Assembly (NCBI RefSeq): GCF_030345095.1
Contig: NZ_CP128360.1
Span: 4,278,001-4,342,000 of the forward strand
Direction: 5' to 3'
Source: Solwaraspora sp. WMMA2056
GTDB lineage: Bacteria; Actinomycetota; Actinomycetes; Mycobacteriales; Micromonosporaceae
DNA: 64,000 nucleotides
The position numbers were made by a program, and so were the translations under genes. Under the pieces are notes generated by a model, which saw only the letters and a list, made by a program, of their open reading frames with translations, ran no database searches and was not told the DNA's origin. Position 1 is the stretch's first letter, and every line of letters starts with the position of its first letter. This document shows, piece after piece, positions 1-64,000 of the stretch.

Positions 1-3000
1 ACCGCGACGTTCGTCCGCGAAGCGGACATCGCCTACGATCTCGGGCCGGCGTCCGCCCGTCCGTACCTCGACCTGGCAGTCCTGGAGCGCGCCCTCGTGG
101 CGACCGGTGCCGACGCGGCGTGGGTCGGCTGGGGGTTCGTCGCGGAGTCCCCGGCGTTCGCTGAACTGTGCGAGAAGACCGGTGTCACCTTCATCGGGCC
201 GAGCGCCCACGCCATGCGCCAACTCGGCGACAAGATCGGCGCGAAGCTGATCGCCGAGGAGGTCGGCGTGTCGGTCGCGCCGTGGAGCCGGGGTGCGGTC
301 GAGACCCTGGACGCCGCGCTGACGGCGGCGAGCGACATCGGCTACCCGCTGATGCTGAAGGCGACCGCCGGCGGCGGCGGTCGCGGCATCCGGGTGGTCA
401 CCAACGAAGCCGAACTCGCCGACGCGTACGAACGCACCAGCCAGGAGGCGGCCCGGGCGTTCGGCAGCGGGGTCGTCTTCCTGGAACGCCTGGTCACCGG
501 TGCCCGACACGTGGAGGTCCAGGTGATCGCCGACGGCCAGGGCACCGCCTGGGCGCTCGGGGTCCGCGACTGCTCGGTGCAGCGGCGCAACCAGAAGGTC
601 ATCGAGGAGTCGGCCTCGCCGGTGCTCGACCCGGCGCAGGCCGCCGACCTCAAGGCATCGGCCGAACGGCTGGCCGTCGCGGTCGGCTACCGGGGCGCGG
701 CGACCGTGGAGTTCCTCTACCACCCGGGTGACCGCATGTTCGCGTTCCTCGAGGTCAACACCCGGCTGCAGGTCGAGCATCCGATCACCGAGGCGACCAC
801 CGGGTTCGACCTGGTCAAGGCGCAGCTGCACGTGGCTTCGGGTGGACGCCTCGAGGGTGGGCCGCCGCCCGAGCGCGGGCACGCCGTCGAGGCCCGGCTC
901 AACGCCGAGGACCCCGACCGCGACTTCGCGCCGTCACCCGGCCGGATCGCCCGGCTGGACCTGCCCTCCGGGCCGGGTATCCGGGTGGACACCGGGGTCA
1001 GTGAGGGCGACACCATTCCTGCGGCCTTCGACTCCATGATCGCAAAGATCATCGCGTACGGACGGGACCGCGACGAGGCACTCGGCCGGCTGCGTCGGGC
1101 GATGGCGAACACCACCGTGATCATCGAAGGCGGTGCGACGAACAAGAGCTTCGTGCTCGACCTGCTCGACCAGCCCGAGGTGATCGACGCCAGCGCCGAC
1201 ACCGGCTGGATCGACCGGGTCCGCGGCGAGGGTCGGCTCGTCTCGCACCGGCACGTCGCCGTCGCGCTCGCCGCCGCCGCGATCGAGGGCTACGAGGCCG
1301 ACGAGCAGGTCGAGCGGCAACGCCTGCTGTCCACCGCGTCCGGCGGCCGCCCCCAGGTGCAGCACGCCAGCGGCCGACCGGTCGACCTCAAACTGCGGGG
1401 TGTCGGCTACCGGGTACGGGTGGCCCGGACCGGTGCGTACCGGTTCCGCGTCGGTATCGAAGCGGGCGACGCCGTGCACAGCGCCGACGTCGAGCTGGAC
1501 CGCTTCGACCGGCACACCGGGCAGATCGTCGTCAACGGCAGCCGCCACCGCCTGGCCACCGGCACCCACGGGCCCGTTCACCTGGTCGAGGTCGACGGAG
1601 TGACCCACCGGGTCAGCCGCGACGAGGGTGGGGTCCTGCGAGCCCCGATGCCCGCGCTGGTCGTCGCCACCCCGGCGCAGGTCGGCGCCGAGGTCGAGCC
1701 AGGGGCACCGGTGCTGGTCCTGGAAGCCATGAAGATGGAGACGGTCCTGCGGGCACCGTTTACGGCCGTGCTGAAGGAACTGGCCGTTTCGGTGGGCAAC
1801 CAGGTCGAGGCCGGCGCGCCGCTGCTGCGCCTGGAACCGGTGGCCGACGGCGACGCCACGGCGGCCGGGCCGGCCGCCGCGCCCGTCGAACTGGACATGC
1901 CCGCCGCGACCGGGGCGACCCCGGCACCGCAGCGTGCCCGGCGCGGCCAGGAAGACCTGCGCGGTCTGCTGCTCGGCTTCGACGTCGACCCGCACGACGA
2001 CCGCCGGGTGCTCGACGACTACCTCGTCGCGCGCCAGGTCGCCGCCGACGAGGGCGACCGGCCGCTGGCCGCCGAGATCGACCTCATCGAGGTCTTCGCC
2101 GACCTCGCCGAGCTGAGCCGCAACCGGCCGACCGACGGTGACGGCGCCGACGGCCACGTGCACAGCGACCGTGAGTACTTCCACACCTACCTGCAGAGCC
2201 TCGACGTCGAACGGGCCGGTCTGCCGGACGCCTTCCAGACCAAGCTGGCCAAGGCCCTGGGCCACTACGGCGTCACCGATCTGGAGCGCTCCGCCGATCT
2301 CGAAGCTGCCGTCTTCCGGATCTTCCTCGCCCTGCAGCGGGCCGCCGCCGACGCCGGTGTCGTCGCCACCCTGCTGCGGGCGTGGCTGCGGGAGCCACCG
2401 CCCGGCCAACTGCTGCACGAGCCCGCCGGTCTCGCGTTGGAGCGGCTGGTGGCCGCGACCCAGGTCCGCTTCCCGGTCATCGCCGACCTTGCCCGTGGGG
2501 TGGTGTTCGCCTGGTTCGCTCAGCCGCTGCTGCGGCGCAACCGGGCCCGCGTCTACGCCAAGGTCCGCGCGCACCTGCGGCACCTGGACGCCCACCCGGA
2601 CGCCCCGGACCGCGCCGAGCGCATCGCCGAGATGGTACGCAGTACCGAACCGCTGGTCCGGCTGCTCGGTCAACGGATCGTCCGGGACCACCTCGACAAC
2701 GCGGTCATGCTGGAGGTGCTGACCCGGCGCTACTACGGCAACAAGGGCATCGCCGCGACCCGTGCGCACCAGGTCGCCGGGTGCACCTTCGTGGTCGCCG
2801 AGCGGGTCGACTCGAGTGTGGTCACCGCCGCCGTGGACATCGACACGCTCGGCGCCGCGCTCGGTGGACTCGCCCAGTTGGCCACCGGGCACGACTCCAT
2901 CGACGCCGACGTCTATCTCGCCTGGGAGAACCAGCCGGAGGACTTCGACGCCATGGCGGCGGCGCTGCTCGAGGTCGTCGCCGCGCAACCGTTGCCGCCC

Positions 3001-5334
3001 CAGGTCCGTCGGGTGACCACCACCATCGCCGGTCGCGCCGGCGCGGTCATGCACCACCACTTCACGTTCCGCCCGTCGAGCCAGGGCATGGTCGAGGAAC
3101 GGCTGATCCGTGGCCTGCACCCGTACATCGCCCAGCGGATGCAGCTGGAGCGGCTGCGCAAGTTCGACCTGACCCGGTTGCCGTCGTCGGACGAGGAGGT
3201 CTACCTCTTCCGGTGCGTCGCCCGGGAGAACTCCTCCGACGAGCGTCTCGTGGCCTTCGCCCAGGTGCGTGACCTGACCCAGCTGCGTGACCACGAGGGA
3301 CGTCTGGTCTCGCTGCCGACCACCGAGGACACCGTCGCGGCCTGCCTCGACTCGATCCGCCGGGTCCAGTCGCGGCGACCGTCGAAGACCCGCTTCAGCA
3401 CCAACCGGATCGTCATCTACGTCTGGCCGCCCAACGACCTGACCCGCGAGGAGATGGAGATGATCGCCGGGCGGGTACGTCCGACGACCACCGGAGCGGG
3501 GCTGGAGGAGATCCTGTTCATCGGGCGTCAGCGTGACCGGGCGACCGGCGAGTTGGTGAAGATCGCCGTGCGGATCTCCTTCGACGCCACCGGCGGCGGT
3601 GCCGAACTGACCGTCGGCGAGCCGCCGGTCGAACCGGTCGAGCCGCTGGACGACTACCGGTTGAAGGTGCTGCGGGCGAGCAGCCGCAACACGGTCTACC
3701 CGTACGAGCTGACCGGCCGTCTCGGCGACTTCGTCGAGTACGACCTCGACGACGCCCACGCGCTGGTGCCGGTCGACCGGCCGAAGGGGCGCAACCGCGC
3801 GGCGATCGTCGCCGGGGTGGTCACCACGGTGACTCCCCGGCACCCGCAGGGCATCAGCCGGGTCGTGCTGCTCGGTGACCCCACCAAGTCGCTCGGCGCC
3901 CTGTCGGAGCCGGAATGCCGCCGGATCATCGCGGCCCTGGACCTCGCCGAGCGGATGCAGGTGCCGCTGGAGTGGTACGCGTTGTCCGCCGGAGCCCGCA
4001 TCTCGATGGAGTCGGGTACCGAGAACATGGACTGGGTCGCCGCCGCACTCAAGCGGATCGTCGAGTTCACCCAGGCTGGCGGCGAGATAAACATCGTGGT
4101 CGCGGGGATCAACGTCGGGGCCCAGCCGTACTGGAACGCCGAGGCGACGATGCTCATGCACACCAAGGGCATCCTGGTGATGACGCCGGACTCGGCGATG
4201 GTGCTCACCGGCAAGCAGTCGCTGGACTTCTCCGGTGGCGTCTCCGCCGAGGACAACTTCGGCATCGGCGGCTACGACCGGGTGATGGGTCCGAACGGGC
4301 AGGCACAGTACTGGGCGCCGAACCTGACCGCCGCGCGCGACGTGCTGCTGGCCCACTACGATCACACGTACGTCGTGCCGGGTGAGTCCCGGCCCCGGCG
4401 CACGACCACCACCGACCCTGTCGACCGGGACATCTCCTCGTTCCCGCACACGGTGGCCGGCAGTGACTTCACCACCGTCGGCGAGATCTTCTCCGCCGCC
4501 GCCAACCCCGACCGCAAGAAGCCGTTCGACATCCGTACCGTCATGCGGGCGTTGGCCGACCAGGACCACCCGGTGCTGGAGCGCTGGGCCGGGATGGCCG
4601 ACGCCGACACCGCCGTGGTGCAGGACGTCCACCTCGGTGGCGTACCGGTGTGTCTGCTCGGCATCGAGTCACGGACGGTGCCCCGGCGCGGGTTCCCGCC
4701 CACCGACGGCCCGGACACCTACACCGCCGGCACGCTGTTCCCGCAGTCGTCGAAGAAGGCCGCGCGGGCGATCAACGCGGCCAGCGGCAACCGACCGCTG
4801 GTGGTGCTGGCCAATCTGTCCGGCTTCGACGGCTCGCCCGAGTCGATGCGCAAGCTACAGCTCGAGTACGGTGCCGAGATCGGCCGGGCGATCGTCAACT
4901 TCCGGGGGCCGATCGTGTTCTGCGTGATCTCCCGGTACCACGGTGGCGCGTTCGTGGTCTTCTCGAAGGCGTTGAACCCCCAGATGACCGTGCTCGCGCT
5001 GGAAGGCTCGTTCGCCTCGGTCCTCGGTGGTGCTCCCGCCGCCGCCGTCGTGTTCTCCGGGGAGGTGGACGCCCGGACCGCCAGAGACCCCCGGGTGCGT
5101 GACCTGGAGGCCCGGGTGGCGGCCGCGTCCGGTACCGACCGCGCCACGCTGACCGCCGAGCTCGACGAGTTCCGTTCGTCGGTACGGGCGGAGAAGCTGG
5201 GCGAGGTGGCGACGGAGTTCGACCGGATCCACAACATCGCCCGTGCCGTCGAGGTCGGCTCGGTGGATGCCGTGATCAGCGCCGCCGAGATGCGTCCGCG
5301 CATCATCGCCACCATCGAGGCCCACCTGGGCTGA
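1..5334 (+). CDS. Fused biotin-dependent acyl-CoA carboxylase (5' partial)
   Basis: The frame is open from the first base, so the start lies outside the window; 1777 residues are visible. The enzyme carboxylates an acyl-CoA (probably acetyl- or propionyl-CoA) using ATP, bicarbonate and covalent biotin. Domain order in visible numbering: biotin carboxylase/ATP-grasp to about 480, with a Gly-rich ATP loop near 118-130 (KATAGGGGRG); biotinyl domain about 540-610 with the AMKM motif and biotin-acceptor Lys578; a long central region about 640-1200; carboxyltransferase about 1220-1777. This BC-BCCP-central-CT order in one chain is that of eukaryotic ACC, whereas most actinobacterial carboxylases are split AccA/AccD subunits. 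A perfect 14-bp inverted repeat follows the stop. Function is confident; substrate is not. Confidence 0.9.
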   Translation, partial: TATFVREADIAYDLGPASARPYLDLAVLERALVATGADAAWVGWGFVAESPAFAELCEKTGVTFIGPSAHAMRQLGDKIGAKLIAEEVGVSVAPWSRGAVETLDAALTAASDIGYPLMLKATAGGGGRGIRVVTNEAELADAYERTSQEAARAFGSGVVFLERLVTGARHVEVQVIADGQGTAWALGVRDCSVQRRNQKVIEESASPVLDPAQAADLKASAERLAVAVGYRGAATVEFLYHPGDRMFAFLEVNTRLQVEHPITEATTGFDLVKAQLHVASGGRLEGGPPPERGHAVEARLNAEDPDRDFAPSPGRIARLDLPSGPGIRVDTGVSEGDTIPAAFDSMIAKIIAYGRDRDEALGRLRRAMANTTVIIEGGATNKSFVLDLLDQPEVIDASADTGWIDRVRGEGRLVSHRHVAVALAAAAIEGYEADEQVERQRLLSTASGGRPQVQHASGRPVDLKLRGVGYRVRVARTGAYRFRVGIEAGDAVHSADVELDRFDRHTGQIVVNGSRHRLATGTHGPVHLVEVDGVTHRVSRDEGGVLRAPMPALVVATPAQVGAEVEPGAPVLVLEAMKMETVLRAPFTAVLKELAVSVGNQVEAGAPLLRLEPVADGDATAAGPAAAPVELDMPAATGATPAPQRARRGQEDLRGLLLGFDVDPHDDRRVLDDYLVARQVAADEGDRPLAAEIDLIEVFADLAELSRNRPTDGDGADGHVHSDREYFHTYLQSLDVERAGLPDAFQTKLAKALGHYGVTDLERSADLEAAVFRIFLALQRAAADAGVVATLLRAWLREPPPGQLLHEPAGLALERLVAATQVRFPVIADLARGVVFAWFAQPLLRRNRARVYAKVRAHLRHLDAHPDAPDRAERIAEMVRSTEPLVRLLGQRIVRDHLDNAVMLEVLTRRYYGNKGIAATRAHQVAGCTFVVAERVDSSVVTAAVDIDTLGAALGGLAQLATGHDSIDADVYLAWENQPEDFDAMAAALLEVVAAQPLPPQVRRVTTTIAGRAGAVMHHHFTFRPSSQGMVEERLIRGLHPYIAQRMQLERLRKFDLTRLPSSDEEVYLFRCVARENSSDERLVAFAQVRDLTQLRDHEGRLVSLPTTEDTVAACLDSIRRVQSRRPSKTRFSTNRIVIYVWPPNDLTREEMEMIAGRVRPTTTGAGLEEILFIGRQRDRATGELVKIAVRISFDATGGGAELTVGEPPVEPVEPLDDYRLKVLRASSRNTVYPYELTGRLGDFVEYDLDDAHALVPVDRPKGRNRAAIVAGVVTTVTPRHPQGISRVVLLGDPTKSLGALSEPECRRIIAALDLAERMQVPLEWYALSAGARISMESGTENMDWVAAALKRIVEFTQAGGEINIVVAGINVGAQPYWNAEATMLMHTKGILVMTPDSAMVLTGKQSLDFSGGVSAEDNFGIGGYDRVMGPNGQAQYWAPNLTAARDVLLAHYDHTYVVPGESRPRRTTTTDPVDRDISSFPHTVAGSDFTTVGEIFSAAANPDRKKPFDIRTVMRALADQDHPVLERWAGMADADTAVVQDVHLGGVPVCLLGIESRTVPRRGFPPTDGPDTYTAGTLFPQSSKKAARAINAASGNRPLVVLANLSGFDGSPESMRKLQLEYGAEIGRAIVNFRGPIVFCVISRYHGGAFVVFSKALNPQMTVLALEGSFASVLGGAPAAAVVFSGEVDARTARDPRVRDLEARVAAASGTDRATLTAELDEFRSSVRAEKLGEVATEFDRIHNIARAVEVGSVDAVISAAEMRPRIIATIEAHLG

Positions 5335-5387
5335 GGGCGGTGGCCCGGCGGGCCGCGTGATCGACCGGCGCGGACCGGAGTCGTCCA

Positions 5388-5435
5388 CAGCCGTCCGGTT
5401 CCGACAGCCACGTTGCTGCCAGAACCGGACGGCTG
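5388..5435 (+). terminator. Hairpin after the carboxylase gene
   Basis: Perfect 14-bp inverted repeat: CAGCCGTCCGGTTC at 5388-5401 and its complement at 5422-5435, with a 20-base loop. It starts 53 bases after the carboxylase stop and 27 bases before the next gene. It has no U tract, as is common for actinobacterial terminators. It could also attenuate read-through into the phosphatase gene. Confidence 0.6.
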
Positions 5436-5462
5436 CGCTCTCTGCGGCGGAAGGATCATCCA

Positions 5463-5987
5463 TTGCCGGCACCGACCCTGTTCCCGATACCGGCGCCGGC
5501 CCCGGCGCGGCTGAGCATCATGGCGCGACCGCGCGGCGGCGACTGGCTCGACGACGAGTTGCGCGCCGTCCGGGCCGCCGACATCGACATTCTGGTCTGC
5601 CTGCTCACCTCGGCCGAGCGCGACGAGCTCGCCCTGACCGACGAGGCAGGGGCGGCGACCCGGGCCGGGCTGGAGTTCCACGCCTGGGCGATCGCCGACT
5701 TCGGCGTGCCGGACCATCAGGCCATCCGACCGCTGCTCGACCTGCTCGCCACCGCACTGCGCACCGGCCGGCACGTCGCGGTGCACTGCCGCGCCGGTAT
5801 CGGCCGGTCCTCGCTGATCGCCGCCGCCCTGCTCACCCGGCTCGGGATCGACACCGAACAGGCATGGAACGTCATTGCCCGCGCGCGGGGAGTGCCCGTG
5901 CCGGAGACCGCCCAGCAGCGGCGTTGGCCGTCGGCTGCCCGGCACACCGGTCGCGGTCAGATCGGGAGCGGTCAGATCGGGAACTGA
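5463..5987 (+). CDS. Dual-specificity/tyrosine phosphatase-like protein
   Basis: Small Cys-dependent phosphatase of 174 residues. The P-loop HCRAGIGRSS carries the CX5R signature: nucleophile Cys109 and phosphate-binding Arg115. A possible general-acid Asp lies upstream in the segment AIADFGVPDH. The TTG at 5463 was chosen because the N-terminal residues PAPTLFPIP lead directly into the domain; an ATG at 5520 is possible but would trim the first strand. No signal peptide, so it is presumably cytosolic. Its 3' end overlaps the convergent acyltransferase gene by 16 bases. Substrate (phosphoprotein or small phosphoester) cannot be told from sequence. Confidence 0.75.
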   Translation: MPAPTLFPIPAPAPARLSIMARPRGGDWLDDELRAVRAADIDILVCLLTSAERDELALTDEAGAATRAGLEFHAWAIADFGVPDHQAIRPLLDLLATALRTGRHVAVHCRAGIGRSSLIAAALLTRLGIDTEQAWNVIARARGVPVPETAQQRRWPSAARHTGRGQIGSGQIGN

Positions 5988-6916
5988 CCGCGACGCCACT
6001 GCCAGTGCCGGCCGGCGGTGAGATGGTCGATGACCGCGCGCTGCAGCAGCGTGCGGCGCGGCAGCGCGTCCAGCGGCGTGGCCAGCGTACGGAACACGAA
6101 CCGCAGGATCTCGACGTCGGCGTCCGGCCCGTCGGACTCCACGTAGGGCTCCAGCTCGAACCGGCGCTGGAATCTGACGATGTTGGAGTCCGCCGGCAGG
6201 TACTCCCGCAGTTGCGGGTCGAGCAGCCACGACCCGCAGGCGAACGCGGTGTACCGCTCGTCGGGAAAGTGGCGGGGGAAGAACGCCCGCGCCGCGTCGA
6301 GCGACGTGTCGACCGCCGCCGGAGTCAACGGCCCCGCGTCGGGAACGTGCAGGTCGATGGCGGTGTCCCCGCGCTGGTGCTGCAGCCGGCCCAGCTCGTA
6401 GAGGCCGCCTCGCGCGTGCAACGTCAGCCAGGCCTGCATGACCGGCCAGCCCTCGCCGTGCATCCGCCGGTCGAGTGCGAGGTTGCGACCCAGGTCCGCC
6501 AAGGTTGCCCAGGACAGGTCATCGGCGATGCCGTGGTCGCGGTGGTACGCCCGGACCACGTCGACCATCGCCAGGTACGCGTAGACGTAGAGATGCCGCC
6601 AGGCGGGTCCCCGCTCGCGCGGCAGCTCCGGCCCGGGCGGTAGCCAACCGTAGCCGCCCAGGTCGGCCCGGACCAGGGCGGTCGACCGGTCGAGCAGCCA
6701 GCGCAGCTCGTCTGTCCATAGTGAAGAGTCGAGATCGGGCCAGCCGGCCATGATCTCGGCGGCGTCGTCCGGCCGTACCGTGAGCCGGTCGAGGACCGCG
6801 GCCGCGTCGGCTCTGGCCGGCGGTGGCGCCGCCGGCCAGTCGCCGGCGAGTCGGTGTACGCGGTCGACCTCCGCGACGGGCACCCCGAGCCGATCGGCGA
6901 TCTCGTTCAGATCCAC
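5972..6916 (-). CDS. GNAT-like acyltransferase domain protein
   Basis: 314 residues, starting at ATG (MDLNEIADRLGV). The protein resembles the actinobacterial 'acyltransferase domain-containing' family made of an N-terminal helical NAT_N-type domain (about 1-150) and a C-terminal GNAT-like domain (about 160-300). This is recognised from overall pattern (aromatic-rich YGWLPPG, HGEGWPVMQAWL, FPRHFPDERY) rather than from a catalytic motif. No signal peptide or membrane segment. Monocistronic and convergent with the phosphatase. Acyl donor and acceptor are unknown; 'hypothetical protein' would be the cautious label. Confidence 0.55.
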   Translation of the reverse strand: MDLNEIADRLGVPVAEVDRVHRLAGDWPAAPPPARADAAAVLDRLTVRPDDAAEIMAGWPDLDSSLWTDELRWLLDRSTALVRADLGGYGWLPPGPELPRERGPAWRHLYVYAYLAMVDVVRAYHRDHGIADDLSWATLADLGRNLALDRRMHGEGWPVMQAWLTLHARGGLYELGRLQHQRGDTAIDLHVPDAGPLTPAAVDTSLDAARAFFPRHFPDERYTAFACGSWLLDPQLREYLPADSNIVRFQRRFELEPYVESDGPDADVEILRFVFRTLATPLDALPRRTLLQRAVIDHLTAGRHWQWRRGQFPI

Positions 6917-7044
6917 GGTACCGACGCTACCGGTGAACGGGGCGTCGGTGACAGGTCAGGTGACTGGCCCGGCCCCGTTGCGCGCCGTACTCTGACGTCC
7001 GGAGATCCCGGCACGTCCGATCAGGTAGGGTCCCCGCGACTAAC

Positions 7045-7062
7045 CTTCCGACTGGGCGGTAG
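7045..7062 (-). promoter_or_regulatory. Degenerate copy of the island operator upstream of the TetR gene
   Basis: CTTCCGACTGGGCGGTAG matches 11 of the 14 fixed positions of the operator reverse complement ATTCCGACC-N4-GGTAT. It lies just before a plausible -10 TAGGAT (7060-7065) and 44 bases before the TetR start codon, where an autoregulatory site would be expected. It is weaker than the other copies, so confidence is modest. Confidence 0.4.
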
Positions 7063-7105
7063 GATTTCGTGGGCGCTGAGGAGAAGCCGGAAGCGGAGGC
7101 CACAG

Positions 7106-7741
7106 ATGGCTCGTGCGATATCCAACCGCCCGGGGGCGGCCCGACGCCGGCAGCGCTGGGCGGACGGCTACGACCCGGAGAACACCCGCAAGTCGTTGAT
7201 CGCCAGCGCGTTGGAGCTGTTCGAGCGTCGTGGGTTCGACCGGACGTCGGTGCAGGAGATCGCCGACCAGGCCGGGCTTACGAAAGGTGCTTTCTACCAT
7301 CACTTCGAGAGCAAGGACGACCTGCTGCGGCACATCCAGGAGGAGTACCTGGAGGCGCAGCTGTCCGCGATCCAGCAGATCGAGTCGGACAACGACGACC
7401 CGAAGGCGCGGGTGGCGGAGCTCATCCGGTTCAGCCTGACCAGCGTGGCCGAGTACCGCGCCCACGTGACGATCTTCTATCAGGAACGACGGTATCTCGC
7501 CGGCGACATGTTCGCCGAGGTCAGCCGTAAGCGTGACCTGGTGGAAGCAGCCTTCGCGGCGATGATCCAGGACGGCATCGCCCGTGGGGTCTTCCGTACG
7601 GACGTGGACGCGCGGATCGTCACCTTCGGTCTCGTGGGGATGTGCGCCTGGGCGTACCAGTGGCTCAACGTCGACGGCCCGCTCAGCATCGACGAAGTCG
7701 CGCGCCAGTTCAGCGTGATGGTGCTCGACGGTCTCTGCTGA
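7106..7741 (+). CDS. TetR/AcrR family transcriptional regulator
   Basis: 211 residues. An N-terminal TetR DNA-binding domain lies at about 28-75, with the typical segment TSVQEIADQAGLTKGAFYHH (recognition helix) followed by FESKDDLL. The C-terminal ligand-binding domain is all-helical. The ATG at 7106 was chosen because an SD-like GCGGAGG lies about 6 bases upstream and the HTH then sits at the usual distance from the N-terminus; a longer upstream reading frame exists but has no SD. It heads the catabolic island and lies convergent to the acyl-CoA dehydrogenase gene. It is the best candidate for the protein that binds the 18-bp operator repeated through the island. Its ligand is probably a pathway acyl-CoA, by analogy with FadR/KstR-type TetR proteins (inference). 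Confidence 0.88.
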   Translation: MARAISNRPGAARRRQRWADGYDPENTRKSLIASALELFERRGFDRTSVQEIADQAGLTKGAFYHHFESKDDLLRHIQEEYLEAQLSAIQQIESDNDDPKARVAELIRFSLTSVAEYRAHVTIFYQERRYLAGDMFAEVSRKRDLVEAAFAAMIQDGIARGVFRTDVDARIVTFGLVGMCAWAYQWLNVDGPLSIDEVARQFSVMVLDGLC

Positions 7742-7756
7742 GTCGGTCCGGGGCGG

Positions 7757-8905
7757 TTAGCCGGCCAGCAGCGTGCGGGCCATCACGATGCGTTGCACCT
7801 GGTTGGTGCCCTCGTAGATCTGGGTGATCTTCGCGTCGCGCATCATCCGTTCCACCGGGAAGTCGCGGGTGTAGCCGTAGCCACCGAGCAGCTGGACCGC
7901 GTCGGTGGTGATCTTCATGGCTGCGTCGGAGGCGAAGCACTTCGCGGCCGCGCCGAAGTAGGTGAGATCCGGCTCGTCGCGTTCGGACTTGCCGGCTGCC
8001 ACGTACGTCAGCTGTCGAGCGGCCTCCAGAGTCATACCCATGTCGGCGAGGATGAACTGGACGCCCTGGAAGTCGGCGATCGATCGGCCGAACTGCTGGC
8101 GCTGTCGGACGTATCCAAGTGCATGGTCGAGGGCGCCCTGGGCGATACCCAGCGCCTGGGCGGCGATGGTGACGCGGGTGTGGTCCAGGGTCCGCATCGC
8201 CGTCGCGAAGCCCGTTCCCGGTGCGCCGATGATCCGGTGGTCCGGGATGCGGACGTTGTCGAGGTACACCTCGCGGGTCGGGGATCCCTTGATGCCGAGC
8301 TTCCTCTCCGGTGCGCCGAAACTGACGCCCGGATCGGATCGCTCCACCACGAACGCGGAGATCCCGCGTGCGCGGGCCGTCGGGTCGGTGACGGCGAAGA
8401 CCGTGTAGTACTCGCTCAGCCCGGCGTTGGTGATCCAGCGCTTGACTCCGTTGAGCACCCAGGTGTCGCCGTCGCGTTCGGCGCGGGTCCGCATGCCGGC
8501 CGCGTCGCTGCCGGCGTCCGGCTCGGACAGGCAGTAGGAGAACATCGCCTCGCCGCGGGCCACCGGCGGAAGGTACCGCTGTTTGAGGTGCTCGTCGGCG
8601 GCGAGCAGCAGCGGCATGGTGCCGAGCTTGTTGCCGGCCGGGATCAGCGAGGAGGTGGCGCACGCCCGGGCGACCTCTTCGATGACGATCGCGGTGGCGA
8701 GGGCGTCCGCACCGGCCCCGCCGTACCGGACCGGGACGTGCGGGGCGTGGAAGTCGGCCGCCCGTAACGCGTCGTAGGAGGCCCCGGGAAACTCGGCCGT
8801 CTCGTCGGCGACGGCTGCGTGCGGGGCGACCTTGTCGTCGCACACCGCGCGTACGGCGTCCCGTACGGTCTTGTGCTCCTCGGGCAGCTGGTAGGCCTCG
8901 AACAC
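7757..8905 (-). CDS. Acyl-CoA dehydrogenase
   Basis: FAD-dependent alpha,beta-dehydrogenation of an acyl-CoA; 382 residues, normal for a short/medium-chain ACAD. Visible motifs: FSYCLSEPDAGSDA (flavin/substrate contact), WITNAGLSEYY, GGYGYTRDFP, and IYEGTNQ with the presumed catalytic base Glu365. The GTG at 8905 was chosen because GAGGAGG lies 6-7 bases upstream and the protein then begins at the first ACAD helix; the open frame runs much further upstream without support. Leu47 is encoded by the rare TTA codon. It is transcribed divergently from the MaoC gene, with an operator copy between them. Confidence 0.9.
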   Translation of the reverse strand: MFEAYQLPEEHKTVRDAVRAVCDDKVAPHAAVADETAEFPGASYDALRAADFHAPHVPVRYGGAGADALATAIVIEEVARACATSSLIPAGNKLGTMPLLLAADEHLKQRYLPPVARGEAMFSYCLSEPDAGSDAAGMRTRAERDGDTWVLNGVKRWITNAGLSEYYTVFAVTDPTARARGISAFVVERSDPGVSFGAPERKLGIKGSPTREVYLDNVRIPDHRIIGAPGTGFATAMRTLDHTRVTIAAQALGIAQGALDHALGYVRQRQQFGRSIADFQGVQFILADMGMTLEAARQLTYVAAGKSERDEPDLTYFGAAAKCFASDAAMKITTDAVQLLGGYGYTRDFPVERMMRDAKITQIYEGTNQVQRIVMARTLLAG

Positions 8906-8940
8906 CTGCGACCTCCTCGTCCGGCATCGTGGCAGCAAGA

Positions 8941-8958
8941 ATACCATCCGGTCGGAAT
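8941..8958 (+). promoter_or_regulatory. Island operator between ACAD and MaoC genes
   Basis: ATACCATCCGGTCGGAAT fits ATACC-N4-GGTCGGAAT exactly at all fixed positions. It lies in the 153-base divergent space between the ACAD start (8905) and the MaoC start (9059), suitable for repressing both. Confidence 0.7.
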
Positions 8959-9058
8959 GTTGGTATCCTCGTGCTGGCTCCGGTCGCCCACGGCAGGTGC
9001 AGTGTGTCGGCGGGGGGGTCCGTGGCTCTCGTCCGACGATCTGAGGAGTGACCTGACC

Positions 9059-9550
9059 GTGCGAACCGCGTCGCGTACGACCGTAGGTGTCCCGAGCGAT
9101 CTGCTTGACCTCGTCGGTAGAGAACTGGGGGTCAGCGAACCGCAGGTGGTGACCCAACCACAGATCGACCAGTTCGCGGAGGTCACCGGGGACCATCAGT
9201 GGATCCATGTCGACGTCGAGCGGGCGCGGTCCGGGCCGTTCGGGACGACGATCGTGCACGGTTTCCTGACGCTGGCGCTCGTGCCACGCCTGCTCGCGGA
9301 CATCCTCGAGGTGCGGACCTTCTCGATGGGGGTCAACTACGGCCTCGACCGCGTCCGTTTCGTCACACCGTTGCCACCCGGCGTACCGGTCCAAGGGGTC
9401 GCGACACTGGTGTCCGCCCGGGCGATCGACGCCGTACCCGGTGCCGGTGCCGGTGCCGGCGTGCAGGCCAAGGCGTCGGTGGCGGTCGAGTTCGCGGACG
9501 GGTCGACACCCTGCTGCGTGGCGGAGATCCTGTTCCGGTACTACGCCTGA
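9059..9550 (+). CDS. MaoC-like (R)-enoyl-CoA hydratase
   Basis: Single hot-dog fold hydratase of 163 residues. It has the hydratase-2 signature GDHQWIHVDVERA with catalytic Asp45 and His50, followed by GPFGTTIVHGFLTLAL, typical of PhaJ/MaoC proteins. It would add water to a 2-enoyl-CoA. The GTG at 9059 has GAGGAG about 10 bases upstream and gives a normal N-terminus. It is divergent from the ACAD, so the pair supplies two consecutive beta-oxidation steps under one operator. Convergent with the flavin reductase gene, 14 bases apart. Confidence 0.88.
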   Translation: MRTASRTTVGVPSDLLDLVGRELGVSEPQVVTQPQIDQFAEVTGDHQWIHVDVERARSGPFGTTIVHGFLTLALVPRLLADILEVRTFSMGVNYGLDRVRFVTPLPPGVPVQGVATLVSARAIDAVPGAGAGAGVQAKASVAVEFADGSTPCCVAEILFRYYA

Positions 9551-9564
9551 GCCGCGTCGACGGC

Positions 9565-10080
9565 TCACTCGGTCGTGGCGCTCGACGGGTTGACGAACTG
9601 GCCCCGGTAGAACGACAACGCCGGTACGTTCGTCGGCTTCAGGTGCACGTGGTCGACATCGAGCAGGATGATCACGTGATCGCCGCTGGTGATCACGTGG
9701 TCGCGGCGGCCGGCGAGGATCGCCGGTGTGCCGGTCAGCACCGGGACACCGTCCGGACCGGGTGCCCAGGAGACCCCGGCGAGTTTCTCGGTGCCGGTGA
9801 GTCCCGAGGTGGCGAACCGGCGCGCCACGTCCTCCTGGTCACGGCTGAGGATGTGGATGGCGATCCGTTCGGCGGCCACGAGGGTCGCGAAGCTGGACGA
9901 GGAGCTGGTGACGCAGAACAGCACCTTCGCGGGCTGGAGCGATACCGAGGTGAACGAGTTGACGGTCAGCGCGGCCACGTTGCCCTGCGCGGTAACGGCG
10001 GTGACGGCGGTGACGCCGGTGGGGAAGTGCCCGCACACCTGGCGGAACTGGGTGGAGTCGAACAAGGGCTCGGCCGTCAC
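9565..10080 (-). CDS. Flavin reductase (NADH:FMN oxidoreductase) domain protein
   Basis: 171 residues from GTG 10080. The flavin-reductase-like fold is shown by FDSTQFRQVCGHFPTGVTAV, the flavin-binding stretch NSFTSVSLQPAKVLFC, and a C-terminal DHVIILLDVDHV/FYRGQF segment. Such proteins reduce FMN or FAD for a separate monooxygenase. The start chosen lies 4 bases after the VOC stop; a start at 10158 would overlap that gene by 74 bases and add a low-complexity tail. It is the only obvious flavin reductase in the catabolic island, which has four luciferase-like monooxygenases, so it is a good candidate electron donor for them (inference). Confidence 0.82.
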   Translation of the reverse strand: MTAEPLFDSTQFRQVCGHFPTGVTAVTAVTAQGNVAALTVNSFTSVSLQPAKVLFCVTSSSSSFATLVAAERIAIHILSRDQEDVARRFATSGLTGTEKLAGVSWAPGPDGVPVLTGTPAILAGRRDHVITSGDHVIILLDVDHVHLKPTNVPALSFYRGQFVNPSSATTE

Positions 10081-10084
10081 CGGG

Positions 10085-10894
10085 TCACCGCCTGGGGGAG
10101 GAGTCGTGCCCGGGGCGAAGTCCGCCGTCGAGCTGGATGAGGCAGAGCGTGTGACCACCGGGATCCTTCACCAGGTGCAGCGGTCCGTACGGGCTGTCGA
10201 CCGGGCCGACGGTCGGCGTCCCGCCGAGCGCGCAGACCTGGGTCAGCGCCTGGGGAAGGCAGGCCACGGCGAAGTAGGTGATCCATTTCGCCGGGATCAG
10301 ATTCGGCCATTCGTTGTCGAGGGCGAGGACGCCGGCGACCGCGACGTCGTCGAGCATCAGCAGGGTGTACGGCCGGGAGGTCGGCGTGTCGCCGGTGCGG
10401 CGGGTGGCGTAGCCGAACAGGGACCGGTAGTAGGTCACCGACTCGGCGGGCTCCCCGGTGTCCAGCTCGTTCCAGCACAGTGCGCCGACCGAGTTGAGCA
10501 TCTGGACGCCGGAGCGTGACTCGCCCTGGTAGAGGCCGAACGCGGCGCCGAACGGATCGATGACCACGGCGCCCGTACCGGCGGCCGGCAGGTAACGCGG
10601 ACGGGTGACGAGCTCGCCGCCGAGCGCGACCGCCCGGGCGGCGGAGTGGCTGACGTCGTCGACCGCGAAGTAGACGATCCAGCCCCGGGGGCGACCGCCG
10701 TGCAGGGCGGCGGCGTTCGAGATGCCGGCCACGTCGCGCCCGTCGATGCCGCACATCCGGTACGTGGTGGCCCCGAGCCGTTCGGAGCGGACCGTCCAGC
10801 CCAGCAGTGCGCGGTAGAAGGGTTCGACCTTGTCCGGATCGGGGGTGGACAACTCCACCCAGACGGCCTCGCCGGGCCGGAATCGCCTGTTCAT
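10085..10894 (-). CDS. Two-domain VOC (glyoxalase/dioxygenase-fold) protein
   Basis: 269 residues containing two vicinal-oxygen-chelate modules: about 8-130 (VWVELSTPDPDKVEPFYRALLGW ... VIDPFGAAFGLYQG, shown here in part) and about 140-262 (CWNELDTGEPAESVTYYRSLFGY ... DPGGHTLCLIQ). The spacing and tandem organisation resemble the mycobacterial CFP30B-like proteins. Function of that family is not settled. The start ATG overlaps the crotonase stop (ATGA), so the two genes are translationally coupled and controlled from the 11.6-kb divergent promoter. Confidence 0.8.
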   Translation of the reverse strand: MNRRFRPGEAVWVELSTPDPDKVEPFYRALLGWTVRSERLGATTYRMCGIDGRDVAGISNAAALHGGRPRGWIVYFAVDDVSHSAARAVALGGELVTRPRYLPAAGTGAVVIDPFGAAFGLYQGESRSGVQMLNSVGALCWNELDTGEPAESVTYYRSLFGYATRRTGDTPTSRPYTLLMLDDVAVAGVLALDNEWPNLIPAKWITYFAVACLPQALTQVCALGGTPTVGPVDSPYGPLHLVKDPGGHTLCLIQLDGGLRPGHDSSPRR

Positions 10895-11628
10895 CCGGAC
10901 GCTCCTCGGGTGGTGACGCTGGCGACGATGCTGTGGGCCGAGACGTCGTAGGCATGATCGGGAGCGCCGGTGGCCAAACTGGACTCGACGACCTCGACCA
11001 CCGCCCGTAGCGTGCGGCCGGGTACGGCGAGCAGCGACTCGACCAGGGCCTCGACCGCACGGTCGAGGCCGTCGTCGGCGACGACTCCGGCGACCAGTCC
11101 CCAGGCGAGGAGTTGGTCGGCCGTCGCCGTGGCGACTCCGGTCAGCAGGTGGTAGGCCAGTGAACGAGGGAGCACCTGGGCGATGGTGTGGCCGACGCCA
11201 GCGGGGGCGAAACCGTAGCGGGCCTCGGGCAGCGACAGGCTGGCGCTGGCGGCGGCGATCGGCAGGTGCACGGCGTCGAGCAGGCCGGCGCCGAAGCCGA
11301 TCACGCGTCCCCGTACCGGGGCGACGACCGGCACCGGAAGCCGCCGGATCCGCCGTAACGCGGCGTCACTGGCGCGCAGGCCGTCGGCGACCGCCTCGGG
11401 CGACCTGTCGGCCAGTCCGGCGAACGCCGAGGTGTCCCAGCCGCCGCAGAAGTGCCGTCCGGCCATCTCGAGGTGGACGACCGTGCAGGCGTCGTCGGCC
11501 GCGGCGGCCTCCAGCGCGCGGACGAGTTCGCCCAGCGTCGCGTCGTCGAGGCAGTTGCCGCGGGCCGCGTTGTCGTAACGCACCTGGATGAGGCGTCCGT
11601 TGTGTCGTGGCGTGAGGGTGAGGTCCAC
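10891..11628 (-). CDS. Enoyl-CoA hydratase/isomerase (crotonase) family protein
   Basis: About 245 residues of crotonase fold. The oxyanion-hole segment RHFCGGWDTSAF and the second loop VIGFGAGLLDAVHLPIA are visible. Of the two classical hydratase glutamates, the first (Glu144 of rat hydratase) is replaced by Leu, while the second is kept in LPEARYG, so isomerase, hydrolase or lyase activity is as likely as hydration. The GTG at 11628 was chosen because a -10 (TATGAT) ends 7 bases before it, predicting a leaderless mRNA; an in-frame ATG at 11640 overlaps that -10. Leu91 uses a TTA codon. First gene of a three-gene operon with the VOC and flavin reductase genes. Confidence 0.8.
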   Translation of the reverse strand: MDLTLTPRHNGRLIQVRYDNAARGNCLDDATLGELVRALEAAAADDACTVVHLEMAGRHFCGGWDTSAFAGLADRSPEAVADGLRASDAALRRIRRLPVPVVAPVRGRVIGFGAGLLDAVHLPIAAASASLSLPEARYGFAPAGVGHTIAQVLPRSLAYHLLTGVATATADQLLAWGLVAGVVADDGLDRAVEALVESLLAVPGRTLRAVVEVVESSLATGAPDHAYDVSAHSIVASVTTRGASG

Positions 11629-11635
11629 CCGGCCG

Positions 11636-11664
11636 ATCATACATACCGGTCGGTATGAAAACAA
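11636..11664 (-). promoter_or_regulatory. Crotonase promoter with operator in the spacer
   Basis: On the minus strand: -35 TTGTTT (11659-11664), 17-base spacer, -10 TATGAT (11636-11641), then 7 bases to the GTG at 11628. The spacer holds the perfect inverted repeat CATACCGGTCGGTATG (11642-11657; 7-bp arms, central GT), a compact variant of the island operator. Binding there would block RNA polymerase. Confidence 0.65.
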
Positions 11665-11725
11665 CGTCCCTGGTCGGCTGGGCTTTGTCATGCGAATGTC
11701 ATAGTCGAGATACCTGGTGGAACCG

Positions 11726-11754
11726 TTGACTTGATACCGGCTGGTCGGTACTTT
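11726..11754 (+). promoter_or_regulatory. ABC importer promoter with operator in the spacer
   Basis: -35 TTGACT (11726-11731), 17-base spacer, -10 TACTTT (11749-11754). The operator copy ATACCGGCTGGTCGGTAC occupies 11734-11751, filling the spacer. This mirrors the divergent crotonase promoter 80 bases away and predicts repression of the importer operon by the same regulator. Confidence 0.68.
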
Positions 11755-11820
11755 GTGGCCAACGTCACCGGCGCGTCACGCGGTGGCATGAACGGGTCCA
11801 TCGCTGTGAAGGACACCCCG

Positions 11821-13344
11821 ATGATCATGAAATCCCCGCTCCTGCGGCGGTCCCTCGTGGCGGCCGCCACCATCACCGTCGCAAGCGTCAGCCTCACCGC
11901 CTGCGGTGGCACTGATTCCACCGAGACCGGACAATCCGGCCCGACTGTCATCCGCGCGCTGCTCGCGGCCCAGCCAGCCACCCTCGACCCGATCGTCGGG
12001 GCACGCTCCGCCCAGATCGTCTGGGCCACGATGCTCGAACCGTTGATCGACACCGACTCCGCCCTCGCCCCGACCGACACCGGCCTCATCACCGACTGGG
12101 CCCGTACCGACGCGACGACCTGGACGTTCACGGTCCGCCCCGACATCAGCTTCAGCAACGGCGAAAAGGCCGACGCCGCCGCGGTCGCGAACACCATCAC
12201 CCTCACCCGTGACACCGAGGCGTCGCCGCTGAAGTCCTACTTCAGCAACGTCACCTCCATCGAGGCCACCGACGACACGACCGTCGTGCTCACCACCGGG
12301 ACGCCGCAGTACAACATTCCCGATCTGCTCACCACGGTCTACCTGGTGCCGCCGGCCTACTACCAGGAGCAGGGATCCGAGGGCTTCGCCGCGGCGCCGG
12401 TCGGCACCGGGCCGTACGTGTGGGCCGGCGCCAACGCGGGTCGCGACATCTCGGTCACCACGAACTCCGACTACTGGGGCGAGGCGCCGGCGAACGGCGG
12501 CATCACCTTCACCTGGGCCAACGAAGCCGCGCAACGTCTTGCGTTGATCCAGAGCAACAGCGTCGACATCGCCTTCGACCTCCCACCGGCTCAGGCGCAG
12601 ACAGCCGAGGCGGCCGGCGTCGAGGTGGTCAGCACCGAGACCGCGATGAAGATCATCGCCTTCCTCGACTCGACCAAGGAACCGTTCGACGACCCGCAGT
12701 TGCGCGAGGCCGCCGCCCTGGCCATCGACCGCGACGCGATCGTCAGCGGCATCTTCGACGGCCAGGCCGCCGCCGATGCGGGCCTGCTCAACGTCCGGCC
12801 CGGCCAGCAGCCGCAGGACAGTGTCACCGCCGATCCGGCGAGGGCCGAACAACTCGTCGGGGACGCGACCCCGGCCGTGCAGATCACCTACCCGGCGGCG
12901 CAGTACACCAACATCGAAGAGGTCGCCCAGGCCGTCGGCGGCAGCCTCGAACAGGCCGGCTTCGCCGTTTCCTACGAGCCGCTGGACTACGGAACGTTGG
13001 TCCAACGGATCATCGGACGTCAGGTTCCCGGTATCGCCATCTTCGCCGGGGTTCCCAACGTCGCGGTGCCGGACTACTTCGTCAGCGGATTCATGAAGAC
13101 CGCGTCGCTGACCGGCAACTGTCCCGACCCACAGATCGACCAACTCGCCCAGCAGGCCCTCGAACAGGACAGCGCCGAACAGGCCGCTCCCATCTACGAG
13201 CAGCTCAACACCATCGGAGTGGTCGAAAAGCACTGCTATGTCCCCCTCTACCGGCAGATCTTCAACTACGCGACCGGTCCCGGTGTCACCGGCGTCGAGT
13301 TCGGTCCGCTGAACACCGTGGACTTCACGAAGACGACCCGCTGA
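11821..13344 (+). CDS. ABC transporter substrate-binding lipoprotein (SBP_bac_5 family)
   Basis: 507 residues; peptide/nickel/opine-type solute-binding protein. It has an N-terminal lipoprotein signal: MKSPLLRRS, hydrophobic core, then lipobox LTAC with the acylated Cys before GGTDST. Family-typical elements are TLDPIVGARSAQ near the mature N-terminus, the RPDISFSNG motif and AAPVGTGPYVW. It would capture substrate outside the membrane for the importer encoded by the next four genes. The ATG at 11821 was chosen for the AAGGAC SD 6 bases upstream; ATG 11827 is equally compatible with the signal peptide. Substrate unknown; its place in the operon suggests the compound degraded by the island rather than ordinary peptides. 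Confidence 0.9.
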   Translation: MIMKSPLLRRSLVAAATITVASVSLTACGGTDSTETGQSGPTVIRALLAAQPATLDPIVGARSAQIVWATMLEPLIDTDSALAPTDTGLITDWARTDATTWTFTVRPDISFSNGEKADAAAVANTITLTRDTEASPLKSYFSNVTSIEATDDTTVVLTTGTPQYNIPDLLTTVYLVPPAYYQEQGSEGFAAAPVGTGPYVWAGANAGRDISVTTNSDYWGEAPANGGITFTWANEAAQRLALIQSNSVDIAFDLPPAQAQTAEAAGVEVVSTETAMKIIAFLDSTKEPFDDPQLREAAALAIDRDAIVSGIFDGQAAADAGLLNVRPGQQPQDSVTADPARAEQLVGDATPAVQITYPAAQYTNIEEVAQAVGGSLEQAGFAVSYEPLDYGTLVQRIIGRQVPGIAIFAGVPNVAVPDYFVSGFMKTASLTGNCPDPQIDQLAQQALEQDSAEQAAPIYEQLNTIGVVEKHCYVPLYRQIFNYATGPGVTGVEFGPLNTVDFTKTTR

Positions 13345-13346
13345 CG

Positions 13347-14186
13347 ATGGCCGAGGTAGTGCAGGCGGGGGTGCCGGGTGACCGGCACTCCCGCACCCCG
13401 GACACCGACACCGCCGTACTGGTGGTCGACGACCTGGTGGTCGAACACCGCGACCGCCGCACGGGGACGGCCCTGCGCGCCGTCGACGGTGTGTCGTTGC
13501 GGATCGGCGCGGGCGAGAGCGTCGCCGTCGTCGGCGAGTCGGGATCCGGCAAGACGACCCTCGCGATGGCGGCGACCGGGCTGGGCGCCCGTGGCGTCGG
13601 GACCATCAGACTCCTCGGGCACGAACTCTCCTCGACCGGTCGGGCGCAGCTGCGGCGGCTGCGACCCGAGGTGCAGGTGGTGTTCCAGGATCCGCACGGG
13701 TCGCTCGACCCCCGGCAGTCGGTGCGCTCCGGGCTACGGGAACTCCGCGGGCTGCAACCGGCGCGCACCTCCTGGATCAGCGACACCGACCTGCTCGACC
13801 GGGTCCGGCTCGCGCCGCAGATCCTGGACCGCTTCCCGCACCAGCTCTCCGGTGGCCAGGCCCAGCGGGTCTGCATCGCACGGGCGCTACTCATGCGGCC
13901 ACGGCTGATCGTCGCCGACGAGCCGACCTCCGGTCTCGACGTCTCGGTGCAGGCCGACGTGCTGGAGCTGCTGACCGAGATCCGCCGCAGCACCGGCGCG
14001 GCACTGTTGATGATCAGCCACGATCTCGCCGTCGTCCGGTCCGTCTGCGATCTTGTGCACGTCATGTGCCACGGCCGTGTCGTCGAGTCCGGGCCCTGCG
14101 AGAAGGTCTTCGTCACCCCGGAGCACGACTACACGCGCGAACTGCTCGCCGCGATGCCCGGCGCGCGCTGGAGGTCCCGCCGATGA
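13347..14186 (+). CDS. ABC importer ATPase (DppD/OppF type)
   Basis: 279 residues with Walker A GESGSGKTT, Q-loop VVFQDPHGSLDPRQ, signature LSGGQAQR, Walker B LIVADEPTSGLDVS and switch His in MISHDLAVV. This is the oligopeptide/nickel importer ATPase subfamily. Its ATG lies two bases after the binding-protein stop, and its end overlaps the permease start by ATGA. It pairs with the second ATPase at 15996 to drive the heterodimeric permease. Confidence 0.92.
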   Translation: MAEVVQAGVPGDRHSRTPDTDTAVLVVDDLVVEHRDRRTGTALRAVDGVSLRIGAGESVAVVGESGSGKTTLAMAATGLGARGVGTIRLLGHELSSTGRAQLRRLRPEVQVVFQDPHGSLDPRQSVRSGLRELRGLQPARTSWISDTDLLDRVRLAPQILDRFPHQLSGGQAQRVCIARALLMRPRLIVADEPTSGLDVSVQADVLELLTEIRRSTGAALLMISHDLAVVRSVCDLVHVMCHGRVVESGPCEKVFVTPEHDYTRELLAAMPGARWRSRR

Positions 14187-15106
14187 AGACCACCACGGTA
14201 CGGCGCGTCGGCAGCCGGCTCGCGTCACTGCTCGCCTCGCTGCTCATCGCGCTCAGCCTGGCCTTCGCACTCGGCCGGCTCTCCGGCGATCCGACCGTTG
14301 CCATTCTCGGCCCGATGGCCACCCCGGAGCAGCGTGACGCACTGCGCCACGAACTCGGTCTCGACCTGCCGCTGGCCGTGCAGTACCTCGACTACCTCAA
14401 GGGCATCCTCACCGGTGACCTCGGTCAGTCGCTGCAGTTCTATCAGGCAAACACCACGCTGATCGCCGACCGGTTGCCGTTCACCCTGCAACTGGTCGCC
14501 GCCGGGATGGCGCTCGCCGTACTCGTCGGCGTGCCGCTCGGAGTGCTGGCCGCGACCCGGGAGGGCACCTGGTGGGACCGCGCCGCGTCGACCCTCGCCC
14601 TGCTCGGCCAGTCGGTGCCCGTCTTCTGGTTCGGCATGATGCTGGTGGCGCTGTTCGCCGTCAACCTTGGCTGGTTGCCCGCCGGCCAGTCCGGCACCGC
14701 ACGACATCTGATCCTGCCCGCCGTCACCATGTCGGTGTACCCGATGGCGCAGATCGCCCGGCTCACCCGGGCGTCGATGGCTGAGGCGCTGGCCGAGCCG
14801 TACATCGACTCCGCCCGGGCCCGAGGACTGCGCGGGCGACAGGTCGTCTGGCGGCACGCGTTCAAGAACGCAATGATGCCGATCCTGACCATCGTCGTAC
14901 TGCAGACCGGCATCCTGCTCTCCGGCGCGGTCGCGATCGAGTACGTCTACTCCTGGCCAGGTCTCGGTCAGCTCGCGCTGCAGGCCATCCAGTTCCGTGA
15001 CTTTCCGCTCGTCCAGGCGATCGTCGTCTTCGGTGCCCTGACGTTCGTCCTGCTGAACCTGGTCGTCGACGTGATCCATTCCGCGGTCGACCCGAGGGTG
15101 AGGTGA
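14183..15106 (+). CDS. ABC importer permease (DppB type)
   Basis: 307 residues, about six membrane helices, the first at about 12-30. DppB features: GLDLPLAVQYLDYLKGILTGDLG near the N-terminus, and the EAA loop SARARGLRGRQVVWRHAFKN that contacts the ATPase. Start ATG overlaps the ATPase stop. Forms the membrane channel with the following permease. Confidence 0.92.
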   Translation: MKTTTVRRVGSRLASLLASLLIALSLAFALGRLSGDPTVAILGPMATPEQRDALRHELGLDLPLAVQYLDYLKGILTGDLGQSLQFYQANTTLIADRLPFTLQLVAAGMALAVLVGVPLGVLAATREGTWWDRAASTLALLGQSVPVFWFGMMLVALFAVNLGWLPAGQSGTARHLILPAVTMSVYPMAQIARLTRASMAEALAEPYIDSARARGLRGRQVVWRHAFKNAMMPILTIVVLQTGILLSGAVAIEYVYSWPGLGQLALQAIQFRDFPLVQAIVVFGALTFVLLNLVVDVIHSAVDPRVR

Positions 15107-15999
15107 CGGCCATGAGCAGATCAGATCTCCACCCGGCGCCGACGACGCAAGCGCCCCGACGCCCGGTACGGCGTGCCCGGACCTCGGTGTTCTGGCTCTC
15201 CCTGCCGCTGGTGGTGGTCGCCGGCCTGGTCCTGGTGCTGCCACTGACCGGACTGCTGCCGGAGACCGGGCAGGATCTGGCCGCGACCCGACGGCCGCCC
15301 GCCTTCCTCGACGGCGGCTCCTGGGCTCACCCGCTGGGCACCGACAAGCTCGGCCAGGACGTACTCACCCAGTTTGTCTCCGCAGGCCGGCTGACCATCC
15401 TGATCGGCCTGGTCGGCGCCCTGGTCGCGATCGGCCCCGGCACCCTGCTCGGCATGCTGGCCGGCTACTTCCGTGGCTGGGTCGACCGGGTCATCTCGGT
15501 GCTCATCGACGCCCAGTTGGCGCTGCCGTTCATCCTGGTCGCGCTCGCGATCATCTCGAACCGGGGCAGCTCCCTGCCGGTGCTGTTCCTGGTGCTGGCG
15601 CTGACCGGCTGGGCCGTCTGCGCCCGGGTCACCCGCTCGGCGACCCTGGCGATCCGGGAACGGCAGTTCGTGACCGGACTGCGGGCGGCCGGAGCGTCGG
15701 AGACGCGGATCGTCGCGCGGCACGTCCTGCCCAACCTCGCCGGAACGGTCGTCGCGCTCGGCACCCTCCAGATCGGTACGGCGATCCTGGTCGAGAGCGC
15801 GTTGAGCTTTCTCGGCCTGGGTGTGCCACCGCCGAGTGTCAGCTGGGGCTCGATGCTCGCCTCCGGTCAGGATGAGCTCAGCCAGGCCTGGTGGATCGCG
15901 CTGTTCCCCGGCCTCGCCATCACTCTGCTGGTGCTGCTGGTCAACCTGTTGGGCGACGCGCTGCTCACCCACCACGACCCACGGAAGAGGCACCGATGA
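15103..15999 (+). CDS. ABC importer permease (DppC type)
   Basis: 298 residues with a DppC-type N-terminal helix (VFWLSLPLVVVAGLVLVL), HPLGTDKLGQDVLTQ before the core, and the EAA motif GLRAAGASETRIVARHVLPN. GTG 15103 overlaps the previous stop (GTGA); ATG 15112 is an alternative that would drop three residues. Partner of the DppB-type subunit. Confidence 0.92.
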   Translation: MTAMSRSDLHPAPTTQAPRRPVRRARTSVFWLSLPLVVVAGLVLVLPLTGLLPETGQDLAATRRPPAFLDGGSWAHPLGTDKLGQDVLTQFVSAGRLTILIGLVGALVAIGPGTLLGMLAGYFRGWVDRVISVLIDAQLALPFILVALAIISNRGSSLPVLFLVLALTGWAVCARVTRSATLAIRERQFVTGLRAAGASETRIVARHVLPNLAGTVVALGTLQIGTAILVESALSFLGLGVPPPSVSWGSMLASGQDELSQAWWIALFPGLAITLLVLLVNLLGDALLTHHDPRKRHR

Positions 16000-16787
16000 C
16001 CGCGCTGCTGACCGTCGCGGGCCTGACCGTCGCCGCCCGCCTGACCGGCGACGACCTGCTGCTGCTCGACGACGTGCACCTCGACGTCGGGCGTGGCCAG
16101 ATCGTCGGCGTCGTCGGCGAATCCGGTAGCGGCAAGACCACCCTCGCCCGCACCGTCGTCGGGTTGCTCGAGCGCAACGTCCAGGTGAAGGACGGCGCTG
16201 TCACCCTCGCCGGCGAGGTGGTCGTGGCACCCGGGGTCGACCGGACCGACCGGGTGCGTGGCCGTGCCGTCGGCATGGTCTTCCAGGACGCGTCACGCTC
16301 GCTGAACCCGCTGATGAAGGTCCGCACCCAGCTCGCGGAGGTGCTGCGCCGGCACGTGACGGGCATCAGCCGGGCGGAGGTCGAGCGGCGTTCGGTGGAG
16401 GTCCTGGGACAGATGCGCATCAGTGACCCGGCCCGGGTGCTGAACAGCTACCCGCACCAGCTCTCCGGTGGACTGCGGCAACGGGTCGCCATCGGGCTGG
16501 CCGTCGTGACCCGTCCCTCGCTGGTGATCGCCGACGAATGCACCACCGCCCTCGACGTCACGACCCAGACCAAGGTGGTCAGCCTGTTCCGCACCCTGGT
16601 CGACGAACTCGGCATCGGCCTGCTCTTCGTCACCCACGACCTGATGCTCGCCAGCGACATCTGTGACCGGATCGCGGTGATGAGCGGCGGACGGGTCGTC
16701 GAACAGGGTGCCGCCCTGCAGGTGCTGGAGCAGCCGCAACAGGACTACACGCGGCGACTGCTCGCCGCCATCCCCTCGTGGAGCTGA
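15996..16787 (+). CDS. ABC importer ATPase (DppF/OppD type)
   Basis: 263 residues with Walker A GESGSGKTT, Q-loop VFQDASRSLNP, signature LSGGLRQR, Walker B LVIADECTTALDVT (Cys in place of the common Pro after Glu) and FVTHDLMLA. Start overlaps the permease stop (ATGA). Completes an SBP-ATPase-permease-permease-ATPase importer operon that continues into the metabolic genes, which ties uptake to catabolism. Confidence 0.92.
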   Translation: MTALLTVAGLTVAARLTGDDLLLLDDVHLDVGRGQIVGVVGESGSGKTTLARTVVGLLERNVQVKDGAVTLAGEVVVAPGVDRTDRVRGRAVGMVFQDASRSLNPLMKVRTQLAEVLRRHVTGISRAEVERRSVEVLGQMRISDPARVLNSYPHQLSGGLRQRVAIGLAVVTRPSLVIADECTTALDVTTQTKVVSLFRTLVDELGIGLLFVTHDLMLASDICDRIAVMSGGRVVEQGAALQVLEQPQQDYTRRLLAAIPSWS

Positions 16788-16801
16788 AGGAGAACCGCGA
16801 C

Positions 16802-18214
16802 ATGCCTGACCAGCCCGGTGTCGACGGGTACGCGGTACACCTGCCGGCGTACGCCCTGCACGACAACAGACTCGACACGGCCGACCCGCCGCGACCCGGT
16901 GGCCCGGTACGCGGCGTCGCCGCCTTCGACGAGGACGCCGTCACCATGGCCGTCGAGGCGTTGCGCTCCGTCGCCGTCGACCATCCGGTCCGCGGCCAGG
17001 TGCTGTTCGGGACCACCAGCGCACCGTACGAGGCGAAGACCTCGGCCGGGGTGGTGCATGCCGCGCTCGGGCTCGATCCGGCCGTCGGCGCGGTCGACCT
17101 GCGTGGTCACCGCTGCGGCGCGACCGCTGTCGACCTCGTCGTCCGGTCCGGTGCGGCGGCGGTGCTGGCCGACCTGCGGACCACCCGGCCCGGGGCACCC
17201 GACGAGCTGGCCCAGGGCGACGCCGCTGCGGCGTTCGTCGGCGGCGGTACCCGCGCCGCCGCGCTGCTCGCCCGCGCCGGACACACCACCGAGATCCTGG
17301 AACGGTGGCGACTGCCCGGGGAACGTCACGACCGGGTCTGGGACGAACGGTTCACCGCTGACGTCCTGGTGACCGCGGGCCTCGACACCGCCCGGCGGGC
17401 CATGGCCGCCGCGTCCCTGGACACCGTCGACGAGGTCGTCGTCTCCTCGTCGAACGCCCGGGCCGCCGCGGCGCTGCGGCGGGCACTGCGCGGTTCCGGG
17501 GTCGACGTACGGGTCGAACGGGCCACCGGGTTCACCGGTGCCGCCCATCCCGCCCTGCTGCTTGCCGCCGCGCTCGACGAGTCGCAGCCGGGCCGGACGA
17601 TTCTGCTGCTGTCAGCCACCGAAGGCGCGGACGCGTTCGTCTGGCGGGCCGGTGCGGGGGTGCGGTCGGCGCGGGCCGGGCGCTCCGTCCGCGACCAGTT
17701 GGCCGCCCGTCGGCCCGTCGGCTACGGCCGCTACCTGCGCTGGCGCGGGCTGCTGGACGTGCAGGGCCCCGCGCGGCCCGCGTCCCCGGCACCGGCCTCC
17801 CCGGCGATGTTCCGGCGCGCCGGCTGGAAGTACCGGCTCGAGGCCAGTCGGTGTGACGCCTGCGGGAACCTCACCAGCCCGCCGGGGCGGGTCTGCGCGT
17901 CCTGCGGAACCGCGTCGACGGGGCAGCCCACCGCGAAGGTCTCGCTGCGGGACAAGGTCGCCCGGGTCGTCTCCGCCACCAGGGACCATCTGACCACCAT
18001 GCCGGAGCCGGAGGTCGTGATCGTCGTCGCCGACGTCGACGGCGGCGGCCGGTTGACCACGTACGCGACCGATGTCGCGCCGGACGACGTGACGGTGGGC
18101 ATGCCGATGACGCCCACCTTCCGGCGACTGTGGACCACCGACTCGATCCACAACTACTTCTGGAAACTCCGGCCGGTTCCGGTGCCGGACCCGCCCGTGG
18201 AAGGACAGCACTGA
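16802..18214 (+). CDS. HMG-CoA synthase-like/DUF35 OB-fold fusion protein
   Basis: 470 residues. The N-terminal 330 residues look like the thiolase-superfamily HMGS/KAS-III fold (GYAVHLPAY, VLFGTTSAPYEAKTSAG, ALGLDPAVGAVDLRG). The usual nucleophile region reads HRCGATA, with Cys105 one place later than in KAS-III/HMGS patterns and Arg at the expected position. The C-terminal 125 residues are a DUF35 OB-fold with a rubredoxin-like zinc ribbon (Cys351, Cys354, Cys365, Cys368). DUF35 proteins partner SCP2-type thiolases, and the next gene encodes one, overlapping by one base. ATG 16802 follows AAGGAG by 8 bases. Likely a scaffold or acyl-transfer subunit for carbon-carbon bond cleavage or formation. 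Confidence 0.8.
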   Translation: MPDQPGVDGYAVHLPAYALHDNRLDTADPPRPGGPVRGVAAFDEDAVTMAVEALRSVAVDHPVRGQVLFGTTSAPYEAKTSAGVVHAALGLDPAVGAVDLRGHRCGATAVDLVVRSGAAAVLADLRTTRPGAPDELAQGDAAAAFVGGGTRAAALLARAGHTTEILERWRLPGERHDRVWDERFTADVLVTAGLDTARRAMAAASLDTVDEVVVSSSNARAAAALRRALRGSGVDVRVERATGFTGAAHPALLLAAALDESQPGRTILLLSATEGADAFVWRAGAGVRSARAGRSVRDQLAARRPVGYGRYLRWRGLLDVQGPARPASPAPASPAMFRRAGWKYRLEASRCDACGNLTSPPGRVCASCGTASTGQPTAKVSLRDKVARVVSATRDHLTTMPEPEVVIVVADVDGGGRLTTYATDVAPDDVTVGMPMTPTFRRLWTTDSIHNYFWKLRPVPVPDPPVEGQH

Positions 18215-19398
18215 TGGCCAGCAGACGTATGGCCCACGACGTCGCGATCGTCGCGATGGGCTGCACCCCGTTCCGCGACCACTGGCACCGTTCCGCCGAC
18301 GACCTGCTGGTCGACGCGGTGCAGGAATGTGTCGGCGCGCTGCCCGGTGCCACGCTCGACGACGTCGACGCGTTCTGGGTCGGCACCCAGGGTTCCGGCA
18401 TGTCCGGGCAGACGTTGGCCCGGCCGCTGCGGCTGGTCGGCAAGCCGGTCACCCGGGTGGAGAACTACTGCGCCACCGGCTCGGAGTCGCTGCGCAACGC
18501 GGCGTTCGCGGTCGCCTCCGGGGCGTACGACATGGTGATGGCGACCGGCGTCGAGAAGCTGAAGGACTCGTCGTACTCCGGTCTGGCCGCCGCCTACCCA
18601 CCTGCCGACGGCACCGACGTCGACTGGACCGCGCCCGCCGGGTTCTCCCTGCTCGCGCCCGCCTACCAGCAGGCGTACGGCGTCGGGGCGCGGGACATGC
18701 GCGACGCGCTCACCAGGGTCGCGACGAAGAACCACGCGAACGGTGTGTTGAACGAACGCGCCCAGTTCCGTAAGGCGGTCTCCGCCGAGGCCGTCGAGAA
18801 CGCACCACGTGTCGCCGGTCAGCTCGGCGTCCTGGACTGCTCGGGCGTCTCCGACGGGGCCGCCGCCGCGATCCTGGTCCGCGCCGAGGACGCCTACCGG
18901 TACACCGACAAGCCGGTGTTCCTGCGGGGGATGGGGTTCGTCGCCGGCTCGGGGGCCGGGCTCGCCACCGACGGCTACGACTTCACCACCTTCCCTGAGG
19001 TGGTGCAGGCGGCGCGACAGGCCTACGACCAGGCAGGTGTCACCGACCCGGCGACGCAGATCTCGCTGGCCGAGGTGCACGACTGTTTCACCCCGACCGA
19101 GGTGGTGCTGATGGAGGACCTGGGCTTCTCCGAACGCGGCAAGGCCTGGCGGGACATTCTCGACGGCCGGTACGACCTGGGCGGCGCGTTGCCGGTCAAC
19201 ACCGACGGCGGGCTCAAATCGTTCGGCCACCCGATCGGCGCCACCGGGCTGCGGATGATGTTCGAGTGTTTCACCCAGCTGCGGGGTGAGGCCGGTGCCC
19301 GGCAGGTGCCCGACGCCCGGTTGGCCCTCGCACAGAACCTCGGTGGGCAGCCCGGTTCCTGTGTGGCGTTCGTCGCGGTGCTGGGGAGCCAGCGGTGA
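18214..19398 (+). CDS. SCP2-type thiolase/lipid-transfer acetyl-CoA acetyltransferase
   Basis: 394 residues of the SCP-x/Ltp thiolase family. Putative nucleophile Cys86 in NYCATGSES, His289 in HDCF, His339 in SFGHPIGATG, and a C-terminal Cys in GGQPGSC. This family includes true thiolases and the retro-aldol lyases of steroid side-chain degradation that need a DUF35 partner; the preceding gene supplies one. The start ATG overlaps the previous stop, implying stoichiometric expression. I infer thiolytic or aldolytic release of acetyl- or propionyl-CoA. Confidence 0.88.
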   Translation: MASRRMAHDVAIVAMGCTPFRDHWHRSADDLLVDAVQECVGALPGATLDDVDAFWVGTQGSGMSGQTLARPLRLVGKPVTRVENYCATGSESLRNAAFAVASGAYDMVMATGVEKLKDSSYSGLAAAYPPADGTDVDWTAPAGFSLLAPAYQQAYGVGARDMRDALTRVATKNHANGVLNERAQFRKAVSAEAVENAPRVAGQLGVLDCSGVSDGAAAAILVRAEDAYRYTDKPVFLRGMGFVAGSGAGLATDGYDFTTFPEVVQAARQAYDQAGVTDPATQISLAEVHDCFTPTEVVLMEDLGFSERGKAWRDILDGRYDLGGALPVNTDGGLKSFGHPIGATGLRMMFECFTQLRGEAGARQVPDARLALAQNLGGQPGSCVAFVAVLGSQR

Positions 19399-20315
19399 GC
19401 GCCGAGGTGCGTCTCGACGGGCAGGTCGTGATCGTCACCGGCGCCGGCAACGGGATCGGCCGGGCGCACGCCCTGCTGCTGGCCGAACGCGGTGCCCGCG
19501 TCGTCGTCAACGACCTCGGCGGGGCGGTGGACGGTTCGGGTTCCTCCGGTGCGGCGCAGCGGGTGGTCGACGAGATCCGTGCCGTCGGTGGTGTCGCGGT
19601 CGCGTCGACCGACTCGGTCGCCACCGCTGCCGGCGGGGCCGACCTCGTCGCACGGGCCGTCGACGAGTACGGGCGGATCGACGCGGTGATCCACAATGCC
19701 GGCATCCTGCGGGACGCCACGCTGGCCAAGATGCGCGAGGAGGACGTCAGCGCCGTCCTCGACGTGCACCTCGTCGGGGCGTTCCACGTGCTGCGGCCCG
19801 CGTGGCGGCAGATGGCCGAGCGGGGGTACGGGCGGATCGTGCTGACCAGCTCGTCGTCCGGGCTGTTCGGCAACTTCGGCCAGGCCAACTACGGGGCCGC
19901 CAAGGCCGGCCTGATCGGGCTGATGAACGTGCTCGCGCTGGAAGGAGCCCGCCGGGGCATCCTGGTGAACGCGATCGCACCGACCGCCGCGACCCGGATG
20001 ACCGAGAACCTTCTCGGTGAGCTGGCCGACCGGTTCGACCCCCGGCACGTCGCCGCGGTGGCGACCTACCTCGCCTCCGGGCAGTGCCAGCTCAACCGGC
20101 ACATCCTCACCGTCGGCGGCGGCCGGGTCGGGCGGATCTTCCTCGGCGTCACCCCTGGTTGGTACGGCGGTGCCGAGCCGGTCTCGCCGGACGACATCAG
20201 CGCGTCGATCGACGAGATCTGCCGGCTCGACGACTTCATCGTCCCCGACAGCGGCGCCGACGAGGTCGCGCTGATCCAGCGGGCCCTGTCCGGACCCGCC
20301 GGTCCAACCGCCTGA
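19395..20315 (+). CDS. SDR dehydrogenase, MFE-2 (17beta-HSD4)-like
   Basis: 306 residues; NAD(P)-binding TGAGNGIGRAHA near 15-26, NDLGG after strand 2 (as in peroxisomal multifunctional enzyme 2), NAG motif, active-site Ser in SSSSGLF and Tyr166/Lys170 in NYGAAKAG. The NDLGG motif and the extended C-terminus suggest a 3-hydroxyacyl-CoA dehydrogenase, the step after MaoC hydration. GTG start overlaps the thiolase stop (GTGA). Confidence 0.88.
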   Translation: MSAEVRLDGQVVIVTGAGNGIGRAHALLLAERGARVVVNDLGGAVDGSGSSGAAQRVVDEIRAVGGVAVASTDSVATAAGGADLVARAVDEYGRIDAVIHNAGILRDATLAKMREEDVSAVLDVHLVGAFHVLRPAWRQMAERGYGRIVLTSSSSGLFGNFGQANYGAAKAGLIGLMNVLALEGARRGILVNAIAPTAATRMTENLLGELADRFDPRHVAAVATYLASGQCQLNRHILTVGGGRVGRIFLGVTPGWYGGAEPVSPDDISASIDEICRLDDFIVPDSGADEVALIQRALSGPAGPTA

Positions 20316-20338
20316 GCCGCGTCAAGAAGGGAGCCACC

Positions 20339-20833
20339 ATGCCGGTGAGCGAGGTACACCACGTGGCCGTGACCGTCTCCGACGTCGACCGCGCCGCGGA
20401 CTTCTACGAGAAGGCACTGGGCTACCGCCGGACCCTGCGGGCCGACGTCGCCGGACCCGGCATCGAGGTGTCGCTGGGCCTGCCCGCCGGCACCACCGGC
20501 CGGGTCCAGTACCTGCAGGGACCGAGCCAGATCGGCCAGCTCGAGCTCATCGAGTGGAACGGCACCGCGACCCGGACGGCGACCGGCGGGCATCTGGAAC
20601 TGGGCACCTTCCTGCTCAGTTTCGCGGTGCCGCTGGCGGAGATGGACGAGCTGTACGCCCGGCTGGTCGAGCTGGGTGCGCAGTGCCTGAGCCCGCCGAA
20701 CCAGGTCCTGCTCGACAACTACGGGCCGATCACCGCGTTCGCGGCCCGTGACCTCGACGGCAACCTGCTGGAGTTCGTGGCGCTGCCGTCGCGGGAGGAG
20801 ATCCTGGCCCGGCGGCGGGAGGGCGGCAGCTGA
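20339..20833 (+). CDS. VOC family protein
   Basis: 164-residue single-polypeptide glyoxalase/bleomycin-resistance/dioxygenase fold with two beta-alpha-beta3 modules: VHHVAVTVSDVDRAADFYEK at the start and DLDGNLLEFVAL at the end. Metal-ligand pattern His (HHVAV)...Glu (LELIEW)...Glu (LLEFV) is compatible with a lyase, epimerase or dioxygenase. SD AAGAAGGGAG precedes the ATG. Coupled to the next ligase by a one-base overlap. Related to methylmalonyl-CoA epimerase-like VOC proteins, but specific activity is unknown. Confidence 0.78.
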   Translation: MPVSEVHHVAVTVSDVDRAADFYEKALGYRRTLRADVAGPGIEVSLGLPAGTTGRVQYLQGPSQIGQLELIEWNGTATRTATGGHLELGTFLLSFAVPLAEMDELYARLVELGAQCLSPPNQVLLDNYGPITAFAARDLDGNLLEFVALPSREEILARRREGGS

Positions 20834-22356
20834 TGGCGACCAGCAACTTCGCCGAGACGCTGCGCCGGCAGGCGCTGCGTCGCGCCGACCGGGAGGCGCT
20901 GGTCGATTCCGACGCCCGCTGGACGTACGCCGAACTGGACGCCGACGTCGACCGGCACGCGGCGGCACTGCGCGACGCCGGCGTCGCCGACGGTGACCTG
21001 GTCGGGGTGCTCGGCCGCAACAGCGCCACCTACGTCATCGAGCTGCTGGCGCTGAGCCGCCTCGGTGCGGTCTCGGTTCCGCTGAACTGGCGGCTGCACC
21101 CCCACGAGCAGGCGTACGTCCTCGACCAGGCCGGTGTCACCGGGCTGATCTACGACGACGACTTCGCCGACGCCGCCGCCACCCTGCTGGCCACGACCGG
21201 CCTGCGGACCGCGGTGGCCAACGGCGCCCGGGTCGTCGCCGACGCCCGCCGGCTGGTCGACCTGCTCGCCGCGCAGCCGGCCGGCGTACGGGTCCCGGAC
21301 GCGGAGAAGACCGCCGCCGACGTGCACCGGCTGCTCTACACCTCCGGCACCACCGCACGCCCGAAGGGCGTCATCCACACCTGCGGCAACCTGACGGCGA
21401 ACCATCTGGCGCAGGTGCTCGAACTGGAGCTCACCGCAGCCGACCGGATCCTCGTCTCGGCACCGTTGTTCCATGTCAGCGGCCTGGAGGCGCCGGGCCT
21501 GGCGACGTTCGTGGCCGGCGCGACGATGGTGCTGACCCCGACGTTCAAGGCCGCCGACATCGCCCGGACCGTGGCCCGGGAGCGGATCACCGGCATGGTC
21601 CTGGCGGCGCAGATCCTCTTCGGGCTGCTCGACCGCGACGACCAGTCGGACCTGGCGTCGTTGCGTTACCTGCTCTTCGCCGGGGTCGCGCCCAGCGTCC
21701 GGCGTGAGGTGAAACGCCGGCTGCCGCACGTACGGCTGGTGGACACCTTCGGCATGACCGAGCTGTGCAACGGCGTCTGCTACCTGGACGCCGCCCACGA
21801 ACAGAGCAAGGTCGGCGCGCTCGGCGCGCCGTTCCCCGGGGTGCACATCCGGATCGTCGACGAACATTTCCAGCCGGTGCCGCCCGGTGTGGAGGGGGAG
21901 ATCATCGTCCGGGGCGAGAAGATCTCGCCCGGTTACTGGAACGACGACGAGGCGAACCGGCGTACCCGCCGGGACGGTTGGTTCCTGACCGGCGACGTCG
22001 GGCGGATCGACGCCGACGGCTACCTGTGGTTCGTCGACCGCCGCGCCGACCTGATCAAGTCCGGTGGGGAGAACATCGCCAGCGCCGAGGTCGAACGGGT
22101 CATCGCCGGGCATCCCGACGTCAGCGAGGTCGCCGTCGTCGGGGTGCCGGACCCGACCTGGGACGAGGTCCCGAAGGCGTACGTGATCCTGCGCGCCGAG
22201 GCGACCACCACGGCGGAGGGGATCCGCGAACACTGCCGGGCCGAACTGGCCCGGTACAAGGTGCCGAAGTATGTCCAGATCGTGACGTCGCTGCCGCGCA
22301 ACGACTCCGGCAAGGTGCTCAAGAAGCAGCTGCGCGAGGCGGCGGTGACCGGATGA
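20833..22356 (+). CDS. Acyl-CoA ligase (FadD-like, class I adenylate-forming)
   Basis: 507 residues. ATP loop LLYTSGTTARPKGV, FHVSGLE, adenylate-binding FGMTELCNG, WFLTGDVGRIDADGYL hinge region and C-terminal SGKVLKK catalytic Lys. Activates a carboxylate to its CoA thioester via an acyl-adenylate. No membrane segment. Overlaps the VOC stop by one base and the next ligase start by ATGA. One of four ligases in the island, probably for successive or alternative intermediates. Confidence 0.9.
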   Translation: MATSNFAETLRRQALRRADREALVDSDARWTYAELDADVDRHAAALRDAGVADGDLVGVLGRNSATYVIELLALSRLGAVSVPLNWRLHPHEQAYVLDQAGVTGLIYDDDFADAAATLLATTGLRTAVANGARVVADARRLVDLLAAQPAGVRVPDAEKTAADVHRLLYTSGTTARPKGVIHTCGNLTANHLAQVLELELTAADRILVSAPLFHVSGLEAPGLATFVAGATMVLTPTFKAADIARTVARERITGMVLAAQILFGLLDRDDQSDLASLRYLLFAGVAPSVRREVKRRLPHVRLVDTFGMTELCNGVCYLDAAHEQSKVGALGAPFPGVHIRIVDEHFQPVPPGVEGEIIVRGEKISPGYWNDDEANRRTRRDGWFLTGDVGRIDADGYLWFVDRRADLIKSGGENIASAEVERVIAGHPDVSEVAVVGVPDPTWDEVPKAYVILRAEATTTAEGIREHCRAELARYKVPKYVQIVTSLPRNDSGKVLKKQLREAAVTG

Positions 22357-23957
22357 GTACGGCGAACGTCGCCGCGATGCTGGCCGGCAACGCCCGGCGT
22401 TTCGCCGACGCCGACGCGCTGGTCTTCGAGGGCCGGCGGTGGACCCACCGCCAGCTCGCCGCCGACGTCGAGGCCCTGGCCGCAGGTCTGACGGCCGAGG
22501 GGATCCGCCGCGACGCCCGGGTGGCGATCATCTCGAACAACGTGCCCGAGTTCCTGCTGTTGTCGCTGGCGTTGTCGAAGCTCGGTGCGGTCTTCGTGCC
22601 ACTGAACTACCGGCTCACCGCGGGGGAGCTGGCCCAGTTGCTGCGGCACGCGCGGGTCCAGGCGGTCGCGACGGTCCCGGAGTTCGCCGCGTTGACCGAC
22701 GCGGCGTTGACCGACGCGGCGTTGACCGACGCGGCGTTGACCGACGCCGGATCGAGTGAGCCCGTGGCCGACGTGCGCCGGTTCGCGCTGGAGCCGATCG
22801 ACGACGACGGCTGGGTAGACGTGCGCGCGCTGATCTGGACCCACCGGGGTGCCCGGGTCGCCGACGCCGATCTCGACGAGGCGGCCCTGCACCGGATCGT
22901 CTACACCTCCGGTACGACCGGGCTGCCCAAGGGAGTGCTGCTCACCCACGGCAACGTGAACATGAACATGCACGCCCAGATCGTCGAGCTCGGGCTGCGG
23001 CCGAGCGACCGGATCCTCAACTTCGCACCGCTGTACCACGTCGGCGGCACCGACCTGCCGGGCTTCGGCATCTGGCATGTCGGCGGCACGATGGTGCTGC
23101 ACCGGCGGTTCGAACCGGCGGCGGTGCTGCGGACGATCGAGACCGAGCGGATCACCGGCATGGTGATGGCGGCGACGATGCTCGACATGGTCCGCCGCGC
23201 GGTCGACGTCGCCGCCGCCGATCTGACCTCGGTGCGGTGGGTCATCTATTCACAGGTCACGTCGGCGTTGTTCGCCGTGGCGCGGGAGCTCTTCCCGGAC
23301 GCCCGGCTGATCGAGGGCTACGGTCTCACCGAGACGTGCAGCGCCCTGACGTACCTGGACGAGGCGCACATGCGGTCCAAGCAGGGGTCGGTCGGCCTGC
23401 CCGTGCCGTGGGTCCAGGTACGGGTGGTCGACGCGGACGGCAACGACGTGCTGGTCGGCGACGACGGGGAGGTGATCGCACGCGGCCCGAAGGTGAGCCC
23501 CGGCTACCTCGACGATCCGCAGGCGACCCGGGCGGCCTGGCGCGACGGGTGGTTCCACACCGGCGACATCGGTCGCTTCGACGCCGACGGCTACCTGTAC
23601 ATCCGGGACCGGCTCAAGGACATGATCCGCAGCGGTGGGGAGAACATGTCCAGCGCCGAGATCGAGAACGTGCTGGCCGACCACCCGCTGGTGCTGGCCG
23701 CGTCGGTGGTGGCGGCACCGCATCCGGTGTGGCTGGAGGTCCCGGTGGCGTTCGTGATCGGCCGGCCCGGCCTGGAGCCCGAGTCGCTGATCGCACATGC
23801 CCGGCAGCGACTCGGCGGCTTCAAGGTCCCGAAGGAGATCTACGTCGTGGACGAGTTTCCGACGAATCCGTCCGGCAAGGTGCTGAAGCGCAGCCTGCGG
23901 GAGCTGCGGTCGTCGGCGCGCCCGGACTGGACGTATGACCGGCTGCGACGCGACTGA
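22353..23957 (+). CDS. Acyl-CoA ligase with internal tandem repeat
   Basis: 534 residues; same fold as the previous ligase, with VYTSGTTGLPKGVL, YHVGGTDLPGFG, GYGLTETCSALTY, WFHTGDIGRFDADGYLY and SGKVLKR. It differs by an insertion near residues 113-132 in which ALTDA is repeated four times, encoded by four 15-bp units. The repeat sits in a surface segment before the ATP loop and keeps frame, so the enzyme is likely intact. ATGA overlap with the upstream ligase; tail-to-tail with the metallo-beta-lactamase gene only 3 bases away. Confidence 0.9.
   Translation: MSTANVAAMLAGNARRFADADALVFEGRRWTHRQLAADVEALAAGLTAEGIRRDARVAIISNNVPEFLLLSLALSKLGAVFVPLNYRLTAGELAQLLRHARVQAVATVPEFAALTDAALTDAALTDAALTDAGSSEPVADVRRFALEPIDDDGWVDVRALIWTHRGARVADADLDEAALHRIVYTSGTTGLPKGVLLTHGNVNMNMHAQIVELGLRPSDRILNFAPLYHVGGTDLPGFGIWHVGGTMVLHRRFEPAAVLRTIETERITGMVMAATMLDMVRRAVDVAAADLTSVRWVIYSQVTSALFAVARELFPDARLIEGYGLTETCSALTYLDEAHMRSKQGSVGLPVPWVQVRVVDADGNDVLVGDDGEVIARGPKVSPGYLDDPQATRAAWRDGWFHTGDIGRFDADGYLYIRDRLKDMIRSGGENMSSAEIENVLADHPLVLAASVVAAPHPVWLEVPVAFVIGRPGLEPESLIAHARQRLGGFKVPKEIYVVDEFPTNPSGKVLKRSLRELRSSARPDWTYDRLRRD
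22689..22748 (+). repeat. 4 x 15-bp tandem repeat inside a ligase gene
   Basis: Unit GCGTTGACCGACGCG, repeated four times head to tail; only the last base of the final copy differs (C). It encodes ALTDA each time. Near-identity of all copies indicates recent slippage-type expansion. Confidence 0.95.
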
Positions 23958-23960
23958 CGA

Positions 23961-24947
23961 CTACCGGTGGACGCCCGCCGTGTGCCGCAGCAGGGCCTGG
24001 GCATGGACGAGGGAGAACCGTTGGGTACCGCGGCCGAGTTCGTCCCAGGGTCTGCGCCACTGCATCCGCCGGGCGACGTCCCAGGCGGTGACCCGCCCGT
24101 CGGTCGCCAGAGCGTCGACGGTGGCGACCTCGGCACGGTGGAAGGCGGCCAGTTCGTCGGCGCGGGCCGCGACGTCGCGGTACGGGAACTGGTGGGCCGG
24201 GCAGGCAATCGTCGCGCCGAGGTCGCGGATGCCTTCCAGCGTCCGGAACAGGTCCGCCGCCGGGTCGTCGTCGGCGCGGCTGACGATCGCGAGCTGGGTG
24301 GGGCCCTCGGGCATCATCGTGTCGCCGGTGAAGACCAGGCCGCGGGTGTCGACGTAGACCGTGTGCCCGTAGGTGTGGCCCGGGGCCGGTACGGCGCGGA
24401 TGGTCACGTCGCCGAACCGCAACTCGGTCTCGTCGGCCACGGCCAGGTCGATCCGCAGGTCCTCGTGGTGCGCGGTGACCGCGACCGCGTCGGCGTACAT
24501 CGTCTCGACGACGTCGGGCGGGGCACCGGTCGCCGTGAGGGCGGTGCGCAGCTGGGTGAGGAAGCCACCCCTGCTCCGGCGCATGGTGGCGAAGTCGTCG
24601 GCCTGCCCCATGACCAGCCGGGCACCGGACCGGTCCCGGACCCGGGCGGCGAAGCCGATGTGGTCCGGGTGGTTGTGGGTGAGCAGGACGGTGGAGATCG
24701 TCTCGACCCGGCGGCCGATCGCGGCGACCGATCCGGTGAACGACTCCCAGCAGCTCGGGTGGTCGTAGCCGGCGTCGATGAGGACCGCGCCGTCGCCGGT
24801 GTCGACCAGGAAGACGGTGACGTAGCGCAGTGCGCTGCCGCGCAGCGGGACCGGGATCGCCCAGATCCCGTCGGTGACCTCGGTCGGGTCCGGGACCTGA
24901 CGGGCGTGATAGCTGGCGGCGTGCGCGTCGTTCACAGGTCTGGACAT
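23961..24947 (-). CDS. Metallo-beta-lactamase fold hydrolase
   Basis: 328 residues; metal motif THNHPDH (His91, His93, Asp95, His96), further ligands in PAPGHTYGHTVY and FTGDTMM, and a C-terminal CPAHQFPYRD segment. It hydrolyses an ester, thioester or lactone, probably with two zinc ions. ATG 24947 has GGGAGG about 9 bases upstream. Divergent from a ligase gene across an operator. In this setting a thioesterase or lactonase acting after a Baeyer-Villiger-type oxygenation would fit, but that is inference. Confidence 0.85.
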   Translation of the reverse strand: MSRPVNDAHAASYHARQVPDPTEVTDGIWAIPVPLRGSALRYVTVFLVDTGDGAVLIDAGYDHPSCWESFTGSVAAIGRRVETISTVLLTHNHPDHIGFAARVRDRSGARLVMGQADDFATMRRSRGGFLTQLRTALTATGAPPDVVETMYADAVAVTAHHEDLRIDLAVADETELRFGDVTIRAVPAPGHTYGHTVYVDTRGLVFTGDTMMPEGPTQLAIVSRADDDPAADLFRTLEGIRDLGATIACPAHQFPYRDVAARADELAAFHRAEVATVDALATDGRVTAWDVARRMQWRRPWDELGRGTQRFSLVHAQALLRHTAGVHR

Positions 24948-25008
24948 CGTCAGACGCCTCCCTTACTGTGGAAACAACAACATACCGGATGGTCGGAATT
25001 TAACTCAA
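24941..25008. promoter_or_regulatory. Divergent promoters and operator between hydrolase and ligase genes
   Basis: The operator ATACCGGATGGTCGGAAT is at 24982-24999. Rightward promoter: TGGACA (24941-24946), 17-base spacer, TACTGT (24964-24969), which puts the operator just after the start point. Leftward promoter: TTGAGT (complement of 25003-25008), 18-base spacer, TATGTT (complement of 24979-24984), with the operator inside the spacer. One bound protein could block both. Confidence 0.62.
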
Positions 25009-25016
25009 GGAGTCCG

Positions 25017-26564
25017 ATGAGCGACGAGCGGACCGGCTTCCGGCTCTGGGCGGCCGCCGAGCCGGACCTGTGCGCGATCGTGACTGCCGACGATCGGCAG
25101 ATCTCCTACGGCGAGCTGTACGCCGAGGTGAACCGGATCTCGCACGGCCTGCGTACCCGCGCGGGCCTGCGTGCCGGCGACACGGTCGCGGCGGTGATGA
25201 CCAACAGCGCCGGCATGGTCGCGCTCTACCTGGCGGCGATGCAGTCGGGGCTCTACCTGGTGACGCTCAACTACCACCTGACCGAGCCGGAGATCGCCTA
25301 CATCCTCGCCGACAGCGGTGCCAAGGTCGTCGTCTGCTCCGCGCGGGTGGAGCCGGTCGTCGCCGCGGCCGCCGCCGGCGTACCCGGGATCCAGGTGTAC
25401 GTCGACGGAGTCCCGACCACCGGTCGCGTCCGTCCGTTGTCGCGGCTCACCGACGGCATGTCGACGGTGAGCCCGGAGCAGACCCCGGCCGGTTCGCTGA
25501 TGATGTACACCTCGGGCACCACCGGCCGCCCGAAAGGGGTGAAGCGGCCGCTGGCCGGCGTCGACGCCGACACCGGCGCGTCGACCTACCGGTGGCTGTT
25601 CCAGGAGTTCGGGATGGAACGTCCCGCCTTCGGGTCCTGGCTCGTCTCGGCTCCGCTGTACCACTCCGCGAACATCACCCCCGCGATGGGTGCCCTGCAC
25701 GCCGGCGGAACTATGGTCCTGATGGACGGCTGGACGCCGGAGGGTTTCCTGCGTCGGGTCCACGACCGGCGGGTCACCGGCACCAGCATGGTGCCGACCC
25801 ACTTCTACCGGCTGCTGCAACTGCCCCAACAGGTTCGCGACAGCTACGACGTCTCCTCGCTGCGCTACGTCCTGCACGGCGCCGCGCCGTGCCCGCGTGA
25901 GGTCAAGCAGCGCATCCTCGACTGGTTCGGCCCGGTGGTCTACGAGTACTACGGCTCGACCGAGGTCGGTACCACCATCGCCCGCCCGCACGAGTGGCTC
26001 GCCCACCCGGGAACGGTCGGTCGCCCCGCGTCCATCTCGACGCTGCGGATCCTCGACGAGGCCGGCAACGAGGTGCCGGTCGGCCAGACCGGCATCGTGT
26101 ACATGCGTCAGGGCTCCGACCAGGTCGAGTACCACAACGACCCCGGCAAGACCGACGGCGCGCGTCGCGACGGCCTGATGACCGTCTGGGACGTCGGCCA
26201 CGTCGACGCCGACGGCTTCCTGTACATCACCGGCCGGGCCGCCGAACTGATCCTGGTCGGTGGGGTCAACGTCTACCCGGCCGAGATCGAGGCCGCGTTG
26301 CTCGGCCACGACTGGATCGCCGACGCCGGAGTCGTCGGCGTACCCGATCCGGAGTTCGGCGAGGTGCCGCAGGCCCACGTCGTGCTGACCGAGACCGCGC
26401 CCGACGCCGAAGCAGCGCTCGCGCAGATCCGTACCCATCTCGCCGGACGGCTGGCGAAGCCGAAGCGTCCGCATTCGTACGTCGTCCGCGAGGCGCTGCC
26501 CCGCGACCCCAACGGCAAGCTCTACAAGGCGCGGCTCACCCGTGCCCCGGAGGTGTCGGCGTGA
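25017..26564 (+). CDS. Acyl-CoA ligase
   Basis: 515 residues of the adenylate-forming family: MMYTSGTTGRPKGVK, YHSANITPAMG, YEYYGSTEVGTT, VWDVGHVDADGFLYITGR, and C-terminal PNGKLYK with catalytic Lys. AAGGAG lies 4 bases before ATG 25017, a strong SD. The start and preceding operator define it as first gene of the operon with the paired acyl-CoA dehydrogenases. Substrate not predictable; the sequence resembles long- or bulky-chain ligases used in steroid/terpenoid catabolism. Confidence 0.9.
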   Translation: MSDERTGFRLWAAAEPDLCAIVTADDRQISYGELYAEVNRISHGLRTRAGLRAGDTVAAVMTNSAGMVALYLAAMQSGLYLVTLNYHLTEPEIAYILADSGAKVVVCSARVEPVVAAAAAGVPGIQVYVDGVPTTGRVRPLSRLTDGMSTVSPEQTPAGSLMMYTSGTTGRPKGVKRPLAGVDADTGASTYRWLFQEFGMERPAFGSWLVSAPLYHSANITPAMGALHAGGTMVLMDGWTPEGFLRRVHDRRVTGTSMVPTHFYRLLQLPQQVRDSYDVSSLRYVLHGAAPCPREVKQRILDWFGPVVYEYYGSTEVGTTIARPHEWLAHPGTVGRPASISTLRILDEAGNEVPVGQTGIVYMRQGSDQVEYHNDPGKTDGARRDGLMTVWDVGHVDADGFLYITGRAAELILVGGVNVYPAEIEAALLGHDWIADAGVVGVPDPEFGEVPQAHVVLTETAPDAEAALAQIRTHLAGRLAKPKRPHSYVVREALPRDPNGKLYKARLTRAPEVSA

Positions 26565-26603
26565 CCGCGACCCGTGAGGTGCCCGAAGACAGGGGAGCCC
26601 GGC

Positions 26604-27755
26604 GTGGACTTCGATGACAGCGACAGCGACCTCGCGTTCCGGCGTGCGGCCGGCAGCTGGCTCGACCAGGCGCTGCGCGACGTGCCTGATCAGGAGGAGC
26701 TGTCCCAGACCGAGCGTGAGCACTGGTCACGGGTGTGGCAGGAGCGGCTCTGCGCCGGCAACTGGGCCGGGTTGTCCTGGCCGGTCGAGCACGGCGGCCG
26801 CGGGATGGACTCGTTGGCGCAGGCGATCTTCAACGAGGAGGCCGCGGTCCGGGGCGCGCCGTACCCGCTCAACGGGGTCGGCATGATGCTGGCCGGTCCG
26901 ACGATCATCGCGCACGGCAGCGACGAGCAGCAGGCCCGGTACCTGCCGGGCATCCTGCGCGGCGAGGAGTACTGGTGCCAGGGCTTCAGCGAGCCCGGCT
27001 CCGGCTCCGACCTGGCGAGTCTGCGGACGGCCGCGACCCGGGTCGACGGCGGCTGGCTGATCAACGGCACCAAGATCTGGACCTCCAACGCGCACAACGC
27101 CTCCCGGTGTCTGTTGCTGGCGCGGACCGACCCCGAGGTGGCCCGGCACCGGGGCATCACCTACTTCCTGGCTCCGATGGACCGGTTCACCGTCCGACCA
27201 CTGGTGATGATCAATGGGGACACCGAGTTCAACGAGATGTTCCTCGACGACGTGTTCGTCCCCGACTCCGACGTGCTCGGCGGGCTCGGCAACGGCTGGA
27301 AGGTCGCGCTCACCACGCTCGCCTTCGAACGCGGCAGCATGGCGCTGAACCTGTGGGTGTGGGCCCGCCAGGCAGTGGACCGGGTCGTCGATCTGGCGAT
27401 CGCGCGGGGCCTGGCCGACGACAGCGCCTTCGTCGACACGGTCGGCGCGTTGCAGTGCGATGCCGAGGCGGTCCGGATCGGGTCGATGCGGATGCTGGCG
27501 GAGAGTCGCGCCGGCGGCGTCCCCGGCCCGGAGACATCGGCGTTGAAGAGCCTGTGGGCCGGCGTGGTCCAGAACGCGAACCGGCTCGCGGTGCAGCTCG
27601 ACGAGGCCGGCGGGGTGCTTCTCGACGGCGCCGGGGCCGCCGCCCGGATGCACCGCTACCTGCGTGCCCGCGCCCACACGATCGAGGGCGGCACGGAGGA
27701 AGTCCAGAAGTCGATCCTCGCGGAGCGGGTGCTTGACCTGCCCCGTTCACGTTGA
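26604..27755 (+). CDS. Acyl-CoA dehydrogenase (catalytic-type subunit of a pair)
   Basis: 383 residues. FAD-binding QGFSEPGSGSDLAS and IWTSNAHNA, and a C-terminal TIEGGTEEVQKSIL in which Glu361 is a candidate base. GTG 26604 was taken because AGGGGAG lies about 7 bases upstream. It resembles the FadE subunits that work as alpha2beta2 pairs (for example the mycobacterial ChsE enzymes). The next gene encodes a shorter ACAD, 13 bases away, supporting a heteromer. Confidence 0.85.
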   Translation: MDFDDSDSDLAFRRAAGSWLDQALRDVPDQEELSQTEREHWSRVWQERLCAGNWAGLSWPVEHGGRGMDSLAQAIFNEEAAVRGAPYPLNGVGMMLAGPTIIAHGSDEQQARYLPGILRGEEYWCQGFSEPGSGSDLASLRTAATRVDGGWLINGTKIWTSNAHNASRCLLLARTDPEVARHRGITYFLAPMDRFTVRPLVMINGDTEFNEMFLDDVFVPDSDVLGGLGNGWKVALTTLAFERGSMALNLWVWARQAVDRVVDLAIARGLADDSAFVDTVGALQCDAEAVRIGSMRMLAESRAGGVPGPETSALKSLWAGVVQNANRLAVQLDEAGGVLLDGAGAAARMHRYLRARAHTIEGGTEEVQKSILAERVLDLPRSR

Positions 27756-27768
27756 ACGGAGTGGCCGC

Positions 27769-28830
27769 GTGCACGCGACATTCACCCAGGAGCAGCAGGA
27801 GATCGGCGAAACCGTCGCGGCCCTCGCCAAGGCGCAGGCCGGCGCGGCGCGCGCCGCGCTGTCGACAGGTTGGCGGCCCTGCGCCGCCGACGGGCCGCTG
27901 CTGCGCGACTTCGGGCTGCTCGGCGTGCCCGAGTCGGTCGGCGGGGTCGGGTCGGCTCTGATCGACCTGCTCGTCGCCGTGGAGGTGCTCGGCGAGTACC
28001 TGGTCCCGAGCCGGTTCGCGGCCCACGCGGGCGCCGTACAGCTGCTCTGCGGCGCAGACGGGCGGACCGCGTCGTTGCCCGACGAGGTCCTCGACGGCCG
28101 CCGGGTGCTCACGTCGGCGGTCGACGTGCCGTCCACGGCCGGCTGGCCGGACCGGTCGGTGCCGGATCCGCTGGTGCGGACCCTGGTGCCGTACGCCGCC
28201 CAGGCGGACGGGTTCGTCGTCGCCGGTCCCGACGGGACCTGGGTCGCCGATGCTGCCGCGCTCGCCGAGCAGGCTCGGGTCACCGAACGGCGGTCGTTCG
28301 ACCCGTCGGTGCCGCTGTCGGACGTGTCGCTGTCCGCACCGCAGCGGGTCGACCCGGTCGGCACCGGGTTGTGGCGGGCGACGCTGGTGGTCGCCGCCGA
28401 ATTGTGCGGCGTCGCGCAGGGCGCGATCGGGTTGGCCGCCGAGCAGGCCCGTACCCGGGTGCAGTTCGGCCGGGTGATCGGGTCGTTCCAGGGGGTCGCG
28501 TTCCAGCTGGCCGAGGCCGCCACCGCGCGCAAGGCGGCGTGGGATCTGACGCTCTACGCGGCCTGGGCCGTCGACAACCGTCGACCGGACGCCGGGAGCC
28601 AGGTGCACGCCGCCAAGGCGGCGGCGGGAAAGGCCGCGGTCTTCGCCGCTGAGCGGGCCATCCAGGTGTACGGCGGGATGGGCATCACCATGGAGGCGGA
28701 TCCGCATCTGTTCCTGCGTCGGGCGTTGGTGCTCGACGCCCGCGCCGGCCGTGGCCGGTGGCACCGTCACCGGGCCGGCACGCTTCGGATCGAGGCGCGC
28801 CGGACGGGCCCGGGACAACCCACGTACTAA
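27769..28830 (+). CDS. Acyl-CoA dehydrogenase (second subunit of a pair)
   Basis: 353 residues; ACAD fold with FTQEQQEIGETVAAL start, ARTRVQFGRVIGSFQGVAFQ, and VYGGMGITMEADPHLFLRRA at the end. The central FAD-interacting strand motifs are degenerate and the C-terminal EGTxE-type motif is absent, as expected for the non-catalytic-looking partner of a heteromeric ACAD. GTG 27769 has GGAG 7 bases upstream. Last gene before a new promoter. Confidence 0.83.
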   Translation: MHATFTQEQQEIGETVAALAKAQAGAARAALSTGWRPCAADGPLLRDFGLLGVPESVGGVGSALIDLLVAVEVLGEYLVPSRFAAHAGAVQLLCGADGRTASLPDEVLDGRRVLTSAVDVPSTAGWPDRSVPDPLVRTLVPYAAQADGFVVAGPDGTWVADAAALAEQARVTERRSFDPSVPLSDVSLSAPQRVDPVGTGLWRATLVVAAELCGVAQGAIGLAAEQARTRVQFGRVIGSFQGVAFQLAEAATARKAAWDLTLYAAWAVDNRRPDAGSQVHAAKAAAGKAAVFAAERAIQVYGGMGITMEADPHLFLRRALVLDARAGRGRWHRHRAGTLRIEARRTGPGQPTY

Positions 28831-28850
28831 TGCGCTGACCTGCGCAGACC

Positions 28851-28895
28851 TTGCAGTGCCAGCAACGCGGCGGTAACATACCGGCTGGTCGGAAT
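28851..28895 (+). promoter_or_regulatory. Promoter and operator of the LLM-ligase operon
   Basis: -35 TTGCAG (28851-28856), 17-base spacer, -10 TAACAT (28874-28879). The operator ATACCGGCTGGTCGGAAT covers 28878-28895, overlapping the -10 and the expected start site. AGGAG (28901-28905) then serves the GTG at 28911. Confidence 0.68.
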
Positions 28896-28910
28896 AAACG
28901 AGGAGTGGTC

Positions 28911-30038
28911 GTGAAGTTCGGAATCATGAACCTGTTCCCGGTCGCCGACGGGGCATCGGACCATCAGGTGCTACGAGAGACTCTCGACGAGATCCAGCTG
29001 GCCGACGAACTCGGCTTCGACTCGATCTGGCTGGCCGAGCACCACTTCTCGAAGTACGGCATCCTCGGCAGCCCGGTCAACTTCGGCATGGCCGTCGCCG
29101 AGCGGACCAAGCGGATCACGATCGGCACCGCCGTGCTGGTGCTTCCACTGCACCACCCGCTGCGGCTGGCCGAGGACATCGCGGCGCTCGACGTGCTCAG
29201 CGGCGGTCGGGTGACCATCGGGGTCGGCCGTGGCTACCAGCCGGCCGAGTTCGCCGGCTTCGGGATCGCCCTGGCCGAGTCGAAGCAGCGCTACCAGGAG
29301 ACCCTCGACGTACTGCGGTTGGCGCTGACCCAGGAGAAGTTCTCCTACCACGGCGAGATCTACCACTTCGACGACGTCACGACCTACCCCCGGCCGTTCA
29401 CTCCCGGCGGTCCGCCGATCCTGCAGGGCACGGTCTCCCCGGACAGCTTCCGGGAGCGCGGCGCGATCGGCGAGCCGATCATCACCTCACCCAACTTCAC
29501 ACCGTTGGGCATCATGCAGCGCAACTTCAGCCTCTACCGGCAGAGCATGCAGGCCAACGGCTTCGACATCGCCACCTACGAACTGCCCTTCATGCAACAG
29601 GTGTGGTGCGGCGACGGCGAGGACGGCCTGCGTGAAGCCGCCTCGGCCGCGATGAACTACTACAAATCCGTCGGGAAGGTGATCCCGGGTTCGGAGGAGG
29701 CGATCGAGCAGGAGCGGTCCTATTACGCGGCGGTCGCCAAGAACATCGAACTGCTGACCCTGGAGCAGACCCTGACCCACGGCGGCAACTTCGGCTCGGC
29801 GCAGCGCGTCATCGAGACCATCGAGATGCTGCGCGAGCAGCTCGGCATCAACCACTACATCGGCTGGCTGCGGATCCCGTCGCTCGACCGGCGGAGCGCA
29901 CTGAAGTCCATGGAGGAGTTCGCCACCAAGGTGATCCCGCACTTCCGCGCGGCGGACCAGGCGGCCCGCCCGGCCGACGGCCACGACCGGGCCGACGACG
30001 TGCTGACGACCACCGCCCCCCAGGCGGTCATCGGATGA
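28911..30038 (+). CDS. Luciferase-like (LLM) flavin-dependent monooxygenase 1
   Basis: 375 residues with bacterial-luciferase TIM-barrel features: MKFGIMNLFPV start, LGFDSIWLAEHHFSKYG, TAVLVLPLHHPLRLAEDIAALD, GGRVTIGVGRGYQPAEFAGFG. Uses FMNH2 supplied by a reductase or is F420-dependent; sequence alone does not decide. GTG 28911 has AGGAG 5 bases upstream. First gene of a seven-gene operon containing three more LLM paralogues. Long-chain C-terminal part (about 260-375) contains the stretch with SYYAAVAKN. Role: oxygenation of a pathway intermediate (inference). Confidence 0.87.
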   Translation: MKFGIMNLFPVADGASDHQVLRETLDEIQLADELGFDSIWLAEHHFSKYGILGSPVNFGMAVAERTKRITIGTAVLVLPLHHPLRLAEDIAALDVLSGGRVTIGVGRGYQPAEFAGFGIALAESKQRYQETLDVLRLALTQEKFSYHGEIYHFDDVTTYPRPFTPGGPPILQGTVSPDSFRERGAIGEPIITSPNFTPLGIMQRNFSLYRQSMQANGFDIATYELPFMQQVWCGDGEDGLREAASAAMNYYKSVGKVIPGSEEAIEQERSYYAAVAKNIELLTLEQTLTHGGNFGSAQRVIETIEMLREQLGINHYIGWLRIPSLDRRSALKSMEEFATKVIPHFRAADQAARPADGHDRADDVLTTTAPQAVIG

Positions 30039-31078
30039 AGGTCAGCTGTTTCCTCAGCGCCCAGTTCGATCCGTCGACCAGCGCCTCAGACGGCATCGAC
30101 CAGGTGCTGGAGCAGGCCGCCGCCGCTGAGGCGGCCGGCTTCCACGCCGTCTACCTCGGCCACCACTTCCTCGCCAGGTCGGCGTTCGTCCAGCCCGTGC
30201 CGCTGGCCGGCTACCTCGCCCGGGCGACCACCCGGGTACGCATCGGCTTCGGTGTGCTGCTGGCACCGCTGCTGAATCCGGTCGCGCTCGCCGAGGACCT
30301 CGCCTCGCTCGACGTGCTCTGCCGGGGACGGTTGACCGTGGGCATCGGCGCCGGTTACCGCAAGCGGGAGACCGCCGCGTTCGGCGTCGAGTGGACCGAC
30401 CGGCTGCGTCGACTGCGTGAGTACGTCCCGATCCTGCGGTCGCTGTGGAACGGCGAGACGATCGACATCTCCGGCAGCTGGGGCGAGGTCCCCGGCGCGT
30501 CGCTGGCGCTGCGCCCGGTGCAGCCCGGCGGCCCGCCGCTGTGGATCGGCGCGTTCGCCGAGCCGGCGGTCCGCCGCGCCGCCCGACTGGACGCGCCGTG
30601 GCTCATCGGCCCCAAGGGCACCGACGCGGAGCTCGCCCGGCTGCTCGGCGTCTACCGGGGCGAGCTCGCCGACCGCGGTTTCACCCTCGACCGTGAGTAC
30701 CCGATGAGCCGGGAGGCGTTCATCGGCGACAGCTACGCCGCCGCGGTCACGGCCGTCCGACCACACCTGCAGCGTCAGTACGCCGGTTACCGATCCTGGG
30801 ACGACGCCCAGTCCCTGGACATCGACCGGTACCTGGCGCAGGACTGCCTGGTCGGCTCGGCGGACGAGATCGTCGACAAGCTGCGACGCTGGGAGGCTGA
30901 ACTCGGCATCACCGAGGTCTCGCTGCGGCACCAGTTCGTCGGCGCCAGCCAGGCCGAGGCGATGGAGCAGTTGGCCCGCTTCGGAGCGGAGGTCGTCCCC
31001 CGCCTCGCCGCGTCGCCGCCGGCGTCGCCATCCGTCTCGGAGGTCGCGTCGCCATCCGCCCCGGAGGTCGCCCGATGA
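30035..31078 (+). CDS. LLM flavin-dependent monooxygenase 2
   Basis: 347 residues, same family: FHAVYLGHHFLARSAFVQP, FGVLLAPLLNPVALAEDLASLD, GRLTVGIGAGYRKRETAAFG. ATG overlaps the previous stop (ATGA). The C-terminus ends in a low-complexity tail with two near-identical copies of an SPS/APEVA segment (about residues 325-347). It is divergent from LLM 1 (low overall similarity), so the two probably act at different steps or form a mixed dimer as LuxAB does. Confidence 0.86.
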   Translation: MKVSCFLSAQFDPSTSASDGIDQVLEQAAAAEAAGFHAVYLGHHFLARSAFVQPVPLAGYLARATTRVRIGFGVLLAPLLNPVALAEDLASLDVLCRGRLTVGIGAGYRKRETAAFGVEWTDRLRRLREYVPILRSLWNGETIDISGSWGEVPGASLALRPVQPGGPPLWIGAFAEPAVRRAARLDAPWLIGPKGTDAELARLLGVYRGELADRGFTLDREYPMSREAFIGDSYAAAVTAVRPHLQRQYAGYRSWDDAQSLDIDRYLAQDCLVGSADEIVDKLRRWEAELGITEVSLRHQFVGASQAEAMEQLARFGAEVVPRLAASPPASPSVSEVASPSAPEVAR

Positions 31079-32679
31079 GCACCGACCCGGGGACCACGCT
31101 GCCGGACGCCGACAACCTGGCCCTCGTTCTGCAACGCCGCCGTGCCGACCGCGGCGACGTCGTCGGCCTGTACGGCGAGGACGGTCGGTCATGGACGTTC
31201 GACGAGATCGACCTGCTCGCCGGCGGGGTGGCAGTCGCCCTGCGGGACGAGGGCGTGGGCGCCGGCGACCGGGTCGCCGGCTACCTGGCCAACGGCCCGG
31301 ACATCGTCTTCTTTCTCTTCGGCTGCTGGAAGATCGGTGCGGTCCCGGTCACCGTCAGCAGCCTGTACAACGCCACCGAACTCGCCGAGTCGCTGGCCAA
31401 GACCAGCCCCCGGTTGCTGCTCGTCGACGGACGCAGCCCGGACGTGGTCACCGAACTCATCGGCACCGGCACCGGGGTCCCGATCCGCCGCGTCGGCGAG
31501 CCGTCCGCCGCGCCCGACGGCGTCGCGGAGCCGGACGTCGAGCCGCTGCCGTGGGGTCGGCAGGCCCGGGTGCCGGCGGTCGACGTCGACCCGCAGGCCG
31601 AAGCCTGTGTGCTGTTCACCGGCGGGACGACCGGCCGGCCAAAGGCGGTCAGCGTCACCCACGGCGGCACCCGCGACTCGCTCATGCGGCTGGCCCGCGT
31701 CGCCACCGGTACCGACGCCGAAGGCACCGCCGCGCGGGACGCCAGGCCGAACCTCATCGCCCTGCCGCTGTTCCACAGCGGCGGCCAGCACTCGCTGCTG
31801 TTCGCGTTCTTCGTCGGGCGTCCGGCGGTGGTCTGGGAGAGGTTCGGCGTCGACCGGCTCGCCGACCTGATGGACCGGTACCGGTTCGACAACTTCTTCC
31901 TCCTGCCCACCATGGTCTACGACATCGTGCACGCCGAACGGGACCTGCCGTTCGACGGGGTCAAGTCCGTCCTGGTGGCCGGTCAGGCCATCTCGTGGTC
32001 GCTACGCCGCGCCTTCGAGGAGCGGTACCAGGTGCCGATCCTGGTCAACTACGGATCGACCGAGGCCGGGCACATCGCCGGCTGGACCGGCCGGGACATG
32101 AAGGCCGGCCGCTGGAAGCCCGGCTCCGCCGGGCGGGTCTACCCGGGGGTGGAGCTGGAGATCCGGGACGAGACCGGTGCCGCACTGCCGGGCGGGCGAC
32201 CGGGGGAGGTGGTGGTCCGCTCCGCGTTGACCAGGGGCTACGTCGACGACGCCGCCGCCTCCCGCGAGCTGGTCCGGGACGGCTGGGTGCACACCGGCGA
32301 CATCGGCTACGTCGACGAGGACGGGGTGCTGTTCCTGGTCGGCCGGAAGCGGGACATGATCAAATGCGGTGGTTTCCAGGTCTGGCCCGAGGAGATCGAG
32401 GACGAGCTGCGCCGGCATCCGCTGGTCGACGACGTTCGGGTGCTCGGCCGGCCGGACGACCGGCTCGGCGAGATTCCGGTGGCCCTCGTGGTGCGCAGGC
32501 CGGACCGCACGGTGACCGACAGCGAACTCTCCCAGCGTCTGGTCGCGTACGCGCGGGACCGGCTTGCCCACTTCAAGACACCCCGGCGGATCGAGTTCGT
32601 CGCCGCCCTGGAACGCAGCGCCACCGGCAAGATCAGCCGGGCCACACCGGCCGCGACGCGGGCGGGTGCGTCCGGATGA
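31075..32679 (+). CDS. Acyl-CoA ligase
   Basis: 534 residues. Adenylate-forming enzyme whose ATP loop reads LFTGGTTGRPKAV, with Gly where most ligases have Ser (YTSGTTG). Other motifs are normal: FHSGGQHSLL, NYGSTEAGHIAG, WVHTGDIGYVDEDGVLFLVGRK, and ATGKISR with the catalytic Lys. ATGA overlaps on both sides, so it is co-translated with the LLM genes. Activates an oxygenated intermediate or the substrate of the LLM step (inference). Confidence 0.88.
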   Translation: MSTDPGTTLPDADNLALVLQRRRADRGDVVGLYGEDGRSWTFDEIDLLAGGVAVALRDEGVGAGDRVAGYLANGPDIVFFLFGCWKIGAVPVTVSSLYNATELAESLAKTSPRLLLVDGRSPDVVTELIGTGTGVPIRRVGEPSAAPDGVAEPDVEPLPWGRQARVPAVDVDPQAEACVLFTGGTTGRPKAVSVTHGGTRDSLMRLARVATGTDAEGTAARDARPNLIALPLFHSGGQHSLLFAFFVGRPAVVWERFGVDRLADLMDRYRFDNFFLLPTMVYDIVHAERDLPFDGVKSVLVAGQAISWSLRRAFEERYQVPILVNYGSTEAGHIAGWTGRDMKAGRWKPGSAGRVYPGVELEIRDETGAALPGGRPGEVVVRSALTRGYVDDAAASRELVRDGWVHTGDIGYVDEDGVLFLVGRKRDMIKCGGFQVWPEEIEDELRRHPLVDDVRVLGRPDDRLGEIPVALVVRRPDRTVTDSELSQRLVAYARDRLAHFKTPRRIEFVAALERSATGKISRATPAATRAGASG

Positions 32680-33674
32680 AGTTCGGCATCATGGCCTCGC
32701 ACCAGTATCCGCACGGCGACGACCTCGGCGCGCACCTCGCCGACCTGTTCGGCACCGTCGAACTCGCCGCCGAACTCGGCTACGACTCGGTGTGGACGAT
32801 CAACCACTTCCAGTCGAACCTGGCCACCCCGCAGCCGATCTCCATGCTGGCCAGCCTCATTCCGCGCTCCGGCGACATGCTGCTCGGCACTGGCATCCTG
32901 CTGCTGCCGATGTTCCACCCCGTACACGTCGCGGAGGAGTTCGCGACCCTCGACCACCTCTCCGGCGGACGGGTGGTCCTCGGCGTCGGCGCCGGCTACC
33001 GGGAGAACGAGCTCGCCGCGTTCGGAATCGACCCGCAGACCCGGTTCCGGCGCTTCGACGAGAGCATCCGGCTGATCCGCGCGCTGTGGACCGGACGACC
33101 GGTCACCCAGGACGGCGAGTTCTACCCGCAGACCGACGCGACCATCGGTGTCCGGCCGCTGACGCCGGGCGGACCGCCGATCTGGATCGGCGCCGGCGGC
33201 AGGAAAGCGGTCCGCCGGGCCGCCCGTCTCGGCGACGCCTGGTACGCGCCGGGCAACTCACCGAGCCGGCGCTTCCTGCCCGAGCATCGGGCCGTCTACG
33301 AGGAGGCGCTGGCTGAGTACGGCCGGGACCCGACGACGGTGCAGCGCCCGGTCGGGGTCGAGCTGTACTGCGCGCCGAGCACCGAGCAGGCTGTCGCCGA
33401 GGCGCTGCCGCACGCCCGGCGGGAGTACGCCACCTACGCCGAGTACCCGGCGCTGCGCTGGCAGCGGGACCGCTTCGACGAACTGGTCCGCAACACGCTG
33501 CTGCTGGGCTCGCCGGAGCTGCTCATCGAACGGATCACCGCCCTGCGTGACCTGGGCTTCGACCACGTCATCTTCCGCCCCGGGTGGCTCGGCATGCCGA
33601 CCGGGAAACTGCGTGCCTCGCTGCGGCTGTTCGCCGCCGAGGTGATGCCCGCCTTCCGTACCAGCCGACCGTGA
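32676..33674 (+). CDS. LLM flavin-dependent monooxygenase 3
   Basis: 332 residues: MKFGIMASHQYPHGDDLGAH, LGYDSVWTINHFQSNL, TGILLLPMFHPVHVAEEFATLD, GGRVVLGVGAGYRENELAAFG and PPIWIGAGG. Closest in the window to LLM 4 at 34665 (same H/DHQY-ELGDDL start and SSLATPQP loop), so these two are paralogues that flank the crotonase gene. Confidence 0.87.
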   Translation: MKFGIMASHQYPHGDDLGAHLADLFGTVELAAELGYDSVWTINHFQSNLATPQPISMLASLIPRSGDMLLGTGILLLPMFHPVHVAEEFATLDHLSGGRVVLGVGAGYRENELAAFGIDPQTRFRRFDESIRLIRALWTGRPVTQDGEFYPQTDATIGVRPLTPGGPPIWIGAGGRKAVRRAARLGDAWYAPGNSPSRRFLPEHRAVYEEALAEYGRDPTTVQRPVGVELYCAPSTEQAVAEALPHARREYATYAEYPALRWQRDRFDELVRNTLLLGSPELLIERITALRDLGFDHVIFRPGWLGMPTGKLRASLRLFAAEVMPAFRTSRP

Positions 33675-33683
33675 GGAACCGTC

Positions 33684-34655
33684 GTGAAGAAGACCGAAGC
33701 TGAACTTCTGGAACACCAGTGGGACGTCGAGAACATGGAGGTCGATCCCGAGGTCCTGGCGAAGTACGTCCGGTACGACGTCGACGAGCAGCGGTCGGTC
33801 GCGACCATCACCTTCGACCGTCCCGAGCGGCTCAACGCCATTCCGGTGGCCGCCTTCGAGCGCGTCGGCGACCTGGTGCGCGAGGCCGAGACCGACGACC
33901 GGGTCAAGGTCATCGTGTTCAAGGGCGAAGGCGAACACTTCGGCACCGGCGCCGACGCCGCCGAGCTCGGGCACTACATCGGCTACCGGACCGGCACCGA
34001 CAAGTCGTCGCGGCGGCGGCCGGCGCAGCGGCAACGCATCCTGCCCGACCGCAACGTGCTCAGCTCCGGATTCACCCGCCCGATCATCGAGTCGCTCAAG
34101 GCGACCATCTGCCAGGTGCAGGGGTACTGCTACGGCGGCCACTTCCAGATCGCGCTGTCGGCCGACATCGTCATCGCCAGCCCCGACGCCCGGTTCACCC
34201 ATCCGGCGTTCCGCTACCTCGGTCCCGCCCCGCAGGACATGTACCACTGGATCGAGAAGGTCGGTCTGACCACGATGAAGGACGTCATGCTGACCATGCG
34301 GGCCATCGGCGCCGAGGAGGGCGAGCGCAAGGGCCTGGTCACCAAGGTGGTCGAGCGTGACGAACTACAGCGCTGGGTCGACGACTACGCCGACGCGATC
34401 GCTGTCATGCCACTGGACTCGCTGATGATGGGCAAGTCGATGATGCAACTGGTCATGGAGGCCCGGGGCAAGGGCCTCGGCGCGATGACCGGCTGGGTCG
34501 GGCACGGCTGGGCGACCAACGTCAGTTTCGACGACGGGGACTGGAACTTCCTCAAGGAGCGCCGGGAGAAGGGCATCGGCCGGGCGCTGGCCGACCGGGA
34601 CCGGCTGGTCGCACCGTACTTCCGGCTCAGCGACACCCGGTCGCGCGAGAAGTAG
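33684..34655 (+). CDS. Atypical crotonase-fold protein
   Basis: 323 residues, longer than the usual 260. A charged N-terminal extension (about 1-40) precedes the crotonase core, which shows ITFDRPERLNAI, the oxyanion-hole segment FGTGADAAEL and GYCYGGHFQIALSADI. Both classical hydratase glutamates are replaced (the CELA-type segment reads HFQIA; the QPEI-type segment reads HPAF), so simple enoyl-CoA hydration is unlikely. GTG 33684 has GAGGA upstream. Located between two LLM genes. Could act as a hydrolase, C-C hydrolase or isomerase on an oxygenated CoA ester. Confidence 0.8.
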   Translation: MKKTEAELLEHQWDVENMEVDPEVLAKYVRYDVDEQRSVATITFDRPERLNAIPVAAFERVGDLVREAETDDRVKVIVFKGEGEHFGTGADAAELGHYIGYRTGTDKSSRRRPAQRQRILPDRNVLSSGFTRPIIESLKATICQVQGYCYGGHFQIALSADIVIASPDARFTHPAFRYLGPAPQDMYHWIEKVGLTTMKDVMLTMRAIGAEEGERKGLVTKVVERDELQRWVDDYADAIAVMPLDSLMMGKSMMQLVMEARGKGLGAMTGWVGHGWATNVSFDDGDWNFLKERREKGIGRALADRDRLVAPYFRLSDTRSREK

Positions 34656-34664
34656 GGCGCGGTC

Positions 34665-35648
34665 GTGAAGTTCGGCATCCTTCTCGACCACCAGTACGAG
34701 CTCGGCGACGACCTGCAGCGGCGGACCGGTGAGACGGTCGAGTACGTCCAGCACATCCGCGACCTCGGCTACGACTCGGTGTTCGGTATCCACCACTATC
34801 TGTCGTCACTGGCCACACCGCAGCCGATGCCGCTGCTGAGCCGGCTCGTCGAGCACTCCGGCAACATGCAGATCGGCACCGGCATCCTCATCCTGCCGCT
34901 CGGGCATCCGGTGCACTGGGCCGAGGAGATCGCCACGATCGACCAGATGTCCGGCGGCCGGTTCGTCCTGGGCATCGGCTCCGGCTACCGCGACGCCGAG
35001 TTCGCCTCGTTCGGCGTCGACCGGCGTACCCGGGTGTCGCGGATGAACGAGGCGCTGGCGGTGATGCAGCGGTTGTGGACCGGTGAGCCCGTCCACCACG
35101 AGGGGCGGCACTTCACCCTGGACGGGGTGCGGTGCAGCGTACTGCCGCGGCAGCGGCCGCACCCGCCGGTCTGGGTCGGCGCCAACGGACCGACCGGCAT
35201 CGCCCGGATCGCCCGTCAGGGCCTGCCGTGGCTCGCCCCGTCCAACGTGCGCCGCAACTGGGCCGTGGGAAACCTGACCGAATACCGGCAGCTGCGTACG
35301 GCGGCCGGCTTCAGCGAGCAGGACGCGGTGTTCCCGATCCACCGGGACCTGTGCGTCGCGGACTCGGCCGACGCCGCGCACGCGATCGCCGGCGACGCGG
35401 TCCGCCGGTCCTACGGCGAGTACGTCCAGTACGGCATGGACTTCTTCGAGTCCCAGTGGGAGGCGATCAAGGAGAAGGCGCTCTTCTTCGGCTCGCCCGA
35501 CGACATCGCCGCGAAGATTTCCGACTTCGCCGCCGCCGGCTTCAACCACTTCGTCTTCCGCGCCCAGTGGCTCGGGCTGCCGATCGAGCGGTCCGTTGAG
35601 ATCGTCGAACGGTTCGCCCGCGAGGTCATGCCGAGGTTCCGGCGATGA
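34665..35648 (+). CDS. LLM flavin-dependent monooxygenase 4
   Basis: 327 residues: MKFGILLDHQYELGDDLQ, LGYDSVFGIHHYLSSL, TGILILPLGHPVHWAEEIATID, GGRFVLGIGSGYRDAEFASFG. GTG 34665 follows the crotonase stop by 9 bases. Paralogue of LLM 3. Its last codons overlap the VOC start (ATGA). No signal peptide, so cytosolic. Confidence 0.87.
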   Translation: MKFGILLDHQYELGDDLQRRTGETVEYVQHIRDLGYDSVFGIHHYLSSLATPQPMPLLSRLVEHSGNMQIGTGILILPLGHPVHWAEEIATIDQMSGGRFVLGIGSGYRDAEFASFGVDRRTRVSRMNEALAVMQRLWTGEPVHHEGRHFTLDGVRCSVLPRQRPHPPVWVGANGPTGIARIARQGLPWLAPSNVRRNWAVGNLTEYRQLRTAAGFSEQDAVFPIHRDLCVADSADAAHAIAGDAVRRSYGEYVQYGMDFFESQWEAIKEKALFFGSPDDIAAKISDFAAAGFNHFVFRAQWLGLPIERSVEIVERFAREVMPRFRR

Positions 35649-35980
35649 GGATCGGCCACGTGATCGTTCCGGCCGCAGACCTGGCCGCCCAGGTCGACTT
35701 CTACACCCGGCTCGGACTGACGGTGCGGTTCCGCGACGGCGACCGGTACGTCGCGCTCACCGACGGGACGGTGACCATCGGCCTGGCCGACGGATCACAG
35801 CAGCCCGTCGCCGGCCGCACCCTGCTCAGCGTCGAAGTCGACGACCTCGACAGCTGCGTCGCCGAACTGGCCGCGTCCGGCGCGTCGGTCGGGGAGCCCG
35901 TGCCGGGCCCGCACGAGCGGCGGTCGGTGGTCGTCGACCCGGGCGGTGTCCCGGTCGTCGTCTACGAACGACGGGTCTGA
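35645..35980 (+). CDS. Small VOC family protein
   Basis: 111 residues, one VOC module pair: RIGHVIVPAADLAAQVDFYTRLGL at the start (His4 as likely ligand) and VVDPGGVPVVVYERRV at the end. Similar to small glyoxalase-like proteins. Last gene of the LLM operon by overlap. Function unknown; possibly a lyase, or a binding protein for an oxygenated intermediate. Confidence 0.75.
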   Translation: MRIGHVIVPAADLAAQVDFYTRLGLTVRFRDGDRYVALTDGTVTIGLADGSQQPVAGRTLLSVEVDDLDSCVAELAASGASVGEPVPGPHERRSVVVDPGGVPVVVYERRV

Positions 35981-36030
35981 CCGACCACGGCGGCCGGCGG
36001 GGCGGTGCCCGACCGGTGCAGTCTGGTGAG

Positions 36031-37002
36031 GTGAACGCCGAGGAACCCACCGACGACATTCGAATTCCCCGTGCACAGGTCGGCTCCAGCCCACAGCATC
36101 TACTGGCGACCCTGCTCGGTGAGTATCTCGACTCGGCGGACGCCGGCCTGCCGTCGACGGCGGTCATTGCGATCCTGGGCGAGTTCGCGGTCAGTGAGCC
36201 AAGCGCCCGGGCGGCGCTGTCCCGCCTGGTCAAGCGCGGTCTGATCGCGACCCGGGGGCGCGGCCGGCCGCCGGTCTACCACCTCACGCCAGTCGCGATC
36301 GCCCGGCACCGCCAGCGGATGCGGCACTTCCTGAACTTCGGTGCCCAGCCACCGCGGTGGACCGGTGAGTGGTTGCTGGTGTCGTACTCGATCCCGAGTT
36401 CCGGGCAGGCCGTGCGACACGCGGTCCGCCGATCGTTGGGCGCGCTGCGCTTCGTGGGTCTGTACGACAGCGCCTGGATCCGGCCGGGAACCGACGCGGC
36501 GCCGGTGCGGCAGGTGCTGGACGAACTGCTGCACCACGTGGCCGGTGCCCGGTGGTCGGTCATGCATGTCCGGTTCGACGAGGAGGCCGGCCCGCACGGC
36601 CCGGCCAGCGCCTACGACCTGGCCGGACTCTCCGCCGCGTACTCACGCTTCATCGCGCGGTACGCGCCGCTGCGGACCGCGGTGCGCAACGGGGCGGTGG
36701 ACGCCGCGGCAGCGCTGGTGGCCCGGACCTCGGCCATGGATTCCTGGCGGTGGTTCCCGGACACCGATCCGGATCTGCCGGCCCACCTGCTACCACAGCC
36801 CTGGCCTCGGCAGCAGGCCAGGAAGATATTCCTGGACATCCACTGTGCGCTCGGTGCGCTCGCGCAGGCCCGCCTCGTCGAGGTGGCGACACCGTACTGG
36901 CCGGACGCCGCCGCGTGGATCACCCACTTCACGGCGTCGCATGATCCCGCACACCCCGAACCGACCGGTGGCGCCCGGGCCGCCCCGCCTTCGCCAGGTT
37001 GA
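36031..37002 (+). CDS. PaaX-like transcriptional regulator
   Basis: 323 residues. N-terminal winged HTH about 15-80 (LLATLLGEYLDS..., SEPSARAALSRLVKRGLIATRGRGRPPVY), a middle domain with WTGEWLLVSYSIPSSGQAVRHA, and the PaaX C-terminal domain (WFPDTDPDLPAHLLP, then PWPRQQARKIFLDIH). PaaX represses phenylacetate catabolism through phenylacetyl-CoA; family members commonly sense aryl- or acyl-CoAs. GTG 36031 is used although its SD is weak. It is probably a second, local sensor of the island, but its own site was not found. Confidence 0.82.
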   Translation: MNAEEPTDDIRIPRAQVGSSPQHLLATLLGEYLDSADAGLPSTAVIAILGEFAVSEPSARAALSRLVKRGLIATRGRGRPPVYHLTPVAIARHRQRMRHFLNFGAQPPRWTGEWLLVSYSIPSSGQAVRHAVRRSLGALRFVGLYDSAWIRPGTDAAPVRQVLDELLHHVAGARWSVMHVRFDEEAGPHGPASAYDLAGLSAAYSRFIARYAPLRTAVRNGAVDAAAALVARTSAMDSWRWFPDTDPDLPAHLLPQPWPRQQARKIFLDIHCALGALAQARLVEVATPYWPDAAAWITHFTASHDPAHPEPTGGARAAPPSPG

Positions 37003-37035
37003 CGGCGGCCGTGGCCGGTCAGGGCAGACAATCCA

Positions 37036-37064
37036 TTGACACTTTTCGTTGCGACGGTGATAGT
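37036..37064 (+). promoter_or_regulatory. Strong consensus-like promoter
   Basis: TTGACA (37036-37041), 17-base spacer, GATAGT (37059-37064): a near-consensus housekeeping sigma promoter, 84 bases before the secreted hydrolase gene. No copy of the island operator, consistent with the island ending here. Confidence 0.65.
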
Positions 37065-37147
37065 AACTGCACAGCTCCCCTCGGAGCGCTGTGGGGACCG
37101 CGGCCGGGCGGTCCACGCGCCCGTCGCGACACCCGCTGGAGAGGCAC

Positions 37148-38383
37148 ATGCGAAGAAGATCGATGATCGGTGCCGGGCTGGCCGCCGCCCTCGTCCCGGC
37201 CACCGCAGTGGTCGTGGCGCTCGGCGCGCCACCGGCAAGCGCCGCGATCGGTGGCTCCGGTCCCTATCCCGCCGACTACGAGACCGCGGCCAGCCTGCCC
37301 AACCACACCATCTTCCGACCGCAGACCCTGCCGGCCGAGCGCCTCCCGATCCTCGCCTGGGGCAACGGCGGCTGCTCAGCCAACGGCCTGTCGCAGGGCA
37401 ACTTCCTCCGCGAAATCGCCTCCCACGGCTTCCTCGCCATCGCCAACGGCGCGCCGAACGGATCCGGCTCCACCACGTCGCAGATGCTCACCCGGTCCAT
37501 CGACTGGGCCGTCGCGGAGAACTCCCGACCGGGCAGCAAGTACTACGACAGGCTCGATACGACCAAGGTCGCCGTGGCCGGCTTCTCCTGCGGCGGGCTG
37601 GAGGCCTACGCCGTCTCGAACGACCCGCGTGTCACCACGACCGGCATCTTCAGCAGTGGACTGTTGAACGACGCCGACGACTACCAGCTCAGAAGACTGA
37701 CCAAGCCGATCGCCTATTTCATCGGCGGTCCCAGCGACATCGCGTACCCGAACGCCGTCGACGACTGGGGAAAACTGCCGGCCGGGCTGCCCGCCTTCAT
37801 GGGCAACCTGAACGTGGGGCACGGTGGCACCTACGACCAGCCCAATGGCGGCGAGTTCGGTCGGGTGGCGGTGCTCTACCTCAAGTGGCGGTTGAAGGGC
37901 GACACCGCCGCCGGTGCCAACTTCGTCGGCGTGGACTGCGGGCTGTGCCGCAGCCAGTGGAGCGTGCAGCAGAAGAACCTGACACTCGACGGTGACCCAC
38001 CGCCGACCACCCCACCGCCGACCACCCCACCACCGACCACCCCACCACCGACCACTCCGCCGCCGACGACCCCGCCACCCGGCGGGACACCGGCCTGCAC
38101 CGCCGCCTACACGGTGCAGGACCAGTGGAACAGCGGGTTCGTCGCGACCGTCACCGTGACCGCTGCCAGCACCCCGCTCACCAGTTGGCGGGTCACGCTC
38201 AACCTGCCAGGTGGCGCGTCGGTCAGTTCGATGTGGAACGGCGTCGCCAGCGGTACCAGCGGCACGGTCACTGTCACGAACCAGAGCTACAACGGTCGGC
38301 TGGCCGCCGGTCACAGCACCAGTTTCGGCTTCCAGGGCGCCGGAAACGGTAGCGGCGCCACCGCCACCTGCACCGGAAGCTGA
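37148..38383 (+). CDS. Secreted alpha/beta hydrolase with C-terminal CBM2
   Basis: 411 residues. Signal peptide about 1-31 (MRRRSMIGAG, hydrophobic core, ASA cleavage site). Catalytic domain about 35-275: Ser in GFSCGG, a candidate Asp in GGPSDIAYP and His in NVGHGGTYDQ, plus several Cys likely paired outside the cell (GGCSANG, VDCGLC). A PPPTT linker (about 284-312) leads to a family 2 carbohydrate-binding module (about 318-411) with terminal Cys pair and surface Trp (WNSGF, LTSWRV, MWNGV). Likely an esterase or chlorophyllase/cutinase-like enzyme anchored to cellulose or chitin. Monocistronic, with its own promoter and a downstream hairpin. Confidence 0.85.
   Translation: MRRRSMIGAGLAAALVPATAVVVALGAPPASAAIGGSGPYPADYETAASLPNHTIFRPQTLPAERLPILAWGNGGCSANGLSQGNFLREIASHGFLAIANGAPNGSGSTTSQMLTRSIDWAVAENSRPGSKYYDRLDTTKVAVAGFSCGGLEAYAVSNDPRVTTTGIFSSGLLNDADDYQLRRLTKPIAYFIGGPSDIAYPNAVDDWGKLPAGLPAFMGNLNVGHGGTYDQPNGGEFGRVAVLYLKWRLKGDTAAGANFVGVDCGLCRSQWSVQQKNLTLDGDPPPTTPPPTTPPPTTPPPTTPPPTTPPPGGTPACTAAYTVQDQWNSGFVATVTVTAASTPLTSWRVTLNLPGGASVSSMWNGVASGTSGTVTVTNQSYNGRLAAGHSTSFGFQGAGNGSGATATCTGS
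37997..38071 (+). repeat. 15-bp tandem repeat encoding the PPPTT linker
   Basis: Five head-to-tail units of CCACCGCCGACCACC with only synonymous changes between copies. They encode five PPPTT repeats that join the catalytic domain to the CBM2, a normal flexible linker for secreted actinobacterial polysaccharide-active enzymes. Confidence 0.95.
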
Positions 38384-38416
38384 CTCCCGCCAACCTGAGC
38401 TGTCCCACCGTCGCGT

Positions 38417-38443
38417 CGGGCCGGTGCCGGGGGCACCGGCCCG
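38417..38443 (+). terminator. Hairpin terminator after the CBM2 hydrolase
   Basis: Perfect 12-bp stem CGGGCCGGTGCC (38417-38428) with its complement at 38432-38443 and a GGG loop. It lies 34 bases after the stop and before the disulfide genes. No U tract. Confidence 0.7.
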
Positions 38444-38622
38444 TCACGGCTGCGCCGCTCATGGTGCAGCCCGGTCGTAGGACCAATGGCCCGGCCGGGT
38501 AGTGACCTTCGCCGGCGGCGGCCGGCGTGGGGATGGCGGAGAGTGGGCCCGACAGGGTCAGCACGGTGGCCTCGGCCCCGAGCCGCCGCGCGCCGTCGGG
38601 TGGCGACCACGGGAGTACGACA

Positions 38623-39393
38623 GTGGGCAAGCAGAGCCGGGACAGGGCGCGCGCACTGCGCGAGGCGCAGGCCGCTATCGCCGCGCAGCGCGGTCGCAGG
38701 CGGCGGTGGGCGTACGCGGTCGGCGGTGTGGTGATCGCCGCGCTGGTCGTGGCGATCGCGGTGACGGTCGTCGACGCGATGGGCCGAAAGCCCGGCGGCG
38801 TCGCGACGGATGCGGATGCGGCGCAGCGGCCGTCGTCGGCCACCGCAGCCGGTTCGCTCACCATCGGGGACCCGGCGGCCCCGGTGGAACTCGAGGTGTT
38901 CCTCGACTACATGTGTCCCTTCTGCGGTCGTTTCGAACGGGCCAACGGAGACGACGTCGCCCGGCTGGTCGCTCAGGGCACCGTCCGCCTGCAGCTGTAC
39001 CCGCTGTCGTTTCTGGACGAGGCCTCCGCCGGCAGCGAATACTCCACCCGGGCCGCGAACGCGGTGGCGACCGTCGCGGACCGGGCACCCGAGCAACTGC
39101 TCGCGTTCCACCAGGCGCTGTTCGAGCAGCAGCCCGCCGAGGGCACCGAAGGACTGTCCGACGACGCCATCGCCGCACTGGCCCGGGACGTCGGCGTGCC
39201 GGCGGCGGTCGTGGCCACCTTCGACGACCGACGGTTCGTGTCCTGGACCGCCGCGGCCACCGAACAGGCGTTCGCCAGCGGCATCTCCGGCACCCCGACC
39301 GTGCGCATCGACGGCACGACGTTCACCGGCGATCTGTACACCGCCGGCACGCTGACCCGGGCGCTCACCGCGGCCGCGGCGGGGCCGCAGTGA
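38623..39393 (+). CDS. Membrane-anchored DsbA/thioredoxin-fold disulfide oxidoreductase
   Basis: 256 residues. A basic cytoplasmic N-terminus is followed by one membrane helix (about 30-53, VVIAALVVAIAVTVV), so the thioredoxin domain faces outside. The active site is MCPFCGRF (CPFC, typical of DsbA-like proteins), with the cis-Pro in SGTPTVRI. GTG 38623 was chosen because GGGAG lies 7 bases upstream; longer reading frames lack an SD. It overlaps the VKOR gene (GTGA). It would oxidise Cys pairs in exported proteins and be re-oxidised by the VKOR partner. Confidence 0.88.
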   Translation: MGKQSRDRARALREAQAAIAAQRGRRRRWAYAVGGVVIAALVVAIAVTVVDAMGRKPGGVATDADAAQRPSSATAAGSLTIGDPAAPVELEVFLDYMCPFCGRFERANGDDVARLVAQGTVRLQLYPLSFLDEASAGSEYSTRAANAVATVADRAPEQLLAFHQALFEQQPAEGTEGLSDDAIAALARDVGVPAAVVATFDDRRFVSWTAAATEQAFASGISGTPTVRIDGTTFTGDLYTAGTLTRALTAAAAGPQ

Positions 39394-40010
39394 CCGCGCC
39401 GCTGACCCGGCTGCGTGCGGTACGGCACTCCAACGGCTGGATCTACGGCACGATGCTGTTCTCGGCGTGCCTGAGCCTGCTCGCCTCGTTCGTGCTGTCG
39501 GTCGACGCGGTACGCCTGGCCGCCGACCCGGCCGCGAACCTCACCTGCAACATCAACGCGGTGTTGAGCTGCGGCACGGTGGGCGGCTCCTGGCAGGCGC
39601 AGCTGTTCGGCTTCCCGAACGCATTCCTCGGGCTGGTCGCGGAGCCGGTGGTGATCACCATCGCGGTCGCCGCGCTGGGTGGGGTCCGGTTCCCCCGGTG
39701 GTTCATGTTCGCGGCGCAGGTCGTATACACCCTGGGAGTGATCTTCGCCTACTGGCTGTTCTACCAGTCGATGTTCGTCATCGGCGCGCTCTGCCCATGG
39801 TGCCTGCTGGTGACCGTCTCCACCACCCTGGTGTTCGCCACCCTGACCCACGTCAACATCCGCGACGGCAATCTCTTCCTGCCGCCGCGCCCGCACCGCT
39901 CGGCCCGGCAGTTCGTCGACGCCGACCTGGACGTCATCGTGGTGACGATCTGGATGCTGGTGCTGATCCTGGCCGTGGTGTCGAAGTACGGCCCCGCGCT
40001 GCTGTCCTGA
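39390..40010 (+). CDS. Vitamin K epoxide reductase (VKOR) family membrane protein
   Basis: 206 residues, about four or five membrane helices. It has the loop cysteines CNINAVLSC and the redox CPWC motif (GALCPWCLLV) next to the quinone. In actinobacteria VKOR replaces DsbB: it passes electrons from DsbA to menaquinone. The overlap with the DsbA-like gene supports a pair. Convergent with the next gene, 6 bases apart. Confidence 0.92.
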   Translation: MTAPLTRLRAVRHSNGWIYGTMLFSACLSLLASFVLSVDAVRLAADPAANLTCNINAVLSCGTVGGSWQAQLFGFPNAFLGLVAEPVVITIAVAALGGVRFPRWFMFAAQVVYTLGVIFAYWLFYQSMFVIGALCPWCLLVTVSTTLVFATLTHVNIRDGNLFLPPRPHRSARQFVDADLDVIVVTIWMLVLILAVVSKYGPALLS

Positions 40011-40016
40011 CCACGC

Positions 40017-40802
40017 TCACCGCTGCGGGTCGTCGGCGCGGGGCCGGGCACCGGCGACGAACCGGTCCAGCGCCGGCCCGTGCAGGACACGGCCCGGTAC
40101 GGGGTCCCGTGACGTCCGGGTGGCCAGGAGCGCCACCGGCAGCCGGTCCGGGCGCCGCGTCGCGGCGAGCACCACGTTGCCGTACCGCCGACCGCGCAGC
40201 ATCCGCCGGTCGGCGACGACGCAGACGTCGGCGAAGACCGTCCGCAGGGTGGCCACCTGTACCCGGGTGCCGACAAGCGGCGGCAGGTCGGTGACATTGA
40301 CCAGGTAGATTCCGTCCTGTCGGAGCACCCGGGCCACCTCGGCGGCGAAACCGACCGTTGCGACGTGCGGTGGCATCCGCGCTGCCTGGTAGATGTCGGC
40401 GAGTACCAGGTCGTAGGCGTCGGCGGGCGCGGCGGTGACCGCCGCTCGTGCGTCGGCCACGTGGACCTCGACGCCGGCGGGTCGGGGTGGCAGGTCCCGG
40501 TCCACCAGGGCGACCACCGCCGGATCCCGTTCCACCACGACCTGCGTCGATTCCGGTCGGGTCGCGGCGAGGTAGCGGGGCAGCGTCAGCGCGCCGCCGC
40601 CGAGGTGCAGCACGTCCAGCCGGGTGCCGGCGGGCGCGGCGAGGTCGGCCACGGCGGCCATCCGACGGACGTACTCGAAGTGCAGGTACGTGGGGTCGGC
40701 GACATCCACGTACGACTGGTCGACCCCGCCGGCGAGCAGCGTACGCCCGGTGGGCCGGGTCGGGTCGGCGGCCAGTTCGAGCCGGTCGTCCGGTGTCCGC
40801 AT
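40017..40802 (-). CDS. Spermidine synthase-like protein
   Basis: 261 residues with the Rossmann methyltransferase-type fold of polyamine aminopropyltransferases: LHLGGGALTLPRYLA (nucleotide-binding Gly loop), VVVERDPAVVALV, VHVADARAAV and YDLVLADIYQAA. Lacks a clear N-terminal beta-barrel extension. Orphan copies like this are common in actinobacteria and their substrates are mostly unknown. ATG 40802 gives a sensible N-terminus; the SD is weak. Confidence 0.72.
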   Translation of the reverse strand: MRTPDDRLELAADPTRPTGRTLLAGGVDQSYVDVADPTYLHFEYVRRMAAVADLAAPAGTRLDVLHLGGGALTLPRYLAATRPESTQVVVERDPAVVALVDRDLPPRPAGVEVHVADARAAVTAAPADAYDLVLADIYQAARMPPHVATVGFAAEVARVLRQDGIYLVNVTDLPPLVGTRVQVATLRTVFADVCVVADRRMLRGRRYGNVVLAATRRPDRLPVALLATRTSRDPVPGRVLHGPALDRFVAGARPRADDPQR

Positions 40803-41104
40803 GACCAGCAGGCTAGCCTTCCCGGCCGGGCTCGGCGGCACCGGAACCGGTCCTTGTCGGACGGCCAGAATTGAGGTCGAGTCGCAGTTACGCCCCCAGT
40901 TGAGTGGAAAACCAGACCGGCCACTCCAACTACTCCGACTCGCCTGAAACGGCCAAATGGCAACCTTTCCGGATGGTCGAACCGCCTGCGGCAAAGTAGT
41001 GGTGGTCGATTCTTCCCAGGCATTGACATCGATTGTTCATCCCGGCAGGCTGCTGTGAAGCTGATCATGTAGCACCTCGTCGCCCCCGTCGAATCGGAGA
41101 CTTG
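40803..41104. other. Intergenic region before the glycosyltransferase operon
   Basis: 302 bases with no gene I can support. It is visibly less GC-rich than its surroundings between about 40870 and 41060. It contains TTGACA at 41023-41028 with CAGGCT 17 bases later (weak -10), a possible promoter for the glycosyltransferase-Rieske operon, whose ATG is at 41105. No operator repeat was recognised. Confidence 0.4.
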
Positions 41105-42271
41105 ATGCGCGTCGCCCTTGTCACCACGACTCAGCATGGTCACCTGAACCCCTATGTTCCGGTGGTCAATGCGCTACGAGCTGCCGGCGGTGAGGTGACG
41201 CTGCTGCTGTTGTCCGCAGACGGTGGCGAGCTCGACCAGCAGCGTCGCCGCGCTGTCGGCACGACGCAGGCCCACCTGATCGGGCAGGTCGAGATGGCAC
41301 CCTGGAGCGGCGATCCGGCGAAGATCGGTCCGATGCTGCAGGCGTCGCCGGTAGCCGATCAGACGGCTGACGCGATCAAGACGACCGACCCGGACTTCGT
41401 ACTCCTCGATTCGCTGCCGGTGACCGCCTCGGCCATGGTCGGTGCGCGGCGCTCCGGCGTGCCGTACGGGATGATCTGGGCAAACCTGGGCGGGGTGTGC
41501 CCGCGCGAGCACCGACGAGCTCGCTGGCCGTACGACGAGCAGGTCGGCGACTATCTGACCCGGCACGGGGTGGCGTGGTCGACCCGGACCCATTCGGCGC
41601 GGTCGCCGATTCTCAACCTGATGCCGACGATCCCCGCGCTCGTCGGGGACGACGCGGTCACCGACGACGGGGTGCAACTGGTCGGGCTGCCCGGGGCGGC
41701 GGGGATCCGTGGCGACGAGGTCGCCCTCGCGGGGCTGGACCGGCTCGACCCGGACCGTCCGGTGGTCTACGTCTCCTTCGGCACGATCTTCTACCGGCGG
41801 CCGGACCTGCTGCGCACGGTGATCACCGGGGCGGCGGCGACCGGTGCGCAGGTGATCGCCGCCGTCGGGGACCTGGCCGCGGAGCTCGCGTTGCCCGACG
41901 ACGTGCTCACCGCCCCGTACCTGCCGCAACGTGAGGTGCTTGAGCGCGCCGACGTGTTCATCACCCACGGTGGGTACAACTCCGTGGCGGAGTCGATCCG
42001 GGCGGCGACACCGATGCTGGTGATCCCGCTGGCGGTGGATCAGCCGATCCAGGCGCACTTCGTGACCAGCGCGGGCTTCGGAACGGCGCTGGGGCCGGCC
42101 GACGTCACCGCCCGCGCGGTCGCGGACGCGGTCGGCGATCTGCTCGATCCCGCCCGGCACTACCGGGCCCGGCTGCGCGCCGCGCAGCCGCAGTGTGGCG
42201 ATTCCGCGGTACGCACGGCGGAGCTGGTGGCCGGCACGGTCGAGGCGCTACGGCGGAGGGCGGAGCAGTGA
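41105..42271 (+). CDS. GT1-family glycosyltransferase (MGT type)
   Basis: 388 residues of the macrolide/UDP-glucuronosyl-type GT-B fold. The N-terminal acceptor domain begins MRVALVTTTQHGHLNP with the conserved His of the GHL motif. The C-terminal donor domain has VVYVSFGTIFYRR and FITHGGYNSVAESI (HGG nucleotide-sugar motif) followed by PLAVDQP. It would glycosylate a small hydrophobic acceptor. ATG 41105 follows a GGAG 7 bases upstream. Overlaps the Rieske alpha gene (GTGA), so it belongs to the same operon. Confidence 0.88.
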   Translation: MRVALVTTTQHGHLNPYVPVVNALRAAGGEVTLLLLSADGGELDQQRRRAVGTTQAHLIGQVEMAPWSGDPAKIGPMLQASPVADQTADAIKTTDPDFVLLDSLPVTASAMVGARRSGVPYGMIWANLGGVCPREHRRARWPYDEQVGDYLTRHGVAWSTRTHSARSPILNLMPTIPALVGDDAVTDDGVQLVGLPGAAGIRGDEVALAGLDRLDPDRPVVYVSFGTIFYRRPDLLRTVITGAAATGAQVIAAVGDLAAELALPDDVLTAPYLPQREVLERADVFITHGGYNSVAESIRAATPMLVIPLAVDQPIQAHFVTSAGFGTALGPADVTARAVADAVGDLLDPARHYRARLRAAQPQCGDSAVRTAELVAGTVEALRRRAEQ

Positions 42272-43587
42272 CGATCGAGCTGCAGCGGGCGGTGATCGAC
42301 CCGATCGTCGTCGACGACCGCGAGCGCATGTCGTTCCGGGTGGATCGCCGCGCCTACACCGATGACGATCTGGCCGCGCGCGAAACGGCCATGATCTTCG
42401 ACCGCTGTTGGCTGTATGTCGGCCATGAATCGGAGGTGCCCGCGCCGGGTTGCTATGTGGCCCGCGACGTCGGCGGGCGTCCGGTGGTGATGGCGCGCGG
42501 TTCCGACGGAGTGATCCGGGTGTTCGCCAACAGCTGCCCCCACCGGGGGGCGCTGATCTGTTCGCAGCCGTCCGGGCAGGCCAGATCGTTCCGGTGTCCG
42601 TACCACGACTGGACGTTTTCCAACCGGGGCGACCTGGTCGGGGTCCCGATCCCGGACGGGTACGGGCCGGGTTTCCGCAAAGCGGACTTCGGCCTGGCCC
42701 TGCATCGCAGTGACAGCTACCGCGGTTTCGTGTTCGTCACCTTCGATCAGCGGCAGCCGCTCACCTTGACCGAATATCTGGCGGGTGCGGCCGAGTACCT
42801 CGATCTTCTTGACGACCAGTCCGAGGTCGGAATGGAGGTGATTCAGGGCGCGCAGCTGCACGGGGCGCGGGCCAACTGGAAGCTCATGATGGAGAACAGC
42901 GTCGACATCTACCATTTCCGGGCCCTGCACAAGCGGTACGTCGGCTACATGGAGTCGCTGGGGTCGGTGCCACCACGACGACGAGGCGGTTTCGGCCGAG
43001 CCCTCGGCCTGGGGCATGGCGCCAACGAACTGCCGCCGGCGGCGGCCCGCCCGCTCGCGTACTGGACGCCGATGTTCAGTCCCGAGGTCCGGCCACGGAT
43101 CGAGGCGACGGCCGCCCGGTTCGTCGATCGGTTCGGGGCCCAACGCGCCGAACGGATCACCAGCACCAACCGGGCGGTGTTGATCTTTCCCAACCTGATG
43201 ATCATCGACGCGATCGCCATCACGATCCGCAAGATCGACCCGGTCGGTGCCGGCCGAATGGCCATCACCTCGGTCGCCCTGGCCCCGAAGGACGAGGATC
43301 CGGAGATCAGGGAGCTCCGCAAGAGCCACTACCTGACGTTCCTCGGCCCTGCCGGCTTCGCCACCCCTGACGACATCGAGATCATCGAATCGTGCCAGCG
43401 AGGCTACCTCAACCGTACGGTCCGCTACTCGGACCTGTCCCGGGGCATGAACAAGGCGGTCCCGGAGACGACCGACGAGTTACCCGCCCGCGAGTTCTGG
43501 CGGCAGTGGGACCGGCTGATGCACGGCGACGCCGGGCACCTCGAGATCGCTCACCCGGCCGAGACGCAAGGGGAGTGGCCACAGTGA
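42268..43587 (+). CDS. Rieske non-heme iron oxygenase, alpha subunit
   Basis: 439 residues. Rieske [2Fe-2S] ligands Cys90, His92, Cys110, His113 (CPHRG and CPYHDW). The catalytic domain carries Asp213, His216 and His221 in DIYHFRALH, matching the bridging Asp and the two iron-binding His of naphthalene dioxygenase. Catalyses hydroxylation, usually cis-dihydroxylation, of an aromatic or related ring. Leu405 is a rare TTA codon. Overlaps the neighbours on both sides by four bases. No ferredoxin or ferredoxin reductase gene is in the operon, so electrons must come from elsewhere. Could be catabolic or a tailoring enzyme of the adjacent PKS-NRPS. Confidence 0.92.
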   Translation: MTIELQRAVIDPIVVDDRERMSFRVDRRAYTDDDLAARETAMIFDRCWLYVGHESEVPAPGCYVARDVGGRPVVMARGSDGVIRVFANSCPHRGALICSQPSGQARSFRCPYHDWTFSNRGDLVGVPIPDGYGPGFRKADFGLALHRSDSYRGFVFVTFDQRQPLTLTEYLAGAAEYLDLLDDQSEVGMEVIQGAQLHGARANWKLMMENSVDIYHFRALHKRYVGYMESLGSVPPRRRGGFGRALGLGHGANELPPAAARPLAYWTPMFSPEVRPRIEATAARFVDRFGAQRAERITSTNRAVLIFPNLMIIDAIAITIRKIDPVGAGRMAITSVALAPKDEDPEIRELRKSHYLTFLGPAGFATPDDIEIIESCQRGYLNRTVRYSDLSRGMNKAVPETTDELPAREFWRQWDRLMHGDAGHLEIAHPAETQGEWPQ

Positions 43588-44096
43588 CCACCGAGCTGAC
43601 GGTCGACGACACGGTCCAGCTGAGGTTGTGGCACCGGGTGAGCCAGTTTCTCTTCCGCGAGGCGCGGCTGCTCGACGAGTGGCGCCTGCGTGAGTGGTAC
43701 GACGAGATGCTCACCGACGACGTCCGCTACCGCGTGCCGGCCACCGACGTACGGGGTGGACCGGTCGACGCGCTCGCGCTCGTCGACGACGACGCCGCCC
43801 GGCTGCGCCAGCGGATCGAACAACTCCTCAACGGTGAGGTGTGGTGCGAGAATCCCCGGTCCCGCACGAACCGGATGATCAGCAACGTGGAGATCCTGAC
43901 CGACCGGGGCAGCCATCTCGACGTGACGGCGAACCTCGTCGTGTACCGGTTCGGGCACGGGCGCTCGGACGCCTACGTCGGGAAGTACCGGTCCGCACTC
44001 GTCGTCGAGGGGGAGTCCCTCCGGATCCGCCGACGGGTCGTGGAGCTCGACCACGAAACGTTGTACGACCACGGCAAGCTCAGCATCATCCTGTGA
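43584..44096 (+). CDS. Rieske oxygenase, beta subunit
   Basis: 170 residues of the ring-hydroxylating dioxygenase beta family (cone-like NTF2 fold): HRVSQFLFREARLLDEWRLREWYDEML start, RSRTNRMISNVEIL and a C-terminal RRVVELDHETLYDHGKLSIIL. Structural partner in an alpha3beta3 enzyme. GTG 43584 overlaps the alpha stop, ensuring matched synthesis. Confidence 0.92.
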   Translation: MTTELTVDDTVQLRLWHRVSQFLFREARLLDEWRLREWYDEMLTDDVRYRVPATDVRGGPVDALALVDDDAARLRQRIEQLLNGEVWCENPRSRTNRMISNVEILTDRGSHLDVTANLVVYRFGHGRSDAYVGKYRSALVVEGESLRIRRRVVELDHETLYDHGKLSIIL

Positions 44097-44174
44097 CCGG
44101 ACAGCGGCGACCGCCGGTGCCGGCTGGGTGCAGCTGGTCCGACGTCGTCCGGGCCAACACCGAGGAGCTGATCG

Positions 44175-44561
44175 ATGAACCAGCCGTCCGCCCGACATGA
44201 GCGGGGCGAGGCCATGTTCCATCAGGTATTCGGCCGCGAACCGCGCCCGGGCTCCTACCCGGAGTTTCTGCAGATCACCGTCGACCACCTGTTCGGCGAG
44301 ATCTGGACCCGTCCGCACCTCAGCGTCGAGGAACGCGAGCTGGTCGCGCTGACCGCGGTCACCCTGGCCCGGACCGACTGGGAACTGCGCGGCCACATCG
44401 GCGCCGCGCTGCACCTCGGGATGACGCGGGAGAAGATCGTCGAAGTCATCATTCAGCTCGCCTACTACGGTGGCTGGCCGGTCGCGAACAACGGTCTGCG
44501 CGTCGCCCAGGAGGTCTTCGCCGAGCTGGACGGTGCCACCGACGGGGAGGACCGACCATGA
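44175..44561 (+). CDS. Carboxymuconolactone decarboxylase (CMD)/AhpD-like protein
   Basis: 128 residues, all-helical CMD domain: LTAVTLARTDWELRGHIGAAL, then MTREKIVEVIIQLAYYGGWP. The CxxC of AhpD peroxidase-type members is absent, so it belongs to the gamma-carboxymuconolactone decarboxylase-like branch. Lies 78 bases after the Rieske beta gene in the same direction and overlaps the next gene (ATGA). Suggests ring-derived substrates, or reuse of the fold in a biosynthetic step. Confidence 0.85.
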   Translation: MNQPSARHERGEAMFHQVFGREPRPGSYPEFLQITVDHLFGEIWTRPHLSVEERELVALTAVTLARTDWELRGHIGAALHLGMTREKIVEVIIQLAYYGGWPVANNGLRVAQEVFAELDGATDGEDRP

Positions 44562-45100
44562 CCGGTGTACCGTCCCCTCTCGACCCGGCGGAGAAGGTCG
44601 ACCTGTGGCGCCAGCGGTTCTTCGAGGCCCAGGCCGCCGCTGAGGAGTTCATCCTGGCGGCGTACGGTGACGACGGGCTCGCCGCCTGGATTCAGGCGAA
44701 CTCCCGCATCACCGCGGACCTGCTGCGGGCGCAACGGCCCGCCGGGGTGTCCACCACCGATCACTTCATGGACCGGCTGCAGCGTCAGTTGCTGCTGTAC
44801 GACTCGGCGGTGGTAACTGAGCCCGCGCCCTCGGGCACCGTTCTGCGCAACGCCGACTGCGGGATTCTGCGCTACCGCAAACGGGCCGCCCGTGCCGGCG
44901 TCGTCCTGACGTTCTCGTCACCGTGCCCGTACTGCCAGCAGCTCAACACCGCGATCGCCGCCCGCTACGTGGAACCGGAGGTGACGGTGTCGTGTGAACA
45001 GGCAGGCGACGGATGCACCTGGCGGGCGGAGTCGCCGGTACACCCGGGTCACGCCGACGATCCCGCCGAGCCGCCGCACCGGGGCCGGACCGGTGCCTGA
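44558..45100 (+). CDS. Unknown protein with a four-Cys knuckle
   Basis: 180 residues; not recognised. Residues 10-90 are helical and acidic. The C-terminal half has Cys101, then Cys123-x2-Cys126 (CPYC), Cys146 and Cys153 (CEQAGDGCTW), arranged like a zinc or iron-sulfur knuckle; the CPYC pair could also be redox-active. No signal peptide. The start overlaps the CMD stop, so it is part of the Rieske operon, and its 3' end overlaps the convergent flavoprotein gene by 52 bases. Possible roles include an accessory protein for the oxygenase, but nothing in the sequence proves this. Confidence 0.6.
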   Translation: MTGVPSPLDPAEKVDLWRQRFFEAQAAAEEFILAAYGDDGLAAWIQANSRITADLLRAQRPAGVSTTDHFMDRLQRQLLLYDSAVVTEPAPSGTVLRNADCGILRYRKRAARAGVVLTFSSPCPYCQQLNTAIAARYVEPEVTVSCEQAGDGCTWRAESPVHPGHADDPAEPPHRGRTGA

Positions 45101-45699
45101 ACCACCGGCAGTGCGGTGCGGTCGGCAGCCGGCGACCTGCTGACGTCGAGCGTCATGCCGACCTGCCGACCCACCGCAACACACAGGTCGACCGCCGCGG
45201 TACGGGCCAGATCCTGATGCTCGTTCTGGGTGAAGCACGCCGACGCCACGTTTCTGTTGCGCAGCCGGAGATACCACGGGAACAACGAGCCCAGCGCCGG
45301 CTCGGTCAGCATCGTGCGCGAGTGCACGATCGTCCCCACCAGCAGGTTGCCGAACGGGCGCTGCCCGGCGTTCATGAAGCTCTTCAACCGCTCCTGGAAG
45401 ATCTTCAGGACCGCAGGCACGTTCCCCGCGTACACCGGCATGGCGAGCAGCATCGCCTGCGCACCCTCGGCGAGCTTCACGACCTGCTCGAAGTCGTCGT
45501 CGAGAGTGCACCGACCCACCTCGGGATCCAGGCAGGTGTCCTCGCCCTCGCACATGGCGATGCGGTGGTCGATCAACCGGATGCGCTGGATCCGCGCGTC
45601 GCTCACCTCCTGGACGACGCCGGTGACCGCGGCTTCGAGCAGTGCGTCGGTCAGCGACGGGAGCCGCTTCTGGGTGCAGGACAAGGCGATGATCTTCAC
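45049..45699 (-). CDS. Flavodoxin-family NAD(P)H-dependent oxidoreductase
   Basis: 216 residues. Flavodoxin-like fold with VKIIALSCTQKRLPSLTDAL (FMN phosphate loop), LLAMPVYAGNVPAVLKIFQERL (isoalloxazine loop) and a Cys cluster CEGEDTCLDPEVGRC before DDDF, as in iron-sulfur-flavoprotein relatives. GTG 45699 overlaps the condensation-protein stop (GTGA). Last gene of the megasynthase operon, so it is a candidate electron supplier for the LLM domain in the megasynthase or for the Rieske oxygenase (inference). Confidence 0.82.
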   Translation of the reverse strand: MKIIALSCTQKRLPSLTDALLEAAVTGVVQEVSDARIQRIRLIDHRIAMCEGEDTCLDPEVGRCTLDDDFEQVVKLAEGAQAMLLAMPVYAGNVPAVLKIFQERLKSFMNAGQRPFGNLLVGTIVHSRTMLTEPALGSLFPWYLRLRNRNVASACFTQNEHQDLARTAAVDLCVAVGRQVGMTLDVSRSPAADRTALPVVQAPVRPRCGGSAGSSA

Positions 45700-47201
45700 A
45701 CCAGCGACCCCCTCAGGTCGGCGAGCGGATGGTGCGCGCCGCCGCACGCCGTGGCGAGCAGGTCGACGTACCCGGCCATCCAGCGGCGGGCGGTGCCGTC
45801 GGCGATCCGGTCCACCGGGTACTCCAGATAACCGTCGATCCCGTCCGGGCCGGGCACCAGGGCGATGATCAGCGCCGTCCGGCCGACCCCGGCCGGTACC
45901 TCGTGCACCTGGACGGTCAGGTCCGGCAGGTCGATCCGGGTGTCGAACGTGCTCTGGAAGGCGAAGCTCACCGTCATCCCGGCCGGTGCCGCGTCCCTGC
46001 CCGCCGTGGCCAGCTGCTGGTAAATCCAGGCCGTGGGCAGCAGGTTGTCGATGCCGGCGAACAGGCCGTCGGCGGCCTGACCGACCAGCTGCGCGAACGT
46101 CGCGGCGGCGCCCGTACGGATCCGCACCGGCAACGCCGTCGCCAGCACCGTGACGGTGTCCTCGTACGCCTGTGGCGACCGGTTGGCGTACGGCATCGAC
46201 AGGGTGACGTCGGGCTGCCCGCTGAGCCGGGCGAACAGCAGTGCCAACGCCGCAGCGGTCACCGCGGTCACCGTGACGCCCCGGTCGCGGGCGAGCGTCT
46301 CGACGGCGGACCGTACCGGCCGGGGGATCTCGAACCGGCAGGTGGCGGCCTGCCCACTCGGCTGTCGCGGTGCGGGTCGGTCGAACGGCAGTTCCAGCGC
46401 CAGTGGTCCGTCGCCGAGGTGCTCCGCCCAGTAGGCGAGCCGTCGACGCCGGGTCGACTCGTCCCACTGACCCTGCTGCCAGCGCGCGTAGTCGGTGCAC
46501 TGGGTGGCGGCGGGTGGGCCGAAGTCCGGCGAGCCGTGGTCGCGGGCGGTGCGGTACCCGACGGCCAGTTCACGCAGCAGCACGGTGACCGCCCGGCCGT
46601 CGCAGGCGACGTGATGCAGGACCAGGACCAGCCAGGACTCGCCCGGCGCGAGCCGGATCAGGGCGTACCGTACCGGTGCATCGTGCGCCGGCGTGAACGC
46701 CGTCGCCACCAGCTCCTGGCAGACCACCTCGGCCCGGCGCCGCGCCGCGTCCGGCGCCAGCGCGGTCAGCTCCACGATGGGCAGCGGGACCGACCGGTGG
46801 GCGAGGATCCGTTGGGTCCAGGCACCGCCGTCGCAGGCCAGCCGGGCGCGCAGAGCGTGGTGCCGGGCGACGAGGCCGTCGAGTGCGGCGTCGAGTGCGG
46901 CGACATCGAGTTCACCGACCAGTTCCATCCGCAGCCCGACGTTCCAGCTGGCGGGGTGCGCGCTGCGCGCGGCGACCTCCATCACCCGCTCCTGCTGGGC
47001 CGACAGCGGCGCCCGCGTCACCTCGCGTTCGTCGGCCGGTGCGGTCAGCCAGCGCAACAGTTCTCCTTTGTACGACCGCAGCGCAGCGACCAGCTCCGGA
47101 CCCGACGCGGCGGCCGGAGCGTCGTAGTGCAGGACGTCGCCGGTGCCGGTGAGCCGCACGTCGTGCACGGCGAGGTGCTCCAGCAACTCGTCGAAGGTCA
47201 C
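45696..47201 (-). CDS. Stand-alone condensation-domain protein with TubC docking domain
   Basis: 501 residues. The first 50 residues (TFDELLEHLAVHDVRLTG ... YKGELLRWL) match the TubC N-terminal docking fold used for subunit recognition in NRPS/PKS lines. The rest is a condensation domain with the catalytic HHVACDG motif (His196, His197, Asp201) and the AQQERV start typical of C domains. No adenylation, carrier or thioesterase domain. GTG 47201 overlaps the megasynthase stop (GTGA). It probably receives the chain from the C-terminal PCP of the megasynthase and releases it by joining it to a soluble amine or alcohol (inference). Confidence 0.85.
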   Translation of the reverse strand: MTFDELLEHLAVHDVRLTGTGDVLHYDAPAAASGPELVAALRSYKGELLRWLTAPADEREVTRAPLSAQQERVMEVAARSAHPASWNVGLRMELVGELDVAALDAALDGLVARHHALRARLACDGGAWTQRILAHRSVPLPIVELTALAPDAARRRAEVVCQELVATAFTPAHDAPVRYALIRLAPGESWLVLVLHHVACDGRAVTVLLRELAVGYRTARDHGSPDFGPPAATQCTDYARWQQGQWDESTRRRRLAYWAEHLGDGPLALELPFDRPAPRQPSGQAATCRFEIPRPVRSAVETLARDRGVTVTAVTAAALALLFARLSGQPDVTLSMPYANRSPQAYEDTVTVLATALPVRIRTGAAATFAQLVGQAADGLFAGIDNLLPTAWIYQQLATAGRDAAPAGMTVSFAFQSTFDTRIDLPDLTVQVHEVPAGVGRTALIIALVPGPDGIDGYLEYPVDRIADGTARRWMAGYVDLLATACGGAHHPLADLRGSLV

Positions 47202-50200
47202 AGCGCGCCCCGTACCCGGTGGCCGGGTGCGTCGTCGACGGCGGCTCGTACGGGGCCCGGCGGCGCGGCCGTGACGGTGCCGCGCAGCCGGCCGACCATC
47301 GCGGCGATGGTCGGCGCGCGGAAGAACTCCAACGCCGGATAGTCCACCGCCGTGGCCTCGCGTACCCGGTTGAGCAGGCGCATCGCGTTGATCGAATGTC
47401 CGCCGAGGGCGAAGAAGGACACGTCGTGGTCGATGCGGCGCGGATCCTGGTCGAGTTCGGCGGCCCACAGTGCCCGCACCGTGTCGGCCAGCGTGGCACC
47501 GGTCGGTTCGTGCACGCCGGCCAGCGCGCCGGCCGGCGGGGCCGCCGGCGGTGGTGCCGGCTGTGGTGCCAGCGGCGCGGGCATGCCGGTGCGGATCGTG
47601 GGTTCCGGCAGCCCGGCGTGGTCGACCTTGTTGTTGCCGGTCTGCGGCAACGCGGGCAGCACCGCCCATACCCGGGGAATCAGCACGTCGGGCAGGTGGC
47701 GGGACAGTGCGGCGACGAGCCGGTCGGCCAGACCGTCGTGGGCCACGCCCGGCGCGGGTACGACGTATCCGGCCAGGTACGCCTCGTCGCGCCGGTCCCG
47801 CCGGGCCACCACGACACCGTCGGCCACCAGGTCCAGCCCGCGCAGCACCGCCGACGTCTCGCCCGGTTCGACCCGGTTGCCCCGGATCTTGACCTGGTCG
47901 TCGGTACGTCCGAGGAACACCAGCGCGCCGTCGGCGGTCCATCGCACCAGGTCCCCGGTGCGGTAGCAGCGGGAACCGGGTCCGCCGGCCGGGTCGTCGA
48001 CGAACCGCTGCGCGGTCAGCTCAGGTCGGTTCAGATAGCCGCGACCCACCCCGGCACCGCCGATGAACAGCTCCCCGACGGCACCGACCGGGGCCAGGCC
48101 GCCCCCTTCGTCGCGGACCTCGACGCGGACGTTGTCCAGCGGCCGGCCGATCGGGATCGGTCCGTCGGACCCGGTCGACGCCGCCGCCACCACCTCGGAG
48201 GTGGCGATGACGGTCGTCTCGGTCGGTCCGTACACGTTGCGCACGACGTACGGCACCCCGGGCTGTGGGCGTACCCGCAGCTGCTGGCCGCCGACGGTGA
48301 GGTGGCGCAGCCGGGGCTGGGCCGCGACGGGCAGCGAGAGCAGGCCTTCCCCGATCGGAGTGGGCAGCATCGCGACGCTCACTCCGGCGGTACGCAGCCA
48401 GCGTGCCAGCGCCATCGAGTCCAGCCGTACGGCGTCGTCGGCGATGGTCAGGCTCGCGCCGACCTGCAGCATCGGCCAGATCTCCAGCATCGAGGCGTCG
48501 AAGCTCTGCCCGCACACCACGGCGCCACGGTCGTCGGGGGTCAGCGCCAGCTCGTCCCGGTACCACTGGCACAGGTTCGCCACGCCGCGGTGGGTGATCA
48601 CCACGCCCTTGGGCCGACCGGTCGAGCCGGAGGTGTACATGACGTAGCAGGCCGGGTCCGGATCGTCCGCGGCGCGGCCAGGGCCGCCGTGCCCGCTGCC
48701 GTACCCGCCGCCGGGATCGTCGCCGGGATCGTCGACCCGCAGCAGGTGCACCCCCTCGGGCAGGTCCGGTGCCGCGTCAGCTCCGGTGGCCAGCACCACC
48801 CGGGCCGCGCTGTCCGAGACCATGAACCGCACCTGCCGGCCGTCGAGGGACGGATCCAGCGGCAGGTACGCGGCACCGGTCCGCAGCACCGCCAGAGCGG
48901 CCACGATGAACTCCGGCGACCGGGGCAGCCACAGCGCCACGATGTCGCCCACGGCGGTGCCGTGCCGGGCCAGCCGGTGCGCCAGCACGGTGGCCTGCTC
49001 GTCGAGCTGCCGGTAGGTCAGCACGGTGCCGCCACCGATCACCGCGACTGCCTGCGGGGTGTGGACCGCCCACTGCCGCACCGCGTCGTGCACACCACCG
49101 GGCGGCAGCTCACGCTGCCGTCCGGCACCCCGACGGGCCAGCGTGTACCGGTCGGTGTCGAGGACACCGACCAGCGCCGAGATCGGCGTATCGGGCCGAT
49201 CGACGGCGGCGGCCAGGATCGCGACCAGGTACGACAGCAGCCGTTCGGCGCTGTCCGCCACGAACAGGTCGGTGCTGTACTCCAGCCGGCAGTCGATCCC
49301 GTCGGGGTGCCTGGTGACGTACAGGGCCAGGTCGGTGACCGCCCGTTCGGCCCGGTGCGCCAGCGTGCGGGCCGTCACCCGGGGCAGGTCGAGCGGGAGC
49401 GGGTCACCGCCGTTGTCGAACTCCACGATGGTCTGGAAGATCGGGGTCCGGCTGGGGTCACGGTCCGGGCCTACCGCGCCGACGACGGCGTCGAACGGTA
49501 CGTGGGCGTGGCCGTACGCGTCCAGGGCGGTGTCGCGAACCTGCGTGAGCAGATCGGTGAAGGTCGGGTCGCCGGACAGGTCGAGCCGCAGGGCGACCGT
49601 GTTGAGGAAGAACCCGACCACGTCTTCGGCGCCGCCGGGCCGGACCGACACCGGTGTCCCCACGACTACCTGGTCGTCGCGGGTGAACCGGCGCAGGGTG
49701 GCCGCGTACCCGGCGAGCATCGTCATGAACAGGGTGCTCCGGTGCGCGCCACTGAGCCGACTCAACAGCCCGGACAGCTGCGGGTCGAGCCGGCGGCGGA
49801 CCGACGCGCCGGCGCCGGACCGTACCGGCGGGCGCGGCCGGTCGGTCGGCAGGTCCAGCACCGGCAGCTCTCCGGCCAGCCGCTCCCGCCAGTAGTCCAG
49901 ACCGGCCTGCTCGTCGCGTTGACCGCCGTCGGCGTCCGCTTCCCGACGGGCCAGGCCCAGACAGTCGACGGTGAGCTCCGGCAGTTCGGCGGGCCGGCCG
50001 TCGAGCGCGGCCCGGTAGACGGTGGACAGGTCCCGGGCCAGCACTGCCACCGAGGCCGCGTCGATCACGATGTGGTGCAGCGACAGCACGAGCACGTGCC
50101 GCTCGGGCGACCAGCGCAGCAGCCGGGTAACCAGCAGCGGACCACGGGCGAGGTCGAACACCCGGCGGACCTCGTCGGCCAGCACCTGGCGCACGGCCTC

Positions 50201-53200
50201 GTCCTCGTCGTGGCCGGTGCGTTCCTCGACGGTGAGTTCCACCGTGCTGCGGCCGCGCACCACCTGGACCGGTTCGCCGTCGCGTTCCGGGAACACGGTA
50301 CGCAGCGCCGGATGCCGGGCCACCAACTGGTCCAGCGCGACCCGCAGCGCCGACACGTCCAGCGGCCCGTCGAGCCGTACGGCGATCGGCTCGTTGTAGG
50401 TGCCCTGGCCGGGATGCAGCCGTTCGAGGAACCACATCCGTGCCTGCCCGCGTGACACCGGCCCGGACCGGTCCGGGAGAACACCAGGAGCGGCCGCGAC
50501 GGTACCGGCCGCCGGCTGGCCGGCCGGGGTCTGGTAGCGGGCGCGGAGCCGGTCCAGGTACGGCAGACCCGCCCGTACCTGTTCGGGGGAGGCCCCGAAG
50601 TCGACCAGCGCGGCCACCTCGTCGACCCCGGCGGCGGTCAGCGCCTCGATCAGCCGGGCACCGTCGTCCGGCGACCCGATCAGCGCCCGCGCCTCGCAGT
50701 ACCGGTCGTAGGCGCGCCGGAAGACGTAGTCCAGGTCGTCGGCGTCGGTGTTGTCGAGGTCCACCTGGAATCCGAGGCTGTTGGTCAGCTGCCCGAACAG
50801 CGACAACGACGACCGCAGGTACGCCTGCAACGGCGCGAACGCCTCGGCCCGCGCCTCGGCCGAGTCCGCACCGAGGTAGGTGTGCACGAGGACGACCACC
50901 CGCCCGCCGTCCGGGTCGAGCCCGTGCGCGGCGCGGGTCCGCCGGTAGCGCCGGACGTTGTCGGCCAACTGCTCCACCGACTGGCTCATCAGGTTGGTGA
51001 CGACGCCCAGGTCGTGTTCGGCGGCCCGCTCGTACGACTCCGGGTTGCCGACCACGGCGACGAACATCGGCGGCGTCGCCTGTACGGGGCGGGGCAGGGT
51101 GCGGATCTCGACCGGTTCGCCGGTGCCGCTGCGGCGTTCGACGGCCTCCCCGCGCCACAGCCGGCGTACCTGGTCGAGGTGGCGGTACATCACGTCGCGG
51201 TGGGTGCCGAAGTGTTCGGGCGCGAGCACGAAGTCCCCGGCGTGCCAGCCGGGCGCGCAGCCGATGCCGACCCGGCCACCGGACAGCCGGTCGACCATGG
51301 ACCATTCCTCGGCGACCCGGATCGGATCGTGCAGCGGCAGGACCACCGATCCGGCGTGCAACCGGATCCGACTCGTCTCGCGGGCCAGCGCGGCGGCCAG
51401 CACCACCGGGTTGGGGAAGACCCCACCGAAGGAGTGGAAGTGACGCTCGGGTATCCACAGCGCGTGGAATCCGTGCTGGTCGGCGAAGCGCGCCGTGTCG
51501 ACGATCAGTTCGTACGGGTCGGCGGGCCCCGAGCCCGGCGGATAGTCCCCGAAGAAGTACACGCTGAAGTCCGGTGCCCGGCGCGCCGCACCGCTCGCCG
51601 GTCCCGGGCCGCCCGCCGGTGCGACACCCGCTGTCGGCTCGGTTCGTACCGTCGGTTCGCGTCGGGGGGTGCCGTTGGAGTTCGGCGCGGTTACGGCGGC
51701 ACCGGGTGGGCGGGGGAGCAGCCCGTCGGCGCGCATCTGACGCAGCGAGTCGCGCACGGCCTCGATCACCGTGTCGACGTCGTCGTCGGTGTGCGCGGTG
51801 GAGAGGAAGAAGTTGCGCCACTCCCAGACGTACACGCCCTTGAGTAGCAGGTGGTGGTAGAGAAGCTCGAGGTCGGCGTGGTGTTCGAAGCGGAACTGCG
51901 AGCCGACGTGGCCGAGCCGCAGCGGGTACTCCTCCTCGGTGAACAAGGAGTTCAGGGTGCCGACGAGCCGGTCCGTCCGGGCGTTGAGCTCCTGCTGCAG
52001 TCGTGGGCTGTGCGCGGTCAACCTGGTCAGCACGGCGCGGGCGGCGGCCATGGACACCGGGTGCTGGATGTAGGTGCCGCCGAAGAAGGTGGTCTCCCGC
52101 TGTGGTCGGCTGTCGTCGCCGTAGCGCCAGAAGCCGCCGTCGACGCCGTCCATGATGTCGGCGCGTCCGGCGATCGCCCCGATCGGGAAGCCACCACCGA
52201 GCAGCTTGCCGTACGTGGCGAGATCCGGCGTCACGCCGAACAGTCCCTGGGCGCCACGCGGATGAGGTCGGAACCCGGTCAGCATCTCGTCGAACATCAG
52301 CACGATGCCGTACCGCCGGGTGATGTCGCGGAGTTGGTGCAGGAACTCCGCCGGCTGCAGCGACGGGTGCCGGCTCTGCACCGGCTCGACCACGACAGCG
52401 GCCAGCCGTTCGCCGAGCGCCTCGATCACCTGCAGGCTCTCCGGTACGCCGTAGTCGAGCACGACCAGGTCCGCGACGGCGCTGGCCGGGATGCCGGTGC
52501 TGACCGGGACAGTGGTCCGGTCCGCTCCGGTCCCGACCGAGCGGCCGAGCACGTTGTCGGCATGCCCGTGGTACGACCCGTGGAACGTGACGATCGTGTC
52601 GCGTCCGGTGGCGGCCCTGGCGAGTCGGATCGCGGCCGAGTTGGCCTCGGTGCCGGAGTTGGCGAAGGCCACGCGCGGCATCCCGGTCAGCTCGCTCAAC
52701 AGCCGCGCGGCCTCACCTGTGTCGACGCTGCGGGGTCCGAGCTGGATCCCCCGGGACAGGTGTTCCCGGACCGCGTCGGCGACGAAGTCCGGCTCGTGGC
52801 CGAACAGCAGGACCCCAAAGCCCATGGTGATGTCGACGTACCGGTTGCCGTCCACGTCCTCCAGCCACGCGCCCTTGGCGCGCTGGCCGGCGATCGGGTA
52901 CAGCATCTCCTTCGTGGCGCTGCGGAAGCCGACCACCGCCCGGCTGTCGGCCAGCACACCACGGTAGCGCTGGGCGATCTCCTTGGAGCGCCGGGTCTTT
53001 GCCACGAACCGTTGCCGCAGGTCGTCGAGGTGTGCCTGGGCGCGGTCGTCGACAGCCGACCCGGCCTGACCGGCGTCGTGCGCCACGACCACCCTGGGCC
53101 CGTGCACGTCGACGCCGGGTGCCGCCGCCAGCGACGATGCCGGTCGCGGTGCCCGTGCCGGTGCCGGTTCCGGTTCCGGTTCCGGTGGCGGTTCCGGTGG

Positions 53201-56200
53201 CGGTGCGGCTGCCGGCGGCAGTGGCGGTGCGGCTGCTGGTGGCGGTACGGCCGCCGGCGGTGCGGACCCGACCGGGGCCCGCCGGGACAGGATCAGGCGG
53301 GACAGCTTGGCGGCGGTGTCGGCCTCCTCGAACAGCTCGCGCATGGCGAGCCGGACACCGAACTCACCCTCGAACTCCCGCAGCGCGTTGATCATGGCGA
53401 GTGAGTCGGCGCCCATCGCGACGAACGGGCGGTCGACGACGATGTCGTCCGGCGCGCAGCCGAGGTGCCGGGCGCTGATCTCGCGTACCCGCTCGACCAC
53501 CGGATCGAGGTCCGGCGCGGTCGGTTCGGCGGTGATCGTGGTGTCAGCGTCGCGGGCGGTGTCGTCGTCGACCATCGACCCTCCAGGTTCGGTTCGTGCC
53601 AGCGGCGGTCCGGTCCAGTGGATTCGTCGCTGGAACGGATAGGCGGGCAGCGGTATCCGGCGTTGGTGGCCGGTGCCGAGCAGCGTCTCCCAGTCCAGGT
53701 CGACCCCGTGTGCGTACAGGCGGGCGCAGGTGTCGAGGTGCTGATCGAGCTCCGCGTCCCGGCGCTGCGCGGCGAGTACCGGCGAGCAGGGCAGGGCGCA
53801 GCGCAGCAACCCGACCAGACTCGGATGCGGCCCGACCTCCAGTACCGGCACACCGGTCGGTGACCCAGGGTCCGACCCGTCGGATGTCGCGGTGGCGAGC
53901 GCGGCCATGACCAGGTCGAACCGGACCGGCAGCCGGGTCTGCCGCACCAGGTACGCCGGATCCGGCCGGTGCCCCACCGGCAGGACGGCGCCGTCCACGC
54001 TGCTGACCAGCGGTGTCTGCAAGGGCGCCCACCCGATCGTCGCGACCGCCTCACCCAGCCGGTGCAGGATCGGGTCGAGCAGCGCCGAGTGGAAGGCGCG
54101 GTCGACCGCGAGCCGCTGCCAGCGCCACCCGAGGCGGTCCAGCAGGGTGCACACGGCGTCGATCGCCGCGACCGGCCCGGCGACGACCTGCTGCTCGGCC
54201 GCGTTGGTCGCGGCCAGGTCGAGCCGTCCGTCGGTGGCGAGCAGTTCGTCGACCGCGCTGCGGCCGGCGAAGACCGCGACCATGCCGCCGGGCGCGGTGT
54301 GCTCGCGCATCAGCCGCCCGCGCAACCCGGTCAGCCGCAGACCGTCCTCGACCGACAGCGCACCGGCCGCGGCCAGGGCGGCGTACTCGCCGATGCTGTG
54401 GCCGGCGACGAGCCGTGGCACCACCCCGAGCGTGTGCCAGAGCCGGGTCAGGGCGGCCTGGTACGCGAACAGCGCCGGCTGCGCCACGTCGGCCGGCCAG
54501 ATCCGGTCGCCGACGCCGGTGGCGGTGGCGAGCAGTGGCGTCAGCACCGACGGCCCACCGGTGCGGCGCTGGTACGCCTCGCAGGCGTCGAGCACCTCCC
54601 GCACCTGCGGGTACCGCCGGTAGAGCGGACCTGCCATGCCGGTGTACGAGGTGCCCTGCCCGCCGTAGACCAGTACCGGGGCCACCGGGCCGGGTGCCGA
54701 CCCGGCCGCCACCCGCGCCGGGTGGTGCCGCTGCGGCGCGGCGAGGTAGTCGTCCAGCGCCTGCCCGAGTGCCGACGTCGTCGCGCCGGTCACGACGAGT
54801 CGGTGCGGCAGGTGCGGCCGGCCGAGCGCGACGGTGGCGGCCAGGTCGGCCAACTCGAGTCCGGGGTCGGCCGACAGGTGCTCGCGCATCCGGCGGGCGA
54901 GCGTACGCAGGCTGTCCGGGTGGTGCGCCGACAGCGGCACCGCCACCGGTGCGGCCGTGGCGGGCGGTGCCGTGCCGCCGGAAATCGTCGTGTCGCCAGG
55001 ACTGGTCGTCGGCGGCAGCGCCCTGACCGCCGGTGGTGGTGCCTCCAGGATCAGGTGGACGTTGGTGCCACCGACCGCCAGTGCGGTCACCCCCGCCCGG
55101 CGCGGCCCCGGCAGGTCGGGCCAGTCACGCCCCTCGGTCGGGATGACGAAGGGGCTGGCCGCCAGATCCAGCGCCGGGTTCGGGCGTTCGAACCCGACCA
55201 GCGGCGGAATCGTCCCGTGCCGCAGCACCAGCACCGCCTTGATCAGGCCGGCCAGGCCGGCGCAGGCGTCCAGGTGGCCGATCGCCGGTTTGGCTGAGCC
55301 GATCGCGCAGTAGCCGGTCCGGTCGGTGTGCCGGCGGTAGGCCGCGGTCATGGCGTCGAACTCGATCGGGTCACCCTTGTAGGTGCCGGTGCCGTGGGCC
55401 TCCAGGTAGCCGATCGTGTCGGGGGAGACCCCGGCCACGTCGAACGCGCGTAGGATGGCGTCGCGTTGCCCGGCGGCGCTGGGCGCGGCGTAGCTGGTCT
55501 TCGTGGCGCCGTCGTTGTTGACCCCGCCGCCCAGGATCACCGCGTGGATGGTGTCGCCGTCGGCGACCGCCCGGTCGTACCGCTTGAGCAGCACCGCCGC
55601 GACCCCGTTGCCACCGACGGTGCCGTCGGACGACGCGTCGAACGCCCGGCACCGGCCGGACCGCGACAGGATGGTGCCCTTGACGTGGCGGTAGCCCAGG
55701 ATCTGCGGGGTGTGTACCGCCGAGGCGCCGGCCAGGGCCAGGTCGGCGTCGCCGGCGAGCAACGCCTGTCCGGCCAGGTGCACCGCCACCAGCGCCGTCG
55801 AGCAACCACTCTGTACGGTGACCGCCGGACCGGTCAGGCCGAGGCGGTACGCGACCCGGGTGGCGGCGAAGTCGTTGAAATTGCCCAGCGCCACCTGGAA
55901 CGCCGGGCCGAAGTCACCGTCCCAGCGGGCGTCCGGCAGGTTGTTGCGCAGGTAGGTGTTCAGCGGATACAGGTGGTATCCGACCCCGGCGAAGATTCCC
56001 ACCCTCGTGTCGGGTCGCGCGCCCGCGTACCCGCCGTTCTCCAGTGCGTGGTAGCAGGTCTGCAGGAACAGCCGGTGCTGTGGGTCGACGGTGCGCGCCT
56101 CCTGCACGCTCATCCCGAAGAACTCCGCGTCGAACGAGTCGATGTCGTCGAGCACGCCGCTGACGGCGACGAAGTCCGGTGACTCACGCAGTCCGGCCGG

Positions 56201-56368
56201 CACCCCGGCATCGGCCAGCTCGGTGGGGCTGAACCGCCGTATGCTGGTCACGCCGTCTCGGATGTTGCGCCAGTACGCCTGCGGCGTGTCCGCACCCGGT
56301 AGCCGCAACGCCATGCCGATGATGGCGATCCGCCGGTCGTCGGTGCCCCCGCGCGTCGGCACGCTCAT
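47198..56368 (-). CDS. Hybrid PKS-NRPS megasynthase (KS-AT-ACP-AMT-LLM-C-A-PCP)
   Basis: 3056 residues from ATG 56368, chosen because it overlaps the exporter stop (ATGA). Ketosynthase about 10-430: Cys189 in SGCSTA, His325 in HGTGT and His365. Acyltransferase about 540-860: Ser658 in GHSIGEY, with RAFHS favouring malonyl-CoA. ACP: Ser989 in GADSLAM. A Pro/Glu linker spans about 1030-1085. PLP aminotransferase (GSAM type) about 1110-1545: Lys1388 in YGKLLGGG. Luciferase-like monooxygenase about 1594-1945. Condensation about 1970-2420: HHIVIDA, His2098/Asp2103. Adenylation about 2445-2890: YTSGSTGRPKGV, and Lys in NNKVD. PCP: Ser2992 in GGHSINA. No ketoreductase and no thioesterase. The specificity pocket read by eye, DALMTGVVIK, is closest to tyrosine codes. 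Predicted product: an amino- and hydroxyl-bearing polyketide amide. Confidence 0.9.
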   Translation of the reverse strand: MSVPTRGGTDDRRIAIIGMALRLPGADTPQAYWRNIRDGVTSIRRFSPTELADAGVPAGLRESPDFVAVSGVLDDIDSFDAEFFGMSVQEARTVDPQHRLFLQTCYHALENGGYAGARPDTRVGIFAGVGYHLYPLNTYLRNNLPDARWDGDFGPAFQVALGNFNDFAATRVAYRLGLTGPAVTVQSGCSTALVAVHLAGQALLAGDADLALAGASAVHTPQILGYRHVKGTILSRSGRCRAFDASSDGTVGGNGVAAVLLKRYDRAVADGDTIHAVILGGGVNNDGATKTSYAAPSAAGQRDAILRAFDVAGVSPDTIGYLEAHGTGTYKGDPIEFDAMTAAYRRHTDRTGYCAIGSAKPAIGHLDACAGLAGLIKAVLVLRHGTIPPLVGFERPNPALDLAASPFVIPTEGRDWPDLPGPRRAGVTALAVGGTNVHLILEAPPPAVRALPPTTSPGDTTISGGTAPPATAAPVAVPLSAHHPDSLRTLARRMREHLSADPGLELADLAATVALGRPHLPHRLVVTGATTSALGQALDDYLAAPQRHHPARVAAGSAPGPVAPVLVYGGQGTSYTGMAGPLYRRYPQVREVLDACEAYQRRTGGPSVLTPLLATATGVGDRIWPADVAQPALFAYQAALTRLWHTLGVVPRLVAGHSIGEYAALAAAGALSVEDGLRLTGLRGRLMREHTAPGGMVAVFAGRSAVDELLATDGRLDLAATNAAEQQVVAGPVAAIDAVCTLLDRLGWRWQRLAVDRAFHSALLDPILHRLGEAVATIGWAPLQTPLVSSVDGAVLPVGHRPDPAYLVRQTRLPVRFDLVMAALATATSDGSDPGSPTGVPVLEVGPHPSLVGLLRCALPCSPVLAAQRRDAELDQHLDTCARLYAHGVDLDWETLLGTGHQRRIPLPAYPFQRRIHWTGPPLARTEPGGSMVDDDTARDADTTITAEPTAPDLDPVVERVREISARHLGCAPDDIVVDRPFVAMGADSLAMINALREFEGEFGVRLAMRELFEEADTAAKLSRLILSRRAPVGSAPPAAVPPPAAAPPLPPAAAPPPEPPPEPEPEPAPARAPRPASSLAAAPGVDVHGPRVVVAHDAGQAGSAVDDRAQAHLDDLRQRFVAKTRRSKEIAQRYRGVLADSRAVVGFRSATKEMLYPIAGQRAKGAWLEDVDGNRYVDITMGFGVLLFGHEPDFVADAVREHLSRGIQLGPRSVDTGEAARLLSELTGMPRVAFANSGTEANSAAIRLARAATGRDTIVTFHGSYHGHADNVLGRSVGTGADRTTVPVSTGIPASAVADLVVLDYGVPESLQVIEALGERLAAVVVEPVQSRHPSLQPAEFLHQLRDITRRYGIVLMFDEMLTGFRPHPRGAQGLFGVTPDLATYGKLLGGGFPIGAIAGRADIMDGVDGGFWRYGDDSRPQRETTFFGGTYIQHPVSMAAARAVLTRLTAHSPRLQQELNARTDRLVGTLNSLFTEEEYPLRLGHVGSQFRFEHHADLELLYHHLLLKGVYVWEWRNFFLSTAHTDDDVDTVIEAVRDSLRQMRADGLLPRPPGAAVTAPNSNGTPRREPTVRTEPTAGVAPAGGPGPASGAARRAPDFSVYFFGDYPPGSGPADPYELIVDTARFADQHGFHALWIPERHFHSFGGVFPNPVVLAAALARETSRIRLHAGSVVLPLHDPIRVAEEWSMVDRLSGGRVGIGCAPGWHAGDFVLAPEHFGTHRDVMYRHLDQVRRLWRGEAVERRSGTGEPVEIRTLPRPVQATPPMFVAVVGNPESYERAAEHDLGVVTNLMSQSVEQLADNVRRYRRTRAAHGLDPDGGRVVVLVHTYLGADSAEARAEAFAPLQAYLRSSLSLFGQLTNSLGFQVDLDNTDADDLDYVFRRAYDRYCEARALIGSPDDGARLIEALTAAGVDEVAALVDFGASPEQVRAGLPYLDRLRARYQTPAGQPAAGTVAAAPGVLPDRSGPVSRGQARMWFLERLHPGQGTYNEPIAVRLDGPLDVSALRVALDQLVARHPALRTVFPERDGEPVQVVRGRSTVELTVEERTGHDEDEAVRQVLADEVRRVFDLARGPLLVTRLLRWSPERHVLVLSLHHIVIDAASVAVLARDLSTVYRAALDGRPAELPELTVDCLGLARREADADGGQRDEQAGLDYWRERLAGELPVLDLPTDRPRPPVRSGAGASVRRRLDPQLSGLLSRLSGAHRSTLFMTMLAGYAATLRRFTRDDQVVVGTPVSVRPGGAEDVVGFFLNTVALRLDLSGDPTFTDLLTQVRDTALDAYGHAHVPFDAVVGAVGPDRDPSRTPIFQTIVEFDNGGDPLPLDLPRVTARTLAHRAERAVTDLALYVTRHPDGIDCRLEYSTDLFVADSAERLLSYLVAILAAAVDRPDTPISALVGVLDTDRYTLARRGAGRQRELPPGGVHDAVRQWAVHTPQAVAVIGGGTVLTYRQLDEQATVLAHRLARHGTAVGDIVALWLPRSPEFIVAALAVLRTGAAYLPLDPSLDGRQVRFMVSDSAARVVLATGADAAPDLPEGVHLLRVDDPGDDPGGGYGSGHGGPGRAADDPDPACYVMYTSGSTGRPKGVVITHRGVANLCQWYRDELALTPDDRGAVVCGQSFDASMLEIWPMLQVGASLTIADDAVRLDSMALARWLRTAGVSVAMLPTPIGEGLLSLPVAAQPRLRHLTVGGQQLRVRPQPGVPYVVRNVYGPTETTVIATSEVVAAASTGSDGPIPIGRPLDNVRVEVRDEGGGLAPVGAVGELFIGGAGVGRGYLNRPELTAQRFVDDPAGGPGSRCYRTGDLVRWTADGALVFLGRTDDQVKIRGNRVEPGETSAVLRGLDLVADGVVVARRDRRDEAYLAGYVVPAPGVAHDGLADRLVAALSRHLPDVLIPRVWAVLPALPQTGNNKVDHAGLPEPTIRTGMPAPLAPQPAPPPAAPPAGALAGVHEPTGATLADTVRALWAAELDQDPRRIDHDVSFFALGGHSINAMRLLNRVREATAVDYPALEFFRAPTIAAMVGRLRGTVTAAPPGPVRAAVDDAPGHRVRGAL

Positions 56369-57657
56369 GTCGGTGCCCGCCGACGGGCCCACAGCACGGC
56401 GAGGAAGGCCAGCGCCAACAGCACCGCCACTCCGTGGAACACGGTGACAACAGTCAATGGGCTGAGCCGCTCCAACAGGAAGGAGCAGGCGACCATGCCG
56501 ACGCCGAAGCCGAGGTTCTCCACGGTGGCGGAGAACCCGAAGACGTACCCGCGCTGATCGTCCGGGGCGGCCTGGAGCCGAGTGGTGTAGGCGATCTCGG
56601 TGAAGCCGTCGGCGATGCCGGCGGCCAGGGCGACCAGGACGGCCAGCGGTAGCGGCGGCGCGGTGAAGGCGAGGATGAACGCCACCGACATGACGGCCGC
56701 GCCGGCGGCGAACGCGCGCTCGTTGATGGTCCGACCGGTCCGTACGGCCCAGCGGGCGACCGCCCGCTGCGCGATGATGTTGCCGATCGCCCAGGTGGCC
56801 CAGAACTGCGACATGAACGCGGCCGGATGCTCCGGATCGAGCAGAGTGGACAGCACCGGCAGACCGACGTTGTGCGAGGCCGAGCCGAACGCGTCGACGG
56901 CGCGCAGGCTGACCAGCGCCAACAGGATCGGAGTCAGCCGCAGGTAGCGCAGGGCCGTCATCTGCTCCGCGAGAAACCCGGCGCGCCGCGGCGCGTCGGC
57001 CGGCCCGGACACCGGCACGGACGACTGCGACGCGCCAGCGGTGGGCGCCGCCGGACGCACACTGCGGGTGGTGATCGGCAGCCGCGCCAGGACCGCGGCC
57101 GAGAAGAGGAACGCCCCGGCGTCGATGAGGAACGCACCGGTGTAGCCGACCGTGGAGACCAGTACGCCGGCCGAGGCGAAGCCGGCTACCATCGCCAGCG
57201 ACCGGCCGGTGGCGAGCAGCGCGTTTGCCCGTACCCGCTGGTCCGCACCGACGATCTCGGGGATGCTGCTGCGCAGCGCGACGCTGGTGACGGTCGCGCC
57301 GGCACCGGTGACGACCGCTACGGCGTACAGCAGGCCGACCTGCGCGGTGGCTGGCGCGACGACCAGGACGATCAGGGCGAAAGCCTGGGTGACGTCGGAC
57401 GTCACCATGAGCCGTTTGCGGTCGAACCGGGAAGCCAGGGTGCCGGCACCGAATCCGCTGAGGACGCTGGTGCCCAGCCGTAGCGCCAGGAAAAGTCCGG
57501 TCTGCAACGCGCTGCCGGTCAGCGAGTACGCGAACAGGCTCAGCGCGATCATGTCCAGGTAGGAGCCGTATGCCGAAACCGCGTTGCCGACCACCAGGAA
57601 CCGGAAGTGTCGCATCCCGGCATCCGTTCGGCCCGGACCGTGCTCCGTGACCGTCAC
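56365..57657 (-). CDS. MFS transporter (probable product exporter)
   Basis: About 430 residues with roughly 12 membrane helices: FRFLVVGNAVSAYGSYLDMIALSLFAY as helix 1, then the loop ASRFDRKRLM between helices 2 and 3 (the family-conserved G-x3-D-R pattern). It resembles the enterobactin-exporter-like MFS group. The stop overlaps the megasynthase start, so it heads that operon and probably exports the product. Start uncertain: GTG 57657 used; ATG 57615 or GTG 57777 are possible, none with a clear SD. Confidence 0.85.
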   Translation of the reverse strand: MTVTEHGPGRTDAGMRHFRFLVVGNAVSAYGSYLDMIALSLFAYSLTGSALQTGLFLALRLGTSVLSGFGAGTLASRFDRKRLMVTSDVTQAFALIVLVVAPATAQVGLLYAVAVVTGAGATVTSVALRSSIPEIVGADQRVRANALLATGRSLAMVAGFASAGVLVSTVGYTGAFLIDAGAFLFSAAVLARLPITTRSVRPAAPTAGASQSSVPVSGPADAPRRAGFLAEQMTALRYLRLTPILLALVSLRAVDAFGSASHNVGLPVLSTLLDPEHPAAFMSQFWATWAIGNIIAQRAVARWAVRTGRTINERAFAAGAAVMSVAFILAFTAPPLPLAVLVALAAGIADGFTEIAYTTRLQAAPDDQRGYVFGFSATVENLGFGVGMVACSFLLERLSPLTVVTVFHGVAVLLALAFLAVLWARRRAPT

Positions 57658-57990
57658 GGGCAGCCGGCGGGTACGTCGGGGGTCGCGGGCCCTGGTCGTG
57701 GAGGCTGGCCGGCGGAGCGGACTGGGTGCGGCAAGCTGTGCCCCCAAGGACGATGGTCGCCGTTGGCGTGTGGTCACGTGATGACTACCGCCCGTCAGGG
57801 TATGGGACGACGTCGATCTGATCAAGAACTACTGTGGATGACGGTGGGGCCGGCGGTGCCGTGCGTGGTCGACAACCCGCCGCTGGCCCCGCGAACGAGC
57901 GGGGCCAGCGGCGCGGACCACCGCAGCCACGTCGGGCAGGACTCCGCGACCTGCGCCTGCGTCCGCTCGCGCAGGCGGTGCGGGGGAGCG
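57658..57990. other. Intergenic region holding the exporter promoter
   Basis: 333 bases between the exporter start and the epoxide hydrolase stop, both on the minus strand. The left half should contain the megasynthase operon promoter, but I could not identify it with confidence. The right half holds the hairpin at 57880-57911. If the exporter really starts at GTG 57777, the gap shrinks by 120 bases. Confidence 0.4.
57880..57911 (-). terminator. Hairpin terminator after the epoxide hydrolase
   Basis: Perfect 13-bp stem CCGCTGGCCCCGC (57880-57892) with its complement at 57899-57911 and a 6-base loop GAACGA. It lies 80 bases downstream of the hydrolase stop (minus strand) and separates that gene from the megasynthase operon. 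Confidence 0.72.
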
Positions 57991-58923
57991 CTACCTGGCG
58001 TCCTGCCGCTCCAGCCAGTTCAGGATCGCCTGGTTCGTACCTTCCGGCTTCTCCTGCTGGATCCAGTGGCCGCAGTCCAGGGTGACCACGTCCACGTTGG
58101 GCACGAACTCCGCGAGTCGGTCAGACTTCGTGATCGTGTCCCGATCGCCGTAGATCATGAGGGTGGGCTGGTGGATGATCGGGTCGACGTCCGCCAGCAG
58201 GTGCCAGTTGCGGTCGAGGTTGCGGTACCAGTTGACGCTGCCGGTGAAGCCGGTCGACTCGAAGGCGGAGACGAAGACGGCCAGTTCGCTGTCGCTCATC
58301 ACGGGCTCACCGAGCGGCGCTTGCGCCCGGGCGAGATCGATCAACGCCATGCCCGGCTGAGGTTCCCTGAGCGGGACGTTCTTGCGGTACAGGTTGCGCA
58401 GGAACCGGTACGTGTTCTCGTCGAAGACGGCGTCCGCGACGCCTGGCTGTCGGTTGAAGTGGACGAAGTAGAAGTCGCCGCCGAGTACGGCCTCCATCAG
58501 CTCGATCCATGGTGTCCCGCCGCGCTCCTGGTACGGCAGGCTCAGGTTGATCACCCTGTTCACCCGGCGCGGATGCAGCAGGGTCAGCCCCCAGACGACC
58601 ATCGCACCCCAGTCGTGACCGACGAAGGTGGCGTCCTCGTATCCGTAGTGATCGAGAAGTGCGACGAGGTCACCCGACAGGTGTGCGATGTCGTAGTCGG
58701 TGACCTCGGTCGGGCGCGACGAGTTGCCGTATCCCCGCTGGTTCGGGGCGATGACGTGGTAGCCCGCCTTGGCCAGGGCGGGCATCTGGTGACGCCAGGA
58801 GTAGGCGTGCTCCGGCCAGCCGTGACAGAGCACGATCGGCCGTCCGGCGTTCCGCCGGCCGGCTTCGAAGACTTCGAGTTTGACACCGTTGACGGGAACA
58901 AGGCTGGGTTCGGGGAAATTCAT
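57991..58923 (-). CDS. Alpha/beta hydrolase, epoxide hydrolase-like
   Basis: 310 residues. Oxyanion-hole HGWPEHAYSW, nucleophile Asp in GHDWGAMV (Asp rather than Ser marks the epoxide hydrolase/dehalogenase branch), NQRGYGNSS, acid in YGDRDTITKS, and base His in LDCGHWIQQE. It opens an epoxide, or less likely removes halogen, via an alkyl-enzyme ester. ATG 58923. Divergent from the WYL regulator 63 bases away across a perfect inverted repeat, which suggests regulation by that protein. Confidence 0.87.
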   Translation of the reverse strand: MNFPEPSLVPVNGVKLEVFEAGRRNAGRPIVLCHGWPEHAYSWRHQMPALAKAGYHVIAPNQRGYGNSSRPTEVTDYDIAHLSGDLVALLDHYGYEDATFVGHDWGAMVVWGLTLLHPRRVNRVINLSLPYQERGGTPWIELMEAVLGGDFYFVHFNRQPGVADAVFDENTYRFLRNLYRKNVPLREPQPGMALIDLARAQAPLGEPVMSDSELAVFVSAFESTGFTGSVNWYRNLDRNWHLLADVDPIIHQPTLMIYGDRDTITKSDRLAEFVPNVDVVTLDCGHWIQQEKPEGTNQAILNWLERQDAR

Positions 58924-58943
58924 GCCGCCATCCTGCCGACCGA

Positions 58944-58966
58944 AACCGGTCACCTCATGACCGGTT
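58944..58966. promoter_or_regulatory. Palindromic operator between hydrolase and WYL regulator
   Basis: Perfect 9-bp inverted repeat AACCGGTCA, 5-base spacer CCTCA, then TGACCGGTT. It is centred in the 63-base divergent region and overlaps a possible -10 TAATCT (58966-58971) for the regulator. The likely binding site of the WYL protein itself. Confidence 0.7.
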
Positions 58967-58986
58967 AATCTGACAATCTTGGCCGC

Positions 58987-59967
58987 ATGCGCACCGACCG
59001 GCTGGTGGCCGTACTCCTGCTGCTGCAGCAGCGCGAACAGGTGACGGCGGCGGAGGTCGCCCGAGAGTTGGAGGTCTCCGAGCGCACCGCCCGCCGCGAC
59101 CTCGACGCCCTGGCCATGGCCGGGGTACCCGTCTACGCCACGCAGGGCCGGGGCGGTGGCTGGCGTCTCGTCGGCGGTGCCCGTACCGACCTGTCCGGGT
59201 TGACCGCGGGTGAGGCCCGCGCGCTGTTCCTGGTCGCCGGCCCGGCCTCGGCCACGACGCCGGCGGTGAGATCCGCGCTGCGCAAGCTCGTCCGCGCGCT
59301 GCCGGAGCCCTTCCGGGCGCAGGCCGAGGCGGCGGCGTCGTCGATCGCCGTCGACCCGCAACGCTGGGGGGTGAGCCGGGTCGACCGCCCGCGCCCCCGC
59401 TTTCTCGACGAACTCCAGGACGCGGCGATCCGGGGCGTCCAGGTGCGGCTCGGCTACGTCGACAGCACCGGCACCGTGACCGAGCGGACCGTCCACCCGC
59501 TGGGCGTCGTCGCCAAGGGGTCGTCGTGGTACCTCGTCGCCACCACCGGGGCCGGCCGGCGGACCTTCCGGGTCGACCGCGTGTCGTCCGTCGACCCGAC
59601 CGTCGACCCGGTGCACCGGCCTGCCGACTTCGACCTTGCCGGCAGCTGGCGGGAGATCGCCGACGAGGTCGACCGCAGGCGGATGCCCGTCGAGGTCCAG
59701 GCGGTCTGCGTGCCTGACGGGATAGCCACGCTGCGGATGGCGCTCGGCGATCGTCTCGAGGTGGGCAGCCCGACGGCCGACGGCCGTATCGAGGTCGTGA
59801 TCCGTGGCTACGACGAGTACTCGCTCGCCGGCGAGCTCGCCTGGCTTGTCGAATGGCTCGAGGTGACCGGCCCGGCGGGTGTGCGGGAACACCTGGCCGC
59901 GATCGGCACCGCGCTCGTCGAGCGATACGGCGGAACCGCCCGAAGTCCGAGGCTGCTCCTTCGATAG
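58987..59967 (+). CDS. DeoR-type HTH/WYL-domain transcriptional regulator
   Basis: 326 residues. Winged HTH about 1-60 (RTDRLVAVLLLLQQ, then TAAEVARELEVSERTARRDLDAL and a GGGWRL wing). The WYL domain about 140-225 includes the literal SSWYLVA and FRVDRV motif, and a WCX-type C-terminal domain follows (about 235-320). WYL proteins sense ligands, often nucleic acid-related or small metabolites. It probably controls itself and the divergent epoxide hydrolase. Confidence 0.88.
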   Translation: MRTDRLVAVLLLLQQREQVTAAEVARELEVSERTARRDLDALAMAGVPVYATQGRGGGWRLVGGARTDLSGLTAGEARALFLVAGPASATTPAVRSALRKLVRALPEPFRAQAEAAASSIAVDPQRWGVSRVDRPRPRFLDELQDAAIRGVQVRLGYVDSTGTVTERTVHPLGVVAKGSSWYLVATTGAGRRTFRVDRVSSVDPTVDPVHRPADFDLAGSWREIADEVDRRRMPVEVQAVCVPDGIATLRMALGDRLEVGSPTADGRIEVVIRGYDEYSLAGELAWLVEWLEVTGPAGVREHLAAIGTALVERYGGTARSPRLLLR

Positions 59968-60055
59968 CCGGAAGATAGGTTCCCTTTATGCCTGCCCCTG
60001 TTTCCTGATGACCAGCGGCGCCGATGGTCGGACGTCGACAGGGAAGGAGCCTCCA

Positions 60056-60202
60056 ATGACGATCAACAAGGTGGTGGCAGCTGTGGTCGCGGCCATGTTC
60101 GCGCTCACCGTCGTCGTGACCGGGCCGGACACCGGGAAGGTCACCGCCGGCCCGGCCGACCTTGCCGCGTCGCTCACGTCGGGTGACACGCCGTGGGACT
60201 GA
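60056..60202 (+). CDS. Small secreted peptide
   Basis: 48 residues: short basic start MTINK, hydrophobic helix about 6-22 (VVAAVVAAMFALTVVVT), then a short exported part ending GDTPWD. GGAAGGAG lies 6 bases before ATG 60056, a strong SD, which argues that this tiny frame is translated. It converges with the SARP-NB-ARC-TPR regulator gene, overlapping its 3' end by 29 bases. Secreted or processed peptides next to TPR regulators recall peptide pheromone systems, but no receptor interaction is shown here. Confidence 0.62.
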   Translation: MTINKVVAAVVAAMFALTVVVTGPDTGKVTAGPADLAASLTSGDTPWD

Positions 60203-63185
60203 CCGGCTCCGTCAGCTGTCGTCGCAGGTCGCTCACCCGCTCCAGCCACCGCCGCGCGCCGATCTCGGTGAACGCCTCCTCGGCGTCCACCAGCCGGCGC
60301 CGCACCGTCGGCTGGTCGCCGTGCCGCAGCGCCAGCTCCGCCAGCATCAGGATCGCCCGCCCTTCGATCAGACGATTCCCGGTACGACGGGTCTGTCCGA
60401 GCACCTCGGTGAGTGCCTCCCGGGCCTGGTCGAGTTGCCCCCGCTGGATCCGTACCGCGCCGATCCCCAGCCAGGCGTAGATCTTGCCGACCGGGTCGTC
60501 GGTCGTCGTGGTGGTTTCCAGCACCTCGGTGAACTCGGCCTCCGCCTGCTCGTACTCGCCCTGGGCGAGATACAACTGACCCAGCCGGTGCCGTGCCTGG
60601 GCAGCGACCCGACGGGCCCCGACATCGGTGCAGATCGCCAGAGCAGCGCGTAGCAGCCGCTCACACTCCTCCGGTTCCGCACGGTCGGTGCGCAGTTGGG
60701 CGAGGTTGATGAGCACGTGTGCCTCGGCCACCCGGTCGCCAGCGGTACGCAGGTCCGGCAGGGCGCGCAGATACCGCGACTCGGCCCGGTCCTCCCGTCC
60801 ACGCAGGCGGTCGATCGAGGCCAGGCTCCGCAGGGCCAGCCCCCGGCCGCGTCGATCGTCGGTGCCCTCGAACCAGGACAGTGCCCGTGACAGGTCGCTT
60901 TCGGCGTCCTGGAGCCGTTGCTCAATCAGCGCCAGACCTGCCCGCGAGCAGCGCACCGCCGCCTCCCCGTACCCGTCGCCGTGCCGGATGGTGGTCTCCA
61001 GCGCGACGTCATGCGTGTGGAGCCAGTCCTCGCGGTGCAGTTTCGCCTCGAACAACGTCACCGCGGCGACGGCGAGATTCCAGCAGAGATCACCGAACCG
61101 AAGATCGGCGGCGACCCGGACGCTCGCGACCAGGCCGGCATGTTCCGAGGCGAGCCACTCGATCGGGTCGGCGAGCAGCGACTCCACCAGGTGTTGCGGA
61201 AGCTCCCACAGAACCACTGTGGAGTACAGGACGGTGTAGTCTCCGCCGTACTCCCGGCGGTGGGCGGCCCGGGCCAGGAACAGCAGGCACCGCAGGTACC
61301 GCTCCATCGCGGCCGCTCGCTCCGCAGCCGGCACGTGCGAGTTGAGCAACTCCCGGGCGAAGACCCGCACCAGGTCGTGGAGCCGGTACCGGGCGTGCAC
61401 CCCGGCACCGGCATGGACTTCGACCAGCCGGGCGTCCACGAGCTCGTCGAGCGCGTCCGCGCCGTCGTACAGCTCGACGCCGAGGAGCGGGCCGGCCATC
61501 CAGGTCGCGAAGTCGTTCACGTTGAGTGCGCTGAGCAGAAGGAGCAGCCTGCGGGCCGTGCTTCCCAGCGTGTCGAAGGAGACCGCGAGGGTCGCCCGTA
61601 CCCCGGTCCCCTCCAGGGACAACTCGTCCAGACGGCGGCTCTCGTCGCCGAGCTGGCGGGCCATCCGTGCGATGTCCCAGTGCCCCCGCACCGACAGCTT
61701 TCCGCCGGCGATCTGCAACGCCAGCGGCAGGTGACCACACAGCTCGGCGACCCGTGCCGCCTCCTGCGGTTCGGCCTTCACCCGGTCGGTCCCGATCACC
61801 TGACGGAGCAACTCCACGCTGGCTTCCGGGTCCAGGACATCAAGATCGTGTCGGTACGCCTGACCGAGCGCCGCGAGCGGGCCCCGGCTCGTCACCAGGA
61901 CCGCGACCCCCGGTGCGCCGGGAAGCAACGGCTCCACCTGCCACGGCCCGGCGGCGTCGTCGAGAACGATCAACATCCGGGCGTCGGCCAGCCGGCTGCG
62001 GTACAGGCCGGCCAGCGCGTCCGGCTGGCTGGGGATCACCGAGGGCGCGACGCCCATGGCGCGCAGAAAGTGCTCGTGTACCTGTTCCGGCGTGACTGGG
62101 CGGAGTTCCGTCCCCCGCAGGTGCGCGTACAACTGCCCGTCCGGAAACTGGCTCATGACCGCGCGCGCAGCGTGCAGGGCCAGTGCGCTCTTGCCTACCC
62201 CCGCCGCTCCGCTGATCACTATCAGCGGTGGCGTCTCGTCGGCCGAGGCGTCGGTGAGGGTGGTGCGGATCTCCACGACGGTGCTGCTGCGACCAATGAA
62301 GCCTCGGTGGGACACCGGAAGTTGTCGGGGCACCGGTGGCTGTGCCGTGGGCGCCGGCGGGGCGGATGCGACCCAGGCCACCGTGGAGTCCGCCTCCAGG
62401 ATCGCCCGTTCCATGTCTCTGAGGTCGTCGCCCGGGTCGAGCCCATGCTCCTCGACCAGCATCGTCCGGGCCTGCCGGAAGGCCTCCAGTGCCTCGGCCT
62501 GCCTCCCGTCCCGGTAGAGGGCGAGCATCAGCTGGGCGTGGCCCTTCTCTCGGAGCGGGTGGGCCACCACGAACTGCCGTAGCTCGCCGACGAGCTCGTG
62601 GTGGCGCCCGAGCTCCAACTCCAGCCCGAGACACTCCTCGGTGACGGCCAGACGGTCCTCGTTGAGCTGTACGGCTGCGGACTGGACGAGTCGGCTCCGC
62701 ACGTCCGAGACAGCCTCTCCGCGCCACAGACCAAGCCCCCGGCGGAGAGTCCGCACCGCGGTGGCGTGCTGCCCGGTGCGGGCCGCGTCCCGCCCGAGTG
62801 CCACCAACTGCCGGAAGTGGTGGGCATCCACACTCTCTCCGGCCACCTGGACGGAGTACCCTTTGCCGTGCGTGACGATCACGTCGGGGATTCCGAGTTG
62901 ATCCAGCTGGGAGCGGAGCTTCGAGATGGCGATGTAGATCTGGGCCTGTGCGGTGGACGGTGGCCGTTCGTCCCAGACGGCGGTGATGAGCCGCTCCGCG
63001 GGTATCACCTTGCCGAACTCCAGTAGCAGCGTCGCCAGGATCACCCGCTGCCGGGTCCCCCGGATGTTCTCGGGCCTGCCGTCGACGAGCATGTCGAACG
63101 GACCGAGCAGCCGAAACTGGACGGCGCGGTCGTAGTGCTGTGGCTCCGTCGGGTCGGGCTCACCTCTATCGATGGGTGACTCCAT
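60174..63185 (-). CDS. SARP-family regulator with NB-ARC ATPase and TPR domains
   Basis: 1003 residues. OmpR-type winged HTH about 20-100 (VQFRLLGPFDMLVDG; RQRVILATLLLEFG), bacterial transcriptional activation domain about 105-260, NB-ARC/AP-ATPase about 300-600 with Walker A GAAGVGKSAL (Lys332) and LIVLDDA (Walker B), then TPR repeats about 700-990 (RAEAHV/YLAQGEYEQAEAEF-like units). AfsR/RedD-type SARPs activate antibiotic clusters. The ATG at 63185 has GGAGG 10 bases upstream; an ATG nine bases earlier (63194) sits too close to that SD. Candidate activator of the nearby PKS-NRPS locus; the peptide encoded opposite its 3' end may be its signal. Confidence 0.9.
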   Translation of the reverse strand: MESPIDRGEPDPTEPQHYDRAVQFRLLGPFDMLVDGRPENIRGTRQRVILATLLLEFGKVIPAERLITAVWDERPPSTAQAQIYIAISKLRSQLDQLGIPDVIVTHGKGYSVQVAGESVDAHHFRQLVALGRDAARTGQHATAVRTLRRGLGLWRGEAVSDVRSRLVQSAAVQLNEDRLAVTEECLGLELELGRHHELVGELRQFVVAHPLREKGHAQLMLALYRDGRQAEALEAFRQARTMLVEEHGLDPGDDLRDMERAILEADSTVAWVASAPPAPTAQPPVPRQLPVSHRGFIGRSSTVVEIRTTLTDASADETPPLIVISGAAGVGKSALALHAARAVMSQFPDGQLYAHLRGTELRPVTPEQVHEHFLRAMGVAPSVIPSQPDALAGLYRSRLADARMLIVLDDAAGPWQVEPLLPGAPGVAVLVTSRGPLAALGQAYRHDLDVLDPEASVELLRQVIGTDRVKAEPQEAARVAELCGHLPLALQIAGGKLSVRGHWDIARMARQLGDESRRLDELSLEGTGVRATLAVSFDTLGSTARRLLLLLSALNVNDFATWMAGPLLGVELYDGADALDELVDARLVEVHAGAGVHARYRLHDLVRVFARELLNSHVPAAERAAAMERYLRCLLFLARAAHRREYGGDYTVLYSTVVLWELPQHLVESLLADPIEWLASEHAGLVASVRVAADLRFGDLCWNLAVAAVTLFEAKLHREDWLHTHDVALETTIRHGDGYGEAAVRCSRAGLALIEQRLQDAESDLSRALSWFEGTDDRRGRGLALRSLASIDRLRGREDRAESRYLRALPDLRTAGDRVAEAHVLINLAQLRTDRAEPEECERLLRAALAICTDVGARRVAAQARHRLGQLYLAQGEYEQAEAEFTEVLETTTTTDDPVGKIYAWLGIGAVRIQRGQLDQAREALTEVLGQTRRTGNRLIEGRAILMLAELALRHGDQPTVRRRLVDAEEAFTEIGARRWLERVSDLRRQLTEPVSPTACHPT

Positions 63186-63354
63186 CGATCCCATCCCTCC
63201 GCGCCTGCTACGGCCCACCAAGGTGTTGCCCGCAAGGCTACCCGACGGTGACAGCCCGAAGTGGCGTCGGCGGAGGTGCGTCATGTTGCACCGGCTGCCA
63301 ACGACACGGTGACCAGGTGCGACCCGTCAGCTGAAGACGGTGCGACCGCCGTAC

Positions 63355-63708
63355 CTAGCCGCTCGGTCGGTCGACGGTCGTCAGACGGCGTACCGACAAG
63401 GCGGCCGGAGTGACCGCCACCAGCAGCCGCACGTTCTCGTAGGGGCGGGTGACGCGGAAACAGAAGTCCAGCGACGACACCAGCGGTTCCAGGCCCATGG
63501 CCGAGAAGTAGCCATCGAGATCCACCGCCAGTCGGTACCGGCCGCAGGCTCTGGAGATCCGCTGGCCCACGACGCCGCCGGTGGCGTCGGTGCGGGCGCT
63601 CAGCATGGTCTGCCACACGGCGTCGACCTCACAGGACAACGCCACCGGGACGCCCTCGGCGGGACGTCCGAACGTCTGGTCCATCACCTCGACTGAGATC
63701 GACCGCAT
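63355..63708 (-). CDS. Divergent HIUase/transthyretin-like protein
   Basis: 117 residues. The N-terminal part, ISVEVMDQTFGRPAEGVPVAL, is the transthyretin-fold start of 5-hydroxyisourate hydrolase (normally STHVLD-x-GRPA), and GRYRLAVDLDGYFSAMG matches the next conserved strand. But the initial catalytic His is absent, and the C-terminal YRGS tetrapeptide of the enzyme is missing (ends TTVDRPSG). So the fold is likely and purine-degradation activity doubtful. GGAAGG lies 8 bases before the ATG. Confidence 0.7.
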   Translation of the reverse strand: MRSISVEVMDQTFGRPAEGVPVALSCEVDAVWQTMLSARTDATGGVVGQRISRACGRYRLAVDLDGYFSAMGLEPLVSSLDFCFRVTRPYENVRLLVAVTPAALSVRRLTTVDRPSG

Positions 63709-63797
63709 CTCGGTTGCCTTCCGGAGGGAGGGGTGATCCCGGGCTGCCGCCGCATCGAGTCAGGATCACGGCGATCCGGGTCGAATCGGCGGAAGGT

Positions 63798-64000
63798 TCA
63801 CCGGCTGACCGCAGACTCCAGCTGCCGGTTCCGCCAGTGGTCGAGGAGCCCGGGAAGCTCCGTCATGGTGGCGAAAGTGGTGGCACCTGCGGCGGCCAGC
63901 ACCGTGGCCAGCCGGCCGGCCGGGGTACCCGTGTCCGGTGGTGCGTACCCGAAGACCGTCATCGCGGCGCTGACACCGGCGCGGACCCCCACCAGGCTGT
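63798..64000 (-). CDS. HAD-superfamily hydrolase (5' partial, C-terminal part)
   Basis: The frame is open to the window edge, so only about 67 C-terminal residues are visible. GVRAGVSAAMTVFGYA followed by GATTFATMTELPGLL is the pattern at the end of beta-phosphoglucomutase-like HAD phosphatases (third acidic motif region). The catalytic N-terminus lies outside the window. Downstream, 89 bases separate it from the HIUase-like gene in the same direction. Confidence 0.6.
   Translation of the reverse strand, partial: SLVGVRAGVSAAMTVFGYAPPDTGTPAGRLATVLAAAGATTFATMTELPGLLDHWRNRQLESAVSR

Follow-up and report, generated by a model that had tools for sequence, protein, structure and literature searches.

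An imperfect palindrome of 18 bp occurs six times in a catabolic gene island of Solwaraspora sp. WMMA2056. We consider it highly likely that these sites serve as operators for the neighboring TetR-family protein and that the island is a repressor-controlled unit, probably released by a CoA thioester. Comparative sequence analysis establishes where the sites lie, that at zero mismatches they are confined to the island, that they are conserved at operon heads, and that they are linked to the TetR gene. The window, the whole stretch of DNA analyzed, comprises 64,000 nucleotides (GCF_030345095.1, NZ_CP128360.1:4,278,001–4,342,000, forward strand; Actinomycetota, Actinomycetes, Mycobacteriales, Micromonosporaceae). 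In window coordinates, the island holds the following genes:

7106–7741, plus strand: predicted TetR-family repressor, 211 aa, TetR_N and TetR_C_24 domains, recognition helix LTKGAFYHHF
7757–8905, minus strand: acyl-CoA dehydrogenase ACAD1
9059–9550, plus strand: MaoC-like hydratase
9565–10158, minus strand: flavin reductase, which may supply reductant to two-component monooxygenases
10085–10894, minus strand: VOC/glyoxalase-like protein
10891–11640, minus strand: ECH1, enoyl-CoA hydratase/isomerase family (start codon uncertain; GTG at 11628 possible)
11821–13344, plus strand: ABC transporter solute-binding protein (SBP), SBP_bac_5, Dpp/Opp type (domain scan on ORF 11731–13344)
13341–16787, plus strand: remainder of the Dpp/Opp-type ABC transporter, two ATPases and two permeases
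16778–18214, plus strand: HMG-CoA-synthase-like protein with a ChsH2-type OB-fold and zinc-ribbon region (Pfam matches slightly under cut-offs)
18229–19398, plus strand: thiolase, PRK06157 family (domain scan on ORF 18130–19398)
19395–20833, plus strand: short-chain dehydrogenase and VOC-family protein
20833–23957, plus strand: FadD1 and FadD2, two AMP-forming acyl-CoA ligases
23961–24947, minus strand: metallo-beta-lactamase-fold protein (MBL)
25017–28830, plus strand: acyl-CoA ligase FadD3 and two acyl-CoA dehydrogenases
28911–35648, plus strand: LLM1, LLM2, FadD4, LLM4 (32676–33674), ECH2 and LLM3, one operon by gene order, with four luciferase-like monooxygenases, CoA ligase FadD4 and one crotonase-fold enzyme
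35645–35980, plus strand: VOC-family protein, by gene order the last gene of the LLM1 operon

A PaaX-like regulator gene adjoins the island at about 36–37 kb. The six palindromes each lie ahead of a transcription unit:

O1, 7045–7062, plus strand: CTTCCGACTGGGCGGTAG, a weak copy 43 bp upstream of the TetR start codon, putatively autoregulatory
O2, 8941–8958, minus strand: ATTCCGACCGGATGGTAT, divergent ACAD1/MaoC promoter region
O3, 11639–11656, minus strand: ATACCGACCGGTATGTAT, ECH1 promoter
O4, 11734–11751, minus strand: GTACCGACCAGCCGGTAT, spacer of the SBP promoter
O5, 24982–24999, minus strand: ATTCCGACCATCCGGTAT, divergent MBL/FadD3 promoter region
O6, 28878–28895, minus strand: ATTCCGACCAGCCGGTAT, upstream of LLM1

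The operator arms are unequal, a strong TWCCGACY and a weak GGTAK, and TWCCGAC is common to all six sites when they are read from the strong arm. The pattern ATACCN4GGTCGGAAT occurs without mismatch at 8941, 24982 and 28878, with two mismatches at 11639 and 11734, and with three at 7045 (minus strand). Allowing up to three mismatches, we counted nine matches in the window against 2.4 expected, a number reached by 1 of 100 shuffles. The 11639/11643 palindrome accounts for three of these matches, since it was counted on both strands and in two registers, and another, at 55127, falls beyond the island.

A preliminary description had placed six sites in these promoter regions and none outside the island, and had proposed a genome-wide scan in which many unrelated matches would speak against a regulon. 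A scan of the complete genome, a single contig of 7,010,427 bp, with TWCCGACYNNNNGGTAK gave five perfect matches, each of them an island site (7045, 8941, 11734, 24982 and 28878), and 24 further matches at one mismatch, 11639 among them; a reversed-pattern control gave 19 matches at zero or one mismatch. All six sites were recovered at their coordinates, the many unrelated matches that would have counted against a regulon did not appear, and confinement to the island holds at zero mismatches. A compact palindrome listed separately at 11642–11657 proved to be the 11639–11656 site, shared but for one base. Judged by gene order, the sites do cover all transcription units from 7 to 36 kb; the PaaX-like gene beyond them has none. 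As the TWCCGACYNNNNGGTAK pattern had been fitted to the sites, we ran a leave-one-out test in the window: the left-out sites at 8941, 11639, 11734, 24982 and 28878 each beat every non-site, and the 7045 copy ranked only 9th, below non-sites at 18902 and 56728.

The operators are kept at operon heads in Actinomadura, Thermomonospora, Nocardioides, Microbacterium and some MAGs. Scoring relatives with a matrix built from the window sites (usual cut-off 18, within 150 bp upstream), we found sites of at least 18 before LLM1 in 18 of 19 distinct places, FadD3 in 16/16 loci, MBL in 15/16, ACAD1 in 4/4 and MaoC in 8 of 10 distinct places, where L069/L109, L070/L106 and L067/L107 were each merged into one place. 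By contrast with these operon heads, ten internal gene types (FadD1, FadD2, FadD4, ACAD2, ACAD3, ECH2, LLM2, LLM3, SDR and VOC2) gave none in 173 places, the best score being 10.4. Fifteen loci outside the Micromonosporaceae (13 genomes, 293,906 bp) contained 31 matches of at least 18; 200 column-permuted matrices gave a mean of 0.33 and a maximum of 7. O3 is kept upstream of ECH1 in L155, L156 and L157. The LLM1 site of an Acidimicrobiia MAG is degenerate (14.8), MBL in L060 has no site within 150 bp, and the MaoC site is absent from L097 and L099. An ECH1 candidate in L098 (score 0.5) was set aside as a weak 35% match and not the true ECH1.

Upstream of the TetR gene itself, an O1 counterpart is present in 11/11 Micromonosporaceae loci (L039–L049) and absent in orphan L050. 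A site of at least 18 stands directly before TetR in 7 of 20 distinct TetR places, all seven in Micromonosporaceae, and in none of 13 distinct loci outside that family; in most other actinobacterial islands read, a site precedes MaoC just upstream of TetR. Our best reading is that TetR would be autoregulated in Micromonosporaceae, weakly, at its own promoter.

The TetR gene travels with the sites. All 20 genomes whose LLM1 is at least 56% identical have a TetR orthologue, in 19 of them on the same contig as a perfect site; of four genomes with a more distant LLM1, three gave no TetR match at E 1e-20 and one gave a 29% match. In 200 Micromonosporaceae genomes (site counts taken by eye from a table), at least five perfect sites occur in 12 of the 13 with TetR, the window genome included, versus 1 of the 187 without. 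Sites of at least 14 lie within 1.5 kb of TetR at 17/20 orthologue loci, with none at L097, L099 or L108, versus 1/10 same-genome paralogue loci. The linkage outlasts rearrangement: TetR lies behind MaoC and beside the flavin reductase in Nocardioides, Actinomadura and Microbacterium islands, adjoins LLM1 in a MAG labelled proteobacterium, and adjoins the ABC transporter in an Acidimicrobiia MAG. The local TetR protein, which the preliminary description had favored as regulator, is supported by this linkage and by the 12/13 versus 1/187 contrast; the 7045 copy, described there as degenerate, is indeed weak alone but conserved before TetR throughout L039–L049.

The system is rare in a phylum sample of 396 genomes, where TetR was found in three at E 1e-35, namely the window genome, G003 of the same family, and G322. 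The G322 protein is 36% identical, carries the helix TKGALYHYF, and has a match of 15.8 upstream, with a perfect palindrome 4.7 kb away. An exception to the linkage is G075, whose TetR is 72–74% identical with the same helix; its TetR locus, read over 20 kb, showed no island gene and no site of at least 15, and one perfect match lies elsewhere in the genome.

The sites might instead belong to another TetR paralogue encoded elsewhere in the genome, leaving the local protein a passenger, a reading that we regard as unlikely. The genome has 28 TetR-like matches, the local one counted, and among 14 other TetR loci two show weak matches: L076, the closest paralogue (14.5 upstream), and L087 (16.7). 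In other genomes, TetRs about 30% identical stand beside or within 2 kb of similar, even near-identical, palindromes (for example G039 and G080, 34 bp away). Yet the two nearest paralogues in the genome are 31–32% identical and carry LSGSLYHHF instead of TKGAFYHHF, and it is the local TetR that remains part of the island when gene order changes, a site preceding TetR in Micromonosporaceae or MaoC in most other actinobacterial islands read.

The local TetR has the features of its family, an N-terminal helix-turn-helix (PF00440, 69.7 bits), a helical C-terminal domain (PF17932, 103.3 bits) and palindromic sites at the putative targets and, weakly, at its own gene. Its predicted model (pLDDT 80.6) matches TetR folds. 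Its recognition helix hardly varies among 21 orthologues, with T59, K60, G61, A62, Y64 and H66 invariant, and differs in the two nearest paralogues. None of 25 matched NCBIfam families of named TetR regulators exceeded its cut-off, the best being ScbR-type at 71 versus 150. The top fold match is KstR2 (PDB 4w97, 4w1u; 27% identity), an actinobacterial TetR repressor of a CoA-dependent catabolic cluster whose operator differs from those of the island; its family neighbor 2ibd (RHA5900) has the helix LSGSLYHHF, as do the paralogues L076 and L077, unlike the local LTKGAFYHHF. PfmR (PDB 3vpr) is among the nearest solved structures (28–30% identity, TM 0.76–0.80 by query) and has the helix LSKAALYHHF. 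Lower-ranked fold matches include AibR with isovaleryl-CoA and FadR with stearoyl-CoA, and MbdR (4uds) is a distant match (E 1.1e-8).

Promoter hexamers, assigned by eye and then checked by alignment and conservation, flank or overlap three of the sites. O3 is flanked by TTGTTT (11659–11664) and TATGAT (11636–11641), 17 bp apart, and O4 by TTGACT (11726–11731) and TACTTT (11749–11754), again with 17 bp between. O6 overlaps a −10-like TAACAT (28874–28879), with TTGCAG (28851–28856) across a 17-bp spacer. An automatic scan of 6900–12000 gave no sigma-70-type match at its threshold. That overlap at LLM1, where alignment of relatives shows the −10/operator block to be conserved, is what a special sigma factor with conserved promoter elements might leave, but we find this very improbable: the sites are palindromic and can face either way with respect to the gene, their offset to the hexamers varies from spacer (SBP, ECH1) to −10 overlap (LLM1), and their form fits characterized TetR operators.

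Control of the island through these sites by the PaaX-like regulator is less probable still. PaaX proteins regulate aerobic CoA-dependent catabolism and the gene adjoins the island, but it starts after about 36.0 kb without an operator site of its own; among 37 loci, many too short to show PaaX, a relative occurs only in L049 and L065 (L160, which also has one, is the same genome as L049), and none lies in the Nocardioides, Actinomadura and Microbacterium stretches read that keep the sites. Chance similarity in GC-rich DNA, for which one could cite a loose three-mismatch window count just moderately over shuffles and the weak TetR-promoter copy, is negligible given genome-wide confinement at zero mismatches and conservation at operon heads only across distant taxa.

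Operation by the local TetR would follow a familiar principle. According to its report, Burkholderia cenocepacia PaaR (BCAL0210) has the inverted repeat ACCGACCGGTCGGT between putative −10 and −35 elements, a matrix search of the genome was pathway-specific, and a lower-scoring copy stands at the BCAL0211 operon, which holds the regulator gene (PMC2770484). The island resembles it in pairing a putative TetR repressor with CoA-dependent catabolic genes and in having the same palindrome core. It differs in host phylum, in its unequal arms over 18 bp, in having TTCC in place of TACC in 4/6 sites, and in targets, which for PaaR are phenylacetate genes; Pfam matches of the scanned island proteins include no phenylacetyl-CoA epoxidase family. 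The PaaR core ACCGACCGGTCGGT at up to three mismatches is not specific here (38 window matches versus 14.8 in shuffles), and Thermus PaaR (TTHA0973) has an unrelated operator, consensus AACnAACGTTnGTT (PMC6651687).

MbdR of Azoarcus sp. CIB has the operator ATACN10GTAT, overlapping −10, +1 or −35, and the inducer 3-methylbenzoyl-CoA (PMC4424350). The island shares the 18-bp length, the outer geometry ATWC...GTAT and a catabolic repressor, with the CoA-thioester inducer as a model; the MbdR pathway is anaerobic and aromatic, and the exact operator form occurs in the Solwaraspora genome at O3 only. Thermus thermophilus PfmR (TTHB023) has pseudopalindromic operators in fatty-acid and related CoA metabolism and, as here, a site upstream of its own gene, although its regulon is dispersed over several loci (PMC7022988). 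The core and geometry of these PaaR-, MbdR- and PfmR-type operators recur in the six island sites, which agree with the 18-bp palindrome ATACCGACCGGTCGGTAT at 13–16 of 18 positions. Our best reading by analogy is that the island TetR works like PaaR, MbdR and PfmR. The regulon had been called undescribed: we found no description of the island, regulon or target pathway in the open-access literature, while the operator type is a known one.

We infer the following course for binding, repression, induction and substrate class. Without substrate, a TetR homodimer would occupy the palindromes, filling the −35/−10 spacer (SBP, ECH1) or covering the −10 (LLM1), and would keep RNA polymerase off the island promoters and, weakly, off its own. 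Imported substrate would be converted by an island ligase to a CoA thioester, probably the inducer by analogy, which, as judged from relatives, would bind the TetR C-terminal domain and release the repressor. Transporter, ligases, acyl-CoA dehydrogenases, hydratases, thiolase, flavin reductase and four monooxygenases would then be induced together.

The pathway combines four luciferase-like monooxygenases, four CoA ligases, an HMG-CoA-synthase-like protein with a thiolase, and Dpp/Opp-type uptake. PDB and NCBIfam matches of LLM1, LLM3, ECH2, FadD3 and others were too distant to name a substrate, and the open-access literature yielded nothing useful on any link with marine SAR202-type monooxygenases. 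As leads rather than results, type II Baeyer-Villiger chemistry would point to cyclic terpenoids or polyketide-like ketones. Very probably this block of breakdown genes is one repressor-controlled unit of familiar type, which turns an unnamed catabolic gene list into a defined regulon of six operators and one repressor. Evenly balanced, in our view, is the broader proposal of a portable and undescribed oxidative catabolic pathway that is marked out by an uncharacterized group of TetR orthologues with their operators, is induced by a novel acyl-CoA specific to the pathway, and is spread patchily. If true, the pathway would be patchy in Actinomycetota and in MAGs labelled as other groups, with a switch that outlasts gene order. 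Since a CoA thioester of the pathway itself releases several such repressors, the operator–TetR pair could serve as a sensor and thereby help to identify the substrate of this pathway, which is found again in several actinobacterial groups.

The six 18-bp sites that the preliminary description had proposed as operators are all present in the window (O1 to O6, starting at 7045, 8941, 11639, 11734, 24982 and 28878). The compact palindrome reported among them at 11642-11657 is the 11639-11656 site (O3) and not a separate one. Aligned from the strong arm (TWCCGACY; weak arm GGTAK), the six sites read CTTCCGACTGGGCGGTAG, ATTCCGACCGGATGGTAT, ATACCGACCGGTATGTAT, GTACCGACCAGCCGGTAT, ATTCCGACCATCCGGTAT and ATTCCGACCAGCCGGTAT, and 13-16 of the 18 positions in each agree with the ideal palindrome ATACCGACCGGTCGGTAT. 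As had been claimed, an operator candidate lies at the head of every island unit listed here, with two divergent pairs sharing one site each:

7106-7741, plus: TetR, first gene of the island order
Minus: acyl-CoA dehydrogenase ACAD1, divergent from MaoC
Plus: MaoC, divergent from ACAD1
Minus: flavin reductase, VOC, enoyl-CoA hydratase/isomerase ECH1
Plus: solute-binding protein (SBP), two ATPases, two permeases, HMG-CoA-synthase-like protein, thiolase, SDR, VOC, acyl-CoA ligases FadD1 and FadD2
Minus: metallo-beta-lactamase-fold (MBL) protein
Plus: FadD3, ACAD2, ACAD3
Plus: luciferase-like monooxygenases LLM1 and LLM2, FadD4, LLM4, ECH2, LLM3, VOC

By gene order, 28911-35648 is one operon in which four luciferase-like monooxygenase genes stand with those for a CoA ligase and for a crotonase-fold enzyme; this set also occurs in Actinomadura, Thermomonospora, Nocardioides and Microbacterium. 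Immediately upstream of the island, 97-5334 encodes a 1745-aa fused biotin carboxylase/biotin carrier/carboxyltransferase resembling acyl-CoA carboxylases. Beyond the island, a 3064-aa hybrid PKS-NRPS ORF (47198-56392, minus), whose domains include a class-III aminotransferase and a luciferase-like monooxygenase, adjoins an MFS transporter gene (56365-57825); this region is likely a natural-product cluster.

A genome-wide scan of the kind proposed earlier, run over the single 7,010,427-bp contig, returned five perfect matches to the derived pattern TWCCGACYNNNNGGTAK, every one an island site. At one mismatch there are 24 further matches, O3 included, and a reversed-pattern control gave 19 matches at zero or one mismatch; no genome match lies near the carboxylase gene at 97-5334. 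Because the pattern had been derived from the sites themselves, we ran a leave-one-out test in the window, in which five of the six sites outscored every non-site and O1 failed to do so. The top non-site match, 18902-18919 (ACACCGACAAGCCGGTGT, score 14.1), falls within the thiolase gene; similar matches occur in loci L057, L058, L065 and L160, and such matches probably reflect coding constraint.

Searching the genome collection with LLM1 yielded 24 loci (LLM1 identity at least 56% in 20). Relatives were scored with the window-derived matrix, counting sites of at least 18 no more than 150 bp upstream of a gene. Such sites precede LLM1 at 18 of 19 distinct places, FadD3 at 16 of 16 loci, MBL at 15 of 16, MaoC at 8 of 10 distinct places and ACAD1 at 4 of 4, and ten kinds of internal gene have none at 173 places (best score 10.4). 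The misses are the Acidimicrobiia MAG L067 (LLM1, 14.8), L060 (MBL), and L097 and L099 (MaoC). Across 17 aligned LLM1 promoters the block TAACATACCGnCTGGTCGGAAT is kept, slightly changed in a few, against a mean column identity of 54%; it is not kept in the Acidimicrobiia MAG. Outside Micromonosporaceae, 15 hand-picked loci from 13 genomes (omitting L070, L071-L074, L157 and short TetR loci) hold 31 hits of at least 18, whereas 200 matrices with permuted columns gave 0.33 on average and never more than 7. Sites again lie upstream of MaoC, ECH1 and SBP in Nocardioides marmoriginsengisoli (L155), Microbacterium (L156) and Actinomadura (L157), and the loci that match these (L059, L063 and L056) carry them ahead of FadD3 and LLM1. 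In G003 and in all but one of six named Micromonospora genomes (G594-G598; the exception is G608), two operators about 56 bp apart precede ACAD1/MaoC (for example L160, 4033-4106), where the window has a single one.

The sites travel with the TetR gene. Orthologues occur in 13 of 200 family genomes (E 1e-40), and at least five perfect sites are found in 12 of these 13 versus 1 of the 187 without (Fisher p 2.8e-17, not a true probability since the genomes are related). All 20 genomes with a close LLM1 encode an orthologue (41-86% identity), which shares a contig with a perfect site in 19 (exception G609); among the four with a more distant LLM1, three give no TetR hit at E 1e-20 and the fourth a 29% match. 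In L067, a Patulibacter MAG (L070) and a MAG labelled proteobacterium (L069), a TetR 39-49% identical to the window protein has different island neighbours and a site of at least 19 within 250 bp. The 21 orthologues share 24 invariant residues, including T59, K60, G61, A62, Y64 and H66 in the region of the recognition helix; there, the closest two paralogues in the window genome (31-32% identical) read LSGSLYHHF.

Some observations run against reading this TetR as the regulator of the sites. Near an orphan orthologue that is 72-74% identical and shares the recognition helix (L154, G075:C37:160000-179999) there are neither island genes nor an operator of at least 15, so such a protein can occur where the regulon does not, and three orthologue loci lack a site of at least 14 within 1.5 kb. 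Weak matches occur at 2 of 14 other TetR loci of the same genome (L076, 14.5; L087, 16.7). Palindromes of the same type lie near other TetRs about 30% identical, at 34 bp in G039 and G080 and within 2 kb in G027, G042 and G150, so a wider group of TetRs shares the operator code; in the window genome the code may be specific since no other user is present there. Loci pairing such a TetR with TACCGACCGGTCGGTAT-type palindromes include L121, L124, L129, L138, L144 and L150 (genomes G039, G027 and G150), and four matches inside 21 kb of one G150 contig are possibly a separate regulon.

A site of at least 18 directly before the TetR gene occurs at 7 of 20 distinct places, all Micromonosporaceae, so autoregulation of that form is not general. 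In L155, L156 and L157 TetR is placed directly behind MaoC, and the MaoC operator may therefore control it. Site conservation at unit heads and TetR linkage support the earlier proposal that the adjacent TetR is the regulator; that the six sites are its operators, controlling the island, is very probable, at a confidence slightly lowered because the pre-TetR site proved limited to one family.

Promoter positions suggest how control would be exerted. The SBP operator fills the 17-bp spacer between TTGACT and TACTTT, an arrangement kept in Actinomadura L157 (second hexamer TACGTT in Nocardioides L155); TTGTTT and TATGAT, 17 bp apart, flank O3 at ECH1; and the LLM1 operator overlaps part of a -10-like TAACAT. 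These hexamers were read by eye and from conservation, as a promoter scan of 6900-12000 did not reach threshold. A dimer bound at the operators would block RNA polymerase. If the ECH1 -10 is read correctly, the gene's start codon is GTG 11628 or one further downstream; as O3 runs, in the stretch 11636-11657, into the region of possible start codons, the ECH1 leader may be very short, or translation may begin inside the ORF.

Comparable arrangements have been described. Burkholderia PaaR has ACCGACCGGTCGGT between -10 and -35, with a matrix search reported as pathway-specific and a lower-scoring copy at the BCAL0211 operon (PMC2770484); MbdR recognizes ATACN10GTAT and responds to 3-methylbenzoyl-CoA (PMC4424350); and PfmR resembles the window TetR in fold and operator type (PMC7022988). 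The target genes speak against a PaaR orthologue: the Pfam matches of the island proteins scanned include no phenylacetyl-CoA epoxidase family. The closest matches to a TetR structure model (pLDDT 80.6, from four sequences) are KstR2, a Thermobifida TetR and PfmR; complexes of AibR with isovaleryl-CoA and of FadR with stearoyl-CoA rank lower. From these matches and MbdR we infer that the inducer would be a CoA thioester. The pathway under the probable control of this TetR is the least known part of the system, which by analogy would work like PaaR, MbdR and PfmR.
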